Assembly (NCBI GenBank): GCA_028283825.1 | Contig: JAPWJW010000001.1 | Coordinates: 1,054,001 to 1,118,000 of the forward strand | Origin: Azospirillaceae bacterium | GTDB taxonomy: Bacteria; Pseudomonadota; Alphaproteobacteria; Azospirillales; Azospirillaceae | Direction of reading: 5' to 3' | Length of the DNA stretch: 64,000 bases | Shown: positions 1-64,000 of the stretch, piece after piece | Position numbering within the stretch: the stretch's first letter is position 1 | Layout: each line of letters opens with the position of its first letter | The notes under the pieces: model-generated | Database searches by the model: none | The model's input: only the letters and a program-made list of their open reading frames with translations | Told to the model about the DNA's origin: nothing | Position numbers and translations under genes: made by a program

Positions 1-1746
1 GCCATGTACGACAGGGTGGAGATCCTGCGCGGGCCGGCCGGCCTGTTCAACGGCTTCGGCGGCGACGGTGGCGTCATCAACCTGGTGCGCAAACAGGCGC
101 CGGACACCTTGCAGGCCTCCGCCGTCTTGTCCGGCGGCACCTACGACACCCTGCGCGGCCAGTTGGACGTCGGCTCCCCGCTGAACGAGGCCGGCACCCT
201 GCGTTTTCGCGCCGTGGGGTCGGAGCAGTACCAGGACCTCATGCAGGACACGACCTGGCAGCGTGACCGCCAGGCCTACGGCACCTTGGAGGCCGACCTG
301 ACGCCCACCCTGACCGCCCGCGCCGGCATCAGCTATTCCGACACCAACGGCCGGCTGATGTACGGCATCCCGTACACCCAGGATGACACCTTCGCCTCTA
401 TTTCCCGCTCGGCCTATCTGGGGGCCGACTGGAACCACTTCCACAATGACCGCCTGGGCGAATTCCTGGAATTGTCGCAACAGTTCGACAGCGGGTGGGA
501 CATCAAGGCGTCGTACGAGCATCACCGCCTGAACACGCGCTATCTCGACGGCATCGCCGACCTGATCTACGACGCGGCCACCAGCACCGGCGAGATGTAT
601 GACTACAAGTACAACCAGACAGACAACCAGCACGCCGTCGATGTCTACGCCTCCGGCCCGTTCACCCTGTTCGGCCGGGTGCACAAGATCACGGTGGGCG
701 CCAACTACCTGCACGATTACACCCAGGGTGATGGCTTCCTGTACAACACCGCCACCGGGTACGACGCCTACGGCAGTGTCTACAACATCAACGTCTACGA
801 CAATTCGCTGTACGCCCCGGTCTCCGGTTTCAACGGCGGCGACCAGTACCAGAACGCCACGACGACGGAGCAGGTCGGAACCTACGGCAACGTCCGCCTC
901 AGCATCACCGACGCGCTGACCCTGGTGGGCGGCGGCCGGCTGACCTGGTGGAATTCCCGCAACGTCGTGCCGGACGATGCCCATCTGAACGCCTATGGCG
1001 CCAGCAACACCGACGATCACCTGGGGCCGAAGTTCTCCCCCATCGCCGGGCTGATCTACGATTTGGACCAGACCTACACGCTCTACGGCAGCTACACCTC
1101 GATCTACAAGCCGCAGACCGGCGCCTACACCGTGTCGGGCGGCCTGCTGCGGCCCATCGAGGGCGAACAGTATGAGATCGGCGTGAAGGGGGAGCATTTC
1201 GGCGGCCGCCTGACCACCTCCATCGCCCTGTTCCACACGGAAGAGACCAACAACGCGGTGCAGGACCCGACCAACCAGGCCTTCGTGCTGCCGTCCGGCA
1301 AGGTGCGCAGCCAGGGTGTGGAATTGCAGGCACACGGCCAGATCCTGCCGGGCTGGACCATGCTGGTGGGCTACACCTATGACGATGCGGAGCGCGCCGC
1401 CGACAATTCCGACAACAACTTCGCCGTCGGCCTGACGCCGCACCATTTGTTCAAGCTGTCGACCGACTACACCCTGCCGGGGGATCTCAGCGCCTGGTCT
1501 GTCGGCGGCACCTTGCATGCCGAAAGCAACTCCACCTGGTCGTGCTGCAGCGGGGCCACGCTGTTGCACAAGCCGGGCTACGCCACCACCGACCTGCGCG
1601 TGTCCTACGCCTTCACGCCCAAGGTCTCCCTGAGCGCCAGCGTCACCAACCTGTTCGACCGGTACTACATCGATACGGCCGGTGGGGCGGAAAACACCCT
1701 GGGCGACCCGCGCAAGGTGCTGTTCACCCTGCGCGCCGCCTACTGA
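1..1746 (+). CDS. TonB-dependent siderophore-type receptor (5' truncated by window)
   Basis: Outer-membrane beta-barrel receptor for TonB-driven uptake, probably of a ferric siderophore. The reading frame is open from base 1, so the start, signal peptide, TonB box and most of the plug lie upstream of the window. The visible part begins at the end of the plug with DRVEILRGPAGLFNGFG and then GGVINLVRKQ, the conserved plug signature of FhuA/FhuE/FpvA-like receptors. About 530 residues of alternating aromatic-rich barrel strands follow, with the usual receptor elements VTNLFDRYY near the end and a C-terminal aromatic residue (RAAY). It converges with the RidA gene, leaving 22 bases between the stops. 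The substrate cannot be told from the sequence. Confidence 0.93.
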   Translation, partial: AMYDRVEILRGPAGLFNGFGGDGGVINLVRKQAPDTLQASAVLSGGTYDTLRGQLDVGSPLNEAGTLRFRAVGSEQYQDLMQDTTWQRDRQAYGTLEADLTPTLTARAGISYSDTNGRLMYGIPYTQDDTFASISRSAYLGADWNHFHNDRLGEFLELSQQFDSGWDIKASYEHHRLNTRYLDGIADLIYDAATSTGEMYDYKYNQTDNQHAVDVYASGPFTLFGRVHKITVGANYLHDYTQGDGFLYNTATGYDAYGSVYNINVYDNSLYAPVSGFNGGDQYQNATTTEQVGTYGNVRLSITDALTLVGGGRLTWWNSRNVVPDDAHLNAYGASNTDDHLGPKFSPIAGLIYDLDQTYTLYGSYTSIYKPQTGAYTVSGGLLRPIEGEQYEIGVKGEHFGGRLTTSIALFHTEETNNAVQDPTNQAFVLPSGKVRSQGVELQAHGQILPGWTMLVGYTYDDAERAADNSDNNFAVGLTPHHLFKLSTDYTLPGDLSAWSVGGTLHAESNSTWSCCSGATLLHKPGYATTDLRVSYAFTPKVSLSASVTNLFDRYYIDTAGGAENTLGDPRKVLFTLRAAY

Positions 1747-1768
1747 CGCCTTCCGGCATTGGCGGTGG

Positions 1769-2263
1769 TCAATGCCCGGCGGGCGGTACCTTGGCGGCGG
1801 TGAACTCGATCTCCACCAGGGCGCCGGGCAGGACCAGGGCCGCCACCTTCACCGTGCTGCGTGCCGGCTTGTTGGGCTGGGCGGCCGTGCCGAAATACTG
1901 GGTCCAGGCGGCCTGCAGGCCGGCGAAGTCGATGTCGCCGCCCTTGTTGGGGTCGCCGGCCAGGAAGACATGGGCCTGCACCACGTCGCCCAGGCCATAG
2001 CCCTGGCTTTCCAGCGTGGCCTTCAGCTTGCCCAGCACGCTCAGGGTCTGCGCCTGGGTATCGCCATAGGCCTGCACGCTGCCCTTGGGCGCCTGGGCGT
2101 CGATCACGGCCGGCAAGGCGCCGCTGAGGTACAGGGTGGTGGCGCCGGCCGGTACGCTGACCGCGGTGGCGATGGGGCTTTCGGCGGTCTGGACATGGAC
2201 GATCTGGGCCCAGGCGGGCGTGGCGGCCAGCAGCAGGGCGGCGGCCAGGAGGGTGGGGCGCAT
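1769..2263 (-). CDS. Exported RidA/YjgF/UK114-family protein
   Basis: RidA-family proteins hydrolyse reactive imines or enamines made by amine- and amino-acid-oxidising enzymes. The 164-residue product has a clear Sec signal peptide (residues 1-20, MRPTLLAAALLLAATPAWAQ), unusual in a family that is mostly cytoplasmic. The mature part has the family length, and Arg135 in the PARSTV segment matches the catalytic Arg of active RidA. The start at 2263 is preceded by AGGAG at good spacing; longer frames upstream overlap the amine oxidase. It lies 25 bases downstream of the Tat-exported FAD amine oxidase on the same strand, so I infer one operon in which the oxidase makes an imine in the periplasm and this protein hydrolyses it. 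Confidence 0.85.
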   Translation of the reverse strand: MRPTLLAAALLLAATPAWAQIVHVQTAESPIATAVSVPAGATTLYLSGALPAVIDAQAPKGSVQAYGDTQAQTLSVLGKLKATLESQGYGLGDVVQAHVFLAGDPNKGGDIDFAGLQAAWTQYFGTAAQPNKPARSTVKVAALVLPGALVEIEFTAAKVPPAGH

Positions 2264-2288
2264 ATGAGGTCTCCTCGAAGGTTTTGGT

Positions 2289-3878
2289 TCAGCCGTGACG
2301 GGTGGGGGCGGCCGGCGCGTCGGCCGCCACGCGGTGGGCCAATTCGGCCACGGTGCGGTGGGCGGCCAGGACACCACCCTCCTGCCAGCTGGGCAACTGG
2401 CTCAGATGCGCGCCGCTGAAATAGGTGCGGCGGTCGGGCTGGTTCAGCAGGGCATAGGCGGCGGGGTCGTTGCCGTCCTGGTCCCAATGCAGCCAGGGGC
2501 CCAGATTGAACGGTACTTTCAGCCAGTTCACCACGATGGCGTGGGCCAGGTCGCGGCCATGGCCGGGGTGCAGCCGCTCCACCGAGGCGCGCGCCAATTC
2601 CGTTTGCTCCGCCAGGCTGTGCTTCTGGAAGGCGGTGGCCGTCTGCCCGGCGTTGTATGTCGCGACCAGCAGGCCCTTTTCCCCCTGGAAGCCGCCGCTG
2701 GGATACCAGATGAGGGAGGTCTCACCCCCGGTGTATGAGATGCCGCCGTAGATCTGTTCCTTCTCCCAGAAGCGCGGGGATTCGAAGGCGACCTTGTTGG
2801 CGGCGTCGTAGACCGCGCCCTTGATGGCGGCCTTCACCGGGGCGGCGAAATCGGTATCGATGCCGGCTAGCACGGGTAGGGGGATGGTGACGACGGCGTA
2901 GTCGGCCGCCACCTCCCGCCGCTGGCCGCTCAAGCGGTCGCGATAGGCGATGCGCACGCCGTCGTCGGTGTTGCGGATACGCTCCACCACTGCGTTCAGG
3001 GTGACGGGTTGCTTCAGGGCCTTGGCCAGCGCCGCCGGGATGCGGTCCATGCCGCCCACCGGCTGGAACATGGTGGCCTGCATCAGGATGTTTTCCTCAA
3101 ACAGGATGGCGGGGGCCACCGTCTCCTCCCCCAGCAGATCCGTCAGGGGCAGGGGTGCCACGCGGCTGCCCACCTGGTCGGCGGCACCCGGCGGCTGGAC
3201 GTAGCCGGACCGGTCCGTGCCCGCGAACCCATGGTCCGGCGTCAGGTCGCCGTAGGATTTCAGGAAGGACAGCAGGCGGTCCCTGTCCTCGGCCGTCAGG
3301 TCCTGGTCCAGGGCGCCGCGTTTGGTCGCCTTGGCCAGCAGTTCCGACAGGCCGCCGCGCACGTCGTTCACCGCCTGGCGCTGGCGGATGGGCCGGCCGC
3401 CATTGGCCTTGGCCGTCTGCACGTAGGCGCTGCGGCTGGCGTTCACCTCCACCTCCAGCGGCACCTTCAGCGTACGGGCGTAGTCCAGCAGGCCCTGGTG
3501 GTGGCTGGGGATGCGGGCGGGGCCGGCGTTGAAGTACAGGCCCGGTGACAGGCGCGCCACCTGGTCGGCCTCCCCCACCTGTTCGATGCGGGTGCCGTCG
3601 CGCACCGACCAGGTGCGCCCGCCCACCCGGTCGCGCGCCTCCAGCACCACGACGTCGAAGCCGGCGCGTTCCAGTTCATAGGCGGTGACCAGGCCGGAGA
3701 TGCCGGCCCCCAGCACGGCCACGCGGCGGCCATGGCCGGTGGCGGCGGGCAGGGCCGGCGGTCCGGCATAGGCGGCCGGCACGGTCAGCAGGCCCAGCGC
3801 GTTCATGGTGGAATATGTGGCGGCATAGCCGCCCCAGCGGCCCACGCGGGCCAGCAGGTTTCGACGGGTGATGGCCAT
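2289..3878 (-). CDS. Tat-exported flavin monoamine oxidase
   Basis: FAD-dependent amine oxidase of the MAO/tryptophan-monooxygenase/L-amino-acid-oxidase superfamily, oxidising an amine to an imine and H2O2. The start at 3878 has AAGGGA upstream and gives 529 residues; a longer frame to 4046 adds an unlikely 56-residue leader. The N-terminus carries a twin-arginine-like signal (TRRNLL, then a hydrophobic stretch to about residue 38). The FAD dinucleotide fold follows (GAGISG at 57-62, an acidic residue in VVVLEARDRVGGRTW), and near the end is the flavin-binding segment EGGVLAAHRTV. The next gene downstream is an exported RidA protein. Divergent from the TonB receptor at 4222 across a 343-base gap, which may supply a linked substrate. 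Substrate not identifiable. Confidence 0.88.
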   Translation of the reverse strand: MAITRRNLLARVGRWGGYAATYSTMNALGLLTVPAAYAGPPALPAATGHGRRVAVLGAGISGLVTAYELERAGFDVVVLEARDRVGGRTWSVRDGTRIEQVGEADQVARLSPGLYFNAGPARIPSHHQGLLDYARTLKVPLEVEVNASRSAYVQTAKANGGRPIRQRQAVNDVRGGLSELLAKATKRGALDQDLTAEDRDRLLSFLKSYGDLTPDHGFAGTDRSGYVQPPGAADQVGSRVAPLPLTDLLGEETVAPAILFEENILMQATMFQPVGGMDRIPAALAKALKQPVTLNAVVERIRNTDDGVRIAYRDRLSGQRREVAADYAVVTIPLPVLAGIDTDFAAPVKAAIKGAVYDAANKVAFESPRFWEKEQIYGGISYTGGETSLIWYPSGGFQGEKGLLVATYNAGQTATAFQKHSLAEQTELARASVERLHPGHGRDLAHAIVVNWLKVPFNLGPWLHWDQDGNDPAAYALLNQPDRRTYFSGAHLSQLPSWQEGGVLAAHRTVAELAHRVAADAPAAPTRHG

Positions 3879-4221
3879 TCGATGATCCCTTTGGCGACCG
3901 CACCAGATGCCGTGCGGCCTTGGGGGCGACAGTGGGGCCAGGGATTTCAAGGCGGTATTGAATTTATTTAAAGACGTTATCCGGTGGCATGAAATGATTA
4001 ATTTTCTAAAATATACAATAGCCGAGCCTGGGCTAACGTGCGCCACGAATGCTTATAACAATAACGGCGATCTTTTGGCTGCCGCAAATCTCAACGATTG
4101 ATTGCGCATCAATTTACATATTTGGCGATCGAATTTGTGCGATGCGGCATGCGCTGACACCACTGGACTACCGATGCCGGCCTTGAAGGGCGGCAACCAA
4201 ACAAGAAAATCCGGGGGTCTC
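3879..4221. other. Intergenic region between divergent amine oxidase and TonB receptor
   Basis: 343 bases without a convincing gene. The part from about 3950 to 4110 is markedly AT-rich against its surroundings, as expected for two back-to-back promoters. I could not assign -35/-10 boxes with confidence. Short open frames here have no ribosome binding site or recognisable product. Confidence 0.5.
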
Positions 4222-6636
4222 ATGCCGTCACGCACACTCTCTGCCCGCCATTTGGCGGGAGCCAGCCTGCTTGCCCTTTCCTGGTCGTTCGCCGCCCCCA
4301 TCACGGCCCACGCCGCCGCACCGGCGCCAGAGCCGGCGGCCGACGACCTGTCCGAAATCATCGTCACCGGCACGCGTGAGATCGGCAAGCGGGCGCAGGA
4401 CAGCCCGACCAGCATCGAGGTGCTGGGGGCGGAGACCTTGCAGGCCACCGGCCAGACCAATGTGCTGGATGCCCTGCGCAGCACCCTGCCGTCCTTCACC
4501 GCCGACCAGTTCGGCGGCGACGTGGGCAACCTGGTGCGCTCCGCCCGCCTGCGGGGCCTGAGCCCCGGCCAGACCCTGGTGCTGGTGAACGGCAAGCGGC
4601 GGCACAACTCCGCCAACATCTATGCCGACGGCGGCCCCAACGGCGGGTCCAACCCCGCCGACCTGGATTTCATCCCGCTGGACGCCATCGACCATATCGA
4701 GGTGCTGCGCGATGGTGCGGCCGCCCAGTACGGGTCGGACGCCATTGCCGGCGTCATCAACATCATCCTGAAAAAGTCGGACAGCGGCACCCACGCCTCC
4801 ATCCTGGGCGGCATCACCGGCAAGGGTGACGGCGGCACGGCCCAGGGCTCCGTCTCCCACGGGTTTGACCTGGGCGACGGCGGTTTCCTGAACGTCACCG
4901 CCGACTATCGCCATCACGACTTCACCAACCGCACGGGCGACGACCCCCGCGCCCCCGCCGGCACCACGGTGCAGGGCCGTATCTACGGCGATCCGCTGAG
5001 CGACGTGGTCAATGTCGGCTATAACGCGGAGGCGCCGCTGACGCCCAGCGTCACCTTCTACAGCTTCGGCACCGCCAGCCACCGCTCGGCGGAATCGTAT
5101 GAGAACTGGCGCACCGGCAGCAGCATCCCCACCCTGTGGCCCAGCGGCTTTTTCCCGGAGGAAACCTCCAACGAATACGATGTGGGGTTCACCCTGGGGG
5201 CCCGCGGCGACAACCTGGCCGGCTGGCGCTGGGACCTCAGCAGCACCTATGGCCATGACTGGCTGAAGATCGGCGTCATCAATTCCGGCAACGCCAACCT
5301 GGCCAACCCCACCAGCGCCTTCTACAACCCGACCTACGCCCACCAGACCAGCTTCAACGCCGGCCAGCTGGTCTCCACCCAGGAGACCACCAACCTGGAC
5401 CTGGTGCGCCAGTTCGATGTCGGCCTGTTCGCCACGCCGGTGAATGTGGCCTGGGGCCTGGAACACCGCTATGAGGCGTACGAGGTGGTGGCCGGCGAAT
5501 ACGGCAGCTACGCCGCCGGCGGCTCATCCTCCTACGCCGGCTTCACGCCGACCGACGCGCACACCGCCGACCGCAACAGTGCGGCCGCCTACATCGACCT
5601 GTCGACCCAGCTGGTGCAGAACTGGCAGTTCGAGGTGGCGGGCCGTATCGAGCACTACGACGATTTCGGCGAAAGCGAGAGCGGCCGTATCATCAGCCGC
5701 TACGACTTCACCCCCTGGCTGGCCGTGCGCGGCGCCGTCGGCAGCGGCTTCCGCGCGCCCACCCTGGCGCAGGAGTATTTCTCCGCCCTGAACGTCAGCC
5801 CGACCTCCGCCTCCCTGCAACTGCCGGTGAACTCGCCGGGCGCCACCCTGCTGGGGGTGCAGCCGCTGAAGCCCGAGACCTCCACCGAATACAGCGCCGG
5901 TATCGTGCTGGAGCCCATCCATGGCCTGCACGCGACCCTGGATTTCTACCAGATCGAAATCCAGAACCGCATCATCAACTCCGGCGCCTTGACGGGGGCG
6001 TTGGCCCAGTCCGCCATCCTGGCCAACGGCGCCACCCTGCCGGCCGGCATCTCCGCCGCCAATACCGCCGTGACCTTCTACCTGAACGGCGTCGACACCC
6101 GCACCCGGGGCGCCGACCTGAACCTGGACTACACCACCGACTTCGGCGCCGCCGGGTCGATCAAGTGGACACTGGCCGGCAACTACAACATCACCAGCAT
6201 CCTGAAGCAGCAGGCCCCGCCCGCCGCCCTGGCCGGTGTCGCCATCCTGGACGCCACGGCCATCACCTCGCTGACCTCCTACGATCCGCGCAGCAAGATA
6301 TCGCTGGGCGCCAACTGGAACCTGGGTCCCTGGGACGTGACCCTGCGGGAAACGCGCTGGGGCCACAGCTATTACGTGGCGCATGACTACAGCACCGCCG
6401 GCGCCTATGTGCCGCGCGCCGTCAGCCCGGCGTTCCTGACCGACCTCAACATCGGCTATCGCGTCACGGACGGTTTCAGGGTCGATCTGGGGGCGCAGAA
6501 CCTGTTCGACCGCTATCCCGCCAAGACCGACCCGGCCACCCGCTGGTTCGGCATCAACGTCGACACCTATCCCCAGAACAGCCCCTATGGCTTCAATGGC
6601 GGCTATTATTACGTGAAGCTATCCGCTGATTTTTAA
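4222..6636 (+). CDS. TonB-dependent receptor
   Basis: Outer-membrane TonB-dependent receptor of 804 residues. The start at 4222 follows GGGGGT and gives a signal peptide ending near residue 32 (ITAHAAA); upstream in-frame starts have no ribosome site. After the signal comes a TonB-box-like segment (LSEIIVTGTRE), then the plug with RLRGLSPGQTLVLVNGKRR and IEVLRDGAAAQYGSDAIAGV, then the barrel with QNLFDRYPAKTDP, and a C-terminal LSADF ending in Phe. The VLVNGKRRH plug type is common in carbohydrate- or peptide-linked receptors rather than classical siderophore ones, but that is family knowledge, not proof. Its stop codon overlaps the stop of the convergent oxidoreductase gene. Confidence 0.93.
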   Translation: MPSRTLSARHLAGASLLALSWSFAAPITAHAAAPAPEPAADDLSEIIVTGTREIGKRAQDSPTSIEVLGAETLQATGQTNVLDALRSTLPSFTADQFGGDVGNLVRSARLRGLSPGQTLVLVNGKRRHNSANIYADGGPNGGSNPADLDFIPLDAIDHIEVLRDGAAAQYGSDAIAGVINIILKKSDSGTHASILGGITGKGDGGTAQGSVSHGFDLGDGGFLNVTADYRHHDFTNRTGDDPRAPAGTTVQGRIYGDPLSDVVNVGYNAEAPLTPSVTFYSFGTASHRSAESYENWRTGSSIPTLWPSGFFPEETSNEYDVGFTLGARGDNLAGWRWDLSSTYGHDWLKIGVINSGNANLANPTSAFYNPTYAHQTSFNAGQLVSTQETTNLDLVRQFDVGLFATPVNVAWGLEHRYEAYEVVAGEYGSYAAGGSSSYAGFTPTDAHTADRNSAAAYIDLSTQLVQNWQFEVAGRIEHYDDFGESESGRIISRYDFTPWLAVRGAVGSGFRAPTLAQEYFSALNVSPTSASLQLPVNSPGATLLGVQPLKPETSTEYSAGIVLEPIHGLHATLDFYQIEIQNRIINSGALTGALAQSAILANGATLPAGISAANTAVTFYLNGVDTRTRGADLNLDYTTDFGAAGSIKWTLAGNYNITSILKQQAPPAALAGVAILDATAITSLTSYDPRSKISLGANWNLGPWDVTLRETRWGHSYYVAHDYSTAGAYVPRAVSPAFLTDLNIGYRVTDGFRVDLGAQNLFDRYPAKTDPATRWFGINVDTYPQNSPYGFNGGYYYVKLSADF

Positions 6637-7583
6637 GGAATGAAGACCACCCGGGCGTCACCGGGTTCGTCCCAGGCCTGTGTCACCTCGGACAGGGGCA
6701 CGGGCCTGGTGGCGACCTGGAGACCGGCGGGAACGGCGGCCTTCAGCACCCCGTCGATGGCCGCCAGGATGCGGTCCATCGGCACGCTGTTCAGGCCGCT
6801 GCCCATCAGCACGATGGCGGAGGACCGCAGGGCGGCGGCGGGCAGGGTGATGTCGCCGCCGCTGATCGACCCCACCTGGACGAAGCGGATGGGCACGCCC
6901 TCCGGTCCCGCCTTGGCGCCGGCGGTCAGCAGCAGTTCCGCACTGCGGCCCCACAGATAATCGATCACCACGTCCACGCCGGCGGCGAACTGTTCCTGGA
7001 AACGCCGCTCCACGGCGGCGTCGTCCCCGGTCAGGGGGATGACGATGTCGGCGCCCAGGGCCTTCAGGCTTTCCAGCACGGCGGCATTGCGGCCGGTGGC
7101 AATGACTTTGCCGGCCCCCAGATGCTTGGCGATCTGCACCGCCAGGCGGCCGGAGGCGCCGGTGGCCCCGTTCACCAGCACCGTTTCACCCGGCCGCAAA
7201 TGGGCCCGCTCCACCAATGCTGCCCAGGACGACATGCCGGGAATGGCGATGGCGGCGGCGGTCACGTCGTCCAGACCGTCGGGCAGAGGCAGGCAGTGCG
7301 TGGCCGGCACCACCGTCCGTTCCGCCATGGCGCCGTTGGGGGCATCGGGCAGGGCGAAATAGACGCGGCGGCCGTCCTCCAATGTGCCCACGCCGTCGAC
7401 GCCGACGATGAAGGGCAAGGTGGCCTTGGCGCTGTAATGCCGGCCCGACGCCCGGCCACGCACCAGTTGGCTGAGGGCGGCGGCGGTGACGGTCACCCGC
7501 ATCTCACCGGCCTGGGCCACAGGCTCGGGGGCATCGCCGTAGATGGGGCTCTTGCCGGCTTCGGTCACCAGGGCGGCTTTCAT
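6633..7583 (-). CDS. Quinone-oxidoreductase-like MDR family dehydrogenase
   Basis: Zinc-free medium-chain dehydrogenase/reductase, probably NADPH-dependent, 316 residues. The N-terminal GroES-like part (MKAALVTEAGK, later PFIVGVDGVG) lacks the zinc-ligand pattern of true alcohol dehydrogenases. The cofactor domain begins at VNGATGASGRLAVQIAKHLG, a Rossmann motif of the quinone oxidoreductase/enoyl reductase branch. The start at 7583 is preceded by GAGAGGATGAG. Two copies of the same dyad (TATGTG-N7-CACATA) lie 17 to 93 bases upstream, which suggests tight repression by a dedicated regulator not encoded next door. Substrate unknown. Confidence 0.88.
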   Translation of the reverse strand: MKAALVTEAGKSPIYGDAPEPVAQAGEMRVTVTAAALSQLVRGRASGRHYSAKATLPFIVGVDGVGTLEDGRRVYFALPDAPNGAMAERTVVPATHCLPLPDGLDDVTAAAIAIPGMSSWAALVERAHLRPGETVLVNGATGASGRLAVQIAKHLGAGKVIATGRNAAVLESLKALGADIVIPLTGDDAAVERRFQEQFAAGVDVVIDYLWGRSAELLLTAGAKAGPEGVPIRFVQVGSISGGDITLPAAALRSSAIVLMGSGLNSVPMDRILAAIDGVLKAAVPAGLQVATRPVPLSEVTQAWDEPGDARVVFIP

Positions 7584-7599
7584 CGTCTCATCCTCTCAA

Positions 7600-7618
7600 T
7601 ATGTGTATTTCGCACATA
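7600..7618. promoter_or_regulatory. Operator-like dyad TATGTG-N7-CACATA, copy 1
   Basis: Perfect 6-bp inverted arms with a 7-base spacer, 17 bases upstream of the quinone-oxidoreductase-like start. The same arms and spacer length recur at 7650-7668, so this is probably a regulator binding site. The regulator itself is not in the immediate neighbourhood. Confidence 0.6.
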
Positions 7619-7641
7619 ATTGAGCGGTGACCGAAGCGAGT

Positions 7642-7676
7642 CAAGCGGATATGTGCATCATGCACATATCCGCTTG
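7642..7676. promoter_or_regulatory. 35-bp perfect palindrome containing dyad copy 2
   Basis: Two 17-base arms (7642-7658 and 7660-7676) are exact reverse complements around a single central C; the core is TATGTG-CATCATG-CACATA, matching the dyad at 7600-7618. It sits between the oxidoreductase start (7583) and the stop of the bicupin gene (7694). It could also fold as a hairpin at the end of the bicupin mRNA, but no T-run follows on either strand, so an operator is the better reading. Confidence 0.6.
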
Positions 7677-7693
7677 GGGGCGCTGGACGGCCG

Positions 7694-8887
7694 TCAGGCC
7701 TGCTTCATGCGCGTCAGCGTCTTGTCGGCCACGCCGGTGAAGTTGTTGGACAGCAGGTAGCGTGGGCTGGACTGCACCCATTTGTCCAGGTCGATCTCCT
7801 CGAACTTGCCGGCATCCCAGGTCTGGACGATTTCCAGATCCTCGGTGCCGACGTTGCGGATGGCGTGGCCGAAACCCTGAGGGATGTAGGCGACGTCGCC
7901 GGGGCCGAACTCCGCCACCTTGCCGCGCCCGCCGGAGCCGAACAGCGCCACCTGGCCCTTGCCGCGCAGGTAGTAGTGCCATTCGTTGGCGTTGACGTTC
8001 CAGTGCAGCTTGCGCATCGCGCCGGGCTTCAGGGTCATGATGCCGCCCGACATGGTGTGGGATGCCGGGAACTCATCCACCGTGGCCAGGCGGAAGGTGC
8101 CGCCGTCGAAGTCGCGCACGGCGCGGGGATCGTTCATGAGGCGGAACTTGTGGGTGGATTCCTTGGGCCATGGCGCCTCCAGCGCGTCGGCCGGTTGCAG
8201 GATGGCGCCCTTCTGGATGTAGACCTCGCCCTTGGGGAAGGCGTCGAACAAATCCTTGGGGAAGCCGAACTCCAGGGCCAGCATCTCCTTCGGCGTCACG
8301 TCCACCCAGTCGGTGATGGAAAAGGTGCCGTGTTCGGAAAAGGCGCCGTTGTCGAACGACAGGATGAAATGACAGGGCTTGTCGCCGATGGTCTGGATGG
8401 AATGGCCGTGGCCCTTGGCGAAGTACCACAGGTCGCCGGGGCCGAAATTGTTGATCTCACTGGCGCCCGACGGCTCGATCACCACCGTCTGGCAGCGGCC
8501 CTCGATGACGAAGGCCCATTCCGCCGCGATGGCGTGCCAGTGCAGTTCGCGTGAGGCGCCGGGGTCCAGGAACATGTGGACGCCGGCGATGCCCTTGCTG
8601 ATGGGGAACTGGTGGACCGTCGCCTCCTTGGCCCAGCCACCGGATGTCACCTTGGGCTTGTTGCCATCCAGCGAGAATTTGAAGTCCGGCATCTCCTCCA
8701 CGTCCTTGGGGTCGTGGTAGGCGACCGTATCGCCCTCCGGCAACGGCACGGCCTGACGGGCGTAGCCGCCGTCACCGCCGCGCGCCATGAACTTGTCGGT
8801 GGCCTCCGCCACGCTGCTGAAGCTGACCATGCCGCTGGCGCCGATGGCCGCGGCCTCCAGAAAGCCCCGCCGGGTGCTTTTGAACAT
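7694..8887 (-). CDS. Tat-exported oxalate-decarboxylase-like bicupin
   Basis: Two-cupin enzyme of the oxalate decarboxylase family (oxalate to formate and CO2, Mn-dependent). The start at 8887 follows GGGAGGG and gives 397 residues with a Tat signal (STRRGFLEAAA). Cupin 1 keeps a full metal set, LHWHAIAAEW with H116, H118 and E123, plus H162. Its active-site lid reads SEHGT (184-188), keeping the glutamate of the SENS lid that favours decarboxylase over oxidase chemistry in Bacillus OxdC. Cupin 2 reads LHWNVNANEW: H295, N297, E302 and H341, so the second His of the HxH pair is Asn and this site may bind metal poorly. Divergent from a LysR regulator with a 139-base gap, its likely controller. 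Confidence 0.88.
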   Translation of the reverse strand: MFKSTRRGFLEAAAIGASGMVSFSSVAEATDKFMARGGDGGYARQAVPLPEGDTVAYHDPKDVEEMPDFKFSLDGNKPKVTSGGWAKEATVHQFPISKGIAGVHMFLDPGASRELHWHAIAAEWAFVIEGRCQTVVIEPSGASEINNFGPGDLWYFAKGHGHSIQTIGDKPCHFILSFDNGAFSEHGTFSITDWVDVTPKEMLALEFGFPKDLFDAFPKGEVYIQKGAILQPADALEAPWPKESTHKFRLMNDPRAVRDFDGGTFRLATVDEFPASHTMSGGIMTLKPGAMRKLHWNVNANEWHYYLRGKGQVALFGSGGRGKVAEFGPGDVAYIPQGFGHAIRNVGTEDLEIVQTWDAGKFEEIDLDKWVQSSPRYLLSNNFTGVADKTLTRMKQA

Positions 8888-9026
8888 TCGAACCCTCCCT
8901 GTGTCCGTCACCGCCAGATGTCGTGCCCTGCGGTGATTTGTCTTTGTGCCCAACTATTGACGGGGCGAAAGGGAATCGGAATGCTCGGTTAATAGATAAC
9001 AGTGATCGGCGATACCGATAGCAATC

Positions 9027-9881
9027 ATGCTTGATCCGCTGCACCTGCGAACCTTTGTCACCATCACCGAGGTGAAGAGCTTTTCGGAGGCCGGGCGACA
9101 GCTGGGCTTGTCGCAATCCAGCGTCAGCGATCATGTCAAACGGTTGGAGCAGTTCGCCGGCCAGCGGCTGTTCGACCGGGACACCCATTCCAATGCCCTG
9201 ACGGACCATGGCCGGGCCATGCTGGAATTCGCCCGGTCCATCCTGGACACCACCGCCCGCGCCCGCCGTCATTTCGCGCAATCCACCCGCCGCCGCCTGT
9301 TTCGTTTCGGCGTGTGTGAGGATCTGACCACCGGCTGGCTGTGTGACCTGGTGCGGCCTTTCGCCGTGACCCATCCCGACGTCGATATCGACTTCACCAT
9401 CGCGCTCAGCCGCACATTGACGGAGATGTTCGATGAGGGCCGGCTGGACATGGCGCTGTGCAAGCGCTGGCCGGAGGGTGACCGTGGCCGCCTGGTGTTC
9501 CGCGACCGCGTGGTGTGGACGGCGGCCACGGCCCAGCCGGTGTTCCGCGACGGAGAGGCGCAACTGGTGCTGTACCCGCCACCCAGCATCACCCGCTTCA
9601 TGGCGCTGACGGCGCTGGAACGGGCGGCCACCCCCTGGCGCATCGCCTGCACCAGCGGCGACCTGAACGGCCTGGCCATGGCAACCCGCATCGGCCTGGG
9701 CATGATGGCCCATTCCAGCCGCCTGATCCCCGAGGGGCTTCAGGCCTGTGATGCCGACCCCCGCCTGCCCGACCTGGGCCAGGTGGAATTCGTGCTGCTG
9801 GAAAAGAAGGCCGGCGACCGCAAGTTCCTGACGGAGATGTCGCAGGCTATCGCCGTCAAGGCGGCGGCGGAGGCGGCGTGA
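9027..9881 (+). CDS. LysR-family transcriptional regulator
   Basis: 284 residues. N-terminal winged HTH (LRTFVTITEVKSFSEAGRQL, then LSQSSVSDHVKRLEQ) followed by the periplasmic-binding-like effector domain of the LysR family. It is divergent from the Tat-exported oxalate-decarboxylase-like gene, the classic arrangement in which a LysR protein regulates its neighbour and itself from the shared promoter. The ligand could be oxalate or a related acid, but this is inference from position. Confidence 0.9.
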   Translation: MLDPLHLRTFVTITEVKSFSEAGRQLGLSQSSVSDHVKRLEQFAGQRLFDRDTHSNALTDHGRAMLEFARSILDTTARARRHFAQSTRRRLFRFGVCEDLTTGWLCDLVRPFAVTHPDVDIDFTIALSRTLTEMFDEGRLDMALCKRWPEGDRGRLVFRDRVVWTAATAQPVFRDGEAQLVLYPPPSITRFMALTALERAATPWRIACTSGDLNGLAMATRIGLGMMAHSSRLIPEGLQACDADPRLPDLGQVEFVLLEKKAGDRKFLTEMSQAIAVKAAAEAA

Positions 9882-10015
9882 GCTTGTGCGCGGTTTCCGC
9901 CTTTCACCGTATGCTCTGCCGGTCCGTAGGGTTCTAAGCTGATTGAAGGTCGGAAAATTGACCTGATGTCACTGGCTGGGTATCGTGTACTTGAGTTTAT
10001 TGCGCGCGGGTTATC

Positions 10016-10303
10016 ATGCAAAACGCCAAAGCTCACGAAACCACCGTTGTGGTCAGCATGCCGGACGATCTTAAGGTCGCCCTGGATGCGGAAGCGGCAC
10101 GCAAAGACGTCAGCGTCTCCGACGTTGTTTTGGAGGCTGTGCGGCAGCGCCTGAACGTGGCGGCCCCCCCGCAAGCAGATGATGACGACCGTAAGGCGGC
10201 CTTCGCCCGGCTGCGTTCGTTTGCCGGTGTTGGCGTCGCCGCTGTCGGGCCGCAAGGCGACGCTGATATCATGCGCCGTATCCAGGAAATCCGGGAAGAC
10301 TGA
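10016..10303 (+). CDS. Small ribbon-helix-helix/antitoxin-like protein, no toxin partner
   Basis: 95 residues. The N-terminal half (TTVVVSMPDDLKVALDAEA, then RKDVSVSDVVLEAVRQRL) has the beta-strand plus two-helix pattern of ribbon-helix-helix DNA-binding proteins such as CopG-type antitoxins. The acidic C-terminal tail (RRIQEIRED) resembles the toxin-binding tail of such antitoxins. No PIN, RelE or other toxin gene lies within a kilobase: upstream is a LysR gene, downstream an inverted repeat and a peptidase on the other strand. So it is either an orphan antitoxin or a stand-alone regulator. No strong ribosome site is visible. Confidence 0.65.
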   Translation: MQNAKAHETTVVVSMPDDLKVALDAEAARKDVSVSDVVLEAVRQRLNVAAPPQADDDDRKAAFARLRSFAGVGVAAVGPQGDADIMRRIQEIRED

Positions 10304-10340
10304 AAACGGCAATGGCCAAGCCGGGGATCGGGCAGGGTCT

Positions 10341-10390
10341 TTAGAGCGGAACGCGATCAGGTGATTCCACCTGATCGCGTTCCGCTCTAA
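10341..10390. repeat. Perfect 23-bp inverted repeat with 4-base loop
   Basis: Arms 10341-10363 and 10368-10390 are exact reverse complements around ATTC, with core AGCGGAACGCGATCAGGTG. No T-run follows on either strand, so it is not a canonical rho-independent terminator, though it could stop transcription from both convergent genes. It looks like a REP-type palindromic intergenic repeat. The TAG stop of the M61 peptidase gene (10387-10389) is inside the right arm. No second copy is visible in this window. Confidence 0.7.
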
Positions 10391-12261
10391 TCCTTCAATG
10401 GCGCCAGTAGCGCCGCCATCCGGTCCGGTCTGCCCTTGGCCCGTTCCAGGCGCGGATACCGCAAGCCGCCGGCATAGTCGATGCGGGCGGTGACCGCCTG
10501 GCCATCGACCTCCAGACCTAGGGTGACGGGGGTGATGGCGGCGTTGCGCACCGCCTGGGTCAGCGCCTCGGCGGTGTAGGGTGCCCCGTTCACCGTCTGG
10601 ATGCGGTTGCCGATGCCGACGCCGGCGCGGAAGGCCGGGCCTTGCCAGGCGACGGTGCGGACCACGCCGCCCTTGCCGACCGACAGGCCGATGGCGTAGC
10701 CCAAATCCAGGGCGCCGCCGTCCACCTCCGCCTGGCGGAAGGCCTCGGTGGGCGTGTCGGTGAAGACCAAGCGGTAGCCGGCGCGCGCCAGGCCGTCCAG
10801 CAGGCCGGCATCGTCGTGCGTTTCCAGCCGGTGGGTGAAATAGGCGGCCCAGTCGTAGGGGACCAGGGCGTTCAGGGCGCTGCAAACGTCGTCGAAGGTA
10901 TAGGGCCGGATGAGCTGGCCGCCCACGGGTGCCGGCGGGCTGGCGAAGAAGCTGCGGGCGAAATCATCCAGGCTCTTGGTTCCGCCGCTTTTCTCCCGCA
11001 GCAGCATGTCGACATCCAGCCACAGTAGCACGCCCTCGGGATAATAATCCTCCCGCCGTTGCCAGTCGCGCCACGACACGGCGTGGCCGATGTCGAACAG
11101 GGGGTCGTTGGTGCTGTCGCCCAGCGACTTCCAAGACCGGCCGGGCCGCGCCTGCATGGCGGCGGCGTCCAGCGCCAGCATATCCAGCGTGTCCTGGCCG
11201 CCGCGCAGGCCGGCGCGCGCCGCCAGCACATGGCCCCAGTACTGGGTCAGCCCCTCATAGACCCACAGCAGGCCGTCGCGCGTGGGGGTGTTGAAGTCGG
11301 CCGCCGCCATGTCCGCCGGCTGGCGGTAGCGGCCGTTCCAGGCATGGACGTATTCGTGGGCGATCAGGTCCAGGTAGGTCAGCTGGTGGGCGGCGTCCGT
11401 GAAATAGCCCGGCGACAGCATGTTCTCGCCCGAGCGCAGATGCTCCACCCCGCCGCCGGATTGCATCAGGTCGGTCAGGGTGACGATGGCGTCGTAATGG
11501 TCGTAGGGCGCGCCGCGGAACAGGCGGCGCGTCTGTGTCACCAAGGCGCGCAAGCCCGCCAGCTGGTCCGGCGTGACGGCCAGGCTGTCGGGCCTATCGG
11601 CCAGCAGGTCCAGGCGGACAGGGGCGCCGTCGCCGCCGAGGTCGGCCTGGGCGACATGGCGGCCGGCATAGACCGGGCCGTCCACCAGGGTTTCCAGCAA
11701 GGTGGGGGCGTAGGTGATGGTGTCGCCATCCGTGCCCTGCCGGTCCAGGGCGCCGACGGCCTGGAAGCCCGGCGGCAGGCGCAGGCTGGCCGCCACCGTC
11801 AGGTCACGGACAGGATGGCCCGCCGGGTACAGCAGCATGGATTGCCACTGCACCGTCAGCAGGTCGCGCGTCATGGCCAGGGCACCGGTGCGCGTGGGCG
11901 ACAGATACTGGAAGTCGGCGGTCACGGCCAGGGCGCCCGCCGGCACATCGACATGGAAGGCGTGGACGTCCACCGGATCGCGCTGCCAGGGAAGCCGCTT
12001 GCCATCCACGGTGATGACCAGGCCCGCCAGGTCGGCCACGGCCACGGTGGGGGCGTGGCTGGCGGTTTCCCAGCGGGGATACAGCAGCGTCAGTGGGCCC
12101 GGACCCGCCACCGGGATGGTTTCATGCACCGTGAAGATGCGGTGCGCGGTATCGGTCGCGTCCACCGACAGCGTCAGGGCGTCGGACGTATCGGCCCAGG
12201 CCCCGTGGCACAGCGCGCCCAGGGCGGCCGACAGAAGAAGAACGCGCCGCTTCAGACCCAT
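10387..12261 (-). CDS. Exported M61-family glycyl aminopeptidase-like metallopeptidase with PDZ domain
   Basis: 624-residue zinc peptidase. A Sec signal peptide covers about residues 1-23 (LLLSAALGALCHGAWA). The gluzincin motif HEYVHAWNG (302-310) gives two zinc ligands and the catalytic Glu, and VYEGLTQYWG provides the likely third ligand; both are M61 hallmarks. The C-terminal 130 residues form a PDZ-like domain (LGLEVDGQAV near the end), standard for bacterial M61 enzymes. The family prefers N-terminal Gly or Ala. It stands alone on the minus strand; its stop lies inside the palindromic repeat at 10341-10390. Confidence 0.9.
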   Translation of the reverse strand: MGLKRRVLLLSAALGALCHGAWADTSDALTLSVDATDTAHRIFTVHETIPVAGPGPLTLLYPRWETASHAPTVAVADLAGLVITVDGKRLPWQRDPVDVHAFHVDVPAGALAVTADFQYLSPTRTGALAMTRDLLTVQWQSMLLYPAGHPVRDLTVAASLRLPPGFQAVGALDRQGTDGDTITYAPTLLETLVDGPVYAGRHVAQADLGGDGAPVRLDLLADRPDSLAVTPDQLAGLRALVTQTRRLFRGAPYDHYDAIVTLTDLMQSGGGVEHLRSGENMLSPGYFTDAAHQLTYLDLIAHEYVHAWNGRYRQPADMAAADFNTPTRDGLLWVYEGLTQYWGHVLAARAGLRGGQDTLDMLALDAAAMQARPGRSWKSLGDSTNDPLFDIGHAVSWRDWQRREDYYPEGVLLWLDVDMLLREKSGGTKSLDDFARSFFASPPAPVGGQLIRPYTFDDVCSALNALVPYDWAAYFTHRLETHDDAGLLDGLARAGYRLVFTDTPTEAFRQAEVDGGALDLGYAIGLSVGKGGVVRTVAWQGPAFRAGVGIGNRIQTVNGAPYTAEALTQAVRNAAITPVTLGLEVDGQAVTARIDYAGGLRYPRLERAKGRPDRMAALLAPLKD

Positions 12262-12369
12262 GATGATGAACGATGCCCCACCGCTTCAAACAGTGGGGTC
12301 GCTGTGCCAGGCCGGGGGCGCCCGTGTCAATCGCGGCCGTCACAGCCGCCCCCGGTCCCGGAACCCGCG

Positions 12370-13422
12370 TTAGGCGGGTACGCTCAGCGAAGCCATATCG
12401 ATCACGAAACGATACCGCACGTCGGCGCGCTCCATCCGTTCGAACGCAGTGTTCACCTCATCCATGCGGATGATCTCGCAGTCCGGCAGGATGTTCTTCT
12501 CGGCGCAGAAATCCAGCATCTCCTGGGTTTCCGGGATGCCGCCGATGGGCGACCCCGCCAGCCGGCGGCGGGCCATGACGAAGGGGACGGTGCTGGGCGC
12601 CTCCAGCGGGCCGATCTGGCCGACGATGACCAGGGTGCCGTCCACGTCCAGCAGCGACATGTAGGGGCCGACATCGTGCTTCACCGGCACCGTGTCGATG
12701 ATCAGGTCCAGGCTGGACTGGGCCTGGGCCATGGCGGCGGCGTCGGTGGAGGCCAGCAGGCGGTTGGCGCCCAGGGCCAGGGCGTCCGCCTCCTTGTCCT
12801 TCGTGCGGCTCAGCACCGTCACGTCGGCGCCCATGCCCGCCGCCAGCTTGACCGCCATGTGGCCCAGGCCGCCCAGGCCCAGCACGCCGACGCGGCTGCC
12901 GGGGCCGACCTTCCAGGTCTTCAGCGGCGAGTATGTCGTGATGCCGGCGCACAGCAGGGGGGCGGCGCGGGACAGGTCCAGCCCGTCCGGCACGCGCAGG
13001 GCGAATTCCTCACGCACCACCAGGTGCTTGGAATAGCCGCCGTAGGTGGGCTCGCCCGTCAGGCGGTCCTGGCCGTTATAGGTCTGGGTATTGCCCTGGC
13101 GGCACAGCTGTTCCTCGCCCTTGCGGCACTGGTCGCATTCCTGGCAGCTGTCGACCAGGCAGCCGACGGCGACCGCGTCGCCCACCTTGTGGCGGGTGAC
13201 GGCGCTGCCGACCTCGATCACCCGGCCGACGATCTCGTGCCCGGGCACGATGGGGTATTGGCTCCAGCCCCAGTCATCGCGGGCCTGGTGCAGGTCGGAA
13301 TGGCAGATGCCGCTGTAGAGAACCTCCATCACCACGTCGTTGGGGCGCGGGGTGCGCCGGGCGAAGGTGAAGGGTGCCAGCGGCGCGTCGGCGGATTGGG
13401 CCGCATATCCCATGGTCAGCAT
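12370..13422 (-). CDS. Zinc-dependent NAD(P) alcohol dehydrogenase (YahK/cinnamyl-alcohol type)
   Basis: 350-residue medium-chain zinc alcohol/aldehyde oxidoreductase. Catalytic zinc motifs are GICHSDLH and GHEIVGRV; the structural zinc cluster is in DSCQECDQCRKGEEQLC; the Rossmann motif is VLGLGGLGHMAVKLA. This set matches the E. coli YahK/cinnamyl-alcohol dehydrogenase branch, usually NADPH-dependent aldehyde reductases. I chose ATG at 13422 because AAGGAG sits six bases upstream; a TTG two codons earlier is possible. It lies downstream of a LysR gene on the same strand, with a structured repeat (13569-13697) between them. Confidence 0.9.
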   Translation of the reverse strand: MLTMGYAAQSADAPLAPFTFARRTPRPNDVVMEVLYSGICHSDLHQARDDWGWSQYPIVPGHEIVGRVIEVGSAVTRHKVGDAVAVGCLVDSCQECDQCRKGEEQLCRQGNTQTYNGQDRLTGEPTYGGYSKHLVVREEFALRVPDGLDLSRAAPLLCAGITTYSPLKTWKVGPGSRVGVLGLGGLGHMAVKLAAGMGADVTVLSRTKDKEADALALGANRLLASTDAAAMAQAQSSLDLIIDTVPVKHDVGPYMSLLDVDGTLVIVGQIGPLEAPSTVPFVMARRRLAGSPIGGIPETQEMLDFCAEKNILPDCEIIRMDEVNTAFERMERADVRYRFVIDMASLSVPA

Positions 13423-13568
13423 AGTCAACTCCTTGGATCTGCCGCGTCCTGGCCCCTCACGGGCTGCGGCGGCCCGTAGGAAGGCATCGTTCGGGGACGC
13501 TGACTATGCCCAAAGTCCGCAAGAGCTTATGAAGTAGAAGATACAATATGCCGTGTTCTCCGGCTGTT

Positions 13569-13697
13569 CCCTCAAGCGCCGGGCGTCGACATCCGCCGGC
13601 TTGGCTGATCCTCGGTTTCCAGTCCGCTAACGCTTCCCGGAAACCTCCGGCGGACGCGTCGCATCCTACAGCGGCATGAAGCCATGCTTCATGCCGC
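13569..13697 (-). repeat. Four-hairpin dispersed element, copy A
   Basis: Member of the ~130-nt element family described in the findings. Read on the minus strand: hairpin 1 at 13671-13697 (12-bp perfect arms), then TGTAGGATGCGAC, then the pair GGTTTCC/GGAAACC (13614-13620 with 13639-13645), then GCCGGCGGAT and a terminal CGCCCGGCGCTTGAGGG. The stop of the LysR gene (13689-13691) is inside hairpin 1, so the element starts within the last codons of a same-strand gene. Confidence 0.85.
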
Positions 13698-14612
13698 CGC
13701 GTCGGTCCAGCGCTGGCGCGACAGCCGGTCGGCCAGGAACGTGGCCAGCGCCTCCACCTTGGCGGGGCGGTTGCGCAGGCTGGGGGTGACGAAATAGACG
13801 CCGCCGGACGGGAGCTTCCACTGCGGCAGGATGGTCACCAGGCGGCGGTCGGCCAGGTAGGGGGCGGCGATGAACTCCGGCAGTTCCGCGATGCCGATGC
13901 CCTCCAGCACGGTGGGCAGCAGGGCATCGACGTTGGTCACCCGCAGGGGGCCGGTGGGGGCCACCGTCGCCTCCTGCCCATCGGGGCCGGTGAAACGCCA
14001 CACGTCCTGGCGGGCGCGGTAGGCGTAGCCCAGGCAATGATGGGCGCGCAGTTCGTCCGGATGTTGCGGCAGGCCATAGCGCGCGATGTAGCTGGGGGCG
14101 GCCACGATGCCCCGGCCCATGGGGCACAGGCGGCGCGCCACCAGGGACGAGGCGTCCTCCATCACCGCGATGCGCAGGGCGGCGTCGAAACCGTCGCCCA
14201 CCAGGTCCACCTGGGCGTCGCTCAGGTGCAGATCCACCGTCACCTGGGGATATTGCCGGAAGAAGGCCGGCATCAGCGGCGCCACCCAGCGCAGGCCGAA
14301 GGACATGGGCACGGCCAGGCGGATGGTGCCGCGCGGGGTGGTGGACAGTTCGCGGGCGGAATTCTCCGCCTCCTCCGCCTCGGCATAGACGCGGGCGGCG
14401 CGCTCCGCCACCGTACGGCCCAGGTCGGTCAGGGCCAGGCTGCGCGAGGTGCGGTTGAACAGGCGGCCGCCCAGCCGCTCCTCCAACCGGCTGACGGCCC
14501 GCGACACGGTGGCGACCGAGACGTTCAGGGCGCGGGCCGCCCCGGCGAAGGACCGTTCCTCCGCCACCTTGGCCATCATGGCCAGCCCTTCGAAATCCGG
14601 TAACGACGACAT
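13689..14612 (-). CDS. LysR-family transcriptional regulator
   Basis: 307 residues. N-terminal winged HTH (MMAKVAEERSFAGAARAL, then VSVATVSRAVSRLEERLG) with the LysR effector-binding fold after residue 90. The SFAGAARALNVSVATVSRAV type resembles the large alphaproteobacterial/proteobacterial group that often controls neighbouring oxidoreductases. The zinc alcohol dehydrogenase follows on the same strand after element copy A, so it is a possible target. The TGA stop falls in the first hairpin of that element. Confidence 0.9.
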   Translation of the reverse strand: MSSLPDFEGLAMMAKVAEERSFAGAARALNVSVATVSRAVSRLEERLGGRLFNRTSRSLALTDLGRTVAERAARVYAEAEEAENSARELSTTPRGTIRLAVPMSFGLRWVAPLMPAFFRQYPQVTVDLHLSDAQVDLVGDGFDAALRIAVMEDASSLVARRLCPMGRGIVAAPSYIARYGLPQHPDELRAHHCLGYAYRARQDVWRFTGPDGQEATVAPTGPLRVTNVDALLPTVLEGIGIAELPEFIAAPYLADRRLVTILPQWKLPSGGVYFVTPSLRNRPAKVEALATFLADRLSRQRWTDAAA

Positions 14613-14680
14613 CGTCCAATCCGCAACGGTGAAGCCCCATCCTTTCTATTCTGGTGGGGCGCGCTGCGGTGAGCGATTTT

Positions 14681-15694
14681 TTATTCGGGGACTGGCCCCG
14701 TGCTGCCCCGCACCACCAGGCGGTGGGGCAGGGTGATGGAGCGTGCCGCCGCCTGCCGCCCGGCCAGGATGTCCAGCAGCAGGCCCACGGCGGCGCGGCC
14801 GATCTGTTCCATCGGCTGGCTGACGGTGGTCAGCGCCGGGTCCAGGTAGCGGGCGTAGCGGATGTCGTCGAACCCCACCAGCGACACCGCGTCCGGACAG
14901 CGGCGGCCCAGCCGGCGCAGGGCGGCCAGGGCGCCCATGGCCATCTCGTCACTGAAGCAGAACAGGGCGGTGGGGCTGTCGGCCGCCCCGTTCCCCAGCA
15001 GGCTCAGCGTCTCACGCTCGCCGGACTCGACGGAGAAGTCGCCGGTGGCGATGCGCAGGTCCGCTTCCGCGCCGTGCGCTTTCGCGGCGGCATGGACGCC
15101 GGCCAGGCGGTCGCGGCTGATGGGGCTGTCCAGCGCGCCGGTGATGACGCCGATGCGGCGATGGCCCAGGCCGTACAGATGGCCCATGGCCTCGGCCGCG
15201 GCGGCGGCGTTGTCGATATGGGCGCCGGACACGCCCAGGTCGGCGCTGAACTCACAGCCGTTGACCACCGGTGCCGCCGCCCCCTGGCGGGCCACCAGGT
15301 CGGCCAGGGCGTCGGGCAGGCGGTGGCCCAGGAAGACCAGGCCGTCGGCCTCCTTCCGGCGCAGCATGGCGGCGTATTGCTCCTCCCGCTCCGGCGCGTT
15401 GCGGGTGTCACCCAGCAGCACGGAATAACCGGCGGCCTGCGCCGCCTCTTCCGCGCCGCGGATGACGCTGGAGAAGAAGGGGTTGGAGATGTCGGGCACG
15501 GTCACCACGATCTTGGCGCTGCGCAGGGTGCGCAGGCTTTTGGCGGCGTGGTTGGGCTCATAGCCCAGGGCATCCACGGCCACCAGCACCCGTTCGCGCG
15601 TCGCCTCGCTGACGATTTCGGGATTGCTCAGCACGCGGGAAACGGTGGCGGTGGAAACCCGGGCCTTGCGGGCGACGTCTTGGATGGTCGGCAT
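14681..15694 (-). CDS. LacI-family transcriptional repressor
   Basis: 337 residues. Begins with the LacI DNA-binding head (TIQDVARKARVSTATVSRVL, hinge region EPNHAAKSLRT) followed by a periplasmic-binding-like sugar domain (VVTVPDISNPFFSSVIRGAE). Divergent from the Gfo/Idh/MocA operon at 15803 with 108 bases between the starts and a LacI-type operator in the gap (15768-15781). It therefore most likely represses that sugar operon and is relieved by its substrate. Confidence 0.93.
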   Translation of the reverse strand: MPTIQDVARKARVSTATVSRVLSNPEIVSEATRERVLVAVDALGYEPNHAAKSLRTLRSAKIVVTVPDISNPFFSSVIRGAEEAAQAAGYSVLLGDTRNAPEREEQYAAMLRRKEADGLVFLGHRLPDALADLVARQGAAAPVVNGCEFSADLGVSGAHIDNAAAAAEAMGHLYGLGHRRIGVITGALDSPISRDRLAGVHAAAKAHGAEADLRIATGDFSVESGERETLSLLGNGAADSPTALFCFSDEMAMGALAALRRLGRRCPDAVSLVGFDDIRYARYLDPALTTVSQPMEQIGRAAVGLLLDILAGRQAAARSITLPHRLVVRGSTGPVPE

Positions 15695-15767
15695 GATGGG
15701 GGCGAGGGTGCTGTCGAAAGGGTTCCGCTGGCAAGGGTTGCGACCGTGGGGCGGCGCTGTTATTCAA

Positions 15768-15781
15768 TGTAAACGATTTCA
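15768..15781. promoter_or_regulatory. LacI-type operator candidate
   Basis: TGTAAACGATTTCA matches its own reverse complement at 10 of 14 positions around a central CG, the hallmark of LacI/GalR family operators. It lies between the divergent LacI-family gene and the sugar oxidoreductase operon, 22 bases before the latter's start. Confidence 0.65.
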
Positions 15782-15802
15782 TGAACGGGAAAGGCGCCGA
15801 AG

Positions 15803-16915
15803 ATGTCCGACGGACCGCTGCGTATGGCCATGGTGGGCGGTGGCCCGGGCGCCTTCATCGGGCCGGTGCACCGCATGGCGGCCGAGCTGGACGGCCGCAT
15901 CCGGCTGGTGGCAGGGGCCTTCAGCCGCGACGCGGACAAGTCCAGGGCGGCAGCGCTGGGCTATGGCATCGACCCGGCCCGGGCCCATGGCGACTATCGC
16001 CGGATGCTGGCGGCGGAGGCGGCGCGGCCGGACGGCGCCCGGCTGGTGGCCATCGTCACCCCCAACCATCTGCACTTCCCCGTGGCCAAGGCGGCGCTGG
16101 AGGCCGGTTTCCACGTGCTGAGCGACAAGCCCGCCACCGCCACCCTGGAAGAGGCGGTGGAACTGGCGCGGGTGGTGGCGGACAGCGGCCGGCTCTATGG
16201 CCTGACCTACACCTACACCGGCTACCCCATGGTGCGTGAGGCGCGGGCCCTGGTGGCGCGGGGCGACCTGGGCGCCGTGCGCAAGGTGGTGGTGGAATAC
16301 TCCCAAGGCTGGCTGTCGGACGCGGTGGACAGTGCCCAGGCCGCCTGGCGGGCGGACCCGGCGCAGTCGGGCCTGGGTGGCTGTATCGGCGACATCGGGG
16401 TGCACGCCTTCAACATCGCGGAGTTCGTCAGCGGCCTGGCCGTCACCCGGCTGAACGCCGACCTCAATCATGTGGTGGCCGGCCGGTCACTGGATGACGA
16501 CTGCAACATCCTGCTGCGCTTCGGCGATGGCGTGCCGGGGGTGCTGGTTGCCTCCCAGGTGGCGGCGGGCGACCGCAACGGCCTGCGCCTGCGCGTCTAT
16601 GGCAGCCGGGGCGGGCTGGACTGGTGCCATGGGGCGCCGGACGTGCTGACGCTGAACTGGCTGGACCGGCCGACCCAGGTGCTGCACGCCGCCAGTCCCT
16701 ACCTCACCCCGGCGGGGCGGGGGCCGGCGCGCCTGCCCACCGGCCATCCGGAGGGCTTCATCGCCGCCTTCGCCAACATCTACCGCGACTTCGCCGACGC
16801 CATCGCCGGCGGGGCGACCGGGGCGCCGGTGCCCACCATCCAGGACGGCGTGCGCGGCATGGCCTTCGTGGCGCGGGCGGTGGCGGCCAACGGCGCCGGC
16901 TGGGTCGATCTGTGA
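15803..16915 (+). CDS. Gfo/Idh/MocA-family oxidoreductase
   Basis: NAD(P)-dependent sugar or inositol dehydrogenase-like protein, 370 residues. The Rossmann motif [13 protein letters not shown] is at the N-terminus. [11 protein letters not shown] and the catalytic-Lys segment LSDKPATAT are in the expected order, followed by the C-terminal beta-sheet domain ([19 protein letters not shown]). No signal peptide, so cytoplasmic. First gene of a three-gene operon with two TIM-barrel isomerases, under a divergent LacI repressor. Such sets commonly act on inositols or 3-keto sugars; the exact substrate is inference. Confidence 0.9.
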
Positions 16916-16922
16916 AGGGGGC

Positions 16923-17993
16923 ATGACGGCGATGCGCACGATCAAGGGGCCGGGCATCTTCCTGGCGCAGTTCGCGGGCGAGGCCCCGCCCTTCGACACG
17001 CTGGACGGCATCGCCGGCTGGGCGGCGGGGCTGGGATATGCGGGCGTGCAGCTGCCCACCGGGCCCGGCGGCCTCATCGATCTGGAAAAGGCGGCGGAAA
17101 GTGCCGTTTATTGTCAGGAAATCACCGGTAAATTGGCGGCCCACGGCCTAGTGGTGACGGAACTGTCCACCCATCTGCAAGGCCAGCTGGTGGCGGTGCA
17201 TCCGGCCTATGATGCCCTGTTCGACGGCTTCGCCCCGCCGGCGGTGCGGGGCAAACCGGCGGCGCGCCAGGCCTGGGCGATGGAGCAATTGACGCTGGCC
17301 GCCAAGGCCAGCCGCAATTTGGGCCTCAGCGCCCATGCCACCTTCTCCGGCGCCTTGGCCTGGCCATACATGTACCCCTGGCCGCAGCGGCCGGCGGGTT
17401 TGGTGGAGGAGGCGTTCGCCGAACTGGGCCGGCGCTGGCGCCCCATCCTGGACGCCTTCGACGCGGCCGGGGTGGACCTCTGCTTCGAACTGCACCCGGG
17501 GGAGGATCTGTTCGACGGCGCCACCTTCGAGCGTTTCCTGGATGAAGTGGGCCAGCACGCCCGTGCCAATATCCTCTATGATCCCAGCCACTTCGTGTTG
17601 CAGCAGCTGGACTACCTGGCCTTCATCGACCGCTATCACGCCCGCATCCGCGCCTTCCATGTGAAGGATGCGGAGTTCCGGCCCGACGGCCGCGCCGGGG
17701 TCTATGGCGGCTATCTGCCGTGGGTGGAGCGGCCGGGGCGTTTCCGCTCACTGGGCGACGGGCAGGTGGACTTCAAGGCCATCTTCGCCAGGCTGGCCCA
17801 GTACGACTATCCCGGCTGGGCGGTGCTGGAATGGGAATGCGCGCTGAAGCATCCGGAGCAAGGGGCGGCCGAGGGCGCCCCTTTCATCCGCGACCACATC
17901 ATCCGCGTCACCGACCGCGCCTTCGATGATTTCGCGGGCGCTGGCGTTGACCATGCGCTGATCGACACGCTGCTGGGCACGCGCCCGGTGTAA
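16923..17993 (+). CDS. Sugar phosphate isomerase/epimerase-like TIM-barrel protein
   Basis: Xylose-isomerase-like TIM barrel (AP endonuclease family 2 fold), 356 residues, 7 bases after the Gfo/Idh/MocA gene with GAAGGGGG as ribosome site. Typical metal-binding strand ends are visible: CFELHPGEDLFDG, NILYDPSHFVLQ, FHVKDAEF and VLEWEC. These carry the Glu, Asp, His and Glu ligands of IolE/epimerase-type enzymes. Cytoplasmic. Probably isomerises, epimerises or dehydrates the keto-sugar made by the preceding dehydrogenase. Confidence 0.87.
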   Translation: MTAMRTIKGPGIFLAQFAGEAPPFDTLDGIAGWAAGLGYAGVQLPTGPGGLIDLEKAAESAVYCQEITGKLAAHGLVVTELSTHLQGQLVAVHPAYDALFDGFAPPAVRGKPAARQAWAMEQLTLAAKASRNLGLSAHATFSGALAWPYMYPWPQRPAGLVEEAFAELGRRWRPILDAFDAAGVDLCFELHPGEDLFDGATFERFLDEVGQHARANILYDPSHFVLQQLDYLAFIDRYHARIRAFHVKDAEFRPDGRAGVYGGYLPWVERPGRFRSLGDGQVDFKAIFARLAQYDYPGWAVLEWECALKHPEQGAAEGAPFIRDHIIRVTDRAFDDFAGAGVDHALIDTLLGTRPV

Positions 17994-18030
17994 AGAACCA
18001 GAATAGCGAAGAAAAACAGAGGAAACGGGC

Positions 18031-19008
18031 ATGCTTCACCTTCCATCCTATGCGCCCCGGCGCCGCGCCTTCCTGGCGGGCGCCCTTGCCGCCGGTGGCC
18101 TCAGCGCCCTGGGCGCGCGGGCGGCCGCGACGCCTTTCTTCAAGGCCAAGGGCCTGCCCATCGGCTTGCAGCTCTACACCCTGGGTGACGCGGCGCGCAA
18201 AGACCTGCCCGGAACCCTGAAGGCGGTGGCGGACATCGGCTATCGCTCGGTGGAACTGCCGGTGTTCTATGACCGCACGGCGGCAGAACTGGCCACTGCC
18301 TTCAAGGCGGCGGGGCTGGTGTGCGAAAGCGCCCATGTGCCCGTCCACCCCTACGGCCCCGGGCCGGCCCCCAGCCTGGCGGGCGACCTGGACGCGCTGA
18401 TCGCCGACGCCCACACCCTGGGCCTGAAGTTCATCGTCATGCCCATGTTCCAGATCCCGGAGCGGCTGGACATGAAGCCCCGGCCGGGGGAGGATTTCGG
18501 CGACGCCCTGGCCCGCGTGGCCGGCCAGTTCACCGTGGATGACTGGAAGGCGACGGCCGCCTTCCTGAATGAGAAGGGCGCCGTCCTGAAGCGGGGCGGT
18601 GTGCAGATGGCCTACCACAACCATAATTTCGAGTTCGCGCCGGTGGGCGGTACCACCGGTTACGACATCCTGCTGTCGGAGACCGACCCCGACCTGGTGA
18701 AGATGGAGATGGACATCGGCTGGGTCGGGGCGGCGGGCCTGGATCCCCTGGCCCTGCTGAAGGCCCACCCCGGCCGCTTCCGCCTGATGCACCTGAAGGA
18801 TATCAAGGCCAGCACCGTGCCCAACGCCGCGCTGAAGATGGACCCGGTGGAGGTGGGCGCCGGCACGCTGGACTGGCACGCCCTGCTGCCCGCCGCCGTG
18901 GCCGCCGGCGTCCGCCATTTCTATGTGGAGCAGGAGCCGCCGTTCACCCGCCCACGCCTGGATGCCGTGCGCGACAGCTTCCAGTACCTGGACCGGCTGA
19001 CGGTTTGA
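18031..19008 (+). CDS. Tat-exported sugar isomerase/epimerase-like TIM-barrel protein
   Basis: 325 residues. A twin-arginine signal (APRRRAFLAGALAAGGLSA, cleavage near ARAAA) precedes a xylose-isomerase-like barrel (PIGLQLYTLGD, MAYHNHNFEF, VKMEMDIGWV, FRLMHLKDIK, FYVEQE). The HNHNFEF and EMDIGW motifs are typical of the sugar isomerase/epimerase family that accompanies Gfo/Idh/MocA proteins. It is the third gene of the LacI-linked operon and the only exported one, so one step of the pathway probably happens in the periplasm. Confidence 0.87.
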   Translation: MLHLPSYAPRRRAFLAGALAAGGLSALGARAAATPFFKAKGLPIGLQLYTLGDAARKDLPGTLKAVADIGYRSVELPVFYDRTAAELATAFKAAGLVCESAHVPVHPYGPGPAPSLAGDLDALIADAHTLGLKFIVMPMFQIPERLDMKPRPGEDFGDALARVAGQFTVDDWKATAAFLNEKGAVLKRGGVQMAYHNHNFEFAPVGGTTGYDILLSETDPDLVKMEMDIGWVGAAGLDPLALLKAHPGRFRLMHLKDIKASTVPNAALKMDPVEVGAGTLDWHALLPAAVAAGVRHFYVEQEPPFTRPRLDAVRDSFQYLDRLTV

Positions 19009-19068
19009 TTGTCCCGGTGACAAGGCCGGACGTGCCTTGATGGGGTGGGGGCCTTAAGCTGTCACCCC

Positions 19069-19698
19069 ATGACCATCCTGACCCTGATCGGCCGCGCCAC
19101 CTCCATCAATGTGCGCAAGGTGCTGTGGACCTGCCGCGAACTGGATTTGCCGTGCCGCCTGGATGAGGGGCCGGCGGATCCGGCACGGCGGGACGCCTTG
19201 CTGGCCCTGAACCCCGCCGGACAATATCCGGTGCTGCTGGACGACAGGCTGGCGGCGCCGCTGACCCAGTCCAACGCCATCTGCCGTTACCTGGCCACGC
19301 GGCAGGGGCGGGACGATCTGCTGCCGGTGGCTCCCGGCGCCCGCGCGGTGGTGGAACAATGGATGGACTGGCAGGCCACCGACCTCAACGGCGCCTGGCG
19401 CTATGCCTTCATGGCCCTGGTGCGCCGGGCGCCGGGCTTCGGCCATGCGGCGGACGTCGCGGCCAGCGTTGCGGCCTGGAACGCCGCCATGGTCCTGCTG
19501 GACCGGCGTCTGGCGCAGACCGGTGCCCATGTGGCGGGGGCCGCCTTTACCCTGGCCGATATCGTGCTGGGTCTGTCGGTCAACCGCTGGCGGCTCAGCC
19601 CCATCGCCCGGCCGGCCCTGCCGGCGGTGGAGGATTACTGGCGGCGGCTGGGTTCAAGGCCAGGTTTTGCCGATCACGTGGACAACGGCGTGCCCTGA
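19069..19698 (+). CDS. Glutathione S-transferase family protein
   Basis: 209 residues. N-terminal thioredoxin-like domain (TLIGRATSINVRKVLWTC, LALNPAGQYPVLLDD, LTQSNAICRYLA) with the cis-Pro in QYPVL and the Ser-Asn glutathione-contact motif, then the helical domain (FTLADIVLGLSVNRW). I chose ATG 19069 because the conserved MTILTLIG start follows; an upstream ATG would add eight residues. Not obviously part of the sugar operon. Confidence 0.9.
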   Translation: MTILTLIGRATSINVRKVLWTCRELDLPCRLDEGPADPARRDALLALNPAGQYPVLLDDRLAAPLTQSNAICRYLATRQGRDDLLPVAPGARAVVEQWMDWQATDLNGAWRYAFMALVRRAPGFGHAADVAASVAAWNAAMVLLDRRLAQTGAHVAGAAFTLADIVLGLSVNRWRLSPIARPALPAVEDYWRRLGSRPGFADHVDNGVP

Positions 19699-19791
19699 CA
19701 CCTCCGAAAGCGACCCTGGCGGCCGGGGCGGTTCCGCGCCATCATCCGGCCCCAAGAAACGCCGGACAAGAAACGCGAAAAAGGGGGCTGC

Positions 19792-20730
19792 ATGCGGGTT
19801 TTGGCTTTCATCGGGCTTGCGCTGGCGGTCGCGGCCGGTCCCGTCCGGGCGGCCGAAGGGGGCGCCGGCCCGGCCATTCATATCGAGGATGTGGTGGACT
19901 TCTACCGCGTCTATGATTCGGGCCACGGCGCGCCCACGGCCGAGGCCTTGCAGGGCTATCTGGACCACGGCAGCGACGGGCTGCACCAGTTCGCGCAGTT
20001 GCGCCAGCTGACCGGCCCGTCCATCGCGGCGGCCATGGCAAAACAACCGAAGATCTACGCCGACGCCAAGACCTGCCTGGATCTGCTGCCGGCGGTGAAG
20101 CGGCGCCTGGGTGTGGCGCTGCGCCGCCTGGGGGACATCTATCCGGCGGCGCGCTTTCCCCCCATCACCATCCTGGTGGGGCGTGCCAATTCCGGCGGCA
20201 CCACCAGCCCGTCCGCCGTGCTGATCGGGCTGGAGGCGCTGTGCAGTGCGGGCTGGATGGACCCCAATCCCGAGAACCGCTTCGTCCATGTGGTGGCGCA
20301 TGAGTACGCCCACGTGCAGCAACCGGCCAGCGATGTGGAGCCTGAGCATCCCACCTTGCTGTTCGCCGCCCTGCTGGAAGGCGGGGCGGAGTTCATGGCG
20401 GAACTGACATCCGGCGATGTCGGCTACGTCACCCTGAAGGCCTGGACCAAGGGCCGGGAGGCGGAGATTGAGACCCAGTTCGCCACCGACCGGGACAAGA
20501 CCGACCTGGCCGCCTGGCTGTACAACGGTATCGGCACGCCGGAGCGGCCGGGCGATCTCGGTTATTGGGTGGGGTACCGCATCGCCAAGGCGTTCTACAT
20601 CCATGCGGCGGACAAGCGCCAGGCCATCGCCCGGCTGCTGACGGTCAATGCCGATACGGCCAAGACCTTCCTGGACGACAGCGGCTGGGCGCCTGGCATT
20701 TCCTTGCCTGACCGGGTGTCGCCGCCGTGA
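19792..20730 (+). CDS. Exported putative zinc-dependent protease (DUF2268-like)
   Basis: 312 residues with a Sec signal peptide (cleavage near residue 20, VRAAE). The motif VVAHEYAHVQQ (HEYAH at 170-174) and a downstream EGGAEFMAEL (196-205) form a gluzincin-type zinc site of the kind seen in DUF2268 predicted proteases. The surrounding fold is mostly helical. GGGG precedes the start in AAAAGGGGGCTGC. Substrate and partners unknown; it stands between a GST and an efflux operon. Confidence 0.75.
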   Translation: MRVLAFIGLALAVAAGPVRAAEGGAGPAIHIEDVVDFYRVYDSGHGAPTAEALQGYLDHGSDGLHQFAQLRQLTGPSIAAAMAKQPKIYADAKTCLDLLPAVKRRLGVALRRLGDIYPAARFPPITILVGRANSGGTTSPSAVLIGLEALCSAGWMDPNPENRFVHVVAHEYAHVQQPASDVEPEHPTLLFAALLEGGAEFMAELTSGDVGYVTLKAWTKGREAEIETQFATDRDKTDLAAWLYNGIGTPERPGDLGYWVGYRIAKAFYIHAADKRQAIARLLTVNADTAKTFLDDSGWAPGISLPDRVSPP

Positions 20731-20828
20731 TTGGCGGCGATCCTGGTAAATTAAGCAAAGTTAACAATCCGCCCACGCTGGCTCAATGCGCTGGGGCCTA
20801 GCGTCCGGCGCCAAGGTGCCCTTGTTGG

Positions 20829-22286
20829 ATGACGACGACGACGATGTCCCCACCGTTCCCCTTCCGCCCCTCACGCCAGGCTTTCCTGGCCGGCGTGGCC
20901 CTGCTGGCGCTGGCCGGCTGCTCCGTCGGACCGGATTACCAGCGGCCCCAGATCGCGGCCCCGGATGCCTGGCGCCCGGCAGACGCCCCGCCGTCGGCCG
21001 ATGCCAAGCCCGCCCCCAAACCTGCCACCGACCCGTGGCCGGCGACGGACTGGTGGAAGGGGTTCGGCTCGACCCAGCTTGACGCCTTTATTGCCGAGGC
21101 GGAGTCCGCCAACGACGATTTGGCCGTCGCGGTGGCCAAGGTGCGCGAGGCCGACGCCCAGGCGCAGGTGTCGGGGGCGGCGCTGCTGCCCAGCGTTGGG
21201 CTGGACGGCAACGGGCAGCGCGACCGGGCCAAGAATTACCTGGGCGTGCCCAAGACCGGCAACAGCTATAGCCTGGGCCTGAGCGCCAGTTACGAGCTGG
21301 ACTTCTGGGGCAAGAACCGGGCGACGGCCGCCGCTGCCATCGCCACGGCGGACGCCAGCCGGTACGACCTGGCCACCGTGCGCCTGACCATGCTGAGCGA
21401 TGTCGCCACCAGCTATTTCCAGTCGCTGGAACTGCGCGAACAGGTGCGGGTGGCCGAGGACAACCTGGCCAATGCCCAGTCGGTGCTGGATGGCCTGCGC
21501 CGGCAGGCGGACGCCGGCATCGTGACCGCCCTGGACGTGGCGCAGCAGGAAACCACCGTCTCCACCCTCAATGCCGCCGTGCCGCCGCTGCGCAAGCAGT
21601 ATCGGCAGTCGGTGGATGCCCTCGCCATCCTGCTGGGCCGCATGCCCGAACAGATCGAGTTGGCCGAGGGCGACACCCTGGCCAGCCTGTCGCTGCCCGA
21701 GGTGACGCCGGGCCTGCCCTCGGAACTGCTGGCCCGCCGGCCGGATGTGGCGGAGGCGGAATCGCAGCTGATCGCCGCCAACGCCAACATCACCGTGGCG
21801 CGCGCCGCCTTTTTCCCCAGCATCGACCTGACGGCGTCGGGCGGCTACGCCAGCGGCGCCCTGTCGAAACTGTTCGACCCCGCCAGCGGCCTCTTCACCC
21901 TGGCCGCCGGCCTGACCCAGCCCATCTTCGAGGGTGGCGCGCTGGAGGGGCAGTACGCCAACGCCCAGGCCAAGTATGACGAGCTGGTGGCCACATACCG
22001 CAAGTCCGTCCGCTCCGCCTTCGCCAATGTCGAGGACGCGCTGACCGCGGTGCGCGAGACCACCGAGCAGTTGGCGCGCCAGGAACAGGCCACGGCCACG
22101 GCCCGCCACGCTTATGAGCTGGCGCAGGCCCAGATGGCGGCGGGCACCATCACCATTCTGACGGTTCTAAACACGGAAACCGCGCTGTTCACCGCCAATG
22201 ATGCGCTGGTGCAGGCACGGTTCGCCCGCCTGCAGGCCCTGGTCGGCCTGTACAACGCGCTGGGCGGCGGCTGGAGGCAAAGCTGA
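20829..22286 (+). CDS. RND efflux outer-membrane lipoprotein, NodT/OprM family
   Basis: 485-residue outer-membrane channel of a tripartite efflux pump. A signal ends in the lipobox LALAGC (Cys about residue 31), followed by SVGPDYQRP, the family signature. Two outer-membrane efflux repeats follow, with the coiled regions and beta segments (SASYELDFWGKN, ARRPDVAEAE, GLTQPIFEGG) in normal order. First gene of the operon with adaptor (2 bases downstream) and permease. The start may be 20829 or the ATG at 20844. Confidence 0.92.
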   Translation: MTTTTMSPPFPFRPSRQAFLAGVALLALAGCSVGPDYQRPQIAAPDAWRPADAPPSADAKPAPKPATDPWPATDWWKGFGSTQLDAFIAEAESANDDLAVAVAKVREADAQAQVSGAALLPSVGLDGNGQRDRAKNYLGVPKTGNSYSLGLSASYELDFWGKNRATAAAAIATADASRYDLATVRLTMLSDVATSYFQSLELREQVRVAEDNLANAQSVLDGLRRQADAGIVTALDVAQQETTVSTLNAAVPPLRKQYRQSVDALAILLGRMPEQIELAEGDTLASLSLPEVTPGLPSELLARRPDVAEAESQLIAANANITVARAAFFPSIDLTASGGYASGALSKLFDPASGLFTLAAGLTQPIFEGGALEGQYANAQAKYDELVATYRKSVRSAFANVEDALTAVRETTEQLARQEQATATARHAYELAQAQMAAGTITILTVLNTETALFTANDALVQARFARLQALVGLYNALGGGWRQS

Positions 22287-22288
22287 AA

Positions 22289-23482
22289 ATGAAGAAGTTC
22301 CCCGCAAAGATGCGCATCAGCCGTACGCGCGCCGTCATGGCCGGCCTGGGCGGCGTCTTCGTCCTGGCGCTGGCCGGGGCTGAGTTGCTGCCGACCGAGC
22401 ATTCCAACGCCGCCGCCCCGCCCAAGGGGCCGAACGCCGTGGACGTGGACACCGCCGTCGCGACGGCGGCCGACACGCCCGTCTACCTGGCGGGATTGGG
22501 CGCCGTCCAGGCGCTGAACACGGTGACGGTCACCAGCCGCGTGGACGGCGCCCTGGACCGGGTGTTTTTCACCGAAGGCCAGGTGGTGAAGCCCGGCGAC
22601 CTGCTGGCGCAGATCGATCCGCGCACCTACCAGGCGGCCTACGACCAGGCGGTGGCGACCAAGGCCAAGGACGCGGCCCTGCTGGCCAACGCCAAGGTCG
22701 ACCTGGAACGCTATGCCAAGCTGGCGCCGCAGAACCTGGCCAGCAAGCAGACCGTGGACACGCAGAAGGCCTTGGTTGCGCAGTATGAGGCGCAGCTGAA
22801 GGTGGACCAGGCGGCCATCGACAACGCCAAGACCCAGCTGGACTACACCCGCATCACCTCGCCCATCCAGGGGCGGACGGGCATCCGCCAGGTCGATCCC
22901 GGCAACAACCTGCACGCCACCGGCACCACCGGCATCGTGGTGGTCACGCAGCTGCAGCCCATCTCCGTCATCTTCACCCTGCCGGAAGAGGATCGGCTGG
23001 CCGTGGCCCAGGCCATGCACGCCGGCCCCTTGCAGGTCAACGCCGTGTCTCGTGACGGCAAGACGGATCTGGCCACCGGCACCGTCATGCTGGTCGACAA
23101 CCAGATCGACCAGACCACCGGCACCATCAAGCTGAAGGCCAGCTTCCCCAACACGGACGAGCACCTGTGGCCGGGTGAGTTCGTGAACGTGAAGGTGCTG
23201 AAGCAGACCCGCCAGAACGCGCTGACCATCCCCACCGCCGCCATCCAACGGGGCCCGAAGGGCCTCTACGCCTATGTCGTGAAGCCCGACAGCACCGTGG
23301 AGATCCGCCCCGTGAAGACGGCGGAGGATACGGGTGGCGTCACCGTCGTGACCGACGGCCTGAAGGCCGGCGAACGCGTGACCATCAGCAACGCCTATCG
23401 CCTGCAGGACGGCGCCAAGGTCAGCTTCGGTGGCGGTGAAAAGGCCGCGGATGCCAGCCCGGCGGGGAGTGCCAAGCCATGA
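22289..23482 (+). CDS. RND efflux periplasmic adaptor (MdtA/AcrA-like)
   Basis: 397-residue membrane-fusion protein linking the permease and the outer-membrane channel. N-terminal hydrophobic anchor, then the biotinyl-lipoyl half motifs (SRVDGALDRVFFTEGQVVKPGD and, after a coiled coil, LDYTRITSPIQGRTG), then the beta-barrel and membrane-proximal domains. The sequence GTTGIVVVTQLQPISVIFTLPE is typical of MdtA. Sits between NodT and permease genes; its stop overlaps the permease start (ATGA). Confidence 0.93.
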   Translation: MKKFPAKMRISRTRAVMAGLGGVFVLALAGAELLPTEHSNAAAPPKGPNAVDVDTAVATAADTPVYLAGLGAVQALNTVTVTSRVDGALDRVFFTEGQVVKPGDLLAQIDPRTYQAAYDQAVATKAKDAALLANAKVDLERYAKLAPQNLASKQTVDTQKALVAQYEAQLKVDQAAIDNAKTQLDYTRITSPIQGRTGIRQVDPGNNLHATGTTGIVVVTQLQPISVIFTLPEEDRLAVAQAMHAGPLQVNAVSRDGKTDLATGTVMLVDNQIDQTTGTIKLKASFPNTDEHLWPGEFVNVKVLKQTRQNALTIPTAAIQRGPKGLYAYVVKPDSTVEIRPVKTAEDTGGVTVVTDGLKAGERVTISNAYRLQDGAKVSFGGGEKAADASPAGSAKP

Positions 23483-26400
23483 GCCTGTCCAGTCCCTTCA
23501 TCCACCGGCCCATCGCCACCTCGCTGCTGATGCTGGGCGTGCTGCTGGTGGGTCTGGTGGCCTATCCGCTGCTGCCGGTGGCACCCCTGCCGCAGGTGGA
23601 CTTCCCCACCGTGGTGGTCACCGCCACCCTGCCGGGCGGCAGCCCGGAGACCATGGCCTCATCCGTGGCGCAGCCGCTGGAATACCAGTTCGCTGAAATC
23701 CCCGGCCTCAGCCAGATGACGTCCGTCAGCACGCAGAACACCAGCCAGGTGACGCTGCAGTTCGACCTCAGCCGTAACATTGACGCCGCCGCGCAGGACG
23801 TGCAGACGGCCATCGACGCGGCCGGCGGCCAGTTGCCCAAGAACCTGCCGTCGCCGCCGACATACCGCAAGGTGAACCCGGCCGACGCCTCCGTCCTGGT
23901 CTATTCCGTCCATTCCGACAGCCTGCCCCTGACCCAGGTGGACGATTACGCGGAAAACGTCATCGCCCAGCGGCTGTCGCAGATTCCGGGCGTGGCCCAG
24001 GTCAGCATCGGCGGCCAGCAGAAGCCGGCGGTGCGGGTGCAGGTGGACCCGGCCAAGATCGCGGCCCTGGGCATCCAGATGGAGGATGTGGCCACCGTCA
24101 TCACCAACGCCACGGTGAACGCGCCCAAGGGGTCCATCAACGGGCCCGCCCACAACTTCGTCATCTATACCAACGACCAGCTGCTGAAGGCCGAACCCTG
24201 GAACGACGTCATCGTCGCCTACAAGAACGGGGCGCCGGTGCGCATCCGCGATATCGGCGTGGCGGTGGACGGGCCGGAAAACAACCAGCTGATCGCCTGG
24301 CAGAACAAGGGCGAGGGCATCCTGCTGCAGGTGTTCAAGCAGCCGGGCGCCAACATCATGGACATCGTCAACAACGTGGAAAACGCGTTGCCCGGCGTCA
24401 TGTCGGCGGTGCCGCCCTCGGTGCGCATGGACAAGGTGATCGACCGCACCACCACCATCAAGGCCTCGGTCGCGGACGTGCAGTTCACCCTGCTGCTGAC
24501 CATCGCCCTGGTCGTGCTGGTCATCTTCCTGTTCCTGCGCAACCTGTGGGCCACGCTGATCCCCGGCGTCACCGTCCCGCTGGCCCTGTTCGGCACGGCG
24601 GCGCTGATGTACCTGCTGGGCTTCAGCCTGGACAACCTGTCGCTCATGGGCCTGACCATCGCCGTCGGTTTCGTCGTCGACGACGCCATCGTGATGGTGG
24701 AAAACATCTATCGTCACCTGGAGGAGGGGGAGACCCCGGTCCAGGCGGCGCTGAAGGGCGCCAGTGAGATCGGCTTCACCATCATGTCGATCAGCGTGTC
24801 GCTGGTGGCGGTCTTCATCCCGCTGCTGCTGATGGGCGGCATCGTCGGCCGCCTGATGCGCGAATTCGCCATCACCGTCACCATGACCATCGCCGTGTCG
24901 GCCTTCGTCTCGCTGACGCTGTCGCCCATGATGTGCTCCCTCTTCCTGAAGGATGAGAAGCACGCCAAGCACGGCCGCGCCTACCTGTTCATCGAAGGCT
25001 GTTTCGACTGGCTGGTGGCCAAGTATGGGAAGGGCCTGGACTTTGTGCTGCGGCACCAGTTCCCGACCCTGATGGTGTTCTTCGCCACGGTTGCGGCCAC
25101 CGTCTTCCTCTATATCCAGATCCCCAAGGGCTTCTTCCCGCAGCAGGACACCGGCATCATCTCGGGCATCGCCGACGCCTCGCAGGATGTGTCCTTCACG
25201 GAGATGGTGCGCCTGCAGCACCAGCTGATGGACATCGTCGCCCAGGATCCGGACGTGGCCGCCTGGGGCACCTCGGTGGGCGGCGGGTCCCGCCCCATCA
25301 ACAACGGCTTCGTCGTCATCGGGCTGAAGCCGCGGGATGAGCGGTCGGCCTCCGCCGACCAGATCATTGCCCGGCTGCGGCCCAAGCTGGCCAAGGTGAA
25401 GGGCGCCACCCTGTTCCTGCAGGCGGCCCAGGACCTGAACGTGGGTGGTCGTACCTCGCGCACCCAGTACCAGTACACCTTGCAGGACGCCAACCTGGTG
25501 GAACTGAACGAGTGGGCGCCCAAGCTGCTGGCCAAATTGCAGGGCCTGCCGCAGCTGCGCGATGTGGCCACGGACCAGCAGAACAACAGCACCACGCTGA
25601 ACATGGTGATCGACCGCGACCAGGCCTCCCGCTTCGGCATCCAGCCGGCGCTGATCGACAGCACGCTCTACGACGCGTTCGGCCAGCGCCAGGTGGCGCA
25701 GTACTTCACCCAGCTGAACAGCTATCACGTGGTGCTGGAGGTCACGCCCGGCATGCAGGCCGACCCGGCCACCCTGAACAAGCTGTACATCACCTCACCC
25801 CTGACGCAGCAGCAGGTGCCGCTGTCGACCTTCGTGAAGTTCGACACCGACCACGTCAACTTCCTGTCCATCACCCACCAGGGCCAGTTCCCGGCCGTCA
25901 CCCTGTCCTTCAACCTGGGTGCCGGCGTGTCCCTGGGCGAGGCGGTGGACGAGATTCAGAAGGCGTCGGCGGAACTGGGCATGCCGTCCTCCGTTTCCGG
26001 CACCTTCCAGGGCACGGCCCAGGCCTTCCAGTCATCGCTGAAGACCCAGCCCTACCTGATCGCCGCGGCCTTGGTGGCCGTCTACATCATCCTGGGCATG
26101 CTGTATGAAAGCTACATCCACCCGCTGACCATTCTCTCCACCCTGCCGTCGGCGGGCGTGGGGGCGCTGCTGATGCTGATGATCTTCCACTATGACCTGT
26201 CGGTCATCGCGTTGATCGGCATCATCCTGCTGATCGGCATCGTGAAGAAGAACGGCATCATGATGGTGGACTTCGCCATCCAGGCGGAGCGCCAGCAGCA
26301 CATGGCGCCCATCGAGTCCATCCGTCAGGCCTGCCTGCTGCGCTTTCGCCCCATCATGATGACCACGATGGCGGCCCTGCTCGGCGCCCTGCCGCTGTGG

Positions 26401-26616
26401 CTGGAGAACGGCACGGGCTCGGAACTGCGCAAGCCCTTGGGCGTCACCATGGTGGGCGGCCTGATCCTCAGCCAGATTTTGACCTTGTTCACCACGCCGG
26501 TGGTCTATCTCTACCTGGACCGGGTGAACGAGTGGCTGGGCCGCCATGGCATCAAGCGCCGGGAGATCCCGGAGAATGAGCCGGGCGACAGCCATGGCCA
26601 TGAGGTGGCGCATTGA
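23479..26616 (+). CDS. RND multidrug efflux permease (HAE1, MdtB/MdtC-like)
   Basis: 1045-residue proton-driven inner-membrane pump with 12 TM segments. Begins MSLSSPFIHRPIATSLLM; the porter loop signature PLLPVAPLPQVDFPTV is present, and TM4 carries the proton-relay acidic pair in GFVVDDAIVMVEN. The second half has GMLYESYIHPLTILSTLPSA and GIVKKNGIMMVDFAI, standard for HAE1. It is closest in style to MdtB/MdtC/MuxB. Only one permease is present, so it probably works as a homotrimer. Translationally coupled to the adaptor by an ATGA overlap. Confidence 0.94.
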   Translation: MSLSSPFIHRPIATSLLMLGVLLVGLVAYPLLPVAPLPQVDFPTVVVTATLPGGSPETMASSVAQPLEYQFAEIPGLSQMTSVSTQNTSQVTLQFDLSRNIDAAAQDVQTAIDAAGGQLPKNLPSPPTYRKVNPADASVLVYSVHSDSLPLTQVDDYAENVIAQRLSQIPGVAQVSIGGQQKPAVRVQVDPAKIAALGIQMEDVATVITNATVNAPKGSINGPAHNFVIYTNDQLLKAEPWNDVIVAYKNGAPVRIRDIGVAVDGPENNQLIAWQNKGEGILLQVFKQPGANIMDIVNNVENALPGVMSAVPPSVRMDKVIDRTTTIKASVADVQFTLLLTIALVVLVIFLFLRNLWATLIPGVTVPLALFGTAALMYLLGFSLDNLSLMGLTIAVGFVVDDAIVMVENIYRHLEEGETPVQAALKGASEIGFTIMSISVSLVAVFIPLLLMGGIVGRLMREFAITVTMTIAVSAFVSLTLSPMMCSLFLKDEKHAKHGRAYLFIEGCFDWLVAKYGKGLDFVLRHQFPTLMVFFATVAATVFLYIQIPKGFFPQQDTGIISGIADASQDVSFTEMVRLQHQLMDIVAQDPDVAAWGTSVGGGSRPINNGFVVIGLKPRDERSASADQIIARLRPKLAKVKGATLFLQAAQDLNVGGRTSRTQYQYTLQDANLVELNEWAPKLLAKLQGLPQLRDVATDQQNNSTTLNMVIDRDQASRFGIQPALIDSTLYDAFGQRQVAQYFTQLNSYHVVLEVTPGMQADPATLNKLYITSPLTQQQVPLSTFVKFDTDHVNFLSITHQGQFPAVTLSFNLGAGVSLGEAVDEIQKASAELGMPSSVSGTFQGTAQAFQSSLKTQPYLIAAALVAVYIILGMLYESYIHPLTILSTLPSAGVGALLMLMIFHYDLSVIALIGIILLIGIVKKNGIMMVDFAIQAERQQHMAPIESIRQACLLRFRPIMMTTMAALLGALPLWLENGTGSELRKPLGVTMVGGLILSQILTLFTTPVVYLYLDRVNEWLGRHGIKRREIPENEPGDSHGHEVAH

Positions 26617-26634
26617 TCAAAGGCCCGGGATGCC

Positions 26635-26766
26635 AGCGGCATGAGAATTTGTCTCATGCCGCTGTAGGATGCGACCGCATCCGCCGGAGGTTTCCGGGGA
26701 GCGGAGCGGACTGGAAACCGAGGACAAGCCCAAGCCGGCGGACGCCGGCGCCCGGGGTTTGAGGGG
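26635..26766 (+). repeat. Four-hairpin dispersed element, copy B
   Basis: Begins 19 bases after the RND permease stop. Hairpin 1 is 26635-26646 with 26652-26663 (12-bp perfect arms), then GTAGGATGCGACCGCAT, then GGTTTCC/GGAAACC (26689-26695 with 26713-26719), then GCCGGCGGACGCCGGC and a terminal TTTGAGGGGG. The terminal GAGGGGG lies 11 bases before the response-regulator ATG and may double as its ribosome site. Confidence 0.88.
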
Positions 26767-26778
26767 GCATTTGATCCG

Positions 26779-27462
26779 ATGAAGGTTCTGCTGGTTGAGG
26801 ATAACGAACGGGTGTCGCGCTTCGTCGTGAAGGGCCTGCGTGAGGCCGGACACACCGTGGAACATGTCGACAATGGCCGGGACGGCATGTTCCTGGCCAC
26901 GGGTGAGCCGTTCGACGTCATCGTCATGGACCGCATGCTGCCGGGCGATGTGGATGGCCTGACCATCATCGAAACCCTGCGTAAGCTGGGAACCCAGACG
27001 CCCGTCCTGATCCTGAGCGCGCTCAGCAGCGTGGATGAGCGCATCAAGGGCCTGCGCAGCGGCGGTGACGATTACCTGACCAAGCCCTTCGCCTTCGGTG
27101 AGTTGCTGGCCCGGCTGGACGCCCTCATGCGCCGGTCACCCACCGGCACGGCGCCGGAGACCAGTCTGACGGCGGGGGATTTGCGCATGAACCTGCTGTC
27201 GCGCAAGGTGACGCGGGGGGACCGCCCCATCACCCTGCAGAACCAGGAGTTCAAGCTGCTGGAATACCTGATGCGGCACGTGGACCAGGTGGTCACCCGC
27301 ACCATGTTGCTGGAGGCGGTGTGGGGATACCACTTCGACCCCCAGACCAATGTGGTTGACGTGCACATCAGCAAGCTGCGCCAGAAGATCGATTGCGAGC
27401 CGGAGACGCCGCTGCTGCGCACCGTGCGCAACGCCGGCTACATGCTGACCACGGGCGGTTGA
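26779..27462 (+). CDS. OmpR/PhoB-family response regulator
   Basis: 227 residues. Receiver domain with acidic pocket (VEDN), phospho-acceptor Asp51 (VIVMDRMLPGD), LSALSS and the conserved Lys in YLTKPF. The C-terminal winged-helix DNA-binding domain follows (LQNQEFKLLEYLMRH, VVDVHISKLRQKID, TVRNAGYML). Directly precedes its histidine kinase by one base. It follows the RND operon, so I infer that this pair controls the pump. Confidence 0.95.
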   Translation: MKVLLVEDNERVSRFVVKGLREAGHTVEHVDNGRDGMFLATGEPFDVIVMDRMLPGDVDGLTIIETLRKLGTQTPVLILSALSSVDERIKGLRSGGDDYLTKPFAFGELLARLDALMRRSPTGTAPETSLTAGDLRMNLLSRKVTRGDRPITLQNQEFKLLEYLMRHVDQVVTRTMLLEAVWGYHFDPQTNVVDVHISKLRQKIDCEPETPLLRTVRNAGYMLTTGG

Positions 27463-27463
27463 G

Positions 27464-28834
27464 GTGGCGGGGAAGGCGTCCATCCTGCCCCTGCGGTCCT
27501 CCGCCTTCACCCTGGCGCTCAGCTATGTGTTCCTGGGCGTGGTCAGCCTGGTGCTGTTCGCCGTGCCGCTGGGCTACGCCTGGCGGGTCACCATCGATGA
27601 GGGCCGCACCGAAATCCTGGAAGAGGACGCCCGGCGTTTCACCGAGGTGTTCCGCCAGCGGGGGCCGCAGGGGCTGGCGGACTTCCTGAATGAACGCATC
27701 GCCATGCAGATCGCGGGTGAGCGCATCTTGCTGTTCAGTGACCGGTCGCATGTGCTGCTGACCGGCAATCTGCCGGCCTGGCCCGAGAATATTCCAACCA
27801 AGCCCGGCCTTTTCACCGTGCCTGTCACCATCGGTGGCCAGACGGTGGATCTTCGCCTGATCCACGTGGCGCTGGCGGGGGGATACAACCTGGTGGTGGC
27901 GCGGGACTATTCCCGCTTCCGGCCCCTGGAGACCGGCTTCTGGTACAGCCTGTTGGCGGCGGTCAGCGTCCTGTCCCTGTTGGGCCTGATCGGTGGTTTC
28001 GTCATCCGCCGGGCGGTGCTGCACCGTATCGACAGTCTCAGCAGTTCCGCCACCGGCATCGTCCAGGGTGACCTGTCGCGCCGCCTTCCCACCAGTGGCG
28101 GCCGGGATGAATTCAACACCCTGACCCGCACCATCAACGGCATGCTGGACCAGATCGAACAGCTGGTGCACGGCGTGCGCAATGTCTCCAACGCTATCGC
28201 CCACGATCTGCGCACGCCGTTGGCGGAGTTGCGGTCGCGGCTGGAGGAATTGAGCGTCACCCGGCCGCCGGCACCTGAGACCTTCGCCGAGATCGACGGG
28301 GCGGTGGCCGATGTCGACCGCGTCATCGGCATCTTCAACGCCCTGCTGCGCCTGGCGGAGATCGACACCGGCGCCCGACGCTCCGGCTTCGTCGAGGTCG
28401 ATGTGGCGGAGGTGGCGGCCGGGGCAGTGGATTTCTACCTGCCGGCGGCGGAACTGAAGGGCATCGCCCTGACCTTCCGGGGCGAACAGGGGGCCGGCAC
28501 CGTGCCGGGGGACCCGGTGATGCTGGCCCAGGCGGTGGGCAACCTGATCGACAACGCCCTGAAGTTCACGCCCGAGGGCGGCGCCATCACGGTGGCGGTG
28601 GCGCGCCTGCCCGACGGCGCCACGGAGATGGTGGTGGCCGACGACGGCCCCGGCATTCCCGATGCGGAAAAGCCCCGGGTGACGGAACGCTTCTACCGTG
28701 GCGACACCGGGCGGGGCACGCCCGGTGTCGGCTTGGGTCTCAGCCTGGTCAGCGCCGTGGCCAAGGTGCACGGCGGTGCCCTCGACCTGGCTGACAACCA
28801 CCCCGGCCTGCGCGCCCGCATGATCCTGGGTTAG
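27464..28834 (+). CDS. Sensor histidine kinase
   Basis: 456-residue membrane kinase, GTG start one base after the response-regulator stop. TM1 about residues 15-38, a periplasmic sensor of about 110 residues, TM2 about 160-182, then HAMP. The dimerisation/phospho-acceptor box is SNAIAHDLRTPLAEL with His247, and the ATPase domain has NLIDNALKF (N box), VADDGPGIPD (G1) and GVGLGLSLV (G2). Partner of the adjacent OmpR-type regulator; likely senses envelope stress or a pump substrate. Confidence 0.95.
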   Translation: MAGKASILPLRSSAFTLALSYVFLGVVSLVLFAVPLGYAWRVTIDEGRTEILEEDARRFTEVFRQRGPQGLADFLNERIAMQIAGERILLFSDRSHVLLTGNLPAWPENIPTKPGLFTVPVTIGGQTVDLRLIHVALAGGYNLVVARDYSRFRPLETGFWYSLLAAVSVLSLLGLIGGFVIRRAVLHRIDSLSSSATGIVQGDLSRRLPTSGGRDEFNTLTRTINGMLDQIEQLVHGVRNVSNAIAHDLRTPLAELRSRLEELSVTRPPAPETFAEIDGAVADVDRVIGIFNALLRLAEIDTGARRSGFVEVDVAEVAAGAVDFYLPAAELKGIALTFRGEQGAGTVPGDPVMLAQAVGNLIDNALKFTPEGGAITVAVARLPDGATEMVVADDGPGIPDAEKPRVTERFYRGDTGRGTPGVGLGLSLVSAVAKVHGGALDLADNHPGLRARMILG

Positions 28835-28858
28835 ATTTTCTAGGGCTAGGTCCTCCCG

Positions 28859-28988
28859 CCCTCAAGCGCCGGGCGCCAGCATCCGCTGGCTTGGCTGATC
28901 CTCGACTTTCAGTCCGCTTCGCTCCCGGAAAGTCTCCGGCGGATGCAGTCGCATCCTACAACGGCAGGAGAGTTCCTCTCACGCCGTT
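28859..28988 (-). repeat. Four-hairpin dispersed element, copy C
   Basis: Read on the minus strand. Hairpin 1 (28960-28988, arms near-perfect with two mismatches) is entirely inside the 3' coding end of the DJ-1/PfpI gene, whose TAG stop is the TAG of the conserved TGTAGG. Then comes the pair GACTTTC/GAAAGTC (28904-28910 with 28928-28934), a stem GCCAGC/GCTGGC, and the terminal CGCCCGGCGCTTGAGGG. Confidence 0.87.
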
Positions 28989-29672
28989 GGCGACGATCCT
29001 TTCCAGCGCCTCGAACCGGGGCGCCAACAGGCGGTCGTAAATCTCCTCGACCCGTGCCCGCACCTCATCGCGTGCCAGTTCCGGCCGGCCGCCGGGGAAG
29101 GGCGGGGCGGGCGCGTATTCCAGCATCAGCAGCAGGGCCTCGGCCGCGTCCTGGCCCACCACCTCCGCCGCCACGGTGAAGGCGAAGTCCAGGCCGGCGG
29201 TGACACCGCCGCCGGTGATGATGTCGCCGTCGCGCACCACCCGCGCCGGGTCGGGGATGGCGCCGAACAGGGCCAGCTTGTCCCGCCACGCCCAATGGCA
29301 GGCGGCCCGCCGCCCCGTCAGCAGCCCGGCCGCCGCCAGGATCAGCGACCCGGTGCAGACCGAGGTGACATAACGGGCGCCCGCCGCCAGGCGGCGGATG
29401 TGGGCCATGGTCTCCGCCTCCTCCATCACGGCGGCGACGCCGAAGCCGCCGGGGATGAACAGCAGGTCGCAGGTGTCGATATCGGCCAGCGATTCCGTGT
29501 CGGCGAAGGCAAGCCCCTCGCCTGAGGTCACCGTGCCGCCGGTGGCGGAGGCCACCCGCACCTGCGTGCCGGTCAGGCGGCTGAACACCTGGTGCGGGGC
29601 GGTGAAATCCAGCTGGGTCATCAGCGGAAAGACGAATTCCACAATGGTGAAGGGGCGTTGCGGCTGGTCCAT
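28956..29672 (-). CDS. DJ-1/PfpI-family protein (isonitrile hydratase-like)
   Basis: 238 residues with the class I glutamine-amidotransferase-like fold. The nucleophile elbow is YVTSVCTGSLILAAAGLL (catalytic Cys) and the start FVFPLMTQLDFTAPHQVF is the signature of the isocyanide hydratase (InhA) group. An acidic helper residue is likely in the N-terminal segment. The last ten residues (NGVRGTLLPL) and the stop codon are encoded by hairpin 1 and TGTAGG of element copy C, so the element seems to have replaced or extended the original C-terminus. Divergent from a GlxA-type regulator. Confidence 0.88.
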   Translation of the reverse strand: MDQPQRPFTIVEFVFPLMTQLDFTAPHQVFSRLTGTQVRVASATGGTVTSGEGLAFADTESLADIDTCDLLFIPGGFGVAAVMEEAETMAHIRRLAAGARYVTSVCTGSLILAAAGLLTGRRAACHWAWRDKLALFGAIPDPARVVRDGDIITGGGVTAGLDFAFTVAAEVVGQDAAEALLLMLEYAPAPPFPGGRPELARDEVRARVEEIYDRLLAPRFEALERIVANGVRGTLLPL

Positions 29673-29772
29673 GGGGTGGCTCCTGCGGTCTGGTTGGTGC
29701 GTGAACCATCACGCTGGACGGGCGCTGGCAGCAATGACATAAAACCCACCTTTACTGCCAAGGGTTGCCCGC

Positions 29773-30726
29773 ATGCCGCGCACCATCGCCTTCCTGGCCT
29801 TCCCCGGTTTCCAACTGCTGGATGTCAGCGGCCCGCTGGCGGCGTTCGAGATCGCCGGCCGGTACGCGCGCCAGCCCTATGACATCCGAATCATGGCCCT
29901 GCACCCGGGGCCCGTCGCCAGTTCATCGGGCGCCTGCCTGCTGGCGGAGAGGCTGGTGGACGCGGGCGCCATCGACACGCTGCTGATCTCGGGTGGCGAT
30001 GGCATCAACGACGCCTGGCGGGATGAGGCGCAGGTGGCTTACGTCCGGTCGGTGGCAGGGCGGGCGCGGCGGCTGGCCAGCGTCTGTTCCGGCACCTTCC
30101 TGCTGGCGGCGGCGGGTTTGCTGGACGGGCGGCGGGCCACCACCCACTGGTGCCGCACCGTGGAATTCGGCCGCCGTTTCCCCGCCGTGACGCTGGAGGC
30201 CGACCGCATCTTCATCCGCGACGGCGCCTATTGGACCTCCGCCGGCATCACCGCCGGCATGGATCTGGCGCTGGCCCTGATCGCCGAGGACCATGGCGAG
30301 GCCATCGCCCGCCGCACCGCCCGCCAGCTGGTGATGTATTACCGCCGCCAGGGCGGGCAGTCGCAATTCTCCGCCCTGCTGGACATGCAGCCGGTGGGCA
30401 GCCGCTTCGGCACCCTGCTGGCCTGGATGCGGGAGAACCTGGAGCAACCCCTGAAGGTGGAACACCTGGCCGACCGCGCGGCCATGAGCCCCCGTAACTT
30501 CGCCCGCGCCTTCGCGGCGGAGGTGGGGGTGACGCCGGCCAAGGCGGTGGAGCAGCTACGGCTGGAAACCGCCCGCGCCCGGGTTGAGGAAGGACCGGAA
30601 CCCATAGACCGTATCGCCACCGAAACGGGTTTCGGCGATGGCGAGCGCATGCGCCGCGCCTTCCTGCGCGCCTACGGCGTCGCCCCCCAGGCCATCCGTC
30701 GCGTGGCGCGGGGGATGGCGGCGTGA
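29773..30726 (+). CDS. GlxA-family transcriptional regulator (DJ-1-like domain plus AraC HTH)
   Basis: 317 residues. The N-terminal DJ-1/PfpI-like domain (FLAFPGFQLLDVSGPLAAFE, with SVCSGTFLLAAAGLLDGR) is probably a ligand-binding version. The C-terminal AraC-type double HTH follows (LEQPLKVEHLADRAAMSPRN, then RIATETGFGDGERMRRAF). It is divergent from the DJ-1/PfpI enzyme gene across 100 bases, the usual layout for a GlxA regulator and its target. Confidence 0.93.
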   Translation: MPRTIAFLAFPGFQLLDVSGPLAAFEIAGRYARQPYDIRIMALHPGPVASSSGACLLAERLVDAGAIDTLLISGGDGINDAWRDEAQVAYVRSVAGRARRLASVCSGTFLLAAAGLLDGRRATTHWCRTVEFGRRFPAVTLEADRIFIRDGAYWTSAGITAGMDLALALIAEDHGEAIARRTARQLVMYYRRQGGQSQFSALLDMQPVGSRFGTLLAWMRENLEQPLKVEHLADRAAMSPRNFARAFAAEVGVTPAKAVEQLRLETARARVEEGPEPIDRIATETGFGDGERMRRAFLRAYGVAPQAIRRVARGMAA

Positions 30727-30738
30727 AGGCCAAAAACC

Positions 30739-30863
30739 AGCGGCAAGACCCTCTTGCCGCTGTAGGTCCCGACCGGGACCGCCGGAAGTTTCCGGGGAAC
30801 GTAGTGGACTGGAAACTGAGGATCAGCCAAGCCGCCGGATGGCGGCGCCCGGCGCTTGAGGGG
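30739..30863 (+). repeat. Four-hairpin dispersed element, copy D
   Basis: Begins 13 bases after the GlxA-type stop. Hairpin 1 AGCGGCAAGA/TCTTGCCGCT (30739-30748 with 30752-30761), then TGTAGGTCCCGACCGGGAC, the pair AGTTTCC/GGAAACT (30787-30793 with 30811-30817), the stem GCCGCC-GGAT-GGCGGC and the terminal CGCTTGAGGGG. Fills the gap between convergent genes. Confidence 0.88.
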
Positions 30864-30867
30864 ACAA

Positions 30868-32322
30868 TCAAGCCACGTTGATCAGCATGGCGCGGCTGTG
30901 CTCGGCCACGCCCCATTCCGCGTAGTCCATGCCCAGGCCGGACTGGCGGGCGAAGGGCATGGGCAATTCGGCGGAGAAGGCGCCGTGTTGGTTGATCCAG
31001 GCGCTGCCCACGTCCATTTGCTCCGCCAGGGCGACGCCGGCCGCGATGTCGCGGGTCCAGGCCGATCCGCCCAGGCCATAGTCGCCTTGGTTGGCCAGGG
31101 CCAGCGCCTCTTCCGTTGTGTCAAAGGCGATCAGCGGCAGGGCGGGGCCGAACTGTTCCTCATCGACCAGGCGGATACCGGGGCCCACGCCCTCGATGAT
31201 CGCCGGCCGCAGGAAAAAGCCGGGGCCGTCGATGGGGCCGCCGCTCAAGATCCGGCCGCCGGCCGCCCGCGCCTCGGCCGTCAGGTCGAGGATGCGCTGG
31301 TACTGCGCCCGGTTTTGCACCGGGCCCATGTGGTGGGCCGGGTCCCAGCCGGGGCCGACGCTGGTCCCCTCGGCCAGGGCCACCAGCCGGTCGCGCAGGG
31401 CGTCGTGCACGTCGCGGTGGACCAGCAGGCGTTTCACCGCCGCGCAGAACTGGCCGGCCCCGGCGAAGGCGGTGCCGAACACCATGGCGGCGGTGCGGTC
31501 CAAATCGGCGTCGGGCAGGACGATGGCGGCATCGTTGCCGCCCAGTTCCAGGGTCAGGCGCTTCAGGGTCGGGGCGGCGGCCACGGCGATCTTGCGGCCG
31601 GTGATGGTGGACCCGGTGAAGGACACCTTGGCCACCAGCGGATGGCTGGTCAGCACCTGGCCCACGTCACCGTCGCCCGCCACCACGTTGAAGACGCCGG
31701 CGGGGAAGACATTGCGGCCGATGCGGCCCATCAGCAGGGCGGTCAGCGGTGTGAAGGGCGACGGCTTCATCACCAGGGTATCGCCGGCCAGCAGGGCGTT
31801 GGCCACCTTGGCCAGGCCCAGCACCACCGGCCCGTTCCACGGCGCGATGGCGGCGGCCACGCCCAGCGGGCGGTGCACCAGGCGGGCGCTACCGCCGCTG
31901 GACTTGGTGTAGTCCCGGTCGGGCAGCACCTGCCCCGCGATGGTGCGGACGTAGATGATGCCGACCGTCACCTCCGACAGGGCGCGGCGCAGGGGTTTGC
32001 CCGTCTCCGCCGTCAGCAGGATGGACAGGTCCTGCTTGGCGGCCTCCAGCGCGTCGGCATAGGCCAGCAGGCGGTCGCGCCGGTGTTCCCAGCTGGTGCG
32101 TGACCAGGCGGGGAAGGCGCGATGGGCCGCCTCGATGGCGGCTTCCGTGCCGGCGGCGTCGGCCACCGGCGTGGTCGCCACCACGGTTTCGCTGGCCGGA
32201 TCCAGGACGGGCGCCCGGCCGGCGGCCGGCGCGTCCGCCCCGTCCACGGTCATGGCCAGATCCAGGCGCGCCACCCAGGCGGCGGGATCCGCAGGTGCTG
32301 CGGCGTAGAGGGCGTCCGTCAT
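30868..32322 (-). CDS. NAD(P)-dependent aldehyde dehydrogenase
   Basis: 484 residues from ATG 32322; the open frame continues upstream but that part overlaps the transporter gene. Oxidises an aldehyde to its acid. ALDH landmarks: cofactor strand AAIAPWNGPVVLGLAK, KPSPFTP, FTGSTITGRKIA, catalytic Glu in LELGGNDAAIVLP, nucleophile Cys in GAGQFCAAVKRL, EEQFGPALPLIAF and the C-terminal MPFARQSGLGMDYAEWG. The start is 5 bases after the stop of the GPH transporter, so the two are co-transcribed: import of a compound, then oxidation of its aldehyde. Confidence 0.93.
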   Translation of the reverse strand: MTDALYAAAPADPAAWVARLDLAMTVDGADAPAAGRAPVLDPASETVVATTPVADAAGTEAAIEAAHRAFPAWSRTSWEHRRDRLLAYADALEAAKQDLSILLTAETGKPLRRALSEVTVGIIYVRTIAGQVLPDRDYTKSSGGSARLVHRPLGVAAAIAPWNGPVVLGLAKVANALLAGDTLVMKPSPFTPLTALLMGRIGRNVFPAGVFNVVAGDGDVGQVLTSHPLVAKVSFTGSTITGRKIAVAAAPTLKRLTLELGGNDAAIVLPDADLDRTAAMVFGTAFAGAGQFCAAVKRLLVHRDVHDALRDRLVALAEGTSVGPGWDPAHHMGPVQNRAQYQRILDLTAEARAAGGRILSGGPIDGPGFFLRPAIIEGVGPGIRLVDEEQFGPALPLIAFDTTEEALALANQGDYGLGGSAWTRDIAAGVALAEQMDVGSAWINQHGAFSAELPMPFARQSGLGMDYAEWGVAEHSRAMLINVA

Positions 32323-32327
32323 GGGGA

Positions 32328-33713
32328 TCAGGCCTTGACCGTGTTGCCGGGAACGGCCTCGGGCTTGGCGGCGTCCCGGGGGTAGAAGTGCAGGCAGAAG
32401 GCGCTGAGGGCCACGAATACCAGCGATCCGCCCAGGCACAGATAGATGCCCAGGATGGCGCTGGGCGGCTGCGCCACCGGCCCGCCCTTGGAGGCGACAT
32501 AGCCCATGGCGCCCAGCACGATGCCGGTCATGGAGGCGGCCAGGGCGAAGGATGCGCGCTCCACCACCGTGTAGACGCCGGCGAACACGCCCTCGCGGCG
32601 CAGGCCGGTGCGGCGGAAATCCTGGCCGATGGCGTCGGGCAGCAGCGCCTGGCCGATCAGCAGCATGCCGCCGGACGCCAGGCCGTTGGCCACGCCCAGG
32701 CCCAGGATGGTGGTCAACGGCGTTTCCGGCGTGCACAGCAGCCAGGGCAGGGTGGTGACGGCCAAGCCCACGGCGCCGATGTAGTAGGCGGCATAGCGGC
32801 CGTAGCGCGCGGTCAGCTTCACCCACAGCGGCTGGGTCACCAGCATGGCGATGGACTTCGCCAGGAAGAAGTAGCCCAGCACCTTGTAGGACTGGTGCAG
32901 GATCTGGGTGAACAGGAAGGGGGTGATGACCGTGGAGACCGCCACGTACAGCAGGCTGGTCATCTTCACCCCCATCAGGATGGCGAAGTGGTGGTTCTGG
33001 AAGGCGGTGCGGAACTGCGCCACCACGCCCATGCTATGGCCCTCCACCCTATCGGTGTACTTGGCCTTGGCGGTGGCGAAGAAGCAGGCGAGGCCGGTCA
33101 GCAGCACAATGAAGGCCAGGACGCCGCCCATGACGGCATGGCCCGGCAGGCCGCCGCCGAAACTGGCGATCAGCAGGGGGGCCACGAAGGACCCCATGAC
33201 CTGGCCCAGGCTGGTGGCGCCGACGCGATAGGCCATCAGACGGGTGCGCTGGGTGGGGTCGGTGGTCATCTCTGCCGGCATGGCCAGGTAGGGGATGACG
33301 AACAGGGCGTAGCCGGTGGCGTTGGCCAGCAGGGCGACGGCCGTCACCGTCGTCAGCATGCCGGGCGACAGGTTGACCGGCAGGCGGAACAGCAGCCAGA
33401 AGGTGAGGGCGGACACCAGGGTGCCGGCCAGGATGAAGGGCCGGCGGCGGCCCCAGCGGCTGCGCGTCCGGTCGCTGACCACGCCGATGATGGGATCGAC
33501 GATGGCGTCGTACAGCTTGGAGGCGCCGAACAGCAGGCCGGCGGTGCCGGCGGCCAGGCCGACATTGTTCACCAGGTAGCCCAGCAGCAGAACGCTGCTG
33601 GCGGAATAGATGGTGGCCATGGAAAAGGTGCCCACGGCCCAGCCCAGGGTGAGCGCCAGGGACAGCGGTTCCCGTCCCCCCAATGCCGACTCAGCGGAAG
33701 ATGTGTTTGCCAC
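32328..33713 (-). CDS. GPH-family (MelB-like) sugar/solute:cation symporter
   Basis: 461-residue inner-membrane transporter with 12 predicted TM segments. GPH signatures: GASKLYDAIVDPIIGVVSD and RTRSRWGRRRPFILAG in the loop after TM2, and YLAMPAEMTTDPTQRTRL. MelB and related permeases import glycosides with Na+ or H+. I chose GTG 33713 (product begins ANTSSAESALGG) because AAGAGGG lies just upstream; the frame extends to 33776. First gene of a two-gene unit with the aldehyde dehydrogenase; a LysR gene lies next, 230 bases away on the same strand. Confidence 0.9.
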   Translation of the reverse strand: MANTSSAESALGGREPLSLALTLGWAVGTFSMATIYSASSVLLLGYLVNNVGLAAGTAGLLFGASKLYDAIVDPIIGVVSDRTRSRWGRRRPFILAGTLVSALTFWLLFRLPVNLSPGMLTTVTAVALLANATGYALFVIPYLAMPAEMTTDPTQRTRLMAYRVGATSLGQVMGSFVAPLLIASFGGGLPGHAVMGGVLAFIVLLTGLACFFATAKAKYTDRVEGHSMGVVAQFRTAFQNHHFAILMGVKMTSLLYVAVSTVITPFLFTQILHQSYKVLGYFFLAKSIAMLVTQPLWVKLTARYGRYAAYYIGAVGLAVTTLPWLLCTPETPLTTILGLGVANGLASGGMLLIGQALLPDAIGQDFRRTGLRREGVFAGVYTVVERASFALAASMTGIVLGAMGYVASKGGPVAQPPSAILGIYLCLGGSLVFVALSAFCLHFYPRDAAKPEAVPGNTVKA

Positions 33714-33943
33714 GGGTGCCCTCTTGTCCTGTTCACGCCCGATTGTAGGTCGCTTTGACGAGCGGGCGAGCCGCACCGCCAGTTTGATCGCCTAATGATT
33801 ATTCTTATCGCCCAACTGCCAGGGGGCCTCAGCCGTGGCCGATTTCCCACTGAACGGTTCGATATATAGCGCGACCAGGGCCAGGGGCGCAGCCCCCCGT
33901 GTTAACGGCACGTGACGTAAAGGCGCGGGGGAGAGGCGGGGCG

Positions 33944-34861
33944 TCAAATGCCCGTGCGGGCAGCGGCCAGGTCTTTTTCCAGGTCGGTCTTGCGTGCCAT
34001 GTCCAGCAGGGCCGCTGCCATGGGCGGTGCCGGCACGCGGTTGGACAGGACCAGGCCGATGGACTGGCTGTGCACAGGGTCCACCAGGTCGATGGCCACC
34101 AGGTCGGGCGCGCCGCCAAAAACATAGAAGAAGGTGTGGGGCACGATGCTGGCCCATTCCCCATGGCGCAAATGGGAACAGACGCCCAGGAAGGAATTGC
34201 TGACGATGCCGGGCTTGATCGCGACCCCGATGCTGGCCGCCACCCCATCGATGATGCGGCGGTTCTGCATATCCTCGCTCAGCAGGCATAGCCGCTCGGT
34301 CGTGGCCTCCGCCCAGGTGATGGTCTCGCGGTTGGCGGCCGGGTGGTCGCGCCGCACGACCAGGACATAGCGTTCCCGGTACAGCGGCACGCGCCGTACG
34401 TTCTCCAGCACCTCGTTTTCCAGATAGGTCATGCCGCCATCGATCTCGAAGGCGTCCAACCCGCGCTGGATGGCGTGCGAGGTCATGGAACGGATTTCCA
34501 CCATGGCCGCCGGGTGGGCCTTGGAAAAGCGCGCGGTCAGGAAGGACACGGTGGGCATGGCGGCAGGGATGACGCCCAGGCGCAAGGTGCCGGTCAGGCC
34601 CCGGCGCAATCCCGCCAGATCATCGCGCAGGCTGTTGTAGTCGGTCAGGATCTGCCGGCCCCAGGCCAGCAGCTTTTCCCCCTCCGGCGTTAGGCCGACG
34701 AAGCGGTGGCTGCGCACCACCAGGCGCACGTCCAGATCCTCCTCCAGCTTCTGGATGGCGGCGGACAGGGTGGGCTGGGCGATGTTGCAGGCCTCCGCCG
34801 CGCGGGCGAAATGGCATTCCCGGGCCAGGGCCACGAAATAGGACAGGTGACGCACCAGCAT
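33944..34861 (-). CDS. LysR-family transcriptional regulator
   Basis: 305 residues. N-terminal HTH (LSYFVALARECHFARAAEAC, then IAQPTLSAAIQKLEEDL) and a standard LysR effector domain (GTLRLGVIPAAMPTVSFL). Its style resembles regulators found near molybdenum formate dehydrogenase genes, but none is present here. Two identical-architecture dyads (34886-34913 and 34972-34999) lie between its start and the divergent ModE-HTH gene, fitting a LysR protein that controls that gene pair and itself. It could also act on the transporter/ALDH unit downstream. Confidence 0.92.
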   Translation of the reverse strand: MLVRHLSYFVALARECHFARAAEACNIAQPTLSAAIQKLEEDLDVRLVVRSHRFVGLTPEGEKLLAWGRQILTDYNSLRDDLAGLRRGLTGTLRLGVIPAAMPTVSFLTARFSKAHPAAMVEIRSMTSHAIQRGLDAFEIDGGMTYLENEVLENVRRVPLYRERYVLVVRRDHPAANRETITWAEATTERLCLLSEDMQNRRIIDGVAASIGVAIKPGIVSNSFLGVCSHLRHGEWASIVPHTFFYVFGGAPDLVAIDLVDPVHSQSIGLVLSNRVPAPPMAAALLDMARKTDLEKDLAAARTGI

Positions 34862-34885
34862 GGGCGGAGAACTTTCCCGAGGACG

Positions 34886-34913
34886 ATCGTTATTCCCATA
34901 TAACTATAACGAT
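34886..34913. promoter_or_regulatory. LysR-type operator, site 1 (ATCGTTAT-N12-ATAACGAT)
   Basis: Perfect 8-bp inverted arms with a 12-base spacer, 25 bases upstream of the LysR start. The same arms with one T/C (A/G) change and the same spacer recur 86 bases away, centre to centre. The spacing suits paired LysR tetramer sites. Confidence 0.65.
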
Positions 34914-34971
34914 GATGCCGCATAAGGCCCGTGCGGCTCAATATCCCATCCAGACCGGCGGCATTGCGGTT

Positions 34972-34999
34972 ATCGCTATTCCTGTTTGGACATAGCGAT
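34972..34999. promoter_or_regulatory. LysR-type operator, site 2 (ATCGCTAT-N12-ATAGCGAT)
   Basis: Perfect 8-bp arms, 12-base spacer beginning TCC as in site 1. The one base that differs from site 1 differs in both arms in a compensating way, so the symmetry is under selection. 56 bases before the ModE-HTH start. Confidence 0.65.
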
Positions 35000-35055
35000 T
35001 AGGATGGCGCCCTATCCATCCCCCGCATGGGATGGGTGCCGAAGGTTGGATCACG

Positions 35056-35427
35056 ATGCCGACGCTCAGCCTGCGCATACGCCTGGACCCCGATGGCCGC
35101 ATCGGGCCGGGCAAGATCGAACTGCTGGAAAAGATCGCCGCCTTCGGCTCCATCGCTGCGGCCGGCCGCGCCATGGGCATGTCCTACCGCCGCGCCTGGG
35201 AACTGGTGGAGGAACTGAACACCCTGTTCGGCAGCACGGTGGTGGAACGGCAGATCGGCGGCAAGCAGGGCGGCGGCGCCCGCCTGACCGTGCTGGGCCT
35301 GGCCCTGATCTCACGCTTCCGCGCCATCGAACAGGCGGCGGCTGAGGCCGCGAAGGTCCACCTGGCGGCCTTGCAGGGCGAGGTGGACAAGGCGCATCCG
35401 CAAGCAGAAGAAGGAAAACCCGCGTGA
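35056..35427 (+). CDS. ModE-type winged-helix (LysR-like HTH) regulator without molybdate domain
   Basis: 123 residues consisting of only the N-terminal DNA-binding domain of ModE. Recognisable segments are LRIRLDPDGRIGPGKIELLE, IAAFGSIAAAGRAMGMSYRR (helix-turn-helix), AWELVEELNTLFG and GGARLTVLG. The TOBE molybdate-binding domain of full-length ModE is missing, as in many short single-domain relatives. The start ATG 35056 begins the conserved segment. Its stop overlaps the next gene's GTG start (GTGA), so the two proteins are made together. Divergent from a LysR gene with two dyads between. Confidence 0.88.
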   Translation: MPTLSLRIRLDPDGRIGPGKIELLEKIAAFGSIAAAGRAMGMSYRRAWELVEELNTLFGSTVVERQIGGKQGGGARLTVLGLALISRFRAIEQAAAEAAKVHLAALQGEVDKAHPQAEEGKPA

Positions 35428-36143
35428 CCGTTCCGCCTGTTTCCGCCAGCATCCCCGCTGGCCGGCGCCTGGCCGCCCTGATCGCGGCGGAGGAAAAGGC
35501 CATGGCCCTGCTGGACGTCATCGAGGCGCGCGGCCTGATCGCGCCTGGCCGCACCGAGCGCGCGGTGGAACAGGACATCTATGCCCTGGCGGAAACGGAA
35601 TTCGGCGTGGCCAAACATTGGCACAAGCGCATCGTGCGTGCCGGCGCCAACACCACCTGCGTCTTTTCCGACAATCCGCTGGTGCTGACCATCGGCGCCG
35701 ACGACACCGTGTTTGTCGACCTGGGCCCGGTGTTTGAGGAGTGGGAGGCCGACGTGGGCCGCACCTACGCCCTGGGTGATGATCCGGAGAAGCACCGCCT
35801 GGTGCATGATCTGGAACGGATGTTCGATGTGCTGGCCCGCCATTTCCATGACCATCCCGACATCACCGGGGCGGAACTGTATACCCACGCCCAGAAACTG
35901 GCGGATGCGGCCGGCTGGGTGTTCGGCGGCGCCATCGCCGGCCATCTGGTGGGGGAATTCCCCCACGCCCGCCTGCCCGGCGACAAGGAACATTACCGCG
36001 TCAGCCCCGCCAACCCCACCCGCATGCGCGACCTCGACGCCCTGGGCCAGGAAAAGCACTGGATCCTGGAAGTGCACCTGGTGAACCATGCGCGCACCTT
36101 CGGTGGTTTCTATGAGCGCCTGCTGTTGCCGTCGGTTGTGTGA
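35424..36143 (+). CDS. M24-family (Xaa-Pro aminopeptidase/creatinase fold) metallopeptidase-like protein
   Basis: 239 residues, short for the family: only the pita-bread domain, no N-terminal domain. All five metal ligands can be placed: Asp in VFVDLGP, Asp in WEADVGRTY, His in IAGHLVGEF, Glu in WILEVHLV and Glu in FYERLLL. It is therefore probably an active metal enzyme, or a binding relative such as those acting on small molecules. GTG start overlapping the ModE-HTH stop. The pairing with a ModE-type HTH is unusual and gives no clear substrate. Confidence 0.82.
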   Translation: MTVPPVSASIPAGRRLAALIAAEEKAMALLDVIEARGLIAPGRTERAVEQDIYALAETEFGVAKHWHKRIVRAGANTTCVFSDNPLVLTIGADDTVFVDLGPVFEEWEADVGRTYALGDDPEKHRLVHDLERMFDVLARHFHDHPDITGAELYTHAQKLADAAGWVFGGAIAGHLVGEFPHARLPGDKEHYRVSPANPTRMRDLDALGQEKHWILEVHLVNHARTFGGFYERLLLPSVV

Positions 36144-36274
36144 CGGGCGCATCACAAACCTTTCGCACATGCAAAACTTTGACGTTTAATCGCACTTCGA
36201 TCTGCACTAGTCTTATGTCCAAAGGGGTTCGGCCTTGAGCCGCCCTATAAACAGACATGCAGATGCGAGGGGCG

Positions 36275-38248
36275 ATGAACTCCATTCGGTATACTGGCAT
36301 GACATCCGCCGCACAGCCGGCGAAACGAACGAAGTTCGTCTATAGAATCGTGGCCTTCACGGCCGTATTCGTGGCGCTTGCCTTCAGCGCTCTAGGCTAC
36401 CTCATCTACTCAGTTTCAAGTGATACTTTAACGGCGCAAATCAATACTCAGATCAAGACGACGGGCGAGTCGGCGGCGGACGGCATCCAAAAGTGGTTGA
36501 TGGGCCGCGTCTCGCTGGTGCGGAACCTGGCGGATGAGGTGGCGGTGACCGACCCCGGCCACGTCAAGGATCTGCTGAACGGCCCCACGCTCAGCGGCAT
36601 CTTCAGCCCGGTCTATTACGGCGACAATGCCGGCGTCTTCACCATGTTCCCGGCCCTGGACCTGCCGCCCGGCTACGACCCGCGCCAGCGCGGCTGGTAC
36701 AAGGCGGCGGACGCGGCGCGGCAGACCATCATGACCCAGCCTTATGTCAGCGCCTCGGGCGGCAACCTGGTGCTGACCATCGCCAGCCCGGTGATGAAGG
36801 GCGGCGCCCTGGCCGGCGTGGCCGCCGGCGACCTGGATCTGGTCATGATGAAGACCTTCCTGGCGTCCTTTGACCTGGGCGGCAACGGCCAGGTGTTCCT
36901 GATCGACGGTGACGGCACGGTGCTGGTCCATGCCGACAAGGACCGGGTGATGAAGAAGCTGGCCGACGGGTTCGTCATCCAGGACCATCTGGGCCATGCG
37001 CCGGAACAGGCGGGCGACACCCTCACCTCCTTCTATCCCATCAAGGACCTGCCCTCGGCCAAGTGGTACGTGGGCGTCACCATGGACGCGACCAAGGCCT
37101 TCGGGCCGTTGCGGTCGCTGCGCACCCTGATCCTGGCGGCGACCGCGGCCACGGTGGCGGTGCTGGTGGTTCTGCTGGGGGCGCTGATCTACCGCATGGT
37201 GGCGCGGCCCATCAACCAGATCACCCAGACCATGACGGCGCTGAGCGAGGGGGCGATCGACGTCGCCATGCCGGCCCTGGACCGGCGGGATGAAATCGGC
37301 GCCATGGCCCGCGCGCTGGAAATCTTCAAGCGCAACGCGACGGAGGTCACCACCCTGCACCTGGAACGCACCCAGATACAGGAGGAGACGGAGCGGCAGC
37401 GCCGCGCCGTGGCGGAACGGCTGGCCAATGATTTCGAGGCCAACGTCTCCACCGTCCTGCGGCGGGTGGCGCACAGCAGCGGCCAGGTGGACGCCGAAAG
37501 CAACCATCTGGCGGCGGGGCTGCAGACCGCGCGGCAGAGCAGCGACGCCATCCGCGCCGCGACGGATGAGACCTCCACCAGTGTGGAGACGGTGGCGGTG
37601 GCGGCCGAACAGCTGTCGTCCTCCATCGGCCAGATCGCCACCCGCGTGACCCAGAGTGCCGAGATCGCGACCGATACCGCCACCCGGGCCGAAACCGCCC
37701 GCCGCACCATTGAGCATCTGGCCGGCCAGATGGAAAAGATCACGGAGATCGTGAACCTGATCACCCAGATCGCCAGCCAGACCAACCTGCTGGCGCTGAA
37801 CGCCACCATTGAGGCGGCCCGGGCGGGGGAGGCCGGCAAGGGCTTCGCGGTGGTGGCGTCGGAGGTCAAGAACCTGGCCAACCAGACCGCCAAGGCGACG
37901 GAGGACATCACCGCCCAGATCGAGGCGACGCAACAGGCCAGCGGCCGCGCGGTGGCGGAGGTGCGCTCCATCGCCGAGGTGTCCTTGCGGGCGCAGGAGG
38001 TGGCGGCCGGCATCGCGTCGGCGGTGGAACAGCAGGGGGCGGCGACGCGGGAGATTTCCCAGAACGCCACCATCGTCGCCCGCGGCACCCGCGCCGTCAC
38101 CACCAACATCCACGCCGTCAGCGACGTGGTGGTGGACAGCGCCGACCGCGCCAGCCACGTGCTGGGTACGGCCGGCGAGTTGGCGCTGCAGCTGAAGGCC
38201 CTGGACGAACAGGTCAGCCGCTTCGTCACCGCCGTGCGGGCGGCGTAA
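36275..38248 (+). CDS. Methyl-accepting chemotaxis protein with dCache sensor
   Basis: 657-residue chemoreceptor. TM1 about residues 26-46, a large periplasmic double-Cache domain with the amino-acid-sensor-like segment [15 protein letters not shown]2 about 280-305, HAMP ([16 protein letters not shown]), then the cytoplasmic coiled coil with the signalling tip ([20 protein letters not shown]). No C-terminal CheR/CheB pentapeptide. I prefer ATG 36275, preceded by GAGGGGCG, over 36257. Followed by element copy E and a second receptor; no che operon nearby. Confidence 0.93.
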
Positions 38249-38257
38249 GGTCAACCC

Positions 38258-38385
38258 ACTGGCATGGGTTCAGCCCATGCCAGTGTAGGCCCCGACTGGG
38301 GCCGCCGGAGTTTTGCGGGAAGCTTAGCGGACTGCAAAACGAGGATCAGCCAAGCGGCCGGGTGGCCGCGCCCGGCGCTTGAGGG
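38258..38385 (+). repeat. Four-hairpin dispersed element, copy E
   Basis: Begins 9 bases after the chemoreceptor stop. Hairpin 1 ACTGGCATGGG/CCCATGCCAGT (38258-38268 with 38274-38284), TGTAGGCCCCGACTGGGGC, the pair GTTTTGC/GCAAAAC (38310-38316 with 38334-38340), the stem GCGGCC-GGGT-GGCCGC and the terminal CGCCCGGCGCTTGAGGG. Confidence 0.88.
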
Positions 38386-38505
38386 ACGGTATGGATCGTT
38401 TCGGAAAAGTTACACGAAGGGTTGTTTTTAAAAGTTAACTTGGGTGCGGCGGGCGATTTGGCACACTCGGTGGCGGTATAGCCTTCCGAATAGGGGTCGC
38501 CGCCT

Positions 38506-40587
38506 GTGCCCATCGTCAAGAACCTGTCCCTGCGGTTGCGCATCGTGCTGCCGCTGCTGGCCGTTACCGTGCTGGGCGTGGCTGGCCTCATCGGTTATGC
38601 GGTCCAGGTGCAGGTCACGGCCAGTGAAGGGGCGGCCCGTCGCCTGATGACGGAGATGGCGGCCAGCCAGTCCCGCCAGATCGTCGGTGTGATTGACGAG
38701 GCGCTGGCCGCTGCCCGCACCGATGCCGCCTGGACCGCGTCCCTGATCAAGGGCGGCGACCTGGATCGCGCCGCCTTTGGCCGGGCCCTGAACCAGATAC
38801 TGCACGCCAACCCCGCCGTCACCGGCGTCTATGCCGGGCTGGAGCCCAACGCCGATGGTGGCGATGCGCGTTACAAGGGCACGGATCTGGGCGACAAGGA
38901 CGGGCGGCTGATGCTGTACGCCTTCCGCCGTCCCGATGGCACGACGGGCGTGGAAACCACCCCCATGACCGGCGATCCGGCGGAGGAGAACTGGTACCAC
39001 CGCCCCCTGCGGGACGGGCGGGAGACGGTGACGCCGCCTTATTTCTATGAGGTCGGCCATACCCAGGTGCTGATGACCACGGTGGTGGCGCCCGTCGTCG
39101 TCGATGGCAAGGCGCTGGGTGTCGCCACCGCCGACCTCAGCTTGAAGCGCATCCAGGCCGATGTGGGGGCGTTGCGCCCGTGGGGCGACGGCTACGCCCT
39201 GCTGTTGTCAGGGGATGGCCAGTGGATCGCCAACCCCGATGCCGCCGTGCTGGGCAAGCCGGCGCAGGCCGGGTGGGCGCGGGGCCTGCTGGCTGCCGTC
39301 GCCGATGGCGGGCCGCATGAGGGGGCCTTCGTCGATCCCGTGACGAAGGCGGAAATGACGGTGGTGATGGTGCCGGTGCATTTCGGCCGGGCGGGCGAGG
39401 TCTGGGGCTTCGCCGTGGCCGCCCCGCGCGCCACCATCCTGGTGGAGGTGTGGGCCACCCGCGACCGGTTGATGGTGGTGGGCGGCCTGGTTTTGGCTGT
39501 GGTCTGCGGCCTGGCGACCCTGATCGGCACCAATCTGTCGCGGCCCTTGCAGGTGATGACGGCGGTCATGGGCCGGCTGGCCGGCGGCGACACCGGGGTG
39601 GCGGTGCCGTCCCGCGACCGGGGGGATGAGATCGGCGCCATGTCGCGCGCCGTCCAGGTGTTCAAGGAACAGTCCATCCACATGGCGGAGATGCGGGAGC
39701 GGCAGCAGGCGCTGGAAGCCCGCGCCGCGGCGGAACGGCGCCAGGCCACCCTGGACGTGGCCGGCAATTTCGAAAGTGAGGTCGCGGGCCTGGTGCGTGC
39801 CTTGGGATCGGCGGTGCGGACCATGACCGGCGTGGCCGACGGCCTGAACCGCACGGCGGCGGCCGTGGTGCGCGAGGCCGACGAGATGCAGGGGGAGGCG
39901 CAGCAGGCCTCCGCCAACGTGCAGACCATCGCCGCCGCCACGGAGGAACTGTCCGCCGCCAGCGATGAGATCGCGTCCCAGGCCGTCCGCGCGGCGGAGA
40001 TCGCGGCCGAGGCGGTGGGCCAGGCGGAACGCAACGGCGACCGCATGCGCCGGCTGGACCAGGCGGCCCAGCGCATTGGCGAGATCGTGGGCATGATCGA
40101 GGCGGTGGCCGGCCAGACCAACCTGCTGGCGCTGAACGCCACCATCGAGGCGGCGCGGGCGGGTCCGGCCGGCAAGGGCTTCGCCGTGGTGGCGGGCGAG
40201 GTCAAGGCGCTGGCGACCCAGACATCCCGGGCCACCGGCGACATCGCCCAGCAGGTGGGGGACGTGCAGACGGCGACGGTGGAGGCGGTGGCCGCCATCG
40301 ATGCCGTCATCGCCACCGTCCGCACCATCAGTGAGATCGCCGGCCGCATCGCCGGCGCGGTGCAGCAGCAGGGGGCGGCCACGCTGGAGATCAGCCGCAA
40401 CATCCAGCAGGTGTCCATGGGAACGGCGGCCGTCAGCCAGCGCATCACTACCGTCAGCGGCGCCATGGCGGCGGCGGGCGACGGCGCTGGCCAGGTGTTG
40501 CAGGCGGCCCAGGACCTGTCGCGGGACACCCAGGGCCTGGACCGGCAGGTGGAAAGTTTCCTGGCTGCCGTCCGCGCCGGTGGCTGA
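38506..40587 (+). CDS. Methyl-accepting chemotaxis protein with dCache sensor
   Basis: 693-residue chemoreceptor, GTG start with AGGGG upstream. TM1 about residues 10-30 ([20 protein letters not shown]), a periplasmic Cache region including [20 protein letters not shown]2 about 322-343, HAMP ([16 protein letters not shown]), then the signalling domain with [20 protein letters not shown] at the tip. The PYF-containing sensor differs from the first receptor, so ligands probably differ. Single gene; no pentapeptide tether. Confidence 0.93.
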
Positions 40588-40758
40588 GGCCCCCGGGGTC
40601 GAGGTTCAAAGCGGCCCCATCCGCAGCCCATATATTGGATATGGACGGCGGGCCCCCATCCGGTCCAGGCTGTCGCCAGTGCCGGGAGCGGGGCCTGGCG
40701 TTTCCGTGCGTCCCTTGGGATGCGCCAAAGAACAAAGCAGATGGGACTTCGATCCGAC

Positions 40759-42835
40759 ATGACTTCACGACTGCACCGCGCGGCGCTGGCGCTGGCCCTT
40801 TCCGTCTCCGTGGCACCCTGCGCCCTTGCGGCCAACACCACGCCGGAGGCGGTGGCCCCCACCCGGACCCTGACGGCGCGCGACGCCTTCGCCCTGTCGC
40901 AGGCCAAGGACGTGCAGATCAGCCCGGACGGCAAGCGCATCGCCTATACCCGTTCGTCCGAAGACATCATGACCGACAACGCCCGCAGCGAGGTCTGGCT
41001 GGTGGATGTGGCCAGCGGCCAGCAGACGCCGCTGGGCGTGCCGGGCAGCGGCCGGGCGCGCTGGTCGCCCGACGGCACGCGCCTGGCTTATGTCGCCAAG
41101 GGCCCGGGCGACAAGCCGCAGATCTGGGTGCGCTGGCTTTCCGGCAACAGTGCGGCCATCACGGCCCTGCCGGAGGCGCCGTCCGATATCGCCTGGTCGC
41201 CGGACGGCAAGCAGATCGGCTTCACCATGTTCACGCCGGAGGAGGGCGCCAGCCTGGGCTCTCCCCTGGCCGCCCCTGAGGGCGCCAAGTGGGCCGATCC
41301 CATCAAGGTCATCACCAAGATCAACTACCGTGCCGATGGCGAGGGCGTATGTGCGCCCCGGCTTCAACCACATCTTCGTGGTGCCGTCCGACGGCGGCGC
41401 GCCGCGCCAGCTGACCAACGGCCAGTATGACGACGGCGGCGCCCTGTCGTGGATGCCGGACGGCCACCACATCCTGTTCAACAGCAACCATGGCAAGGAT
41501 TGGGAACGCGATCCGGAGAATTTCGACGTCTTCTCCGTCGACACCACCAGCGGCGCCCTGACCCAGCTGACCACCCGCCACGGCCCGGATGGGGAACCGG
41601 TGGCCTCGCCCGACGGCAAGCTGATCGCCTATGTCGGTTTCGACGACAAGCTGATGGGCTACCAGAACGACGTGCTGTCGGTGATGAACGCCGACGGCAG
41701 CGGCGTGCGGGCCCTGACCGCCAACTTCGATCGCGACCTCGGCAGCCCGCGCTGGGCGGCGGATGGCCGTTCCATCTATGCCACGTACACCGACCGGGGC
41801 GTCACCAAGGTGGCCCGGGTCACCCTGGACGGCAAGGTCACCACCGTGGCGGAAGGTTTGGCGGGCAGTGAGCTGGACCGGCCCTATTCCGGCGGCGGCT
41901 ACAGCGTGTCCAAGGATGGCGTGGTCGCCTTCCCCTGGGGTGACACCACCCGCCCGCCGGACGTCGGCATTTCCAAGGGTCCGGGGGAGCAGAAGCGCCT
42001 GACCGACCTGAACGCCAGCCTGTTCGCCGGCAAGGTGCTGGGCACTGTGGCGCCGCTGCCGGTGAAGTCCTCGGCCGGCGGCCTGGCCATCGACGCCTGG
42101 ATGGTGACGCCGCCGGACTTCAACCCGGCCAGGAAGTACCCGTTGATCCTGGAAATCCACGGCGGGCCCTTCGCCAGCTACGGCCCGGTCTGGTCGACGC
42201 AGGACCAGCTGTACGCCGCCGCCGGCTACATCGTCGTCTATGCCAACCCGCGCGGGTCAACCTCGTATGGCGAGGATTTCGCCGACCAGATCCACCACAA
42301 CTATCCCTCCCAGGATTATGATGACCTGATGAGCGTGGTGGACGCCGCCATCGCCAAGGGATCGGTGGACGCCGATAATCTGTTCGTCACCGGCGGGTCC
42401 GGCGGCGGCGTGCTGACCGCCTGGACCGTGGGCAAGACCGACCGCTTCAAGGCGGCGGTGACGCAGAAGCCGGTGATCAACTGGACCAGCGAGGTCCTGA
42501 CCGTCGACGGCTTCAGCTTCATGGCCAAGTACTGGTTCGGCAAGATGCCGTGGGAGGACCAGGAGCAGTACTGGCGCCGCTCGCCTCTCAGCCTGGTGGG
42601 CAACGTCAAGACGCCCACGGCGGTGATGGTGGGCGAGGAAGATCACCGCACGCCGCCCAGCGAGGCGGAGCAGTACTACGCCGCCCTGCAATTGCGCAGT
42701 ATCCCCACGGCCCTGATCCGCGTGCCGGGCGCCAGCCACGGCGGCCTGGCCGAACGCCCGTCGCAACTGGTGGGCGAGACCAACGCCATCCTGGCCTGGT
42801 TCAAGAAGTACCGGACGGATGTCGAGGCGAAATAG
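40759..42835 (+). pseudogene. S9 prolyl oligopeptidase/acylaminoacyl-peptidase-like, single-base frameshift
   Basis: Exported S9-family serine peptidase, signal peptide SRLHRAALALALSVSV to CALA. The N-terminal beta-propeller (ISPDGKRIAYTR, WSPDGTRLAYVA, WSPDGKQIGFTM) is in one frame up to about 41346 (NYRADGEG). The rest (YVRPGFNHIFVVPSDGG onward) is in the +1 frame. Removing one G at 41347 restores a single frame of about 690 residues. The catalytic triad in the second part is intact: Ser in VTGGSGGG, Asp in GEEDHRTPP and His in PGASHGG. A recent mutation or an assembly error are both possible. The start could instead be 40720 or 40741. Confidence 0.85.
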
Positions 42836-42852
42836 GCCTGCTCAGCGAGCGG

Positions 42853-42898
42853 TACGACGGCTTCAACATGATTGTGGAAGCCGTCGTAATGCCTTTTT
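42853..42898 (+). terminator. Rho-independent terminator after the S9 peptidase
   Basis: Hairpin with arms 42853-42868 and 42873-42888 (one mismatch in 16 pairs; outer 12 bp TACGACGGCTTC/GAAGCCGTCGTA perfect) and a TGAT loop, followed by ATGCCTTTTT. Lies 18 bases after the peptidase stop. Confidence 0.85.
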
Positions 42899-43061
42899 GG
42901 GGGGGCTGACGGCTAGCTTCCTGGGAACAGGGAGCTCGCCGTGTTCAGGCCATCGTGGGAGGTCGATGGGCTTAAAGGGCCTAACACGGCAGATCGTTCT
43001 TGCCCCTTCCTCCTCAGGCCGACGGGCGTGATGTCTTTACTATTGCCGAGAGTCACGCCAC

Positions 43062-43092
43062 CATAACGATAGTTATGTCGGTCACGGGTGAC
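43062..43092. promoter_or_regulatory. Two short palindromes before the beta-helix gene
   Basis: CATAACGATAGTTATG (43062-43077) and GTCACGGGTGAC (43081-43092) are exact dyads just upstream of and overlapping the start region of the low-GC gene. They may be operator sites; no partner regulator can be named. Confidence 0.35.
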
Positions 43093-43096
43093 AAAA

Positions 43097-44820
43097 ATGA
43101 CAATAATTTCTAGAGTATTTCTCGCTATTATTGCGTTGATCTCGCTTTCCGGGGCTGCATTTGCGCAGGGTGTTACCTCGTTCAATGGCCGCACGGGTGC
43201 CGTGGCGCCGCAGACGGGTGATTACGGCATCAGTCAGATTTCGGGGGTTCCCAGCCAGAGCCAAGCCTCGGGTTGGCTGGACAGTGCGTTCTGTGGCACG
43301 GTGGGTTATGTACTCGCCCGTACTACTGGAAGCTGGGTCTGTTCTCGCAACATACCGCTGAACGTGGTGTGGTTTGGGGCCGACGCAGGAGGCGTGGCCG
43401 ACAGTACGACGGCCATTCAAACCGCCATGAATGCCGCGTCTACAATTGGGGCCTGCGTTTATGTTCCCAATGGAACCTATCTTGTCTCCTCCATAACGTG
43501 GCCAGGTCTTTCTTCAACAACGTATCCTTATTTTGCACGCCCATGTTTGTATGGAGATGGCCCAGGCAGTCGTATTCTCCAATTATCTTCCTTCAAGTCG
43601 AACAACGCACTTGTTATTGGGAATGGTACGCTAAATGACAATGGTGATGGTTACGTTCATGATATAGCTATCGAATCACAGGTAAAGAAAGATAGTGGCG
43701 CTTATATTTATGCAAAGGGGGCCGCTCGGCTGAAATTGCAAAATATATATATATGGAAGACAGTAATGCTTGGAATTGCGTCGTCGTGGATGGTGTCGAT
43801 TTTCATGCCTTGTCAAACCTGAAGTGCTACACGCCAGCAGGCGATGCTATATATGCATATGATGGTTTTGATTGTGGATATACACCCATATCAAAAAGCG
43901 TAAATGCACCCACTGCGAGCGGAAGTAACGTAATTCATCTCTCCAGTACGTCCGGAATTTCGGTGGGCATGTCTGTATATGACATCAATGCGGGGCCGAA
44001 TACGGCATTCAGCGGCACTGTTCAAAGTATAGTTACAAACACAAGTGTTACAATGACGGGAAATTGGTCATATCCGAATCCCATTGTCTCCGGCGATACG
44101 CTCGTATTTGGTGCGAGTTGTGGTGGAACTGGACTGGTAATTGACGGCGATACCACGCTGATGGGTGGCTCCAGGTATGGTATTACATTATCCGGTGGTC
44201 TGGGTGGAGTCTATATTTACAGTTTGCACGCATATTCATTCGCCAGTCACGCAATATATGTCGACACTCTTAGTGCGAATGGCATTCCGAATCGTGAAAT
44301 CTTCCTCGGGCAATTTACTGACATCGATTCAAATAAGGGTGCAGGATTATACGTAAATAATAACTCTATAGGCGTTCTTCAGATTAATGGTGCGTGGATT
44401 GGTGCTTCCGGATCTGACGCGGTATTCATTGCGCAACAACATACAACTCAGAATCCTGTTGATACGGGTGCTCTCGTTTACATTGCGAATTCGAGAATCA
44501 GCCAGAGCAACGGAAGTTGCTTGCGCTATGCGGATACCGGGACACTTGTCTTAACAGGAAACGTAATGAGCTGGTGTTACGGGGCCGGGGGTGATGGACT
44601 ATCCGTCACGTCTAATGATAGCAGGCCCAAGATCACGGCTACGGGAAACGTATTCCAGTCCAATAACCACTACGGTGTTTATATATATGGTACGGCTCCA
44701 GCCTCCATGGTCTGGGTTGGCAATCAGTGGAGTGGCAATACTGGAGGGACTCAGGCTGGCATTGTACCGAGCGCCAACGTGTCGTGCATTGGTAATGTTG
44801 GTGGCGGCACGGGCTGTTGA
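43097..44820 (+). pseudogene. Exported pectate-lyase-3/tail-fibre-like beta-helix protein, split at an (AT)6 tract
   Basis: Signal peptide (MTIISRVFLAIIALISLSGA, cleavage near AFA), then a phage-tail-like repeat segment (GVTSFNGRTGAVAPQTGDYG), then the pectate-lyase-3 start WFGADAGGVADSTTAIQTAM with VYVPNGTYLVSS, and a long right-handed beta-helix rich in Gly, Asn and Ser ending GNVGGGTGC. The first frame ends at 43822. The helix continues in another frame from 43753 to 44820. The switch lies at an (AT)6 run, 43743-43754; with two bases fewer, the whole would be one protein of about 573 residues. The gene is visibly AT-rich against its neighbours, a sign of transfer. Possibly phase-variable; enzymatic activity uncertain. 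Confidence 0.75.
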
Positions 44821-44840
44821 CGGCGTCCTAATGGTAAAAA

Positions 44841-44877
44841 AGCCCCGGCTCGGTTGTTCAGGCCGGGGCTGTTTCTT
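44841..44877. terminator. Bidirectional terminator hairpin
   Basis: Perfect 9-bp arms AGCCCCGGC (44841-44849) and GCCGGGGCT (44862-44870), with an A-run before and GTTTCTT after. It sits between the convergent beta-helix gene and MFS gene and can serve both strands. Confidence 0.8.
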
Positions 44878-46100
44878 CAATGGCCGCGCGCAACACCGGT
44901 GCCGGTGCGATGCCCGGCGGGGAAGCCGTGGGGCCGCGCCGTCCAGGCCAGGGCGAGCCCCGCCAGGATCAGTGCCAGCATTGCCCAAGGGAAGGACACG
45001 GGGCCCCAGGCCTGCAACAGCACGCCACCCGCCAGGCCGCCGCCGGCGATGGCGCTGTTCCAGGTGACGACGTTCATCGACAGGGCCACGTCGGCGCCGT
45101 TGCCGGCGCTGTCGGCCAGCGCGGTTTGCAGCAGGGTGGCGGCACCGCCGAAGCTGAGGCCCCAGACGGCCGTGCCGGCATACACCACGGCCGGCGATCC
45201 GCCCCCCAGACCGAAGGCCAGGGCGACCAGGGCGAAGGCGCCCAGGCTGGCCAATACGGCGCCGCGCAAATGACGATCGACCAGGCGGCCGGTGATCCAG
45301 ATGCCCGCCAGGGCCGCGACACCGAACACCAGCAGCACCAAATCCACCCGGTCACCCAGGCCCGCCGGGGCGACGAAGGGCGCGATGTAGGTGTAGAGGA
45401 TGTTGTGCGCCAGCATCCAGGCCATCACCACGCCCAGCACGGGACGCACGCCCGGCGTGGCCAGGACCCGGCGCAGGGCCATCCGGGCGCCCTTGGCCTG
45501 CCCCGGATAGTCGGGCACCGCCAGCAGCACCCAGGCGACCAGGACCAGTGTCAGCAGCGACATGAGGCCGAAGGCCAGGCGCCAGCCCACCAGGGTGCCG
45601 GCCCAGGTGCCGAGCGGCACGCCCAGCGACAGGGCGATGGGCGTGCCCACCATGGCCACCGCCATGGCCCGGCCCTGCTGGTCCGGCCGCACCATGCGGC
45701 GGGCGTAACCGGCCAGCAGGCTCCACGCCAAACCGGCCGACATGCCGGCCCCAAAGCGCGCCGCCAGTGTCAGGACGAAGCTGGGCGACAGGGCGGTGAT
45801 GGAATTGAACACCAGGAAACCGAGGATGGTCATCATCAGCACCGACCGCCGGCGCCACCCCTTCGTGGCGACGGTCAGCGGAATGGCCGCCAGTAGGGAT
45901 CCGGCGGCGTAGGCGGTGATGGTCTGCCCCGCCAGCGATGGTGAGACGCCTAGGCCGGCGGCCATCTGTGGCAGCAATCCGGCGGGCAGGGTTTCGGTGG
46001 CGATGCAGATGAAACCGGTCATCGCCAGGGCTAGCAGGCCGGCCAGGGGCAGGCGGCCTGCCGCCGTTGCGGTCCGGCTACCGGGCGTTCTTGCGTCCAT
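44877..46100 (-). CDS. MFS transporter (AraJ/SotB-like drug or sugar efflux family)
   Basis: 407 residues with 12 predicted TM segments. The N-terminal segment GFICIATETLPAGLLPQMAAGLGVS is typical of the DHA1 AraJ/YdhP/SotB efflux group, with motif A-like residues after TM2 (TKGWRRRSVL) and the motif C region GTPIALSLGVPLGTWAG. Exports sugars or drugs by proton antiport. Divergent from a TetR regulator at 46347, its likely repressor. Confidence 0.92.
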   Translation of the reverse strand: MDARTPGSRTATAAGRLPLAGLLALAMTGFICIATETLPAGLLPQMAAGLGVSPSLAGQTITAYAAGSLLAAIPLTVATKGWRRRSVLMMTILGFLVFNSITALSPSFVLTLAARFGAGMSAGLAWSLLAGYARRMVRPDQQGRAMAVAMVGTPIALSLGVPLGTWAGTLVGWRLAFGLMSLLTLVLVAWVLLAVPDYPGQAKGARMALRRVLATPGVRPVLGVVMAWMLAHNILYTYIAPFVAPAGLGDRVDLVLLVFGVAALAGIWITGRLVDRHLRGAVLASLGAFALVALAFGLGGGSPAVVYAGTAVWGLSFGGAATLLQTALADSAGNGADVALSMNVVTWNSAIAGGGLAGGVLLQAWGPVSFPWAMLALILAGLALAWTARPHGFPAGHRTGTGVARGH

Positions 46101-46114
46101 GATGTTCTATAATC

Positions 46115-46150
46115 CCGCTATATATGGATTGATCGGTCCGTAAATAGCGG
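46115..46150. promoter_or_regulatory. Inverted repeat CCGCTAT-N22-ATAGCGG in MFS/TetR gap
   Basis: Perfect 7-bp arms (46115-46121 and 46144-46150), 14 bases upstream of the MFS start, in the gap shared with the TetR gene. It may be part of the TetR binding region, though the 22-base spacer is long for a single site. Confidence 0.35.
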
Positions 46151-46199
46151 AGCACAGGCATCTTGGCAAGAATTTATGGAACGACTAATCTACAAGTCG

Positions 46200-46326
46200 G
46201 CGACATGGATCATCCATGTCGCGCTAGGACGCGACGGCGTCCGCCGGAGCGTTTTGGGGAGCCGAAGGCGGACTGAAACGCGAGGAAGCCCCAAGCCGCC
46301 GGATGGCGGCGCCCGGGGTTTGAGGG
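46200..46326 (+). repeat. Four-hairpin dispersed element, copy F
   Basis: The only copy not following a same-strand gene: it lies between divergent MFS and TetR genes, pointing to the TetR gene. Hairpin 1 GCGACATGGA/TCCATGTCGC (46200-46209 with 46213-46222), CTAGGACGCGACGGCGTCC, the pair GCGTTT/AAACGC (46249-46254 with 46276-46281), the stem GCCGCC-GGAT-GGCGGC and the terminal GGTTTGAGGG. Confidence 0.85.
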
Positions 46327-46346
46327 CGGCTGTAAGGAGAACACCC

Positions 46347-46958
46347 ATGGCGCGTACGGGACGGCCCCGCGAGTTCGACAGGCAAAAGGCGATCGAGGCG
46401 GCGATGACCCTGTTCTGGGAACAGGGGTATGAGCCGACCTCGCTGGCCCAACTGAAGGACCGCATGGGCGGCATCTCGCCCGCCAGCTTCTATGCCGCCT
46501 TCGGCTCGAAGGAGGCGCTGTTCCGCGAGGCGGTGGCCCGCTACCTGGAGACACACGGGACGGCGACGGCGGCGCTGCACGACCCATCGCTATCGCCCCG
46601 GCAGGCGGTGGAGGGGGCGTTGCGCCGCTCCGCCCGCATGCAGACCGCACTCAGCCACCCGTCCGGCTGTTTGATCGTGCTGGGGGCCAGCAACTGCTCA
46701 CCGGAGAACCGGCATGTGGAACAGGTGCTGGCGGACGAACGGGCGCGCAACCGTCAGGCCATCGCCGGCCATCTCGCCCGTGCCGTGGCCATCGGCGACC
46801 TGCCGCCCACGGCGGACACCGCCACCCTGGCGGCGGTGTTCAACACCTTCCTGCTGGGCCTGTCGTTGCAGGCGCGCGACGGGATGACGGCGGAAAGCCT
46901 GGATGCCGCCGTCACCGGCCTGATGCGCCTGTGGGATGACGCGGCACGCGGCGCCTGA
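46347..46958 (+). CDS. TetR-family transcriptional regulator
   Basis: 203 residues. Starts MARTGRPREFDRQKAIEAAM with HTH LAQLKDRMGGISPASFYAAF, then a helical ligand domain including SGCLIVLGASNCSPEN. This matches the TetR subgroup often found beside MFS exporters and oxidoreductases. ATG 46347 is preceded by AAGGAG; the frame extends to 46176, but that stretch is element copy F, not coding. Likely represses the divergent MFS gene. Confidence 0.92.
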   Translation: MARTGRPREFDRQKAIEAAMTLFWEQGYEPTSLAQLKDRMGGISPASFYAAFGSKEALFREAVARYLETHGTATAALHDPSLSPRQAVEGALRRSARMQTALSHPSGCLIVLGASNCSPENRHVEQVLADERARNRQAIAGHLARAVAIGDLPPTADTATLAAVFNTFLLGLSLQARDGMTAESLDAAVTGLMRLWDDAARGA

Positions 46959-46962
46959 AAGG

Positions 46963-46996
46963 AAAACGCCCTCCCGGTGGACCGGAAGGGCGTTTT
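46963..46996 (+). terminator. Rho-independent terminator after TetR
   Basis: AAAACGCCCT ... AGGGCGTTTT hairpin with an inner CCGGT/ACCGG stem, ending in a T-run, 4 bases after the TetR stop. Confidence 0.85.
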
Positions 46997-47030
46997 ATGC
47001 ATGCGGCATTTGATCGTGACCGCTCAAATG

Positions 47031-47152
47031 CCCCTCAATCGCCGGCGGTCGCATCCGCGACCTTAGGCTTCCTCGTTCCGCCCTGCGGTGCTCACTCCGG
47101 GGCCGGCAGTCGCCGGCCGCCAGCAGCACGAGTCCAAGTCTCGTGCTGCTGG
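47031..47152 (-). repeat. Four-hairpin dispersed element, copy G (diverged)
   Basis: Read on the minus strand, starting 7 bases after the RND permease stop. Hairpin 1 CCAGCAGCACGAG/CTCGTGCTGCTGG (47120-47132 with 47140-47152, 13 bp), stem GGCCGGCGACTGCCGGCC, CCCGGAG, then CGAGGAAGCC, stem GGTCGCGGATGCGACC and the terminal TTGAGGGG. The central GTTTTC-type pair is not conserved here; overall order and end sequences are. Confidence 0.7.
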
Positions 47153-47159
47153 TATAGGC

Positions 47160-50100
47160 TCACTCCGCCGCCTGCACCTCCAGGCGATGGGGCGAGGCGT
47201 GTCCGATCTCGGTCGCCTCACCCGCCTTGACCTTGAACCACAGGGCGTAGAGGGCCGGCAGGAACACCAGGATCAGCACCGTGCCCACGGCGGTGCCGCC
47301 GATCAGCACGTAGGCCATCGATCCCCAGAACACCGACTGGGTCAGGGGGATGAAGGCCAGCACGGCGGCCAGCGCCGTCAGGATGACGGGCCGCGCCCGC
47401 TGCACCGTCGCCTCGATCACGGCATGGTAGGGCGACAGCCCTTCCTCCTGGTTGGTGTGGATCTGGCCGATCAGGATCAGGGTGTTGCGCATCAAGATGC
47501 CCGACAGACCAATGAGGCCCAGGATGGCGTTGAAGCCGAAGGGCTGGTGGAAGATCAGCAGGACGGGTACGGCACCCACCAGGCCCAGGGGTGCGGTCAG
47601 GAACACCATGCCCATGGCGGCCAGCGACCGCGTCTGCAACACCAGGACCAGCAGGGTCAGGGCGATCATGACCGGGAAGATGGGGGCCAGGGCGGCGTTG
47701 GCCTTGCCCGCCTCCTCGATATTGCCGCCCATCTCGATGCGATAGCCCGCCGGCAGGTTGGCGATGATGGGGGCCAGGGCCTGCTGGATGGCCATGGAGA
47801 CCGGCGGCGGTTGCAGGGCGTCGTCGATGTCGCACTGGACGGTGACGGTGGGCACCCGGTCGCGGCGGCGCAGGATGGGGTCCTCCGCCCGCACCTCGAC
47901 ATGGCCGATCTGGCTCAAGGGCACCAGGCGACCGTCGGCGCTGGTCAGGGTCATGTCGGCCAGGCGGGCGGGGTCCAGGCGGTTGGGCCCGGCGCTGCGC
48001 GCCGTCACCTGCACCACGCGGATATCCTCGCGCACCTGGGTCACCGGGGCGCCGGTCAGCAGGAACTGAAGCTGCTGGGCCGCGTCACTGGGGTTCAGGC
48101 CGATCAGGCGCAGGCGGTCCTGGTCCAGCACGAAGTGCAGGGTGGGGGCGCGCTCACCCCAATCCTGGTTCACCTGGCGGGTGTCGGGATTGGCGCGCAT
48201 GACGGCCTGCACCTGGTCGGCGATGCCGCGCAAGGTGTCCACGTCCGGGCCCATGACGCGGAACATGACGGGGAAACGCGAGGGCGGACCGAACACCAGT
48301 TGTGAGACGCGCACCCGCGCCTCCGGCACCAAACCGTCGGCGATGGCCTGGCGCAGGTTCAGTTTCAGCCGGTCGCGCGCCTTGTCGTCGGGGGTCAGCA
48401 CGATCAGCTTGGCGAAGGACGGGTCGGGCAGTTCGGGATTGTAGGACAGGAAGAAGCGCGGGGCGCCCTGGCCGACATAGGTGGAGACGATCCGGGATTC
48501 CGGCTGTTGGCGCAGCCAGTCCTCCACCTTCTTGGACGCCGCACTGGTGGCCTCGATGCTGGTGCCCTCGGGCATCTGCACCTCCGCCATGATTTCCGGC
48601 CGGTCGGACGTGGGGAAGAACTGCTGCTTGACGAAGCCCATGCCGAAGCCGGCCAGCAGGAAGACGCCGACCACGGCCGCGGCCACCCGGCCCCGGTGGT
48701 CCACCGCCCAGGTTACCAGGCGGCGCAGTTGCTGATAGCGCGGGGTGGCGTAGATGGCGGCGTGGCCGCCCGCCACCGGCGTGATGTTGGGCAGCAGCTT
48801 CACGCCCAGGTACGGGGTGAACACCACGGCCACCACCCATGAGGTGATCAGCGCGAAACCCACGATCCAGAAGATGTTGCCGGCATACTCACCGGCGGTG
48901 GAGCGGGCGAAGCCCACCGGCGTGAAGCCGATGATGGTGACCAGGGTGCCGGACAGCATGGGGGCGGCCGTATGGCTCCAGGCATAGGCGGCGGCCTTCA
49001 GGCGGTCGTACCCTTCCTCCAGCTTCACCACCATGATTTCGATGGCGATGATGGCGTCGTCCACCAGCAGGCCCAATGAGATGATCAGGGCGCCCAGGGT
49101 CACGCGGTCGAAGGCGCGGCCCGTCACCATCATGATGACGAAGACGGCGGCCAGGGTCAGCGGCACGGCGGCGGCCACCACGATGCCGACGCGCCAGCCC
49201 AGGCTGGCCAGGCTGACGACCATCACCACGCCCAATGCCACGAAGAACTTCAGCATGAACTCATCCACCGACTCGTGGATGTTCACCCCCTGGTCGCTGA
49301 CCTTGCTCATGGTCAGGCCCAGGGGCAGGTCGGCGGCGATCTTCTGTTCTTCCGCGTCCAGCGCCGTGCCCAAATCCAGGCCGTTCCAGCCTTCCTGCAT
49401 CACCACACCCAGCGCCAGGGCGGGGTCGCCGTTGTTGCGGATCAGGAAGGTAGCCGGGTCTTCATACCCCCGCTTCACCTCCGCCACGTCCGACAGCTTG
49501 AAGGTGCGGCCGTTGGCGACGACGGGGGTGTCGCGGATCTTCTCCAAATCGTCATAGGCGCCGTCCAGGCGGATGAAGACCTGGGGGCCGTCGGTGTCGA
49601 TGGACCCGGCCGGCGTCACGCTGTTCTGGTGGGCCAGGGCGTCGAAGATGTCGCGGGCGCCGATGCCCAGGGTGGCCAGGCGGGCGTAGCTGAAGTCCAC
49701 GAAGATGCGCTCGGGCCGCTCGCCCAGGATGTCCACCTTCTTCACGCCCGGCACATGCAGCAGGCGCTGGCGCAGGGTTTCCGCCTCACGCGTCAGCTGG
49801 CGGGCCGGCATGCCCGGGGCCTTCACGGCATAGACGGCGAAGTCGGTGTCGGAATACTCATCATTGACGAAGGGACCCAGGGCGCCGGTGGGCAGGGTGC
49901 GCGCCTCATCCCCCAGCTTCTTGCGCGCCTGGTAGAACTGTTCCGGCACGGCGGACGGCGGGGTCTTGTCCTGCAGCGACAGGGTCATCAGCACCATGCC
50001 GGGCCGGGTGAAGGTTTCCACCTTGTCGTACCAACGCAGTTCCTGCAGGCGTTTCTCCAGCGGCTCCGCCACCAGATCCTGCATTTCCTGGGCGGTGGCG

Positions 50101-50267
50101 CCGGGCCAGACGGCGCTGACCGTCAGCACCTTGATGGTGAAGGCGGGGTCCTCGGCGCGGCCCAGCTTCAGGAAGGCGAAGCCGCCGGCCACGGTGATGG
50201 CGATCAGCAGGAACAGGGTGATGGCGCGTTCACGGACCGCCAGGGCCGACAGGTTGAAGCCGCTCAT
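47160..50267 (-). CDS. RND efflux permease
   Basis: 1035-residue, 12-TM proton antiporter. Starts MSGFNLSALAVRERAITLF; loop signature GRAEDPAFTIKVLTVSAVWPG marks a branch of RND pumps distinct from the AcrB/MdtB type in the first operon. TM4 contains the acidic pair LGLLVDDAIIAIEIMV, and the second half has GLIGLSGILMRNTLILIGQI. Adaptor stop and permease start overlap by 4 bases (ATGA). The operon lacks its own outer-membrane gene on this strand; the divergent NodT gene at 52371 probably supplies it. Confidence 0.94.
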   Translation of the reverse strand: MSGFNLSALAVRERAITLFLLIAITVAGGFAFLKLGRAEDPAFTIKVLTVSAVWPGATAQEMQDLVAEPLEKRLQELRWYDKVETFTRPGMVLMTLSLQDKTPPSAVPEQFYQARKKLGDEARTLPTGALGPFVNDEYSDTDFAVYAVKAPGMPARQLTREAETLRQRLLHVPGVKKVDILGERPERIFVDFSYARLATLGIGARDIFDALAHQNSVTPAGSIDTDGPQVFIRLDGAYDDLEKIRDTPVVANGRTFKLSDVAEVKRGYEDPATFLIRNNGDPALALGVVMQEGWNGLDLGTALDAEEQKIAADLPLGLTMSKVSDQGVNIHESVDEFMLKFFVALGVVMVVSLASLGWRVGIVVAAAVPLTLAAVFVIMMVTGRAFDRVTLGALIISLGLLVDDAIIAIEIMVVKLEEGYDRLKAAAYAWSHTAAPMLSGTLVTIIGFTPVGFARSTAGEYAGNIFWIVGFALITSWVVAVVFTPYLGVKLLPNITPVAGGHAAIYATPRYQQLRRLVTWAVDHRGRVAAAVVGVFLLAGFGMGFVKQQFFPTSDRPEIMAEVQMPEGTSIEATSAASKKVEDWLRQQPESRIVSTYVGQGAPRFFLSYNPELPDPSFAKLIVLTPDDKARDRLKLNLRQAIADGLVPEARVRVSQLVFGPPSRFPVMFRVMGPDVDTLRGIADQVQAVMRANPDTRQVNQDWGERAPTLHFVLDQDRLRLIGLNPSDAAQQLQFLLTGAPVTQVREDIRVVQVTARSAGPNRLDPARLADMTLTSADGRLVPLSQIGHVEVRAEDPILRRRDRVPTVTVQCDIDDALQPPPVSMAIQQALAPIIANLPAGYRIEMGGNIEEAGKANAALAPIFPVMIALTLLVLVLQTRSLAAMGMVFLTAPLGLVGAVPVLLIFHQPFGFNAILGLIGLSGILMRNTLILIGQIHTNQEEGLSPYHAVIEATVQRARPVILTALAAVLAFIPLTQSVFWGSMAYVLIGGTAVGTVLILVFLPALYALWFKVKAGEATEIGHASPHRLEVQAAE

Positions 50268-51397
50268 TTCGACGCTTCCTTTTCCAAGGCGGCCTGCACC
50301 TGGGCCATGCGCACCTTCTGCCCCTCATGCAGGAAGTGCCCGCCCAGGGACACCACCCGTTCACCGGGCTTGAGGCCGCTGGCCAGCACCGCGTCCTCCG
50401 CCCCCAACTGGTCCACCCGCACCGGGCGGAAGCTGACGGTGGCCTGCGGGCCGTTGCCCTGGGGGACCAGCACCCAGACACCCGTGCCTTTGCCCTCGTC
50501 ATTCAGGGCACCCAGGGGGACGGAGACGGCGGCGGCGTCCGGGGTCCCGCCGTCGGCCAGGTGCACGGTGACCGTGGCGCCCAGCGGCGCCTGGGCCGCC
50601 GCACCGTCCAGGACGTAGCGCGCCTCATAGGTACGGGTCTGGGCGTCGGCCGAGTCCGACAGCTGGCGCAGGGTGGCGGTGCTGCGCACCGTGCTGCCGT
50701 ACAGGGTGGCGGTGGCGGTGGAGCCCATGGCCGGCCGCACCGTTTCCGTCAGGTTCACCGCCGCCTCGCGCGGCCCGGCATGGGCCAGGCGCACCACCAC
50801 CTGGCCGGCGCTGACCACCTGGCCCGGTTCGGCCAGGGTTTCCATGACGGTGCCGTCGGCATCGGCCAGCAGGTCGGTGTAGGCGCCGTCGTCCTGCGCC
50901 ACCTTCAACTGCGCTTGCGCTGCGTCCATCTGCGCCTTGGCGCTGTCGGCGGCGGCCTTCTTCTGGTCGTAGGCGGATTTGGAAACGGCACCGCTGGCCA
51001 CCAGGGCGCGGTAGCGCACCTCGTCCGCCTCGGCCTGGGTGTAGTTGGCCTTGGCCATGGCGACCGCCCCCACCTGGGCGTTGACGGCATGGACATAATC
51101 GGTGCGGTCCAGGCGCATCAGCGGCTGGCCGGCCTTCACGGTCTGGCCGGCATCGACCAGGCGCTGGATCACCTTGCCGGCGACGCGGAAGCCCAGATTG
51201 CTTTGCACCTTGGCGGTGACCACGCCGACGAAGGCGCGTTCGGAGCGTACGGCGGGGGTGGCCTGGGCGGTGCGGACCAGCGGCTCTATCACGCGCGGGT
51301 CGGTCGGCGGCTTGTCACAGGCGGTAAGGGCGGTGCCGGCCAGGGCGACGAGCGTCACCAGGGGGACCAGCCGGCGGGCGGAAGTTGGCAGGCGCAT
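50264..51397 (-). CDS. RND efflux periplasmic adaptor lipoprotein
   Basis: 377 residues. Signal with lipobox ALTAC (Cys near residue 26), then AcrA-like membrane-fusion domains: NLGFRVAGKVIQRLVDAGQT (lipoyl half), a coiled coil rich in Ala and Lys, DADGTVMETLAEPGQVVSAG (second half) and a C-terminal GLKPGERVVSLGGHFL. I chose ATG 51397, preceded by GGAG; the frame extends 18 bases upstream. Its promoter holds the GTGACG-N12-CGTCAC operator with the -35 inside (51427-51471), pointing to control by the adjacent TetR. Confidence 0.92.
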   Translation of the reverse strand: MRLPTSARRLVPLVTLVALAGTALTACDKPPTDPRVIEPLVRTAQATPAVRSERAFVGVVTAKVQSNLGFRVAGKVIQRLVDAGQTVKAGQPLMRLDRTDYVHAVNAQVGAVAMAKANYTQAEADEVRYRALVASGAVSKSAYDQKKAAADSAKAQMDAAQAQLKVAQDDGAYTDLLADADGTVMETLAEPGQVVSAGQVVVRLAHAGPREAAVNLTETVRPAMGSTATATLYGSTVRSTATLRQLSDSADAQTRTYEARYVLDGAAAQAPLGATVTVHLADGGTPDAAAVSVPLGALNDEGKGTGVWVLVPQGNGPQATVSFRPVRVDQLGAEDAVLASGLKPGERVVSLGGHFLHEGQKVRMAQVQAALEKEASK

Positions 51398-51426
51398 GGG
51401 GGCGCTCCATCGCAAGGGGAGCCCCG

Positions 51427-51471
51427 AATTTAATGACGAGTGACGAATTCGTCAATCCGTCACTCGTCATT
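51427..51471 (-). promoter_or_regulatory. Adaptor-permease promoter with TetR operator
   Basis: Arms AATGACGAGTGACG (51432-51445) and CGTCACTCGTCATT (51458-51471) are exact reverse complements across 12 bases. Inside, TTGACG (minus strand, 51455-51450) is a -35, and TAAATT (51432-51427) a -10 at 17 bases. An inner palindrome TGACGAATTCGTCA spans 51441-51454. The GTGACG-N12-CGTCAC core recurs at 52295-52318. Confidence 0.75.
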
Positions 51472-51494
51472 CGTTACCTAGCGCAAACCACATA

Positions 51495-52121
51495 TCAGGG
51501 GCGCAGGCTGCGCAGCACCAGGCCAGCCACCGCCCCGGACGACGCGTCCAGCATGTCCAGCTTTTCCTCCAGCATCATGGGATGGGCGAAGGGCCACAGC
51601 GTTTCCTCCACCGCCAGGCAGACCTCCTCCAACGGGGTCTCGACCTCGAACTCCCCAGCCTCGCGCCCGGCGACGACCAGGGTGCGGACGATGGATTGCA
51701 ACTCTTCCTCATAGGTCGTACCGGAACTCCAGTCCTGGGCCACGGCGGTGACGACGATGTCGTGCAGCTTGCGTTCCTGGAAAAACAGATCGGCGCCGGC
51801 CCGCGCCAGGGTGGGGTAGATGCGGCGCAACCGGTCGGCGGCAGGCGCATCCTCCGCCACGATGGCGTGCAACTGCACCGTGATGGCGTTCAGGCACTTG
51901 GCGCAGATGGCTTCGCCGATGGCCTGCTTGCTGTCGAAGAACTTGTAGATATAGGCGGTGGACAGGCCGATGGCCTTGGCCAAATCCGCCACCGTGGTCT
52001 TGGTGTAGCCGTAGTGGCGGAAATGCTGGTCGGCGGCATCGACGATCTGCGCCCGGCGCTCATGGTCGATGGGGCCGCGCTGACCGGCGGTGACGGAGGT
52101 GGAACGCGCTTTGGCGGTCAT
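51495..52121 (-). CDS. TetR-family repressor of the RND pump
   Basis: 208 residues. HTH VADLAKAIGLSTAYIYKFFD, preceded by the helix QIVDAADQHFRHYGYTKTT, then a helical ligand domain with LHDIVVTAVAQDW. It lies directly upstream of the adaptor-permease genes on the same strand, and the divergent NodT gene starts 249 bases away. Matching operators in front of both target genes make it the likely shared repressor of all three pump components. Confidence 0.93.
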   Translation of the reverse strand: MTAKARSTSVTAGQRGPIDHERRAQIVDAADQHFRHYGYTKTTVADLAKAIGLSTAYIYKFFDSKQAIGEAICAKCLNAITVQLHAIVAEDAPAADRLRRIYPTLARAGADLFFQERKLHDIVVTAVAQDWSSGTTYEEELQSIVRTLVVAGREAGEFEVETPLEEVCLAVEETLWPFAHPMMLEEKLDMLDASSGAVAGLVLRSLRP

Positions 52122-52291
52122 GAAGCGTTACCCGCAACAGATGTAAACAGGGGGATGCCTTGTCCAGGGCTAAGGCGCTGCCCTTATTCCTGGCCGGCGG
52201 TCCATGCCATCATATAGGCGCACAGCCATGCCGGCCCCGCATATGCGGAATGGCATGCGCGGCCTGGGGGTGTGGGTCCCTGTATAAGGGC

Positions 52292-52331
52292 ATGGTGACG
52301 CATTGACAATATCGTCACCATGACGTTATGC
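52292..52331 (+). promoter_or_regulatory. NodT promoter with TetR operator
   Basis: ATGGTGACG (52292-52300), 12 bases, CGTCACCAT (52313-52321): exact inverted arms with the same GTGACG-N12-CGTCAC core and related spacer (CATTGACAATAT here; GATTGACGAATT at the other site read on its minus strand). The spacer holds TTGACA (-35, 52303-52308), with TTATGC (52326-52331) 17 bases on as -10. Confidence 0.75.
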
Positions 52332-52370
52332 AACATAATTATCAGTCTTCAAATGATTGGACCCCTACCG

Positions 52371-53849
52371 ATGAGCCCGCTCCGCCCCGCCCACGCCACC
52401 CTCCGCCACCGCCTGCGCGTTGGCCTGACGATGGCGGCACCGTTGGCGCTGCTGCTCTCGGGTTGCGCGGCGGTGGGTCCTGACTTCCAGGCGCCCACCG
52501 CCAAGCTGGACCCTTTCCACAATGAGGACGCCGTGGCGGCGCGCGCCGCCAAGACACCGGCCCCGCCGCTGGACACCTGGTGGGAAGGCTTCAACGATCC
52601 GGTGCTGACCCGCCTGGTCACCCGCGCGCTGGACCAGAACCTGGATCTCGCCGCCAGCATGCAGCGGGTGGAACAGGCGCGCGCCGTGGCCAAGGGGGCG
52701 GGCGCCAAGCTGATGCCCAAGGGCGGCCTGGACGTCTCCATGGAACCCATCCACCAGTCCGTCGAAAGCCCGCTGGGCGCGCTGGGCAATGCCGTCGCCG
52801 GCCCCGGCTTCGATCCCAACCAGACCGTCTATGACGTGGGCGTTTCCGCCAGCTGGGAAGTCGACCTGTTCGGCGGCCTGCGCCGGGGGGCCGAGGCGGC
52901 CGACGCCGAATTCCGCGTGGCCGAGGCCCTGCACGCCGGTGAGCGTGTGTCCGTCGCGGCGGAGGTGGCCGACGCTTATCTTCAGGTGCGTGGCGACCAG
53001 GCCCGCATCGCTGTGGCCGAGGAACAGGTGCGCACCGACCAGCACCTGCTGGATCTGGTGAAGGAGCAGTTCAGCCGCGGCATCGTCACCGACCGCCAGA
53101 TCGCCCAGGCGGAGGCGCTGCTGTCCCACGCCCGCGCCTCCTTCCAGCCGCTGCGCATCGACCTTGAGATGCAGTTGAACAAGCTGGACGTGCTGATGGG
53201 CGCGCAGCCCGGCACCTATGCCGCCGAACTGCGGGCCGTGGCCGACATCCCCGCCGTCCCGGCGGTGGGCGGCGGCGACCAGCCGGTGGACATGTTGCGC
53301 CGCCGTCCCGACATCATCGCCGCCGAGACACGCCTGATGGTCACCAACGCCCGGATCGGCCAGGCGGTGGCGGAATATTATCCCAAGCTGTCCCTGTCCG
53401 GCGTGGTGGGCTTCGAAAGCCTGGCCGCCGGCGACATGTTCCAGGGCAACACCTTCCAGCCCCTGGCCGTGTTCGGCCTGCGCTGGCGCCTGTTCGACTT
53501 CGGCCGCGTGGACGCCGAGGTGGAACAGGCCAAGGGGGCCGATGCCGAGGCGCTGATCCGCTATCGCCAGTCGGTGCTGCGGGCCGCCCAGGACGTGGAA
53601 AACGCCTTCGTCGCCCTGGTGCAGTGGGAGGCGCACGCCGACGAACTGCGCCGTGAGGTCGATGCCCTGACCCGCGCCCGCGACAGCTCGCAGGAAGCCT
53701 ATCGCGGCGGCCTGATCGCCCTGACCGACGTGCTGGACGCCGACCGCCAGCTGCTGGCCGCCCAGGACGAACTGGCCCGCACCCGCGCCGACGCCGCCCG
53801 CGCCGCCGTCGCCTCCTTCCGCGCGCTCGGTGGCGGCTGGAAGGCTTGA
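52371..53849 (+). CDS. RND efflux outer-membrane lipoprotein, NodT family
   Basis: 492 residues from ATG 52371 (an in-frame ATG at 52353 is also possible). Signal and lipobox LLLSGC, then AAVGPDFQAP, the family signature, and two outer-membrane efflux domains (SASWEVDLFGGLRRG, DMLRRRPDIIAAE, FGLRWRLFDFGR, ENAFVALVQWEAHADEL). Divergent from tetR-adaptor-permease and sharing the same operator motif, so it is very likely the channel of that second pump. Confidence 0.92.
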   Translation: MSPLRPAHATLRHRLRVGLTMAAPLALLLSGCAAVGPDFQAPTAKLDPFHNEDAVAARAAKTPAPPLDTWWEGFNDPVLTRLVTRALDQNLDLAASMQRVEQARAVAKGAGAKLMPKGGLDVSMEPIHQSVESPLGALGNAVAGPGFDPNQTVYDVGVSASWEVDLFGGLRRGAEAADAEFRVAEALHAGERVSVAAEVADAYLQVRGDQARIAVAEEQVRTDQHLLDLVKEQFSRGIVTDRQIAQAEALLSHARASFQPLRIDLEMQLNKLDVLMGAQPGTYAAELRAVADIPAVPAVGGGDQPVDMLRRRPDIIAAETRLMVTNARIGQAVAEYYPKLSLSGVVGFESLAAGDMFQGNTFQPLAVFGLRWRLFDFGRVDAEVEQAKGADAEALIRYRQSVLRAAQDVENAFVALVQWEAHADELRREVDALTRARDSSQEAYRGGLIALTDVLDADRQLLAAQDELARTRADAARAAVASFRALGGGWKA

Positions 53850-54220
53850 GTTAGGGGCTTGTGATCACGGTGGTCGTGTTCGATCACCGTGACCGTCAAC
53901 CAGGACGTTGTGGTGATGCGATTGATGGGGAGATCGTCGTCGACCATCGCCAGGGCGTCGCGCGCCAGCGTTACCGATATCGGAATTCGGTTCCTTCCGG
54001 TAAGCCGATGTGCCGTTTTGCAGAAATTATTGCTGGATCAATGGTTTGCCGGCATTCGGCGTCGAGGCGGCCTGCTTTGGCTCGGCGGAAATAACACGCA
54101 TGGCGTGCTGTCATTGGAATAAATTCTCTACAAGATAGCTAAATACAACTATCAGTCGAACTTCATATGCGATAAAACCAGCCGGCTTCAGTCCGCCTTC
54201 ACCCCCTTAAGGAGGTTCGC
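53850..54220. other. Gap between NodT and the CheD-like gene
   Basis: 371 bases. Near the start is an imperfect hairpin (TCACGGTG/CACCGTGA around 53875) without a T-run, possibly ending the NodT transcript. The last 100 bases are AT-rich and probably hold the promoter of the CheD-like gene. Small open frames at 53861-54122 have no ribosome site and no recognisable product. Confidence 0.5.
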
Positions 54221-54700
54221 ATGGCCATTGTCCCTGCTGGTTTCGACAAATTGTCGGCATTGGGTAAATTGAGCACGGACACGGTGATCACGTCCGGATT
54301 GGGCAATTGCATAGGCATCGTCTGTATCAACACCGCCAAGCAATCCATGGCGATCGCCCATTACAACACCCTGTTCACCGACGGGCTGATGCTGAAAGAT
54401 GCCGCCCGCGTTGCCGCTTCCCTGACCAAATTGCGGAGATGGCTGGAAGGCCAGACCACCGCCACGAGCTTCCAGATCGGCGTCGGGGGCTGCTGGTACG
54501 ACGTGGCCGCCTCAAACGAGCCCATGCGCCATGCACTGTTGGTGGGGCTCACCAACGTATTCCAGAACGAGCCGACGGTATGGGGACAAACCGTCCGTTA
54601 TGTCGGCGGCCGTCTGGAGGGCAGCCCCAACGCCGACTGGGTCAACAATCTGGACTGGTCCAAAGCCGGCACCAGCATTCCCTATTCGCAATTGCGGTGA
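54221..54700 (+). CDS. Orphan CheD-like glutamine deamidase-fold protein
   Basis: 159 residues, excellent ribosome site (AAGGAGG, 8 bases before ATG). I found no close family by eye, but the segment TSGLGNCIGIVCINTAKQS followed by MAIAHYNTL lines up with the CheD core (TLGLGSC ... GGxxH). The Thr, Cys and His are spaced exactly as in the CheD catalytic triad: Thr24, Cys30 and His47, compared with Thr21, Cys27 and His44 in Thermotoga CheD. The rest is divergent: FQIGVGGCWYDVAAS matches a CheD-like central strand, the tail (NADWVNNLDWSKAGTS) has no match. It stands alone, not in a chemotaxis operon. No signal peptide. Could be a receptor deamidase, or a CheD-fold effector acting on another target. 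Confidence 0.6.
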   Translation: MAIVPAGFDKLSALGKLSTDTVITSGLGNCIGIVCINTAKQSMAIAHYNTLFTDGLMLKDAARVAASLTKLRRWLEGQTTATSFQIGVGGCWYDVAASNEPMRHALLVGLTNVFQNEPTVWGQTVRYVGGRLEGSPNADWVNNLDWSKAGTSIPYSQLR

Positions 54701-54723
54701 CCGCGCGTGGCGGCACCCGCTGG

Positions 54724-55635
54724 TCAGCTACAAAAAAACGCCAGGAATTCGGACAGCACCTCTTGCGGCCGTTCTTCCTGTAGTGTGTGGCCGCAATCCA
54801 GCGCGCGGCCGCGCACGTCGGTCGCCTTGTCCCGCCAGGTGGCCAGCACGTCGTACAACTGACCCACCGTGCCCTGGGCGCCCCATAGCGCCAGCAGGGG
54901 GACCGTCACCCGGGCGTTGGCATCCTCCGCGTCATGGCGCAGGTCGATGGTGGCGGCGGCGCGATAATCCTCGCAGATGGCGTGGCGGGTGGCCGGGTCC
55001 CGGTAACAGCGCAAATATTCGGCGAAGGCCGCCGGCTCCGTGGCGCCGGGCGTTCTGCACTGTCCGTCGATGTGGGTGCGCAGGAAGAATTCCGGGTCGG
55101 CGGCGATCAGCCGTTCGGGCAGGGGGGCCGGCTGGATCAGGAAGAACCACCAGAAGTACCGGGTGGCGAATTCCTGGTTGGTCTTGGCGTACATGGTGGC
55201 GGTGGGGGCGATGTCCAGCAACGCCAGGCGGCTGACGGCATCCGGGTGATCCAGCGCCATGCGGTGGGCGACACGCGCCCCCCGGTCATGCCCCGCCACG
55301 GCGTAGCGCTCATGACCCAGGACCCGCATCATTTGAACCTGGTCCAGCGCCATGGCGCGCTTGGCATAGGCGGCGTGGTCCGGCCCGCCCTCCGGTTTGG
55401 TGCTATCGCCATAACCGCGCAGGTCGGGTGCCACCACGGTGAAGCGCTGCGCCAGCGCCGGCGCGATCTTGCGCCAGGTGACGTGGGTCTGCGGATGACC
55501 ATGCAGCAGCAACAGCGGGGGCCCATTTCCGGCCGTCGCCACCCGCAGGGTGACGCCCGTGTCCACGGTGACATCGGCCAGGCGGAATCCGGACAGGAAG
55601 GGGCTGTCGCCCCGCTGGGTGATGGTCGTGCTCAT
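54724..55635 (-). CDS. Alpha/beta hydrolase (haloacetate-dehalogenase-like)
   Basis: 303 residues from ATG 55635 (in-frame starts at 55647 and 55686 are possible; no strong ribosome site). Strand-turn HGHPQTHVTW (oxyanion), nucleophile elbow GHDRGARVAHR with Asp as nucleophile, and His in ALDCGHTLQEE. The GHDRGA and DLRGYGDS motifs match fluoroacetate dehalogenases, but the expected His-Trp pair that binds the halide reads Trp-Trp (FWWFFLIQP). So the substrate is probably not fluoroacetate; an epoxide or ester is as likely. Confidence 0.85.
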   Translation of the reverse strand: MSTTITQRGDSPFLSGFRLADVTVDTGVTLRVATAGNGPPLLLLHGHPQTHVTWRKIAPALAQRFTVVAPDLRGYGDSTKPEGGPDHAAYAKRAMALDQVQMMRVLGHERYAVAGHDRGARVAHRMALDHPDAVSRLALLDIAPTATMYAKTNQEFATRYFWWFFLIQPAPLPERLIAADPEFFLRTHIDGQCRTPGATEPAAFAEYLRCYRDPATRHAICEDYRAAATIDLRHDAEDANARVTVPLLALWGAQGTVGQLYDVLATWRDKATDVRGRALDCGHTLQEERPQEVLSEFLAFFCS

Positions 55636-55708
55636 GGGGCTCAGCATGCCTTGGTATGGGCGCCGGCGGTGATGCAAGGTCGGCATAAATCCATAAGGGG
55701 CGTTTGTT

Positions 55709-55836
55709 CCCTCAGGCGCCGGGCGCCGCCATCCGGCGGCTTGGCTTCCTCAGTTTTCAGTCCGCTACGCTCCCCAAAAACTTCCGGCGACCGCGGTCGC
55801 GGTCTATGGCGGCGGCAGGCGAAGCCTCCCACCGCC
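55709..55836 (-). repeat. Four-hairpin dispersed element, copy H
   Basis: Read on the minus strand, beginning at the TAG stop of the antiporter gene (55838-55836). Hairpin 1 is imperfect (GGCGG ... CCGCC arms, 55811-55836), followed by CATAGACCGCGACCGCGGTC, the pair AGTTTT/AAAACT (55752-55757 with 55777-55782), the stem GCCGCC-GGAT-GGCGGC and the terminal CGCCCGGCGCCTGAGGG. Confidence 0.85.
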
Positions 55837-57374
55837 TAGCCTTCCTTCAGTTCCAGATCCTCCGGCATGGCGGCGGCCAGTTCGGCCCAGTCCAGTTCCT
55901 GTTCCAGGGTATGATAGACGTCGTCGTCGATGCGGCCGCCGCGGCGCAGGTCGGTCAGGGTGCGGCGCTTGGCGGCGATGGTGTGGCGGCGCAAATGGTC
56001 GCTCTCGTTGGCTTCACGGGGGTGCTGGTCGTCCTGGATGGCGTCGCGGTCGCGCTGATAGGTGTCGCGCATCTGCCGGGCGGCGTCGCTGTCCTTGCCC
56101 TCCAGGCTGGCCAATGCCGCGTCCAGCAGGGCGTGGCGGGCGAAGACCAGGTCGCGGGACAGGCTGTCGTCGGCGGGGAAGCGCAACAGGCGGATCAGCG
56201 GGCCCAGGGTCAGCCCCTGCACCACCAGCGTGCCCAGCACCACGGCCAACGCGCACAGCAGGATCAGGTCGCGCTCCGGAAACCCCTCGGGCAGGGCCAG
56301 CGCCGTCGCCAAGGTGACCAGGCCGCGCATGCCGCACCAGGACACCACCAGTCCTTGCGACAGGCTGGGCGGCTGGTCGTACCAGCCCCAGCGGGCGATC
56401 AGGTGGACCAGCCGGTTGTACAGCATGACGCAAATCAGGCGCGCCACCACCACCACCGCCAGCACCACGCCGGCGAAGCCCAGCGCCCGGCCCAACTGGC
56501 CGTCGCCCAGGTGGCTCAGGATGGTGCGGGCCTGCAGGCCGGTCAGCAGGAAGGCCAGGATGTTCAGCAGGAAGACCACCGTGCCCCACACGGCGTAGGT
56601 GTTGACGCGATCGCGGGCCCGCTGGCGATAGGGCATATGGTGGGCCAGGGTCATGGCATTGGCGACCGTGGCCAGGATGGCCGACAGATGCAGCCGGTCG
56701 GCGATGACCCAGACGGCGAAGGTGCCGGCGAAGCTGGCGATGGTCCCGCCCAGCGTGCTGTCCAGCGGCCGGGACAGCACCAGGTAGGCGCGTCCCGCCA
56801 GGTAGCCCAGCAGCAGGCCGCCGGGCACCGCCAGCGCCAGCTCCGGCGCCAGGTGCTTTAGCCCGCCGCCACCGGCCAGGCCCACCGCCGCGCTGAAGAT
56901 CAGCAGGGCCACGGCGTCGTTCAGCAGGCTTTCGCCCTTCAGCACCATGACGGTGCGGCGGGGCAGGGTGAAACGGCCCAGGGTGGAGATGGCCGCCGCC
57001 GCGTCCGGCGGTGCCACGATGGCGCCCAGCGCCAGGGCCGCCGCCACTGGCATGCCTGCCAGCGCCACGCCGGCCCAGGCGACGGCGGCCGTGGTCGCCA
57101 CCACCGCCATGCCCGCCAGCGCCACCAGCGGTATCCACAAGGGACGCAGGGAGCGGGGCGGCAGGTCGTAGGCCGCATCCAGCAGGGTGGGGGCGATGAA
57201 CAGGGTCAGCGCCAGGCGCGGGTCCATGGTGATGCCCGGTGTCCAGGGCAATGCCGCCACCAGGCAGCCGGCCAGCGCCAGCAGGGCGGGGTAGGGCACG
57301 GCCAGCCGGCGCGACACCCGCACCAGCAGGATGGCCGCCACCACCAGCATCAGCATGCTCTCAAACAGCGCCAC
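55836..57374 (-). CDS. Na+/H+ antiporter (CPA1/NhaP-like)
   Basis: 512 residues, about 12 TM segments then a cytoplasmic tail of about 110 residues rich in charged and coiled-coil residues (RDAIQDDQHPREANE). Motifs of the CPA1 family: TLFIAPTLLDAAYDLP, IVAPPDAAAAISTLG (ion-binding Pro-Asp region), LKGESLLNDAVALLIFSA and WCGMRGLVTLATALALPEG. Exchanges Na+ or K+ for protons across the inner membrane. Followed by element copy H. Confidence 0.92.
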   Translation of the reverse strand: MALFESMLMLVVAAILLVRVSRRLAVPYPALLALAGCLVAALPWTPGITMDPRLALTLFIAPTLLDAAYDLPPRSLRPLWIPLVALAGMAVVATTAAVAWAGVALAGMPVAAALALGAIVAPPDAAAAISTLGRFTLPRRTVMVLKGESLLNDAVALLIFSAAVGLAGGGGLKHLAPELALAVPGGLLLGYLAGRAYLVLSRPLDSTLGGTIASFAGTFAVWVIADRLHLSAILATVANAMTLAHHMPYRQRARDRVNTYAVWGTVVFLLNILAFLLTGLQARTILSHLGDGQLGRALGFAGVVLAVVVVARLICVMLYNRLVHLIARWGWYDQPPSLSQGLVVSWCGMRGLVTLATALALPEGFPERDLILLCALAVVLGTLVVQGLTLGPLIRLLRFPADDSLSRDLVFARHALLDAALASLEGKDSDAARQMRDTYQRDRDAIQDDQHPREANESDHLRRHTIAAKRRTLTDLRRGGRIDDDVYHTLEQELDWAELAAAMPEDLELKEG

Positions 57375-57414
57375 CCGGGCCCCCGCCGCTTAACCCATGG
57401 GCCAAGTTATCATT

Positions 57415-58085
57415 TCAGGCGGGTTCTTCCGCCGCCGATTCTTCCGCCAAAGTGATCAGGTCGCCCTGAAGGTTGGTGTCCTCGCTGGAACAGACGGCCA
57501 GCACCAGGGCCTGGTCGCACTCCTTGGCCAGGTAGGCGTGGCCCATCATGCTGTCGATGTAGATGCCCTGGCCGGCACGCAAGCTGACGGGGGCGTAGAA
57601 TTCCAGCTGCACCTCCACCGTGCCCTCCAGCACGTAGATGAACTCCTCCCCCTTATGGCGGACTAGGTCGCCGAACTCCGCCAGGGTGTGGGCGTGGATG
57701 CGCGTCAGGATGGGCACCATGCGTTTCTGCCGCAGGTCGGTGCACAGGTATTCATAGTCGTAGTTGCCGGTGCGGATGCGCACGCCGTTGCTGTCGGCCG
57801 TCAGGCTGCGCCGGCCGGTGATGACGGGCGGGGCGGCATCGCCGGCGGGGGGGTCGCCTGGCCCTGGCCCTGGGCCAGGAATTCGGCCATGCCCAGGCCC
57901 AGCCGCGCCGTGAACTGCTCCAGCTTGTCGTAGCTCAGCGACAGCTTGTCCCCTTCCACCTTGGCCAGGGTGGACAGCGGAATGCCGACCTTGTCGCTCA
58001 TCTGCTTCAGGGTCCAGCCGTTGCGCTGGCGCAGCGCCCCGATCAATTGGCCCAGGGTGGCGTTTTTCTTCATGTTGTTGCCCAT
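57415..58085 (-). pseudogene. XRE-cupin transcriptional regulator, split by a G7/C7 tract
   Basis: Helix-turn-helix part in one frame (58085 to 57801): LGQLIGALRQRNGWTLKQMS, VGIPLSTLAKVEGDKLSLSY, FLAQGQGQATPPP. The cupin part in another (to 57415): VRIRTGNYDYEYLCTDL, FGDLVRHKGEEFIYVLEGTV, LRAGQGIYIDSMMGHAY. The two frames join at 57847-57853, a run of seven G (C on the coding strand). One extra base gives a continuous XRE-cupin protein of about 223 residues, the family's normal form, with a linker PPAGDAAPPVITGRR. Members often regulate amino-acid or polyamine catabolism. The D-amino-acid dehydrogenase gene starts upstream on the same strand, and GAGAA/TTCTC dyads nearby may be its sites. Confidence 0.85.
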
Positions 58086-58104
58086 GCGGCTGGTCCCGAT
58101 CTTT

Positions 58105-59238
58105 TCACTTCAGCCGGTTCGGCAGCACGTTGTCCAGCACCAGCCCCTCGGCCAGGATGTCGTCCGGCACGGCCCGGCCCAGCACCAGGCTGGCCGCCAG
58201 CCGCGCCAGGGCCGGCGCCATCTGGATGCCGTAGCCGCCCTGGCCGGCGCACCAGAACAGGCCCTTCACTTCCGCATCGAACCCCACCACCGGCTGGCGG
58301 TCGGGCACGAAGGTGCGCAGGCCGGCCCAGCGATGGCTGACATGGCGGACGGGTAGGTCCAGCGCCTGCTGCACCCTGTCCACCGCGATGGCCACGTCCA
58401 GCTCATCGGGCTGGGCGTCGCAGGGCGCGCTGGGCGTCTCATCCGCCGGGGAAAGCAGCAGCTTGCCGGCGTCCGGCTTCATGTAGAATTGCTCGTCCGT
58501 GTCGAACACGCCGGGCCAGCGGTTCACGTCGCCGCTACCCGGCGGCGGGTCCACCAGCAGGGCGGTGCGCCGCAGCGGCGCCAGGCCCAGCGGGGCGGCG
58601 CCGAACGCCTGGCCCACCCTCTCGGCCCAGGCGCCGGCGGCGTTCACCACCATGGGGGCCGCCACGGTCTTCCCGCCGGTCTGCAGCACCCAAAGGTCAC
58701 CCTGGCGCTGCGGCGCGGCCGCCGGTGCCTCGGTCAGCAGGGTCACGCCCTGCCGCCGGGCCAGGCGCAGATAGCCCTGGTGCAGGGCGTGGACATCGAT
58801 GTCCATGGCGCTGCCTTCCCGCGCCTTGGCGGCGGCGGCGGCATAGCCGGGGCGCAGCAGGGGCATCCAGGCCAGGGCCTCATCCACGGCCAGGGGGACC
58901 ACGCTGTCGCCGATCTCCTCCAGGAAGGCGGCCAGGCGGGGCGCCTGTTCCTCGGTCGCCACATACAGCAGGTCGCGCGGCGACAGCAGGGGATGGTCGG
59001 CGAAGCCCTGGGGCGGGGTGTCGAAAAAGGCCCGGCTGGCGCGGGTCAGGGCCCGCACGTCCGCCCCGCCATAGGCCGGCGCGTACAGGGCCGCCGAACG
59101 GCCGGTGGCATGCACGCCCGGCCTGTCCTCCGCCTCCAGCACCGCCACGCGCACCCGCCCGCCCAGTTCCGCCGCCAGCGAGGCGCCGGCCATGCCGGCC
59201 CCGATGATGATGACGTCGTAGCTGTCCACTCCCCGCAC
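58105..59238 (-). CDS. FAD-dependent D-amino-acid dehydrogenase (DauA-like)
   Basis: 377 residues. FAD fold VIIIGAGMAGASLAAEL with an acidic residue in VLEAEDRPG. The following stretch matches D-arginine dehydrogenase DauA of Pseudomonas closely by memory: VHATGRSAALYAPAYGGADV, ASRAFFDTPPQGF, HPLLSPRDLLYV, DIDVHALHQGYLR, QFYMKPDAGKLLLSPADE, HRWAGLRTFVPD and AGQGGYGIQMAPAL. DauA-type enzymes oxidise a broad range of D-amino acids to keto acids and ammonia. GTG start at 59238 or 59229. It precedes the XRE-cupin gene, 19 bases apart. Oriented away from the TonB receptor, sharing a promoter region with GAGAA/TTCTC dyads. Confidence 0.88.
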   Translation of the reverse strand: MRGVDSYDVIIIGAGMAGASLAAELGGRVRVAVLEAEDRPGVHATGRSAALYAPAYGGADVRALTRASRAFFDTPPQGFADHPLLSPRDLLYVATEEQAPRLAAFLEEIGDSVVPLAVDEALAWMPLLRPGYAAAAAKAREGSAMDIDVHALHQGYLRLARRQGVTLLTEAPAAAPQRQGDLWVLQTGGKTVAAPMVVNAAGAWAERVGQAFGAAPLGLAPLRRTALLVDPPPGSGDVNRWPGVFDTDEQFYMKPDAGKLLLSPADETPSAPCDAQPDELDVAIAVDRVQQALDLPVRHVSHRWAGLRTFVPDRQPVVGFDAEVKGLFWCAGQGGYGIQMAPALARLAASLVLGRAVPDDILAEGLVLDNVLPNRLK

Positions 59239-59250
59239 CCCATGAACGAA

Positions 59251-59266
59251 TTCTCTATACGGAGAA
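59251..59266. promoter_or_regulatory. TTCTC-N6-GAGAA dyad upstream of the dehydrogenase
   Basis: Inverted half-sites TTCTC and GAGAA, 12 bases before the D-amino-acid dehydrogenase start, followed by an overlapping GGAGA/TCTCA pair. They are the same half-sites as the dyad at 59399-59417 and a plausible target of the adjacent XRE-cupin regulator. Confidence 0.5.
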
Positions 59267-59398
59267 AAATCTCACACGATCAAGGGACTGTCCAGGGCAA
59301 AGCGGTGGTGAGACCGGTTCTCGTGGCGTTCTCGCCGTGGGGGGAATGGCATTTTATGGCGCTTTTTCAATTAATTGCCCGTCTTTCGGAAATCTTTA

Positions 59399-59417
59399 AT
59401 GGAGAATATTTCTCCAT
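59399..59417. promoter_or_regulatory. Perfect dyad ATGGAGAA-TAT-TTCTCCAT upstream of the TonB receptor
   Basis: Eight-base perfect arms with a 3-base spacer, followed by a weaker repeat AAGAGAATAGTTTCTT and TTGACA at 59433. It lies about 80 bases before the receptor start in the divergent promoter region. The half-site recurs at 59251-59266. Confidence 0.6.
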
Positions 59418-59498
59418 AAAGAGAATAGTTTCTTGACAGGAAACGCCGTCGATGCGGAATATCCCACCCAAGCCATAATAGAAAGCGGGAGAGCTTCG

Positions 59499-61724
59499 AT
59501 GGGCGAGGGCATGGGGACGGGTACACGCCGGGGCTGGGCCCGCGGCGTGGTGGTTGGCACGGCGGGTTTGGCGCTGATGGCGCTGGCGCCTGCGGCCGGG
59601 GCGCAGACGGCGGCCGCCGATGACGGTGGCGGACTGCAGGAAATCATCGTCACGGCGCAAAAAAGGCAGGAAAAACTCTCGGATATTCCACTGGCCATGT
59701 CGGCCTTGTCGTCGGACACGCTGAACAAGCTGGCGGCGACGCAGTTTCGTGATTTCGCCAGCGTGGTGCCGGGGCTGAACTTCACCAGCAGCGGGCCGGG
59801 CGAGACGCAGTTGAACCTGCGCGGCGTCACCACCGGCACCAACACCTCGCCCACCGTCGCCGTCTATGTCGACGACGTGCCCTACGGTTCCAGCACCGCC
59901 TTCGTGGGGGCGGCCCAGATGGCGCTGGACGTGGGCCTGTTCGACCTGGACCGGGTGGAGGTGCTGCGCGGGCCCCAGGGCACGCTGTACGGCGCCAGTT
60001 CCATGGGCGGCCTGCTGAAATACGTGACCCACGCGCCGGAACTGGACCGCTTCGGCGGCGCCGACCAGCTGGGCGTGTCCACCACGGCGCACGGCGGCAC
60101 CGGCTTCGACGTCAACTCCGTCATCAACGCGCCGGTGGTGGACGGCAAGGTGGCGGTGCGGGCCAGCGGCTACTACAACCGCGACGCTGGCTACGTCGAC
60201 AACATCGCCCTGGGCCAGCATGAGGTGAACGAGGCCGAGATCTACGGCGGGCGACTGGACGTGCTGGCCAAGCTGACGGAGGCCCTGGATGTCCGCCTGA
60301 CCGGCTTCGCCCAGGACATCCATCGTGACGGCACGCCGACATACGACGCCAGCATGGCGACCGGCCAGCCCATCACCGGCTATTACCAGCAAAGCCGCCT
60401 GCTGCCCGAGGGGTTTGACCAGCAGGTCCGCGTGGTCAGCGGCACGGCGAACTACGATCTGGGGGAGGCGACGATCACCTCCATCACCAGCTACCAGTCG
60501 AACAAGAGCACGCAGACATCGGACATTTCCGCACTGTACGTGCCGCTGTTGAGCGCCTATGGCCTCAATTTGGGTTCGACCGGGTTGGACAAGGTGTCCA
60601 AGACCGACAAGTTCACCCAGGAACTGCGCGTCGCATCCAGCGGCAAGCACTTCATCGACTGGATGGCCGGCGGTTTCTATACGCATGAGGACAGCGACCA
60701 GACACAGTCGGTCCCGTCGTACGACACGGCCGGTCAGCCCTCGGGCGTCAACCTGCTGTACGCCAACCTGCCCAGCACGTACGAGGAATACGCCTTCTTC
60801 GGCAACGCCACCGTCCATGTGACCGACCGGTTCGAGGTCGGCGGCGGCGTGCGGTATTCCAACAACAACCAGAAGTTCCAGCAGATCGCCACCGGCATGC
60901 TGGCCAGCACCTATCCGTCGGCCACATCCAGCGACAGTGTGGCGACCTACGTGGCCAACGCCCGCTACAGCCTCACCGACCAGATCTCGGCCTACGCCCG
61001 GGCTGCCAGCGGTTACCGCCCCGGCGGCCCCAACTTCGTCGCCAACGATCCCGCCACCGGCAAGGCGTTGGCCGCGGCCACCTTCGCGGCCGATACGCTA
61101 TGGAGTTATGAGGCGGCCCTGCGGGCGGAGACGGAGGACAAGCGTTTCAGCATCGACGCCGCCCTCTATCTCATCAACTGGGACAACATGCAGGTGGCGG
61201 CCATCCGCAACGGCCTGGGCGTCATCGCCAACGCCTCCTCCGCCCAGATCAAGGGGGCGGAGCTGACCTTGGCGGCCAAGCCGGTGCGTGACCTGACCCT
61301 GACTGGCACGGTCAGTGTGGCGGACGCGGAGTTGGCGGAGGACGCGCCCGACCTGGGCGGCCTGAAGGGCGACCGTCTGCCCGATACGCCCAAGCTGGCC
61401 GCCACCTTGCTGGCCGACTACGGCTTTGACGTCGGCAATTATCGCGGCGGCGTGGGCGCCACCGTGCGCTACGTTTCGCAGCGCGTGTCCGGCTTCAACG
61501 AAAGTGCGGGCCAGCCGCAGTTCCACCTGCCGGCCTACGCCACGCTGGATTTGCGCGCCAGCCTGGGCTTGGACGCGTGGGATGCGCAGCTTTACTGCCA
61601 CAACCTGCTGGACCGGCGGGGCCTGCAATCGGCCGACACCACCCTGTCGGTGGCGGGCGGTCCGGCGCGGCTGACCCTGATCCAGCCGCGCACCGTGGGC
61701 CTGACCCTCAGCACCCACTTCTGA
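59499..61724 (+). CDS. TonB-dependent receptor
   Basis: 741 residues from ATG 59499 (GGGAGAG upstream). Signal peptide to about residue 37 (APAAGAQT), TonB-box-like LQEIIVTAQKRQEKLSDIPL, plug with LNLRGVTTGTNTSP, VYVDDVPYG and RVEVLRGPQGTLYGASSMGG, barrel ending LTLSTHF. The EIIVTAQKR type is the broad group used for complex substrates rather than simple siderophores. Placed upstream of the D-aminopeptidase-like and M81 genes on the same strand (34 bases to the next start), so it likely imports their peptide substrate. Confidence 0.94.
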   Translation: MGEGMGTGTRRGWARGVVVGTAGLALMALAPAAGAQTAAADDGGGLQEIIVTAQKRQEKLSDIPLAMSALSSDTLNKLAATQFRDFASVVPGLNFTSSGPGETQLNLRGVTTGTNTSPTVAVYVDDVPYGSSTAFVGAAQMALDVGLFDLDRVEVLRGPQGTLYGASSMGGLLKYVTHAPELDRFGGADQLGVSTTAHGGTGFDVNSVINAPVVDGKVAVRASGYYNRDAGYVDNIALGQHEVNEAEIYGGRLDVLAKLTEALDVRLTGFAQDIHRDGTPTYDASMATGQPITGYYQQSRLLPEGFDQQVRVVSGTANYDLGEATITSITSYQSNKSTQTSDISALYVPLLSAYGLNLGSTGLDKVSKTDKFTQELRVASSGKHFIDWMAGGFYTHEDSDQTQSVPSYDTAGQPSGVNLLYANLPSTYEEYAFFGNATVHVTDRFEVGGGVRYSNNNQKFQQIATGMLASTYPSATSSDSVATYVANARYSLTDQISAYARAASGYRPGGPNFVANDPATGKALAAATFAADTLWSYEAALRAETEDKRFSIDAALYLINWDNMQVAAIRNGLGVIANASSAQIKGAELTLAAKPVRDLTLTGTVSVADAELAEDAPDLGGLKGDRLPDTPKLAATLLADYGFDVGNYRGGVGATVRYVSQRVSGFNESAGQPQFHLPAYATLDLRASLGLDAWDAQLYCHNLLDRRGLQSADTTLSVAGGPARLTLIQPRTVGLTLSTHF

Positions 61725-61757
61725 TCCGGTACGACCAAAGCTTTGGAAGGCGACAGC

Positions 61758-63368
61758 ATGAGTGAGACCGAGATGAAGGCCGCCGTGGACCCGGCGGCGC
61801 TGGACGCGATCTTCGCCGATCTGGACCAGGGCCATCTTCCGGGTGTTGCGGTGGGGGTGGCGCTGGACGGCGTGTCCCTCTACCGCAAGGGTTTCGGACT
61901 GGCCAGCCTGGAACTTCCCGTGCTGCTGTCGCCCACCATCCGCATGCGCATCGGGTCCACCACCAAGCATTTCGGCGCCCTGGCCTACATGCTGCTGGTG
62001 GAGGAGGGGATGGCCAAGCTGGACGACCCCGTCACCAAACACCTGCCGGAGATGTCGCCGGTGGCCGACGGCATCACCATGCGCCAGCTGATGAACCATG
62101 TCAGCGGCCTGCGGTGCAGCCTGGAACTGTCCCTGCAACTGGGTGGCTTGGGGCGCTATGCCTCCACCGCCGACTGCATGCGGCTGATGGCCGACGATGA
62201 CGACGTCAATTTCAAGGCCGGTGAGGAGTGGTGCTACAACAACGGCGGCTACGTCCTGTTGAGCTTGGCCATTGAGCGGCTGTCGGGGCAGAAGCTGGGT
62301 GACTTCCTGCGCGACCGCCTGTTCCGGCCCCTGGGCATGAACGACACCCTGCTGCGCCTGGTGGACACCGACTATGTGCCCAACAGCGCGTCGCTGCACA
62401 TGGTGGACGGCAAGGGCGGTTATTACCGCCAGCCCATCGGGGCGGAAATCGTGGCGGAGGGGGGCATCGCCTCCACCGTCGATGACATGCTGCGCTGGCT
62501 GAAGCATTTGCGGGGCGCGCTGGCGGGCAATCCCGTCGTGGGCACGGCGGAGACCTGGGCGCGCATGGTGGAACCGGCGGTGCTGGCCAACGGCTATGCC
62601 ACCGGCTATGGCCTGGGTCTGATGCACACGCCCTATCGCGGGGCGCGCACGGTGCATCATGCCGGGGGCGTCATGGGCGGTTCCTGCCAGATGATCACCC
62701 TGCCGGACCATGGGCTGGACGTCATCGTCATGGCCAACCGTGCCGGCCTGGATCCCATGGACCTGGCCGCCCGAATCATCGACGCCTGCGTCCCGAACCT
62801 GGCCCCGAAGGCGGAGGCCTACGACGGCCCCATCCCCAGCGGCAGCTATCACGACCCGCGCACCGGCGGCGTGTACGGCCTGCTGCGGCATGAGGGCAAG
62901 GCGCTGATCAGCATGAGCGGGACGGGCGTACCCCTGGCCCGGCACGACGATGGCCTGTTCCGCGCCACCATTCCTGTCTTTCACCTGGCGCTGGACTTGC
63001 CGGCGGAGCAGACGGCACCCAAAACCCTGCGGGGGACGGAATGCGGGATACCGACGGAATTGGTGCTGCTGGAACCCGATCCCGGGGCTGACCTGCGCCC
63101 CCTGGCCGGTGCCTACCTGGCGCGGGCCTCCGGCACCCATGCGGCGGTGGAGACGGACGGGGACGGCAAGACCGGCCGCCTGATCCTCAGCGGCCGTTTC
63201 GGTACCCTGCGGCACAGTCTGGTCAACCTGGCGCCCGGCCTGTGGGATGCCAAGCCGCTGGACCTGCCGGTGCCCATCGTCGGCGGCCTGATCGCCTTCG
63301 ACGACCAGGGTTTCACCTTCAACAGCGGCCGCACCCGCCGCCTGCGCTTCCGGAAGGCCGCTCAATGA
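61758..63368 (+). CDS. S12-family serine hydrolase, D-aminopeptidase-like
   Basis: 536 residues, ATG 61758 with GGAAGG upstream. The penicillin-binding/beta-lactamase domain carries S67-T-T-K70, Y160-x-N162 and H301-A-G303. In Ochrobactrum D-aminopeptidase (about 520 residues) the same elements are Ser62-Lys65, Tyr153 and His287-x-Gly, and like it this protein has a long C-terminal extension (about 180 residues, LHATIPVF-style beta barrels from 360 on). No signal peptide, so cytoplasmic. Hydrolyses N-terminal D-residues from small peptides if the homology holds. Overlaps the M81 gene by four bases (ATGA). Confidence 0.85.
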   Translation: MSETEMKAAVDPAALDAIFADLDQGHLPGVAVGVALDGVSLYRKGFGLASLELPVLLSPTIRMRIGSTTKHFGALAYMLLVEEGMAKLDDPVTKHLPEMSPVADGITMRQLMNHVSGLRCSLELSLQLGGLGRYASTADCMRLMADDDDVNFKAGEEWCYNNGGYVLLSLAIERLSGQKLGDFLRDRLFRPLGMNDTLLRLVDTDYVPNSASLHMVDGKGGYYRQPIGAEIVAEGGIASTVDDMLRWLKHLRGALAGNPVVGTAETWARMVEPAVLANGYATGYGLGLMHTPYRGARTVHHAGGVMGGSCQMITLPDHGLDVIVMANRAGLDPMDLAARIIDACVPNLAPKAEAYDGPIPSGSYHDPRTGGVYGLLRHEGKALISMSGTGVPLARHDDGLFRATIPVFHLALDLPAEQTAPKTLRGTECGIPTELVLLEPDPGADLRPLAGAYLARASGTHAAVETDGDGKTGRLILSGRFGTLRHSLVNLAPGLWDAKPLDLPVPIVGGLIAFDDQGFTFNSGRTRRLRFRKAAQ

Positions 63369-64000
63369 CCGCCGATACCAAGACCGGCCCCCTGACCGTT
63401 TTCGTCGCTGCCCTGGTGCATGAGACCAACAGCTTTTCCCCCTTGCCGACCAGCCTGCGGTCCTTCGACAACGACTTCCAGCATCGGGCAGGCGATCCCG
63501 CCACCCTGGCCACGGCCCGACAACTGCCGGCCTTCGGCGACCTGTTCACGGTGGCTGCCGGGCATGGTGACCGGGTGATCGACGGCCCCGCCGCCGGCGC
63601 CCAGCCGTCGGGCGAGGTGCCGCGCCCGGTCTATGAGGGCTTGCGCGACGGCCTGCTGGCCGATCTGGCCACGGCCATGGCGGTCCAGCCCATCGACATG
63701 GTGGTGCTGGTCCTGCACGGCGCCATGGTGGGGCAGGATTATCCCGACTGCGAAGGCGACCTGCTGACCCGGGTGCGGGCCCAGGTAGGGCCCGACCTGC
63801 CGGTGGGCGCCATCCTGGACCTGCACGGCAACGCCACCCAGGCCATGGTGGACAGCGGCGCCGTCATCCTGGCCTGCAAGGAATATCCCCACACCGATTA
63901 CCTGGCCCGCATGGGGGAACTGTACACTATCCTGTCGGCCACGGCGCGCGGGGGCCCCAAGGCCCGCACCCTGATCCGCCGCGTGCCGGTGCTGGGCTTG
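63365..64000 (+). CDS. M81/MlrC-family metallopeptidase (3' end outside window)
   Basis: The first 212 residues are visible; the frame runs off the window without a stop. The N-terminus has VFVAALVHETNSFSP, then VVLVLHGAMVGQDYPDCEGD, GAILDLHGNATQAMVD and CKEYPHTDY, the ordered motif set of the MlrC (microcystinase C, M81, formerly DUF1485) family, including several probable zinc-binding His/Asp/Glu residues. MlrC cleaves linear peptide fragments at an unusual bond next to a D-Glu. The start overlaps the S12 hydrolase stop, so the two are translationally coupled. In this locus it is likely the second peptidase for D-residue-containing peptides. Confidence 0.9.
   Translation, partial: MTADTKTGPLTVFVAALVHETNSFSPLPTSLRSFDNDFQHRAGDPATLATARQLPAFGDLFTVAAGHGDRVIDGPAAGAQPSGEVPRPVYEGLRDGLLADLATAMAVQPIDMVVLVLHGAMVGQDYPDCEGDLLTRVRAQVGPDLPVGAILDLHGNATQAMVDSGAVILACKEYPHTDYLARMGELYTILSATARGGPKARTLIRRVPVLGL

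Follow-up and report, generated by a model that had tools for sequence, protein, structure and literature searches.

Copies of a hairpin repeat in the window

The window analysed here, a 64,000-nucleotide stretch from the genome of a nitrogen-fixing soil bacterium of the Azospirillaceae, holds eight copies of a non-coding element with four or five hairpins (HP1 to HP5) per copy. A first-pass annotation had placed eight copies there. All are present at those coordinates and on those strands, align full length with a mean column identity of 77%, and are re-detected at 81-148 bits by a covariance model (R1) built from the eight, so that the same rows trained the model. The copies (c1 to c8) and their adjoining genes are as follows.

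13566..13701, minus strand: c1, type I, no HP5 (138.0 bits)
13689-14576, minus strand: LysR-type gene (gene call and Pfam LysR), its last codons overlapped by HP1 of c1
26632..26768, plus strand: c2, type I (148.2 bits), starting 15 nt past the stop of an AcrB-type gene that ends at 26616 (Pfam ACR_tran)
26769..26776, plus strand: 3' end of c2, half of HP5 (5' arm only), from comparison with HP5-bearing copies
28856..28991, minus strand: c3, type I (144.5 bits); the upstream gene (28956-29672, minus) terminates inside the copy, at the TAG of TGTAGG
30736..30865, plus strand: c4, type I (142.8 bits), occupying the gap of convergent genes that end at 30726 (plus) and 30868 (minus)
38255..38388, plus strand: c5, type I (145.2 bits), starting 6 nt past the stop of a chemoreceptor gene (Pfam)
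46196..46329, plus strand: c6, type I (118.3 bits), between divergent genes as called here, or inside the downstream ORF should that ORF have a longer start, at 46176
46998..47028, minus strand: HP5 and the 3' terminus of c7; TAA comes next, at 46995-46997
47029..47153, minus strand: c7, with a type II core, also seen in Niveispirillum and Azospirillum (81.4 bits and alignments), starting 6 nt past the stop codon that ends an AcrB-type gene (47160-50267, minus; Pfam)
55706..55839, minus strand: c8, type I (136.2 bits), its first bases supplying the stop codon, TAG, of a gene for a Na/H exchanger (55836-57374, minus; Pfam)

As first described, seven of the eight (c1, c2, c3, c4, c5, c7 and c8) start no more than about 15 nt after a same-strand stop codon or overlap one; c6 is the only window copy away from such a stop. 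For annotation there is a direct gain, in that c1, c3 and c8 provide stop codons and C-terminal ends to genes.

Architecture and covariation of the fold

The full form is about 165 nt long, in the order TACC-HP1-HP2-HP3-HP4-TGAGGG-HP5-GGTA, and terminal inverted repeats TRCC...GGYA bound both ends of many HP5-bearing copies. The hairpins of the four-hairpin order proposed at first are present, but many copies add HP5 after GAGGG (23, 27 or 38 of about 104, by three detection rules; in the window c7 has it whole and c2 half), c7 represents a second subtype that is common to other genera, and HP4 gains an outer 3-bp stem, GCC/GGC. This outer stem covaries as well and replaces a long-range multibranch pairing of CGCCGG with CCGGCG that had been suggested by RNAalifold. 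Each of the eight window copies is more stably folded than its dinucleotide shuffles are on average (z of -2.5 to -6.0), with 0-3 of 200 shuffles folding equally well.

The covariation that had been read from the stems of eight copies was borne out on about 104 copies and in other genera. Cells in which both partners of a pair had changed numbered 187, against 47.6 +- 5.2 in shuffles, in one alignment (48 sequences), and 149 against 47.3 +- 4.6 in a second (35 sequences). Together these alignments (A6 and A7) comprise 83 of the 173 candidate cores; 87 passed a similarity filter, five of these were omitted (L093:7112, L060:8050, L230:6008, L193:3324 and L130:1332) and window:47032 was added. 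In the core from HP2 to HP4, pairing is kept through many double changes and the unpaired letters are largely kept too (a CGAC loop, a GGAU loop, an AA/GCCC internal loop and TGAGG); the sequences of HP1 and HP5 vary between lineages. Among orthologous copies, one pair (L240 and L213) differs by a single compensatory pair change and another (L230 and L223) is near-identical; in two of four orthologous sets, a helix is broken or altered in one copy.

Copy number and spread

The covariance-model search beyond the window, proposed with the first description, points to hundreds of copies in the host's own Nitrospirillum-type genome and gives matches in relatives. About 360 copies are estimated for the own genome from 39 in 780 kb of grid stretches, the density having been taken from 39 of 60 own-genome stretches, as the other 21 were picked near the window or for known copies. 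Between 108 and at least 150 copies are listed in each of seven genomes of the genus. Of 385 alphaproteobacterial genomes, 34, spread over 20 families, match a model of the 77-nt core, and two genome draws together reach 22 alphaproteobacterial families, some on one to three matches only.

The family appears to be without a name, as the first-pass annotation had said. Rfam 15 gives no gathering-threshold match in the window, and below threshold only microRNA matches, at E up to 5 for 7 kb of the window and at E up to 1 for 10 loci. The type I model has no match in phage and PLSDB plasmid records, and no account of the repeat was found among the titles and abstract starts of the best-ranked open-access papers.

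Placement at stop codons

A bias to 3' gene ends, the absence of which would have spoken against the original description, is present among the roughly 104 own-genome copies and in other genera. The own-genome model search listed 114 matches, the first 107 of which were used; with three overlapping and one at a stretch edge removed, 103 could be placed. Seventy-one of these are no more than 10 nt away from a stop codon, against 37.3 expected at random within the same gap, and 52 lie between convergent genes and 3 between divergent ones (background gaps 162 and 167 of 933). Random TNA sites do not explain this enrichment: in empty gaps of at least 80 nt, 31 of 46 were at a stop against 11.5 expected for such sites, in a test that took 95 of the 104 copies. 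Elsewhere, 24 of 31 copies in Niveispirillum and 18 of 22 in Azospirillum and two other genera lie within 15 nt of a stop, although these counts are not all independent, since L125/L126, L132/L141 and L148/L150 look orthologous. Gene calls throughout came from our own hexamer program, trained on this genome and applied to the other genera too.

Empty sites and target duplication

Several window copies have empty counterparts in relatives. The c2 and c3 sites are each empty in five of five relatives by flank distance, the c5 site in both relatives (n=2) with both flanks, and the c8 site in all three relatives with both flanks. Close comparisons, among genomes of 93-95% identity, show a net 132-nt insertion in genome G003 (L199) against three empty relatives, a segment of about 165 nt including HP5 that replaces about 9 nt in G001 (L208), and a short core at a stop codon in G006 (L228) where G001 has 24 other nucleotides. 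Where stretches of G001 and G006 were compared, three of six sites proved to be shared; not all copies are therefore young.

A 3-bp target duplication, TNA, commonly flanks the full form. In the own genome, identical flanking 3-mers occur in 11 of 27 HP5-bearing copies (permutation p 0.00016, at an offset chosen by an earlier scan of the same copies), and where TNA stands on both sides (n=13) the N is shared in 11. In other genera the N is shared in 25 of 29 testable copies (permutation p below 1e-5; 78 rows, 71 loci), with an end pattern written after the flanks had been inspected. Matching 3-mers are absent from 16 of the 27 HP5-bearing own copies, including c7, which has CTA on one side and TAA on the other, and the duplication was not seen in 52 tested copies without HP5. 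Duplications of 3 bp at TNA are a product of the IS1031 group, elements of the IS5 family.

Search for a mobilising partner

We know of no parent transposon for the element, and no autonomous partner with the same ends was recognised in about 2.5 Mb (1.26 from the own genome and 1.2 from relatives, a minor part of each genome). A scan for paired ends gave 58 loose candidates, 35 of them in the own genome, where only L107 and L073 had both ends outside called genes. Screening for larger units took in L239 among the 23 candidates in relatives, leaving aside the other 22 together with L091 and L114. L078 and L107 proved to be copies split by an IS1182-like and an IS110-type insertion, respectively (families as we read them from the proteins), L239 encloses ordinary-looking genes, and L073 spans five called genes; none was retained.

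Relation to known bacterial repeats

The bacterial MITEs ERIC, Correia, RUP and QMITE, as reviewed in PMC10969869, resemble this element in being short and present in many copies, in having terminal inverted repeats and a target duplication, and in being mostly intergenic with some in 3'-UTRs. The present family differs from them in its TNA duplication, TACC ends, stop-codon placement and class-wide spread, and in a three-hairpin core that is conserved and covaries, with outer hairpins that are specific to the lineage. Br-REP1 and Br-REP2 of Bradyrhizobium are likewise alphaproteobacterial 3'-UTR repeats, one lying between convergent genes, and Br-REP1 has three palindromes. Their sequence is another one; the part of PMC5082802 that describes them mentions neither terminal repeats nor target duplication, and a Br-REP palindrome, ATTCC..GGAAT, is in 0 of 104 copies here. 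CIR of Caulobacter is described in the MITE review as a strictly intergenic alphaproteobacterial repeat and classed as a MITE (PMC10969869); its name-giving CcrM sites (GANTC) show no enrichment in the present family (21 of 104 copies, 31.8 in shuffles), and a CIR identity was rejected on that count.

Competing explanations

The empty sites, the terminal inverted repeats and the 3-bp target duplication lead us to regard the element, with good confidence, as a non-autonomous, MITE-like mobile family that settles at gene ends across the Alphaproteobacteria. Of the two roles first suggested, the MITE-like unit is thus favoured; a strand-specific 3'-UTR role is not established, since either end of the element can face the stop codon and copies in tandem gene pairs of the own genome are 30 sense and 18 antisense.

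A host-serving 3'-UTR RNA would be transcribed with the upstream gene, its hairpins would halt exonucleases, ribosomes or RNA polymerase, and this effect would be the reason why copies are kept; for E. coli REPs no more than 15 nt from a stop, ribosome stalling is reported (PMC12306157 and PMC5082802). Stop-codon adjacency in several genera, an excess of G-U over A-C mismatches, the compensatory change in L240/L213, the near-identity of L230/L223 and the three sites common to G001 and G006 are all in keeping with such a role, as is the position of copies at aligned sites, after the stop and ahead of a terminator-like hairpin; at two of these sites (L240/L213 and L228) a separate hairpin with a T-run lies 3' of the element. 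Against it stand the tandem orientations, which in other genera are 6/5 and 6/4 (sense/antisense), the empty sites in relatives at 82-94% identity, and a count of only 11 matches in the relatives (1.2 Mb), most of them in synteny with the window and the DNA around it. We consider this role unlikely. Intrinsic termination by the element itself was rejected: of 104 copies, one has TTTT and none has TTTTT no farther than 20 nt from the 3' end, and at the two sites just named it is a separate hairpin that carries the T-run.

Covariation could also arise without selection on the fold, by template switching between palindrome arms during replication (quasi-palindrome correction). In its favour, pairing is near-perfect at the DNA level: the HP4 motif, found in 68 of 104 copies as 19 different stems, has 266 of 272 pairs in Watson-Crick form; entire stem blocks also differ from copy to copy in the alignments. 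However, A6 has 28 G-U and 6 A-C mismatches (for A7 the numbers are closer, 11 and 7), HP3 holds a conserved G-U pair (37 of 45 cells), and unpaired loop letters are kept across genera, which makes this origin rather improbable. The G-U excess could stem partly from strand-biased deamination. We read the fold as a top-strand one, maintained on one strand.

That the element is a REP mobilised by a Y1 (RAYT) transposase is hardly credible. GTAG precedes HP2 in type I, is contained in 68 of 104 copies against 37.8 in mononucleotide shuffles, and extragenic copies run to hundreds, as this reading would have it; yet GTAG was not seen at the equivalent place in the type II copies inspected, Y1_Tnp (PF01797) has no match at E 0.001 in any of the seven genus genomes, against 5 positives in 14 controls, and a target duplication is present. 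Transposition of the IS200/IS605 type is not known to make a target duplication. GTAG and CGTC REPs share with the element the character of hairpin repeats, and the latter are reported to be frequent in alphaproteobacteria, A. lipoferum included; according to PMC3733652, CGTC REPs themselves are single hairpins of 8-9 bp plus a tag. Their pattern of tag and 8-9 bp stem starting AT, CGTCATTCC, occurs in 0 of 104 copies and CGTC is not enriched (41, with 45 in shuffles), and the CGTC REP reading was rejected on these two counts. Conserved GGA motifs in loops (one in the GGAU loop) might have pointed to a sponge for, or a target of, the RNA-binding protein CsrA; this reading is refuted for this genome by the lack of a PF02599 match at E 0.001 among 22 candidates scored, with 3 of 14 control genomes positive, barring a CsrA too divergent for the model.

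A possible mechanism and its meaning

For a mobile, MITE-like family, a trans-acting transposase would cut at TACC/GGTA and insert at TNA. The stop codons TAA and TGA and the complements TTA and TCA would themselves be TNA target sites, and a further preference or selection would enrich such sites at stop codons. The top-strand fold, as RNA or single-stranded DNA, may be needed for spread or be recognised by the partner, and a role of the fold in one or the other seems to us an even call. Shorter forms, without HP5 or reduced to the core, may also spread or may come from loss. At a host gene a copy would join the 3'-UTR, with possible secondary effects on the mRNA. One form of the idea is speculative, and we give it little credence: the conserved, covarying core would act as a functional nucleic acid (RNA or ssDNA fold) that a trans-acting recombinase requires to move the element and set it against stops. 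If true, an element mobile across the class would carry its own structured scaffold or guide and would land at a 'safe' site, the ends of genes.

In summary, a repeat family is identified that has hundreds of copies per genome in a nitrogen-fixing genus and relatives across the class. It combines two things that are usually separate, the ends of a transposon, flanked by a target duplication, and an internal fold whose covariation is of the grade of structured RNAs, and its stop-side landing would be a natural case of an element avoiding harm by its site. Nucleic-acid structure is known to take part in transposition in the IS200/IS605 and IS110 groups, and an identified transposase for this family would test such a part in bacterial transposition beyond them.

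Structure of the element and covariation of its stems

The eight copies described in the first-pass annotation (c1-c8) can all be aligned over their full length, and its claim of structure was borne out, every one of the eight beating the mean of its own shuffles in folding. The order of the element is TACC, hairpin HP1, HP2, HP3, HP4, TGAGGG, HP5 and GGTA, with HP2-HP4 as the core. The HP2 loop is CGAC-type; HP3 is long with a symmetric GGA/GGA internal loop in the type I copies of this genus, and mostly short in type II, common elsewhere; HP4 reads GCC AA GNNNNC GGAU GNNNNC GCCC GGC (N, variable). By eye, lineages differ in HP1 and HP5 sequence. An automatic stem rule assigns HP1 only to 46 of 104 copies in the window's genome, HP1 and HP5 to 33, the core only to 20 and HP5 only to 5. 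Close head-to-tail copies occur in three other genomes (G384, G124, G069) and in this one:

L061:18010-18315, own genome C1: head-to-tail array of three core copies, unit about 104 nt

Within 48 cores from this genome and near relatives (alignment A6), 96.7% of 1217 cells are paired and 187 carry a double change, where shuffling gives 47.6 ± 5.2 and a slid partner 8-29; within 35 cores mostly from other genera (A7), 95.7% of 796 cells are paired and 149 carry a double change, versus 47.3 ± 4.6. Counted as pairs with a double change the result is less striking, 16 versus 12.8 ± 1.3 in A6 (reached by 6 of 500 shuffles) and 15 versus 13.0 ± 1.0 in A7 (18 of 500); the comparison keeps relatedness among cores, and shuffle counts are not probabilities. 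G-U outnumbers A-C (28 to 6 in A6, 11 to 7 in A7, one mostly-G-U pair excluded), an excess that makes the top strand the likelier one to fold, but to which strand-biased mutation could contribute. For part of the covariation pattern, arm-to-arm correction of palindromes is still a competing explanation.

Ends, target duplication and empty sites

Among HP5-bearing copies in this genome, the flanking 3-mer is identical in 11 of 27 (permutation p 0.00016, at an offset chosen beforehand by scanning these same copies), and where TNA stands on both sides N is identical in 11 of 13. In other genera N is identical in 25 of 29 (permutation p below 1e-5; 78 rows from 71 loci, with the left pattern in 51 rows and the right in 34). 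The matching flanks therefore define the ends of the element, TACC and GGTA, and its target, duplicated as the 3-bp TNA. Two copies are themselves interrupted:

L078:14640-16320, own genome C3: split full copy, TCA on both sides, cut inside the HP1 loop
L107:7611-8920, own genome C4: split type II copy, TAA on both sides, cut in HP4

The insertion sequence in the first encodes a 468-aa transposase and is IS1182-like by our own reading; that in the second encodes one of 321 aa and is read by us as IS110-like. Thus two unrelated insertion sequences have landed in element hairpins.

In relatives at 82-84% identity near the window much of the gene order is conserved, but most copies are missing. 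Judged by flank distance in relatives with both flanks, the c2 and c3 sites are empty in 5 of 5, c5 in 2 of 2 and c8 in 3 of 3; none of the relatives compared showed both flanks of c1, c4 or c6 together. Copy c7 occurs in relatives G006 and G002; G001 lacks it. Compared with same-site copies in two relatives (L193, L205), c7 (46998-47153) has the HP1 position and HP5 in common and a different core type, a difference that would stem from either replacement of the core or independent insertions at a single stop codon.

Three differences were read between genomes at 93-95% identity. In G003 (L199) there is a clean, in-frame insertion of net 132 nt, near the start of an opposite-strand gene that reads like a pilin; in G001 (L208), about 165 nt including HP5 replaces about 9 nt; and in G006 (L228) a core alone adjoins a stop codon, with 24 other nt occupying the site in G001. 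Counting against mobility, three sites are common to G001 and G006 (L223/L230, L213/L240, L225/L227). The L199 copy (3539-3672) separates the start codon of the pilin-like gene from the N-terminal segment, and may be translated as part of the gene's leader.

Copy number and taxonomic range

A 17-base piece of the element was matched exactly in 56 stretches of the GTDB species genomes scanned, and at nine of these, all Nitrospirillum (N. iridis, N. amazonense, N. viridazoti), a model search recovered full elements scoring above 98 bits, the other stretches being taken to be chance; we therefore infer that the source genome (7.16 Mb, 5 contigs) is Nitrospirillum or very near it. Rfam has no family matching the copies. 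With an E threshold of 0.01, a covariance model from the window copies (R1) gave 114 matches across 1.264 Mb of this genome, of which 104 were left once the weakest and overlapping ones were dropped. In 39 grid stretches not picked for content there are 39 copies, or 50 per Mb, for an estimated 360 or so per genome. At least 108-150 matches are listed in each of seven genomes of the genus, with no more than 150 scored per genome, and 47 of 82 genomes of the family have a match. Density is very uneven, with eight copies in the 64-kb window and 11 matches in 1.2 Mb of relatives' stretches (L187-L246).

Blast against named plasmids found relatives of the element in Azospirillum and Niveispirillum, the main sources of a 77-nt core model (R3). 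With 12 candidates per genome scored, the class-level count for R3 is at least 34 matching genomes out of 385, spread over 20 families including this one; some true matches are likely to have been missed, and chance matches may be among the one to three weak ones by which some families are represented. Of 398 genomes of the phylum, 13 match, all 13 in the same class, the share of the 398 outside that class not being shown. Seven loci outside Azospirillaceae (L250-L256) have HP1 in six cases and HP5 in four by the stem rule, and TNA-TACC and GGTA-TNA are both visible in L252 and L255; these features are absent from R3, which speaks against chance matches there.

Placement at gene ends

By our gene calls, which comprise 994 genes over 1.264 Mb, 103 copies lie in 52 convergent, 30 tandem sense, 18 tandem antisense and 3 divergent positions, against a background of 162 convergent, 604 tandem and 167 divergent gaps. 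A stop codon is within 10 nt in 71 of the 103, versus 37.3 expected from random positions in the same gap, and in 30 of 48 versus 3.6 where at least 80 nt are spare; a start codon is that close in 4 of 51. Random choice of a TNA in the reconstructed empty gap accounts for this adjacency only in part (71 of 95 observed versus 49.0 in all gaps; 31 of 46 versus 11.5 in gaps of at least 80 nt). In antisense tandem copies it is the element's 3' end that lies near the stop (median 5 nt), so the adjacency is independent of strand.

In Niveispirillum, 19 of 31 copies are convergent, one is divergent and 24 lie within 15 nt of a stop, as do 18 of 22 in Azospirillum and two more genera (8 more being at a locus edge) and 3 of 6 outside the family. 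Of 82 same-strand cases, 13 have the stop codon within the element, which so supplies the protein end. Four core-only copies (L060:8050, L093:8044, L060:6816, L096:19016) have their TGAGG end within about 30 nt of a downstream gene start, the purine-rich end of one being positioned like a ribosome-binding site.

Classification and possible function

The element works like a MITE, with defined ends, a target duplication and empty sites, and a search of about 2.5 Mb for a partner transposon recognised none. Identity with REP/RAYT, CGTC REP or CIR elements was rejected by the tests run. Br-REP1 is the nearest published alphaproteobacterial case in kind that was met, and its sequence is unrelated; no description of the family was met in the open-licence literature searched.

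Read most simply, the element is selfish and non-autonomous; it would need the TACC/GGTA ends and the folded core to transpose, and gene ends would be tolerated or preferred landing sites for it. The element may benefit the host at mRNA 3' ends; as the main cause, such a benefit is opposed by the empty sites in relatives, by the sparse copies in their stretches, and by the lack of a clear strand preference, tandem pairs pooled from this genome, Niveispirillum and the Azospirillum group being 42 sense versus 27 antisense (z about 1.8, not significant). Effects on upstream genes are plausible, because ribosome stalling is reported for E. coli REPs located up to 15 nt from a stop codon (PMC12306157, PMC5082802).
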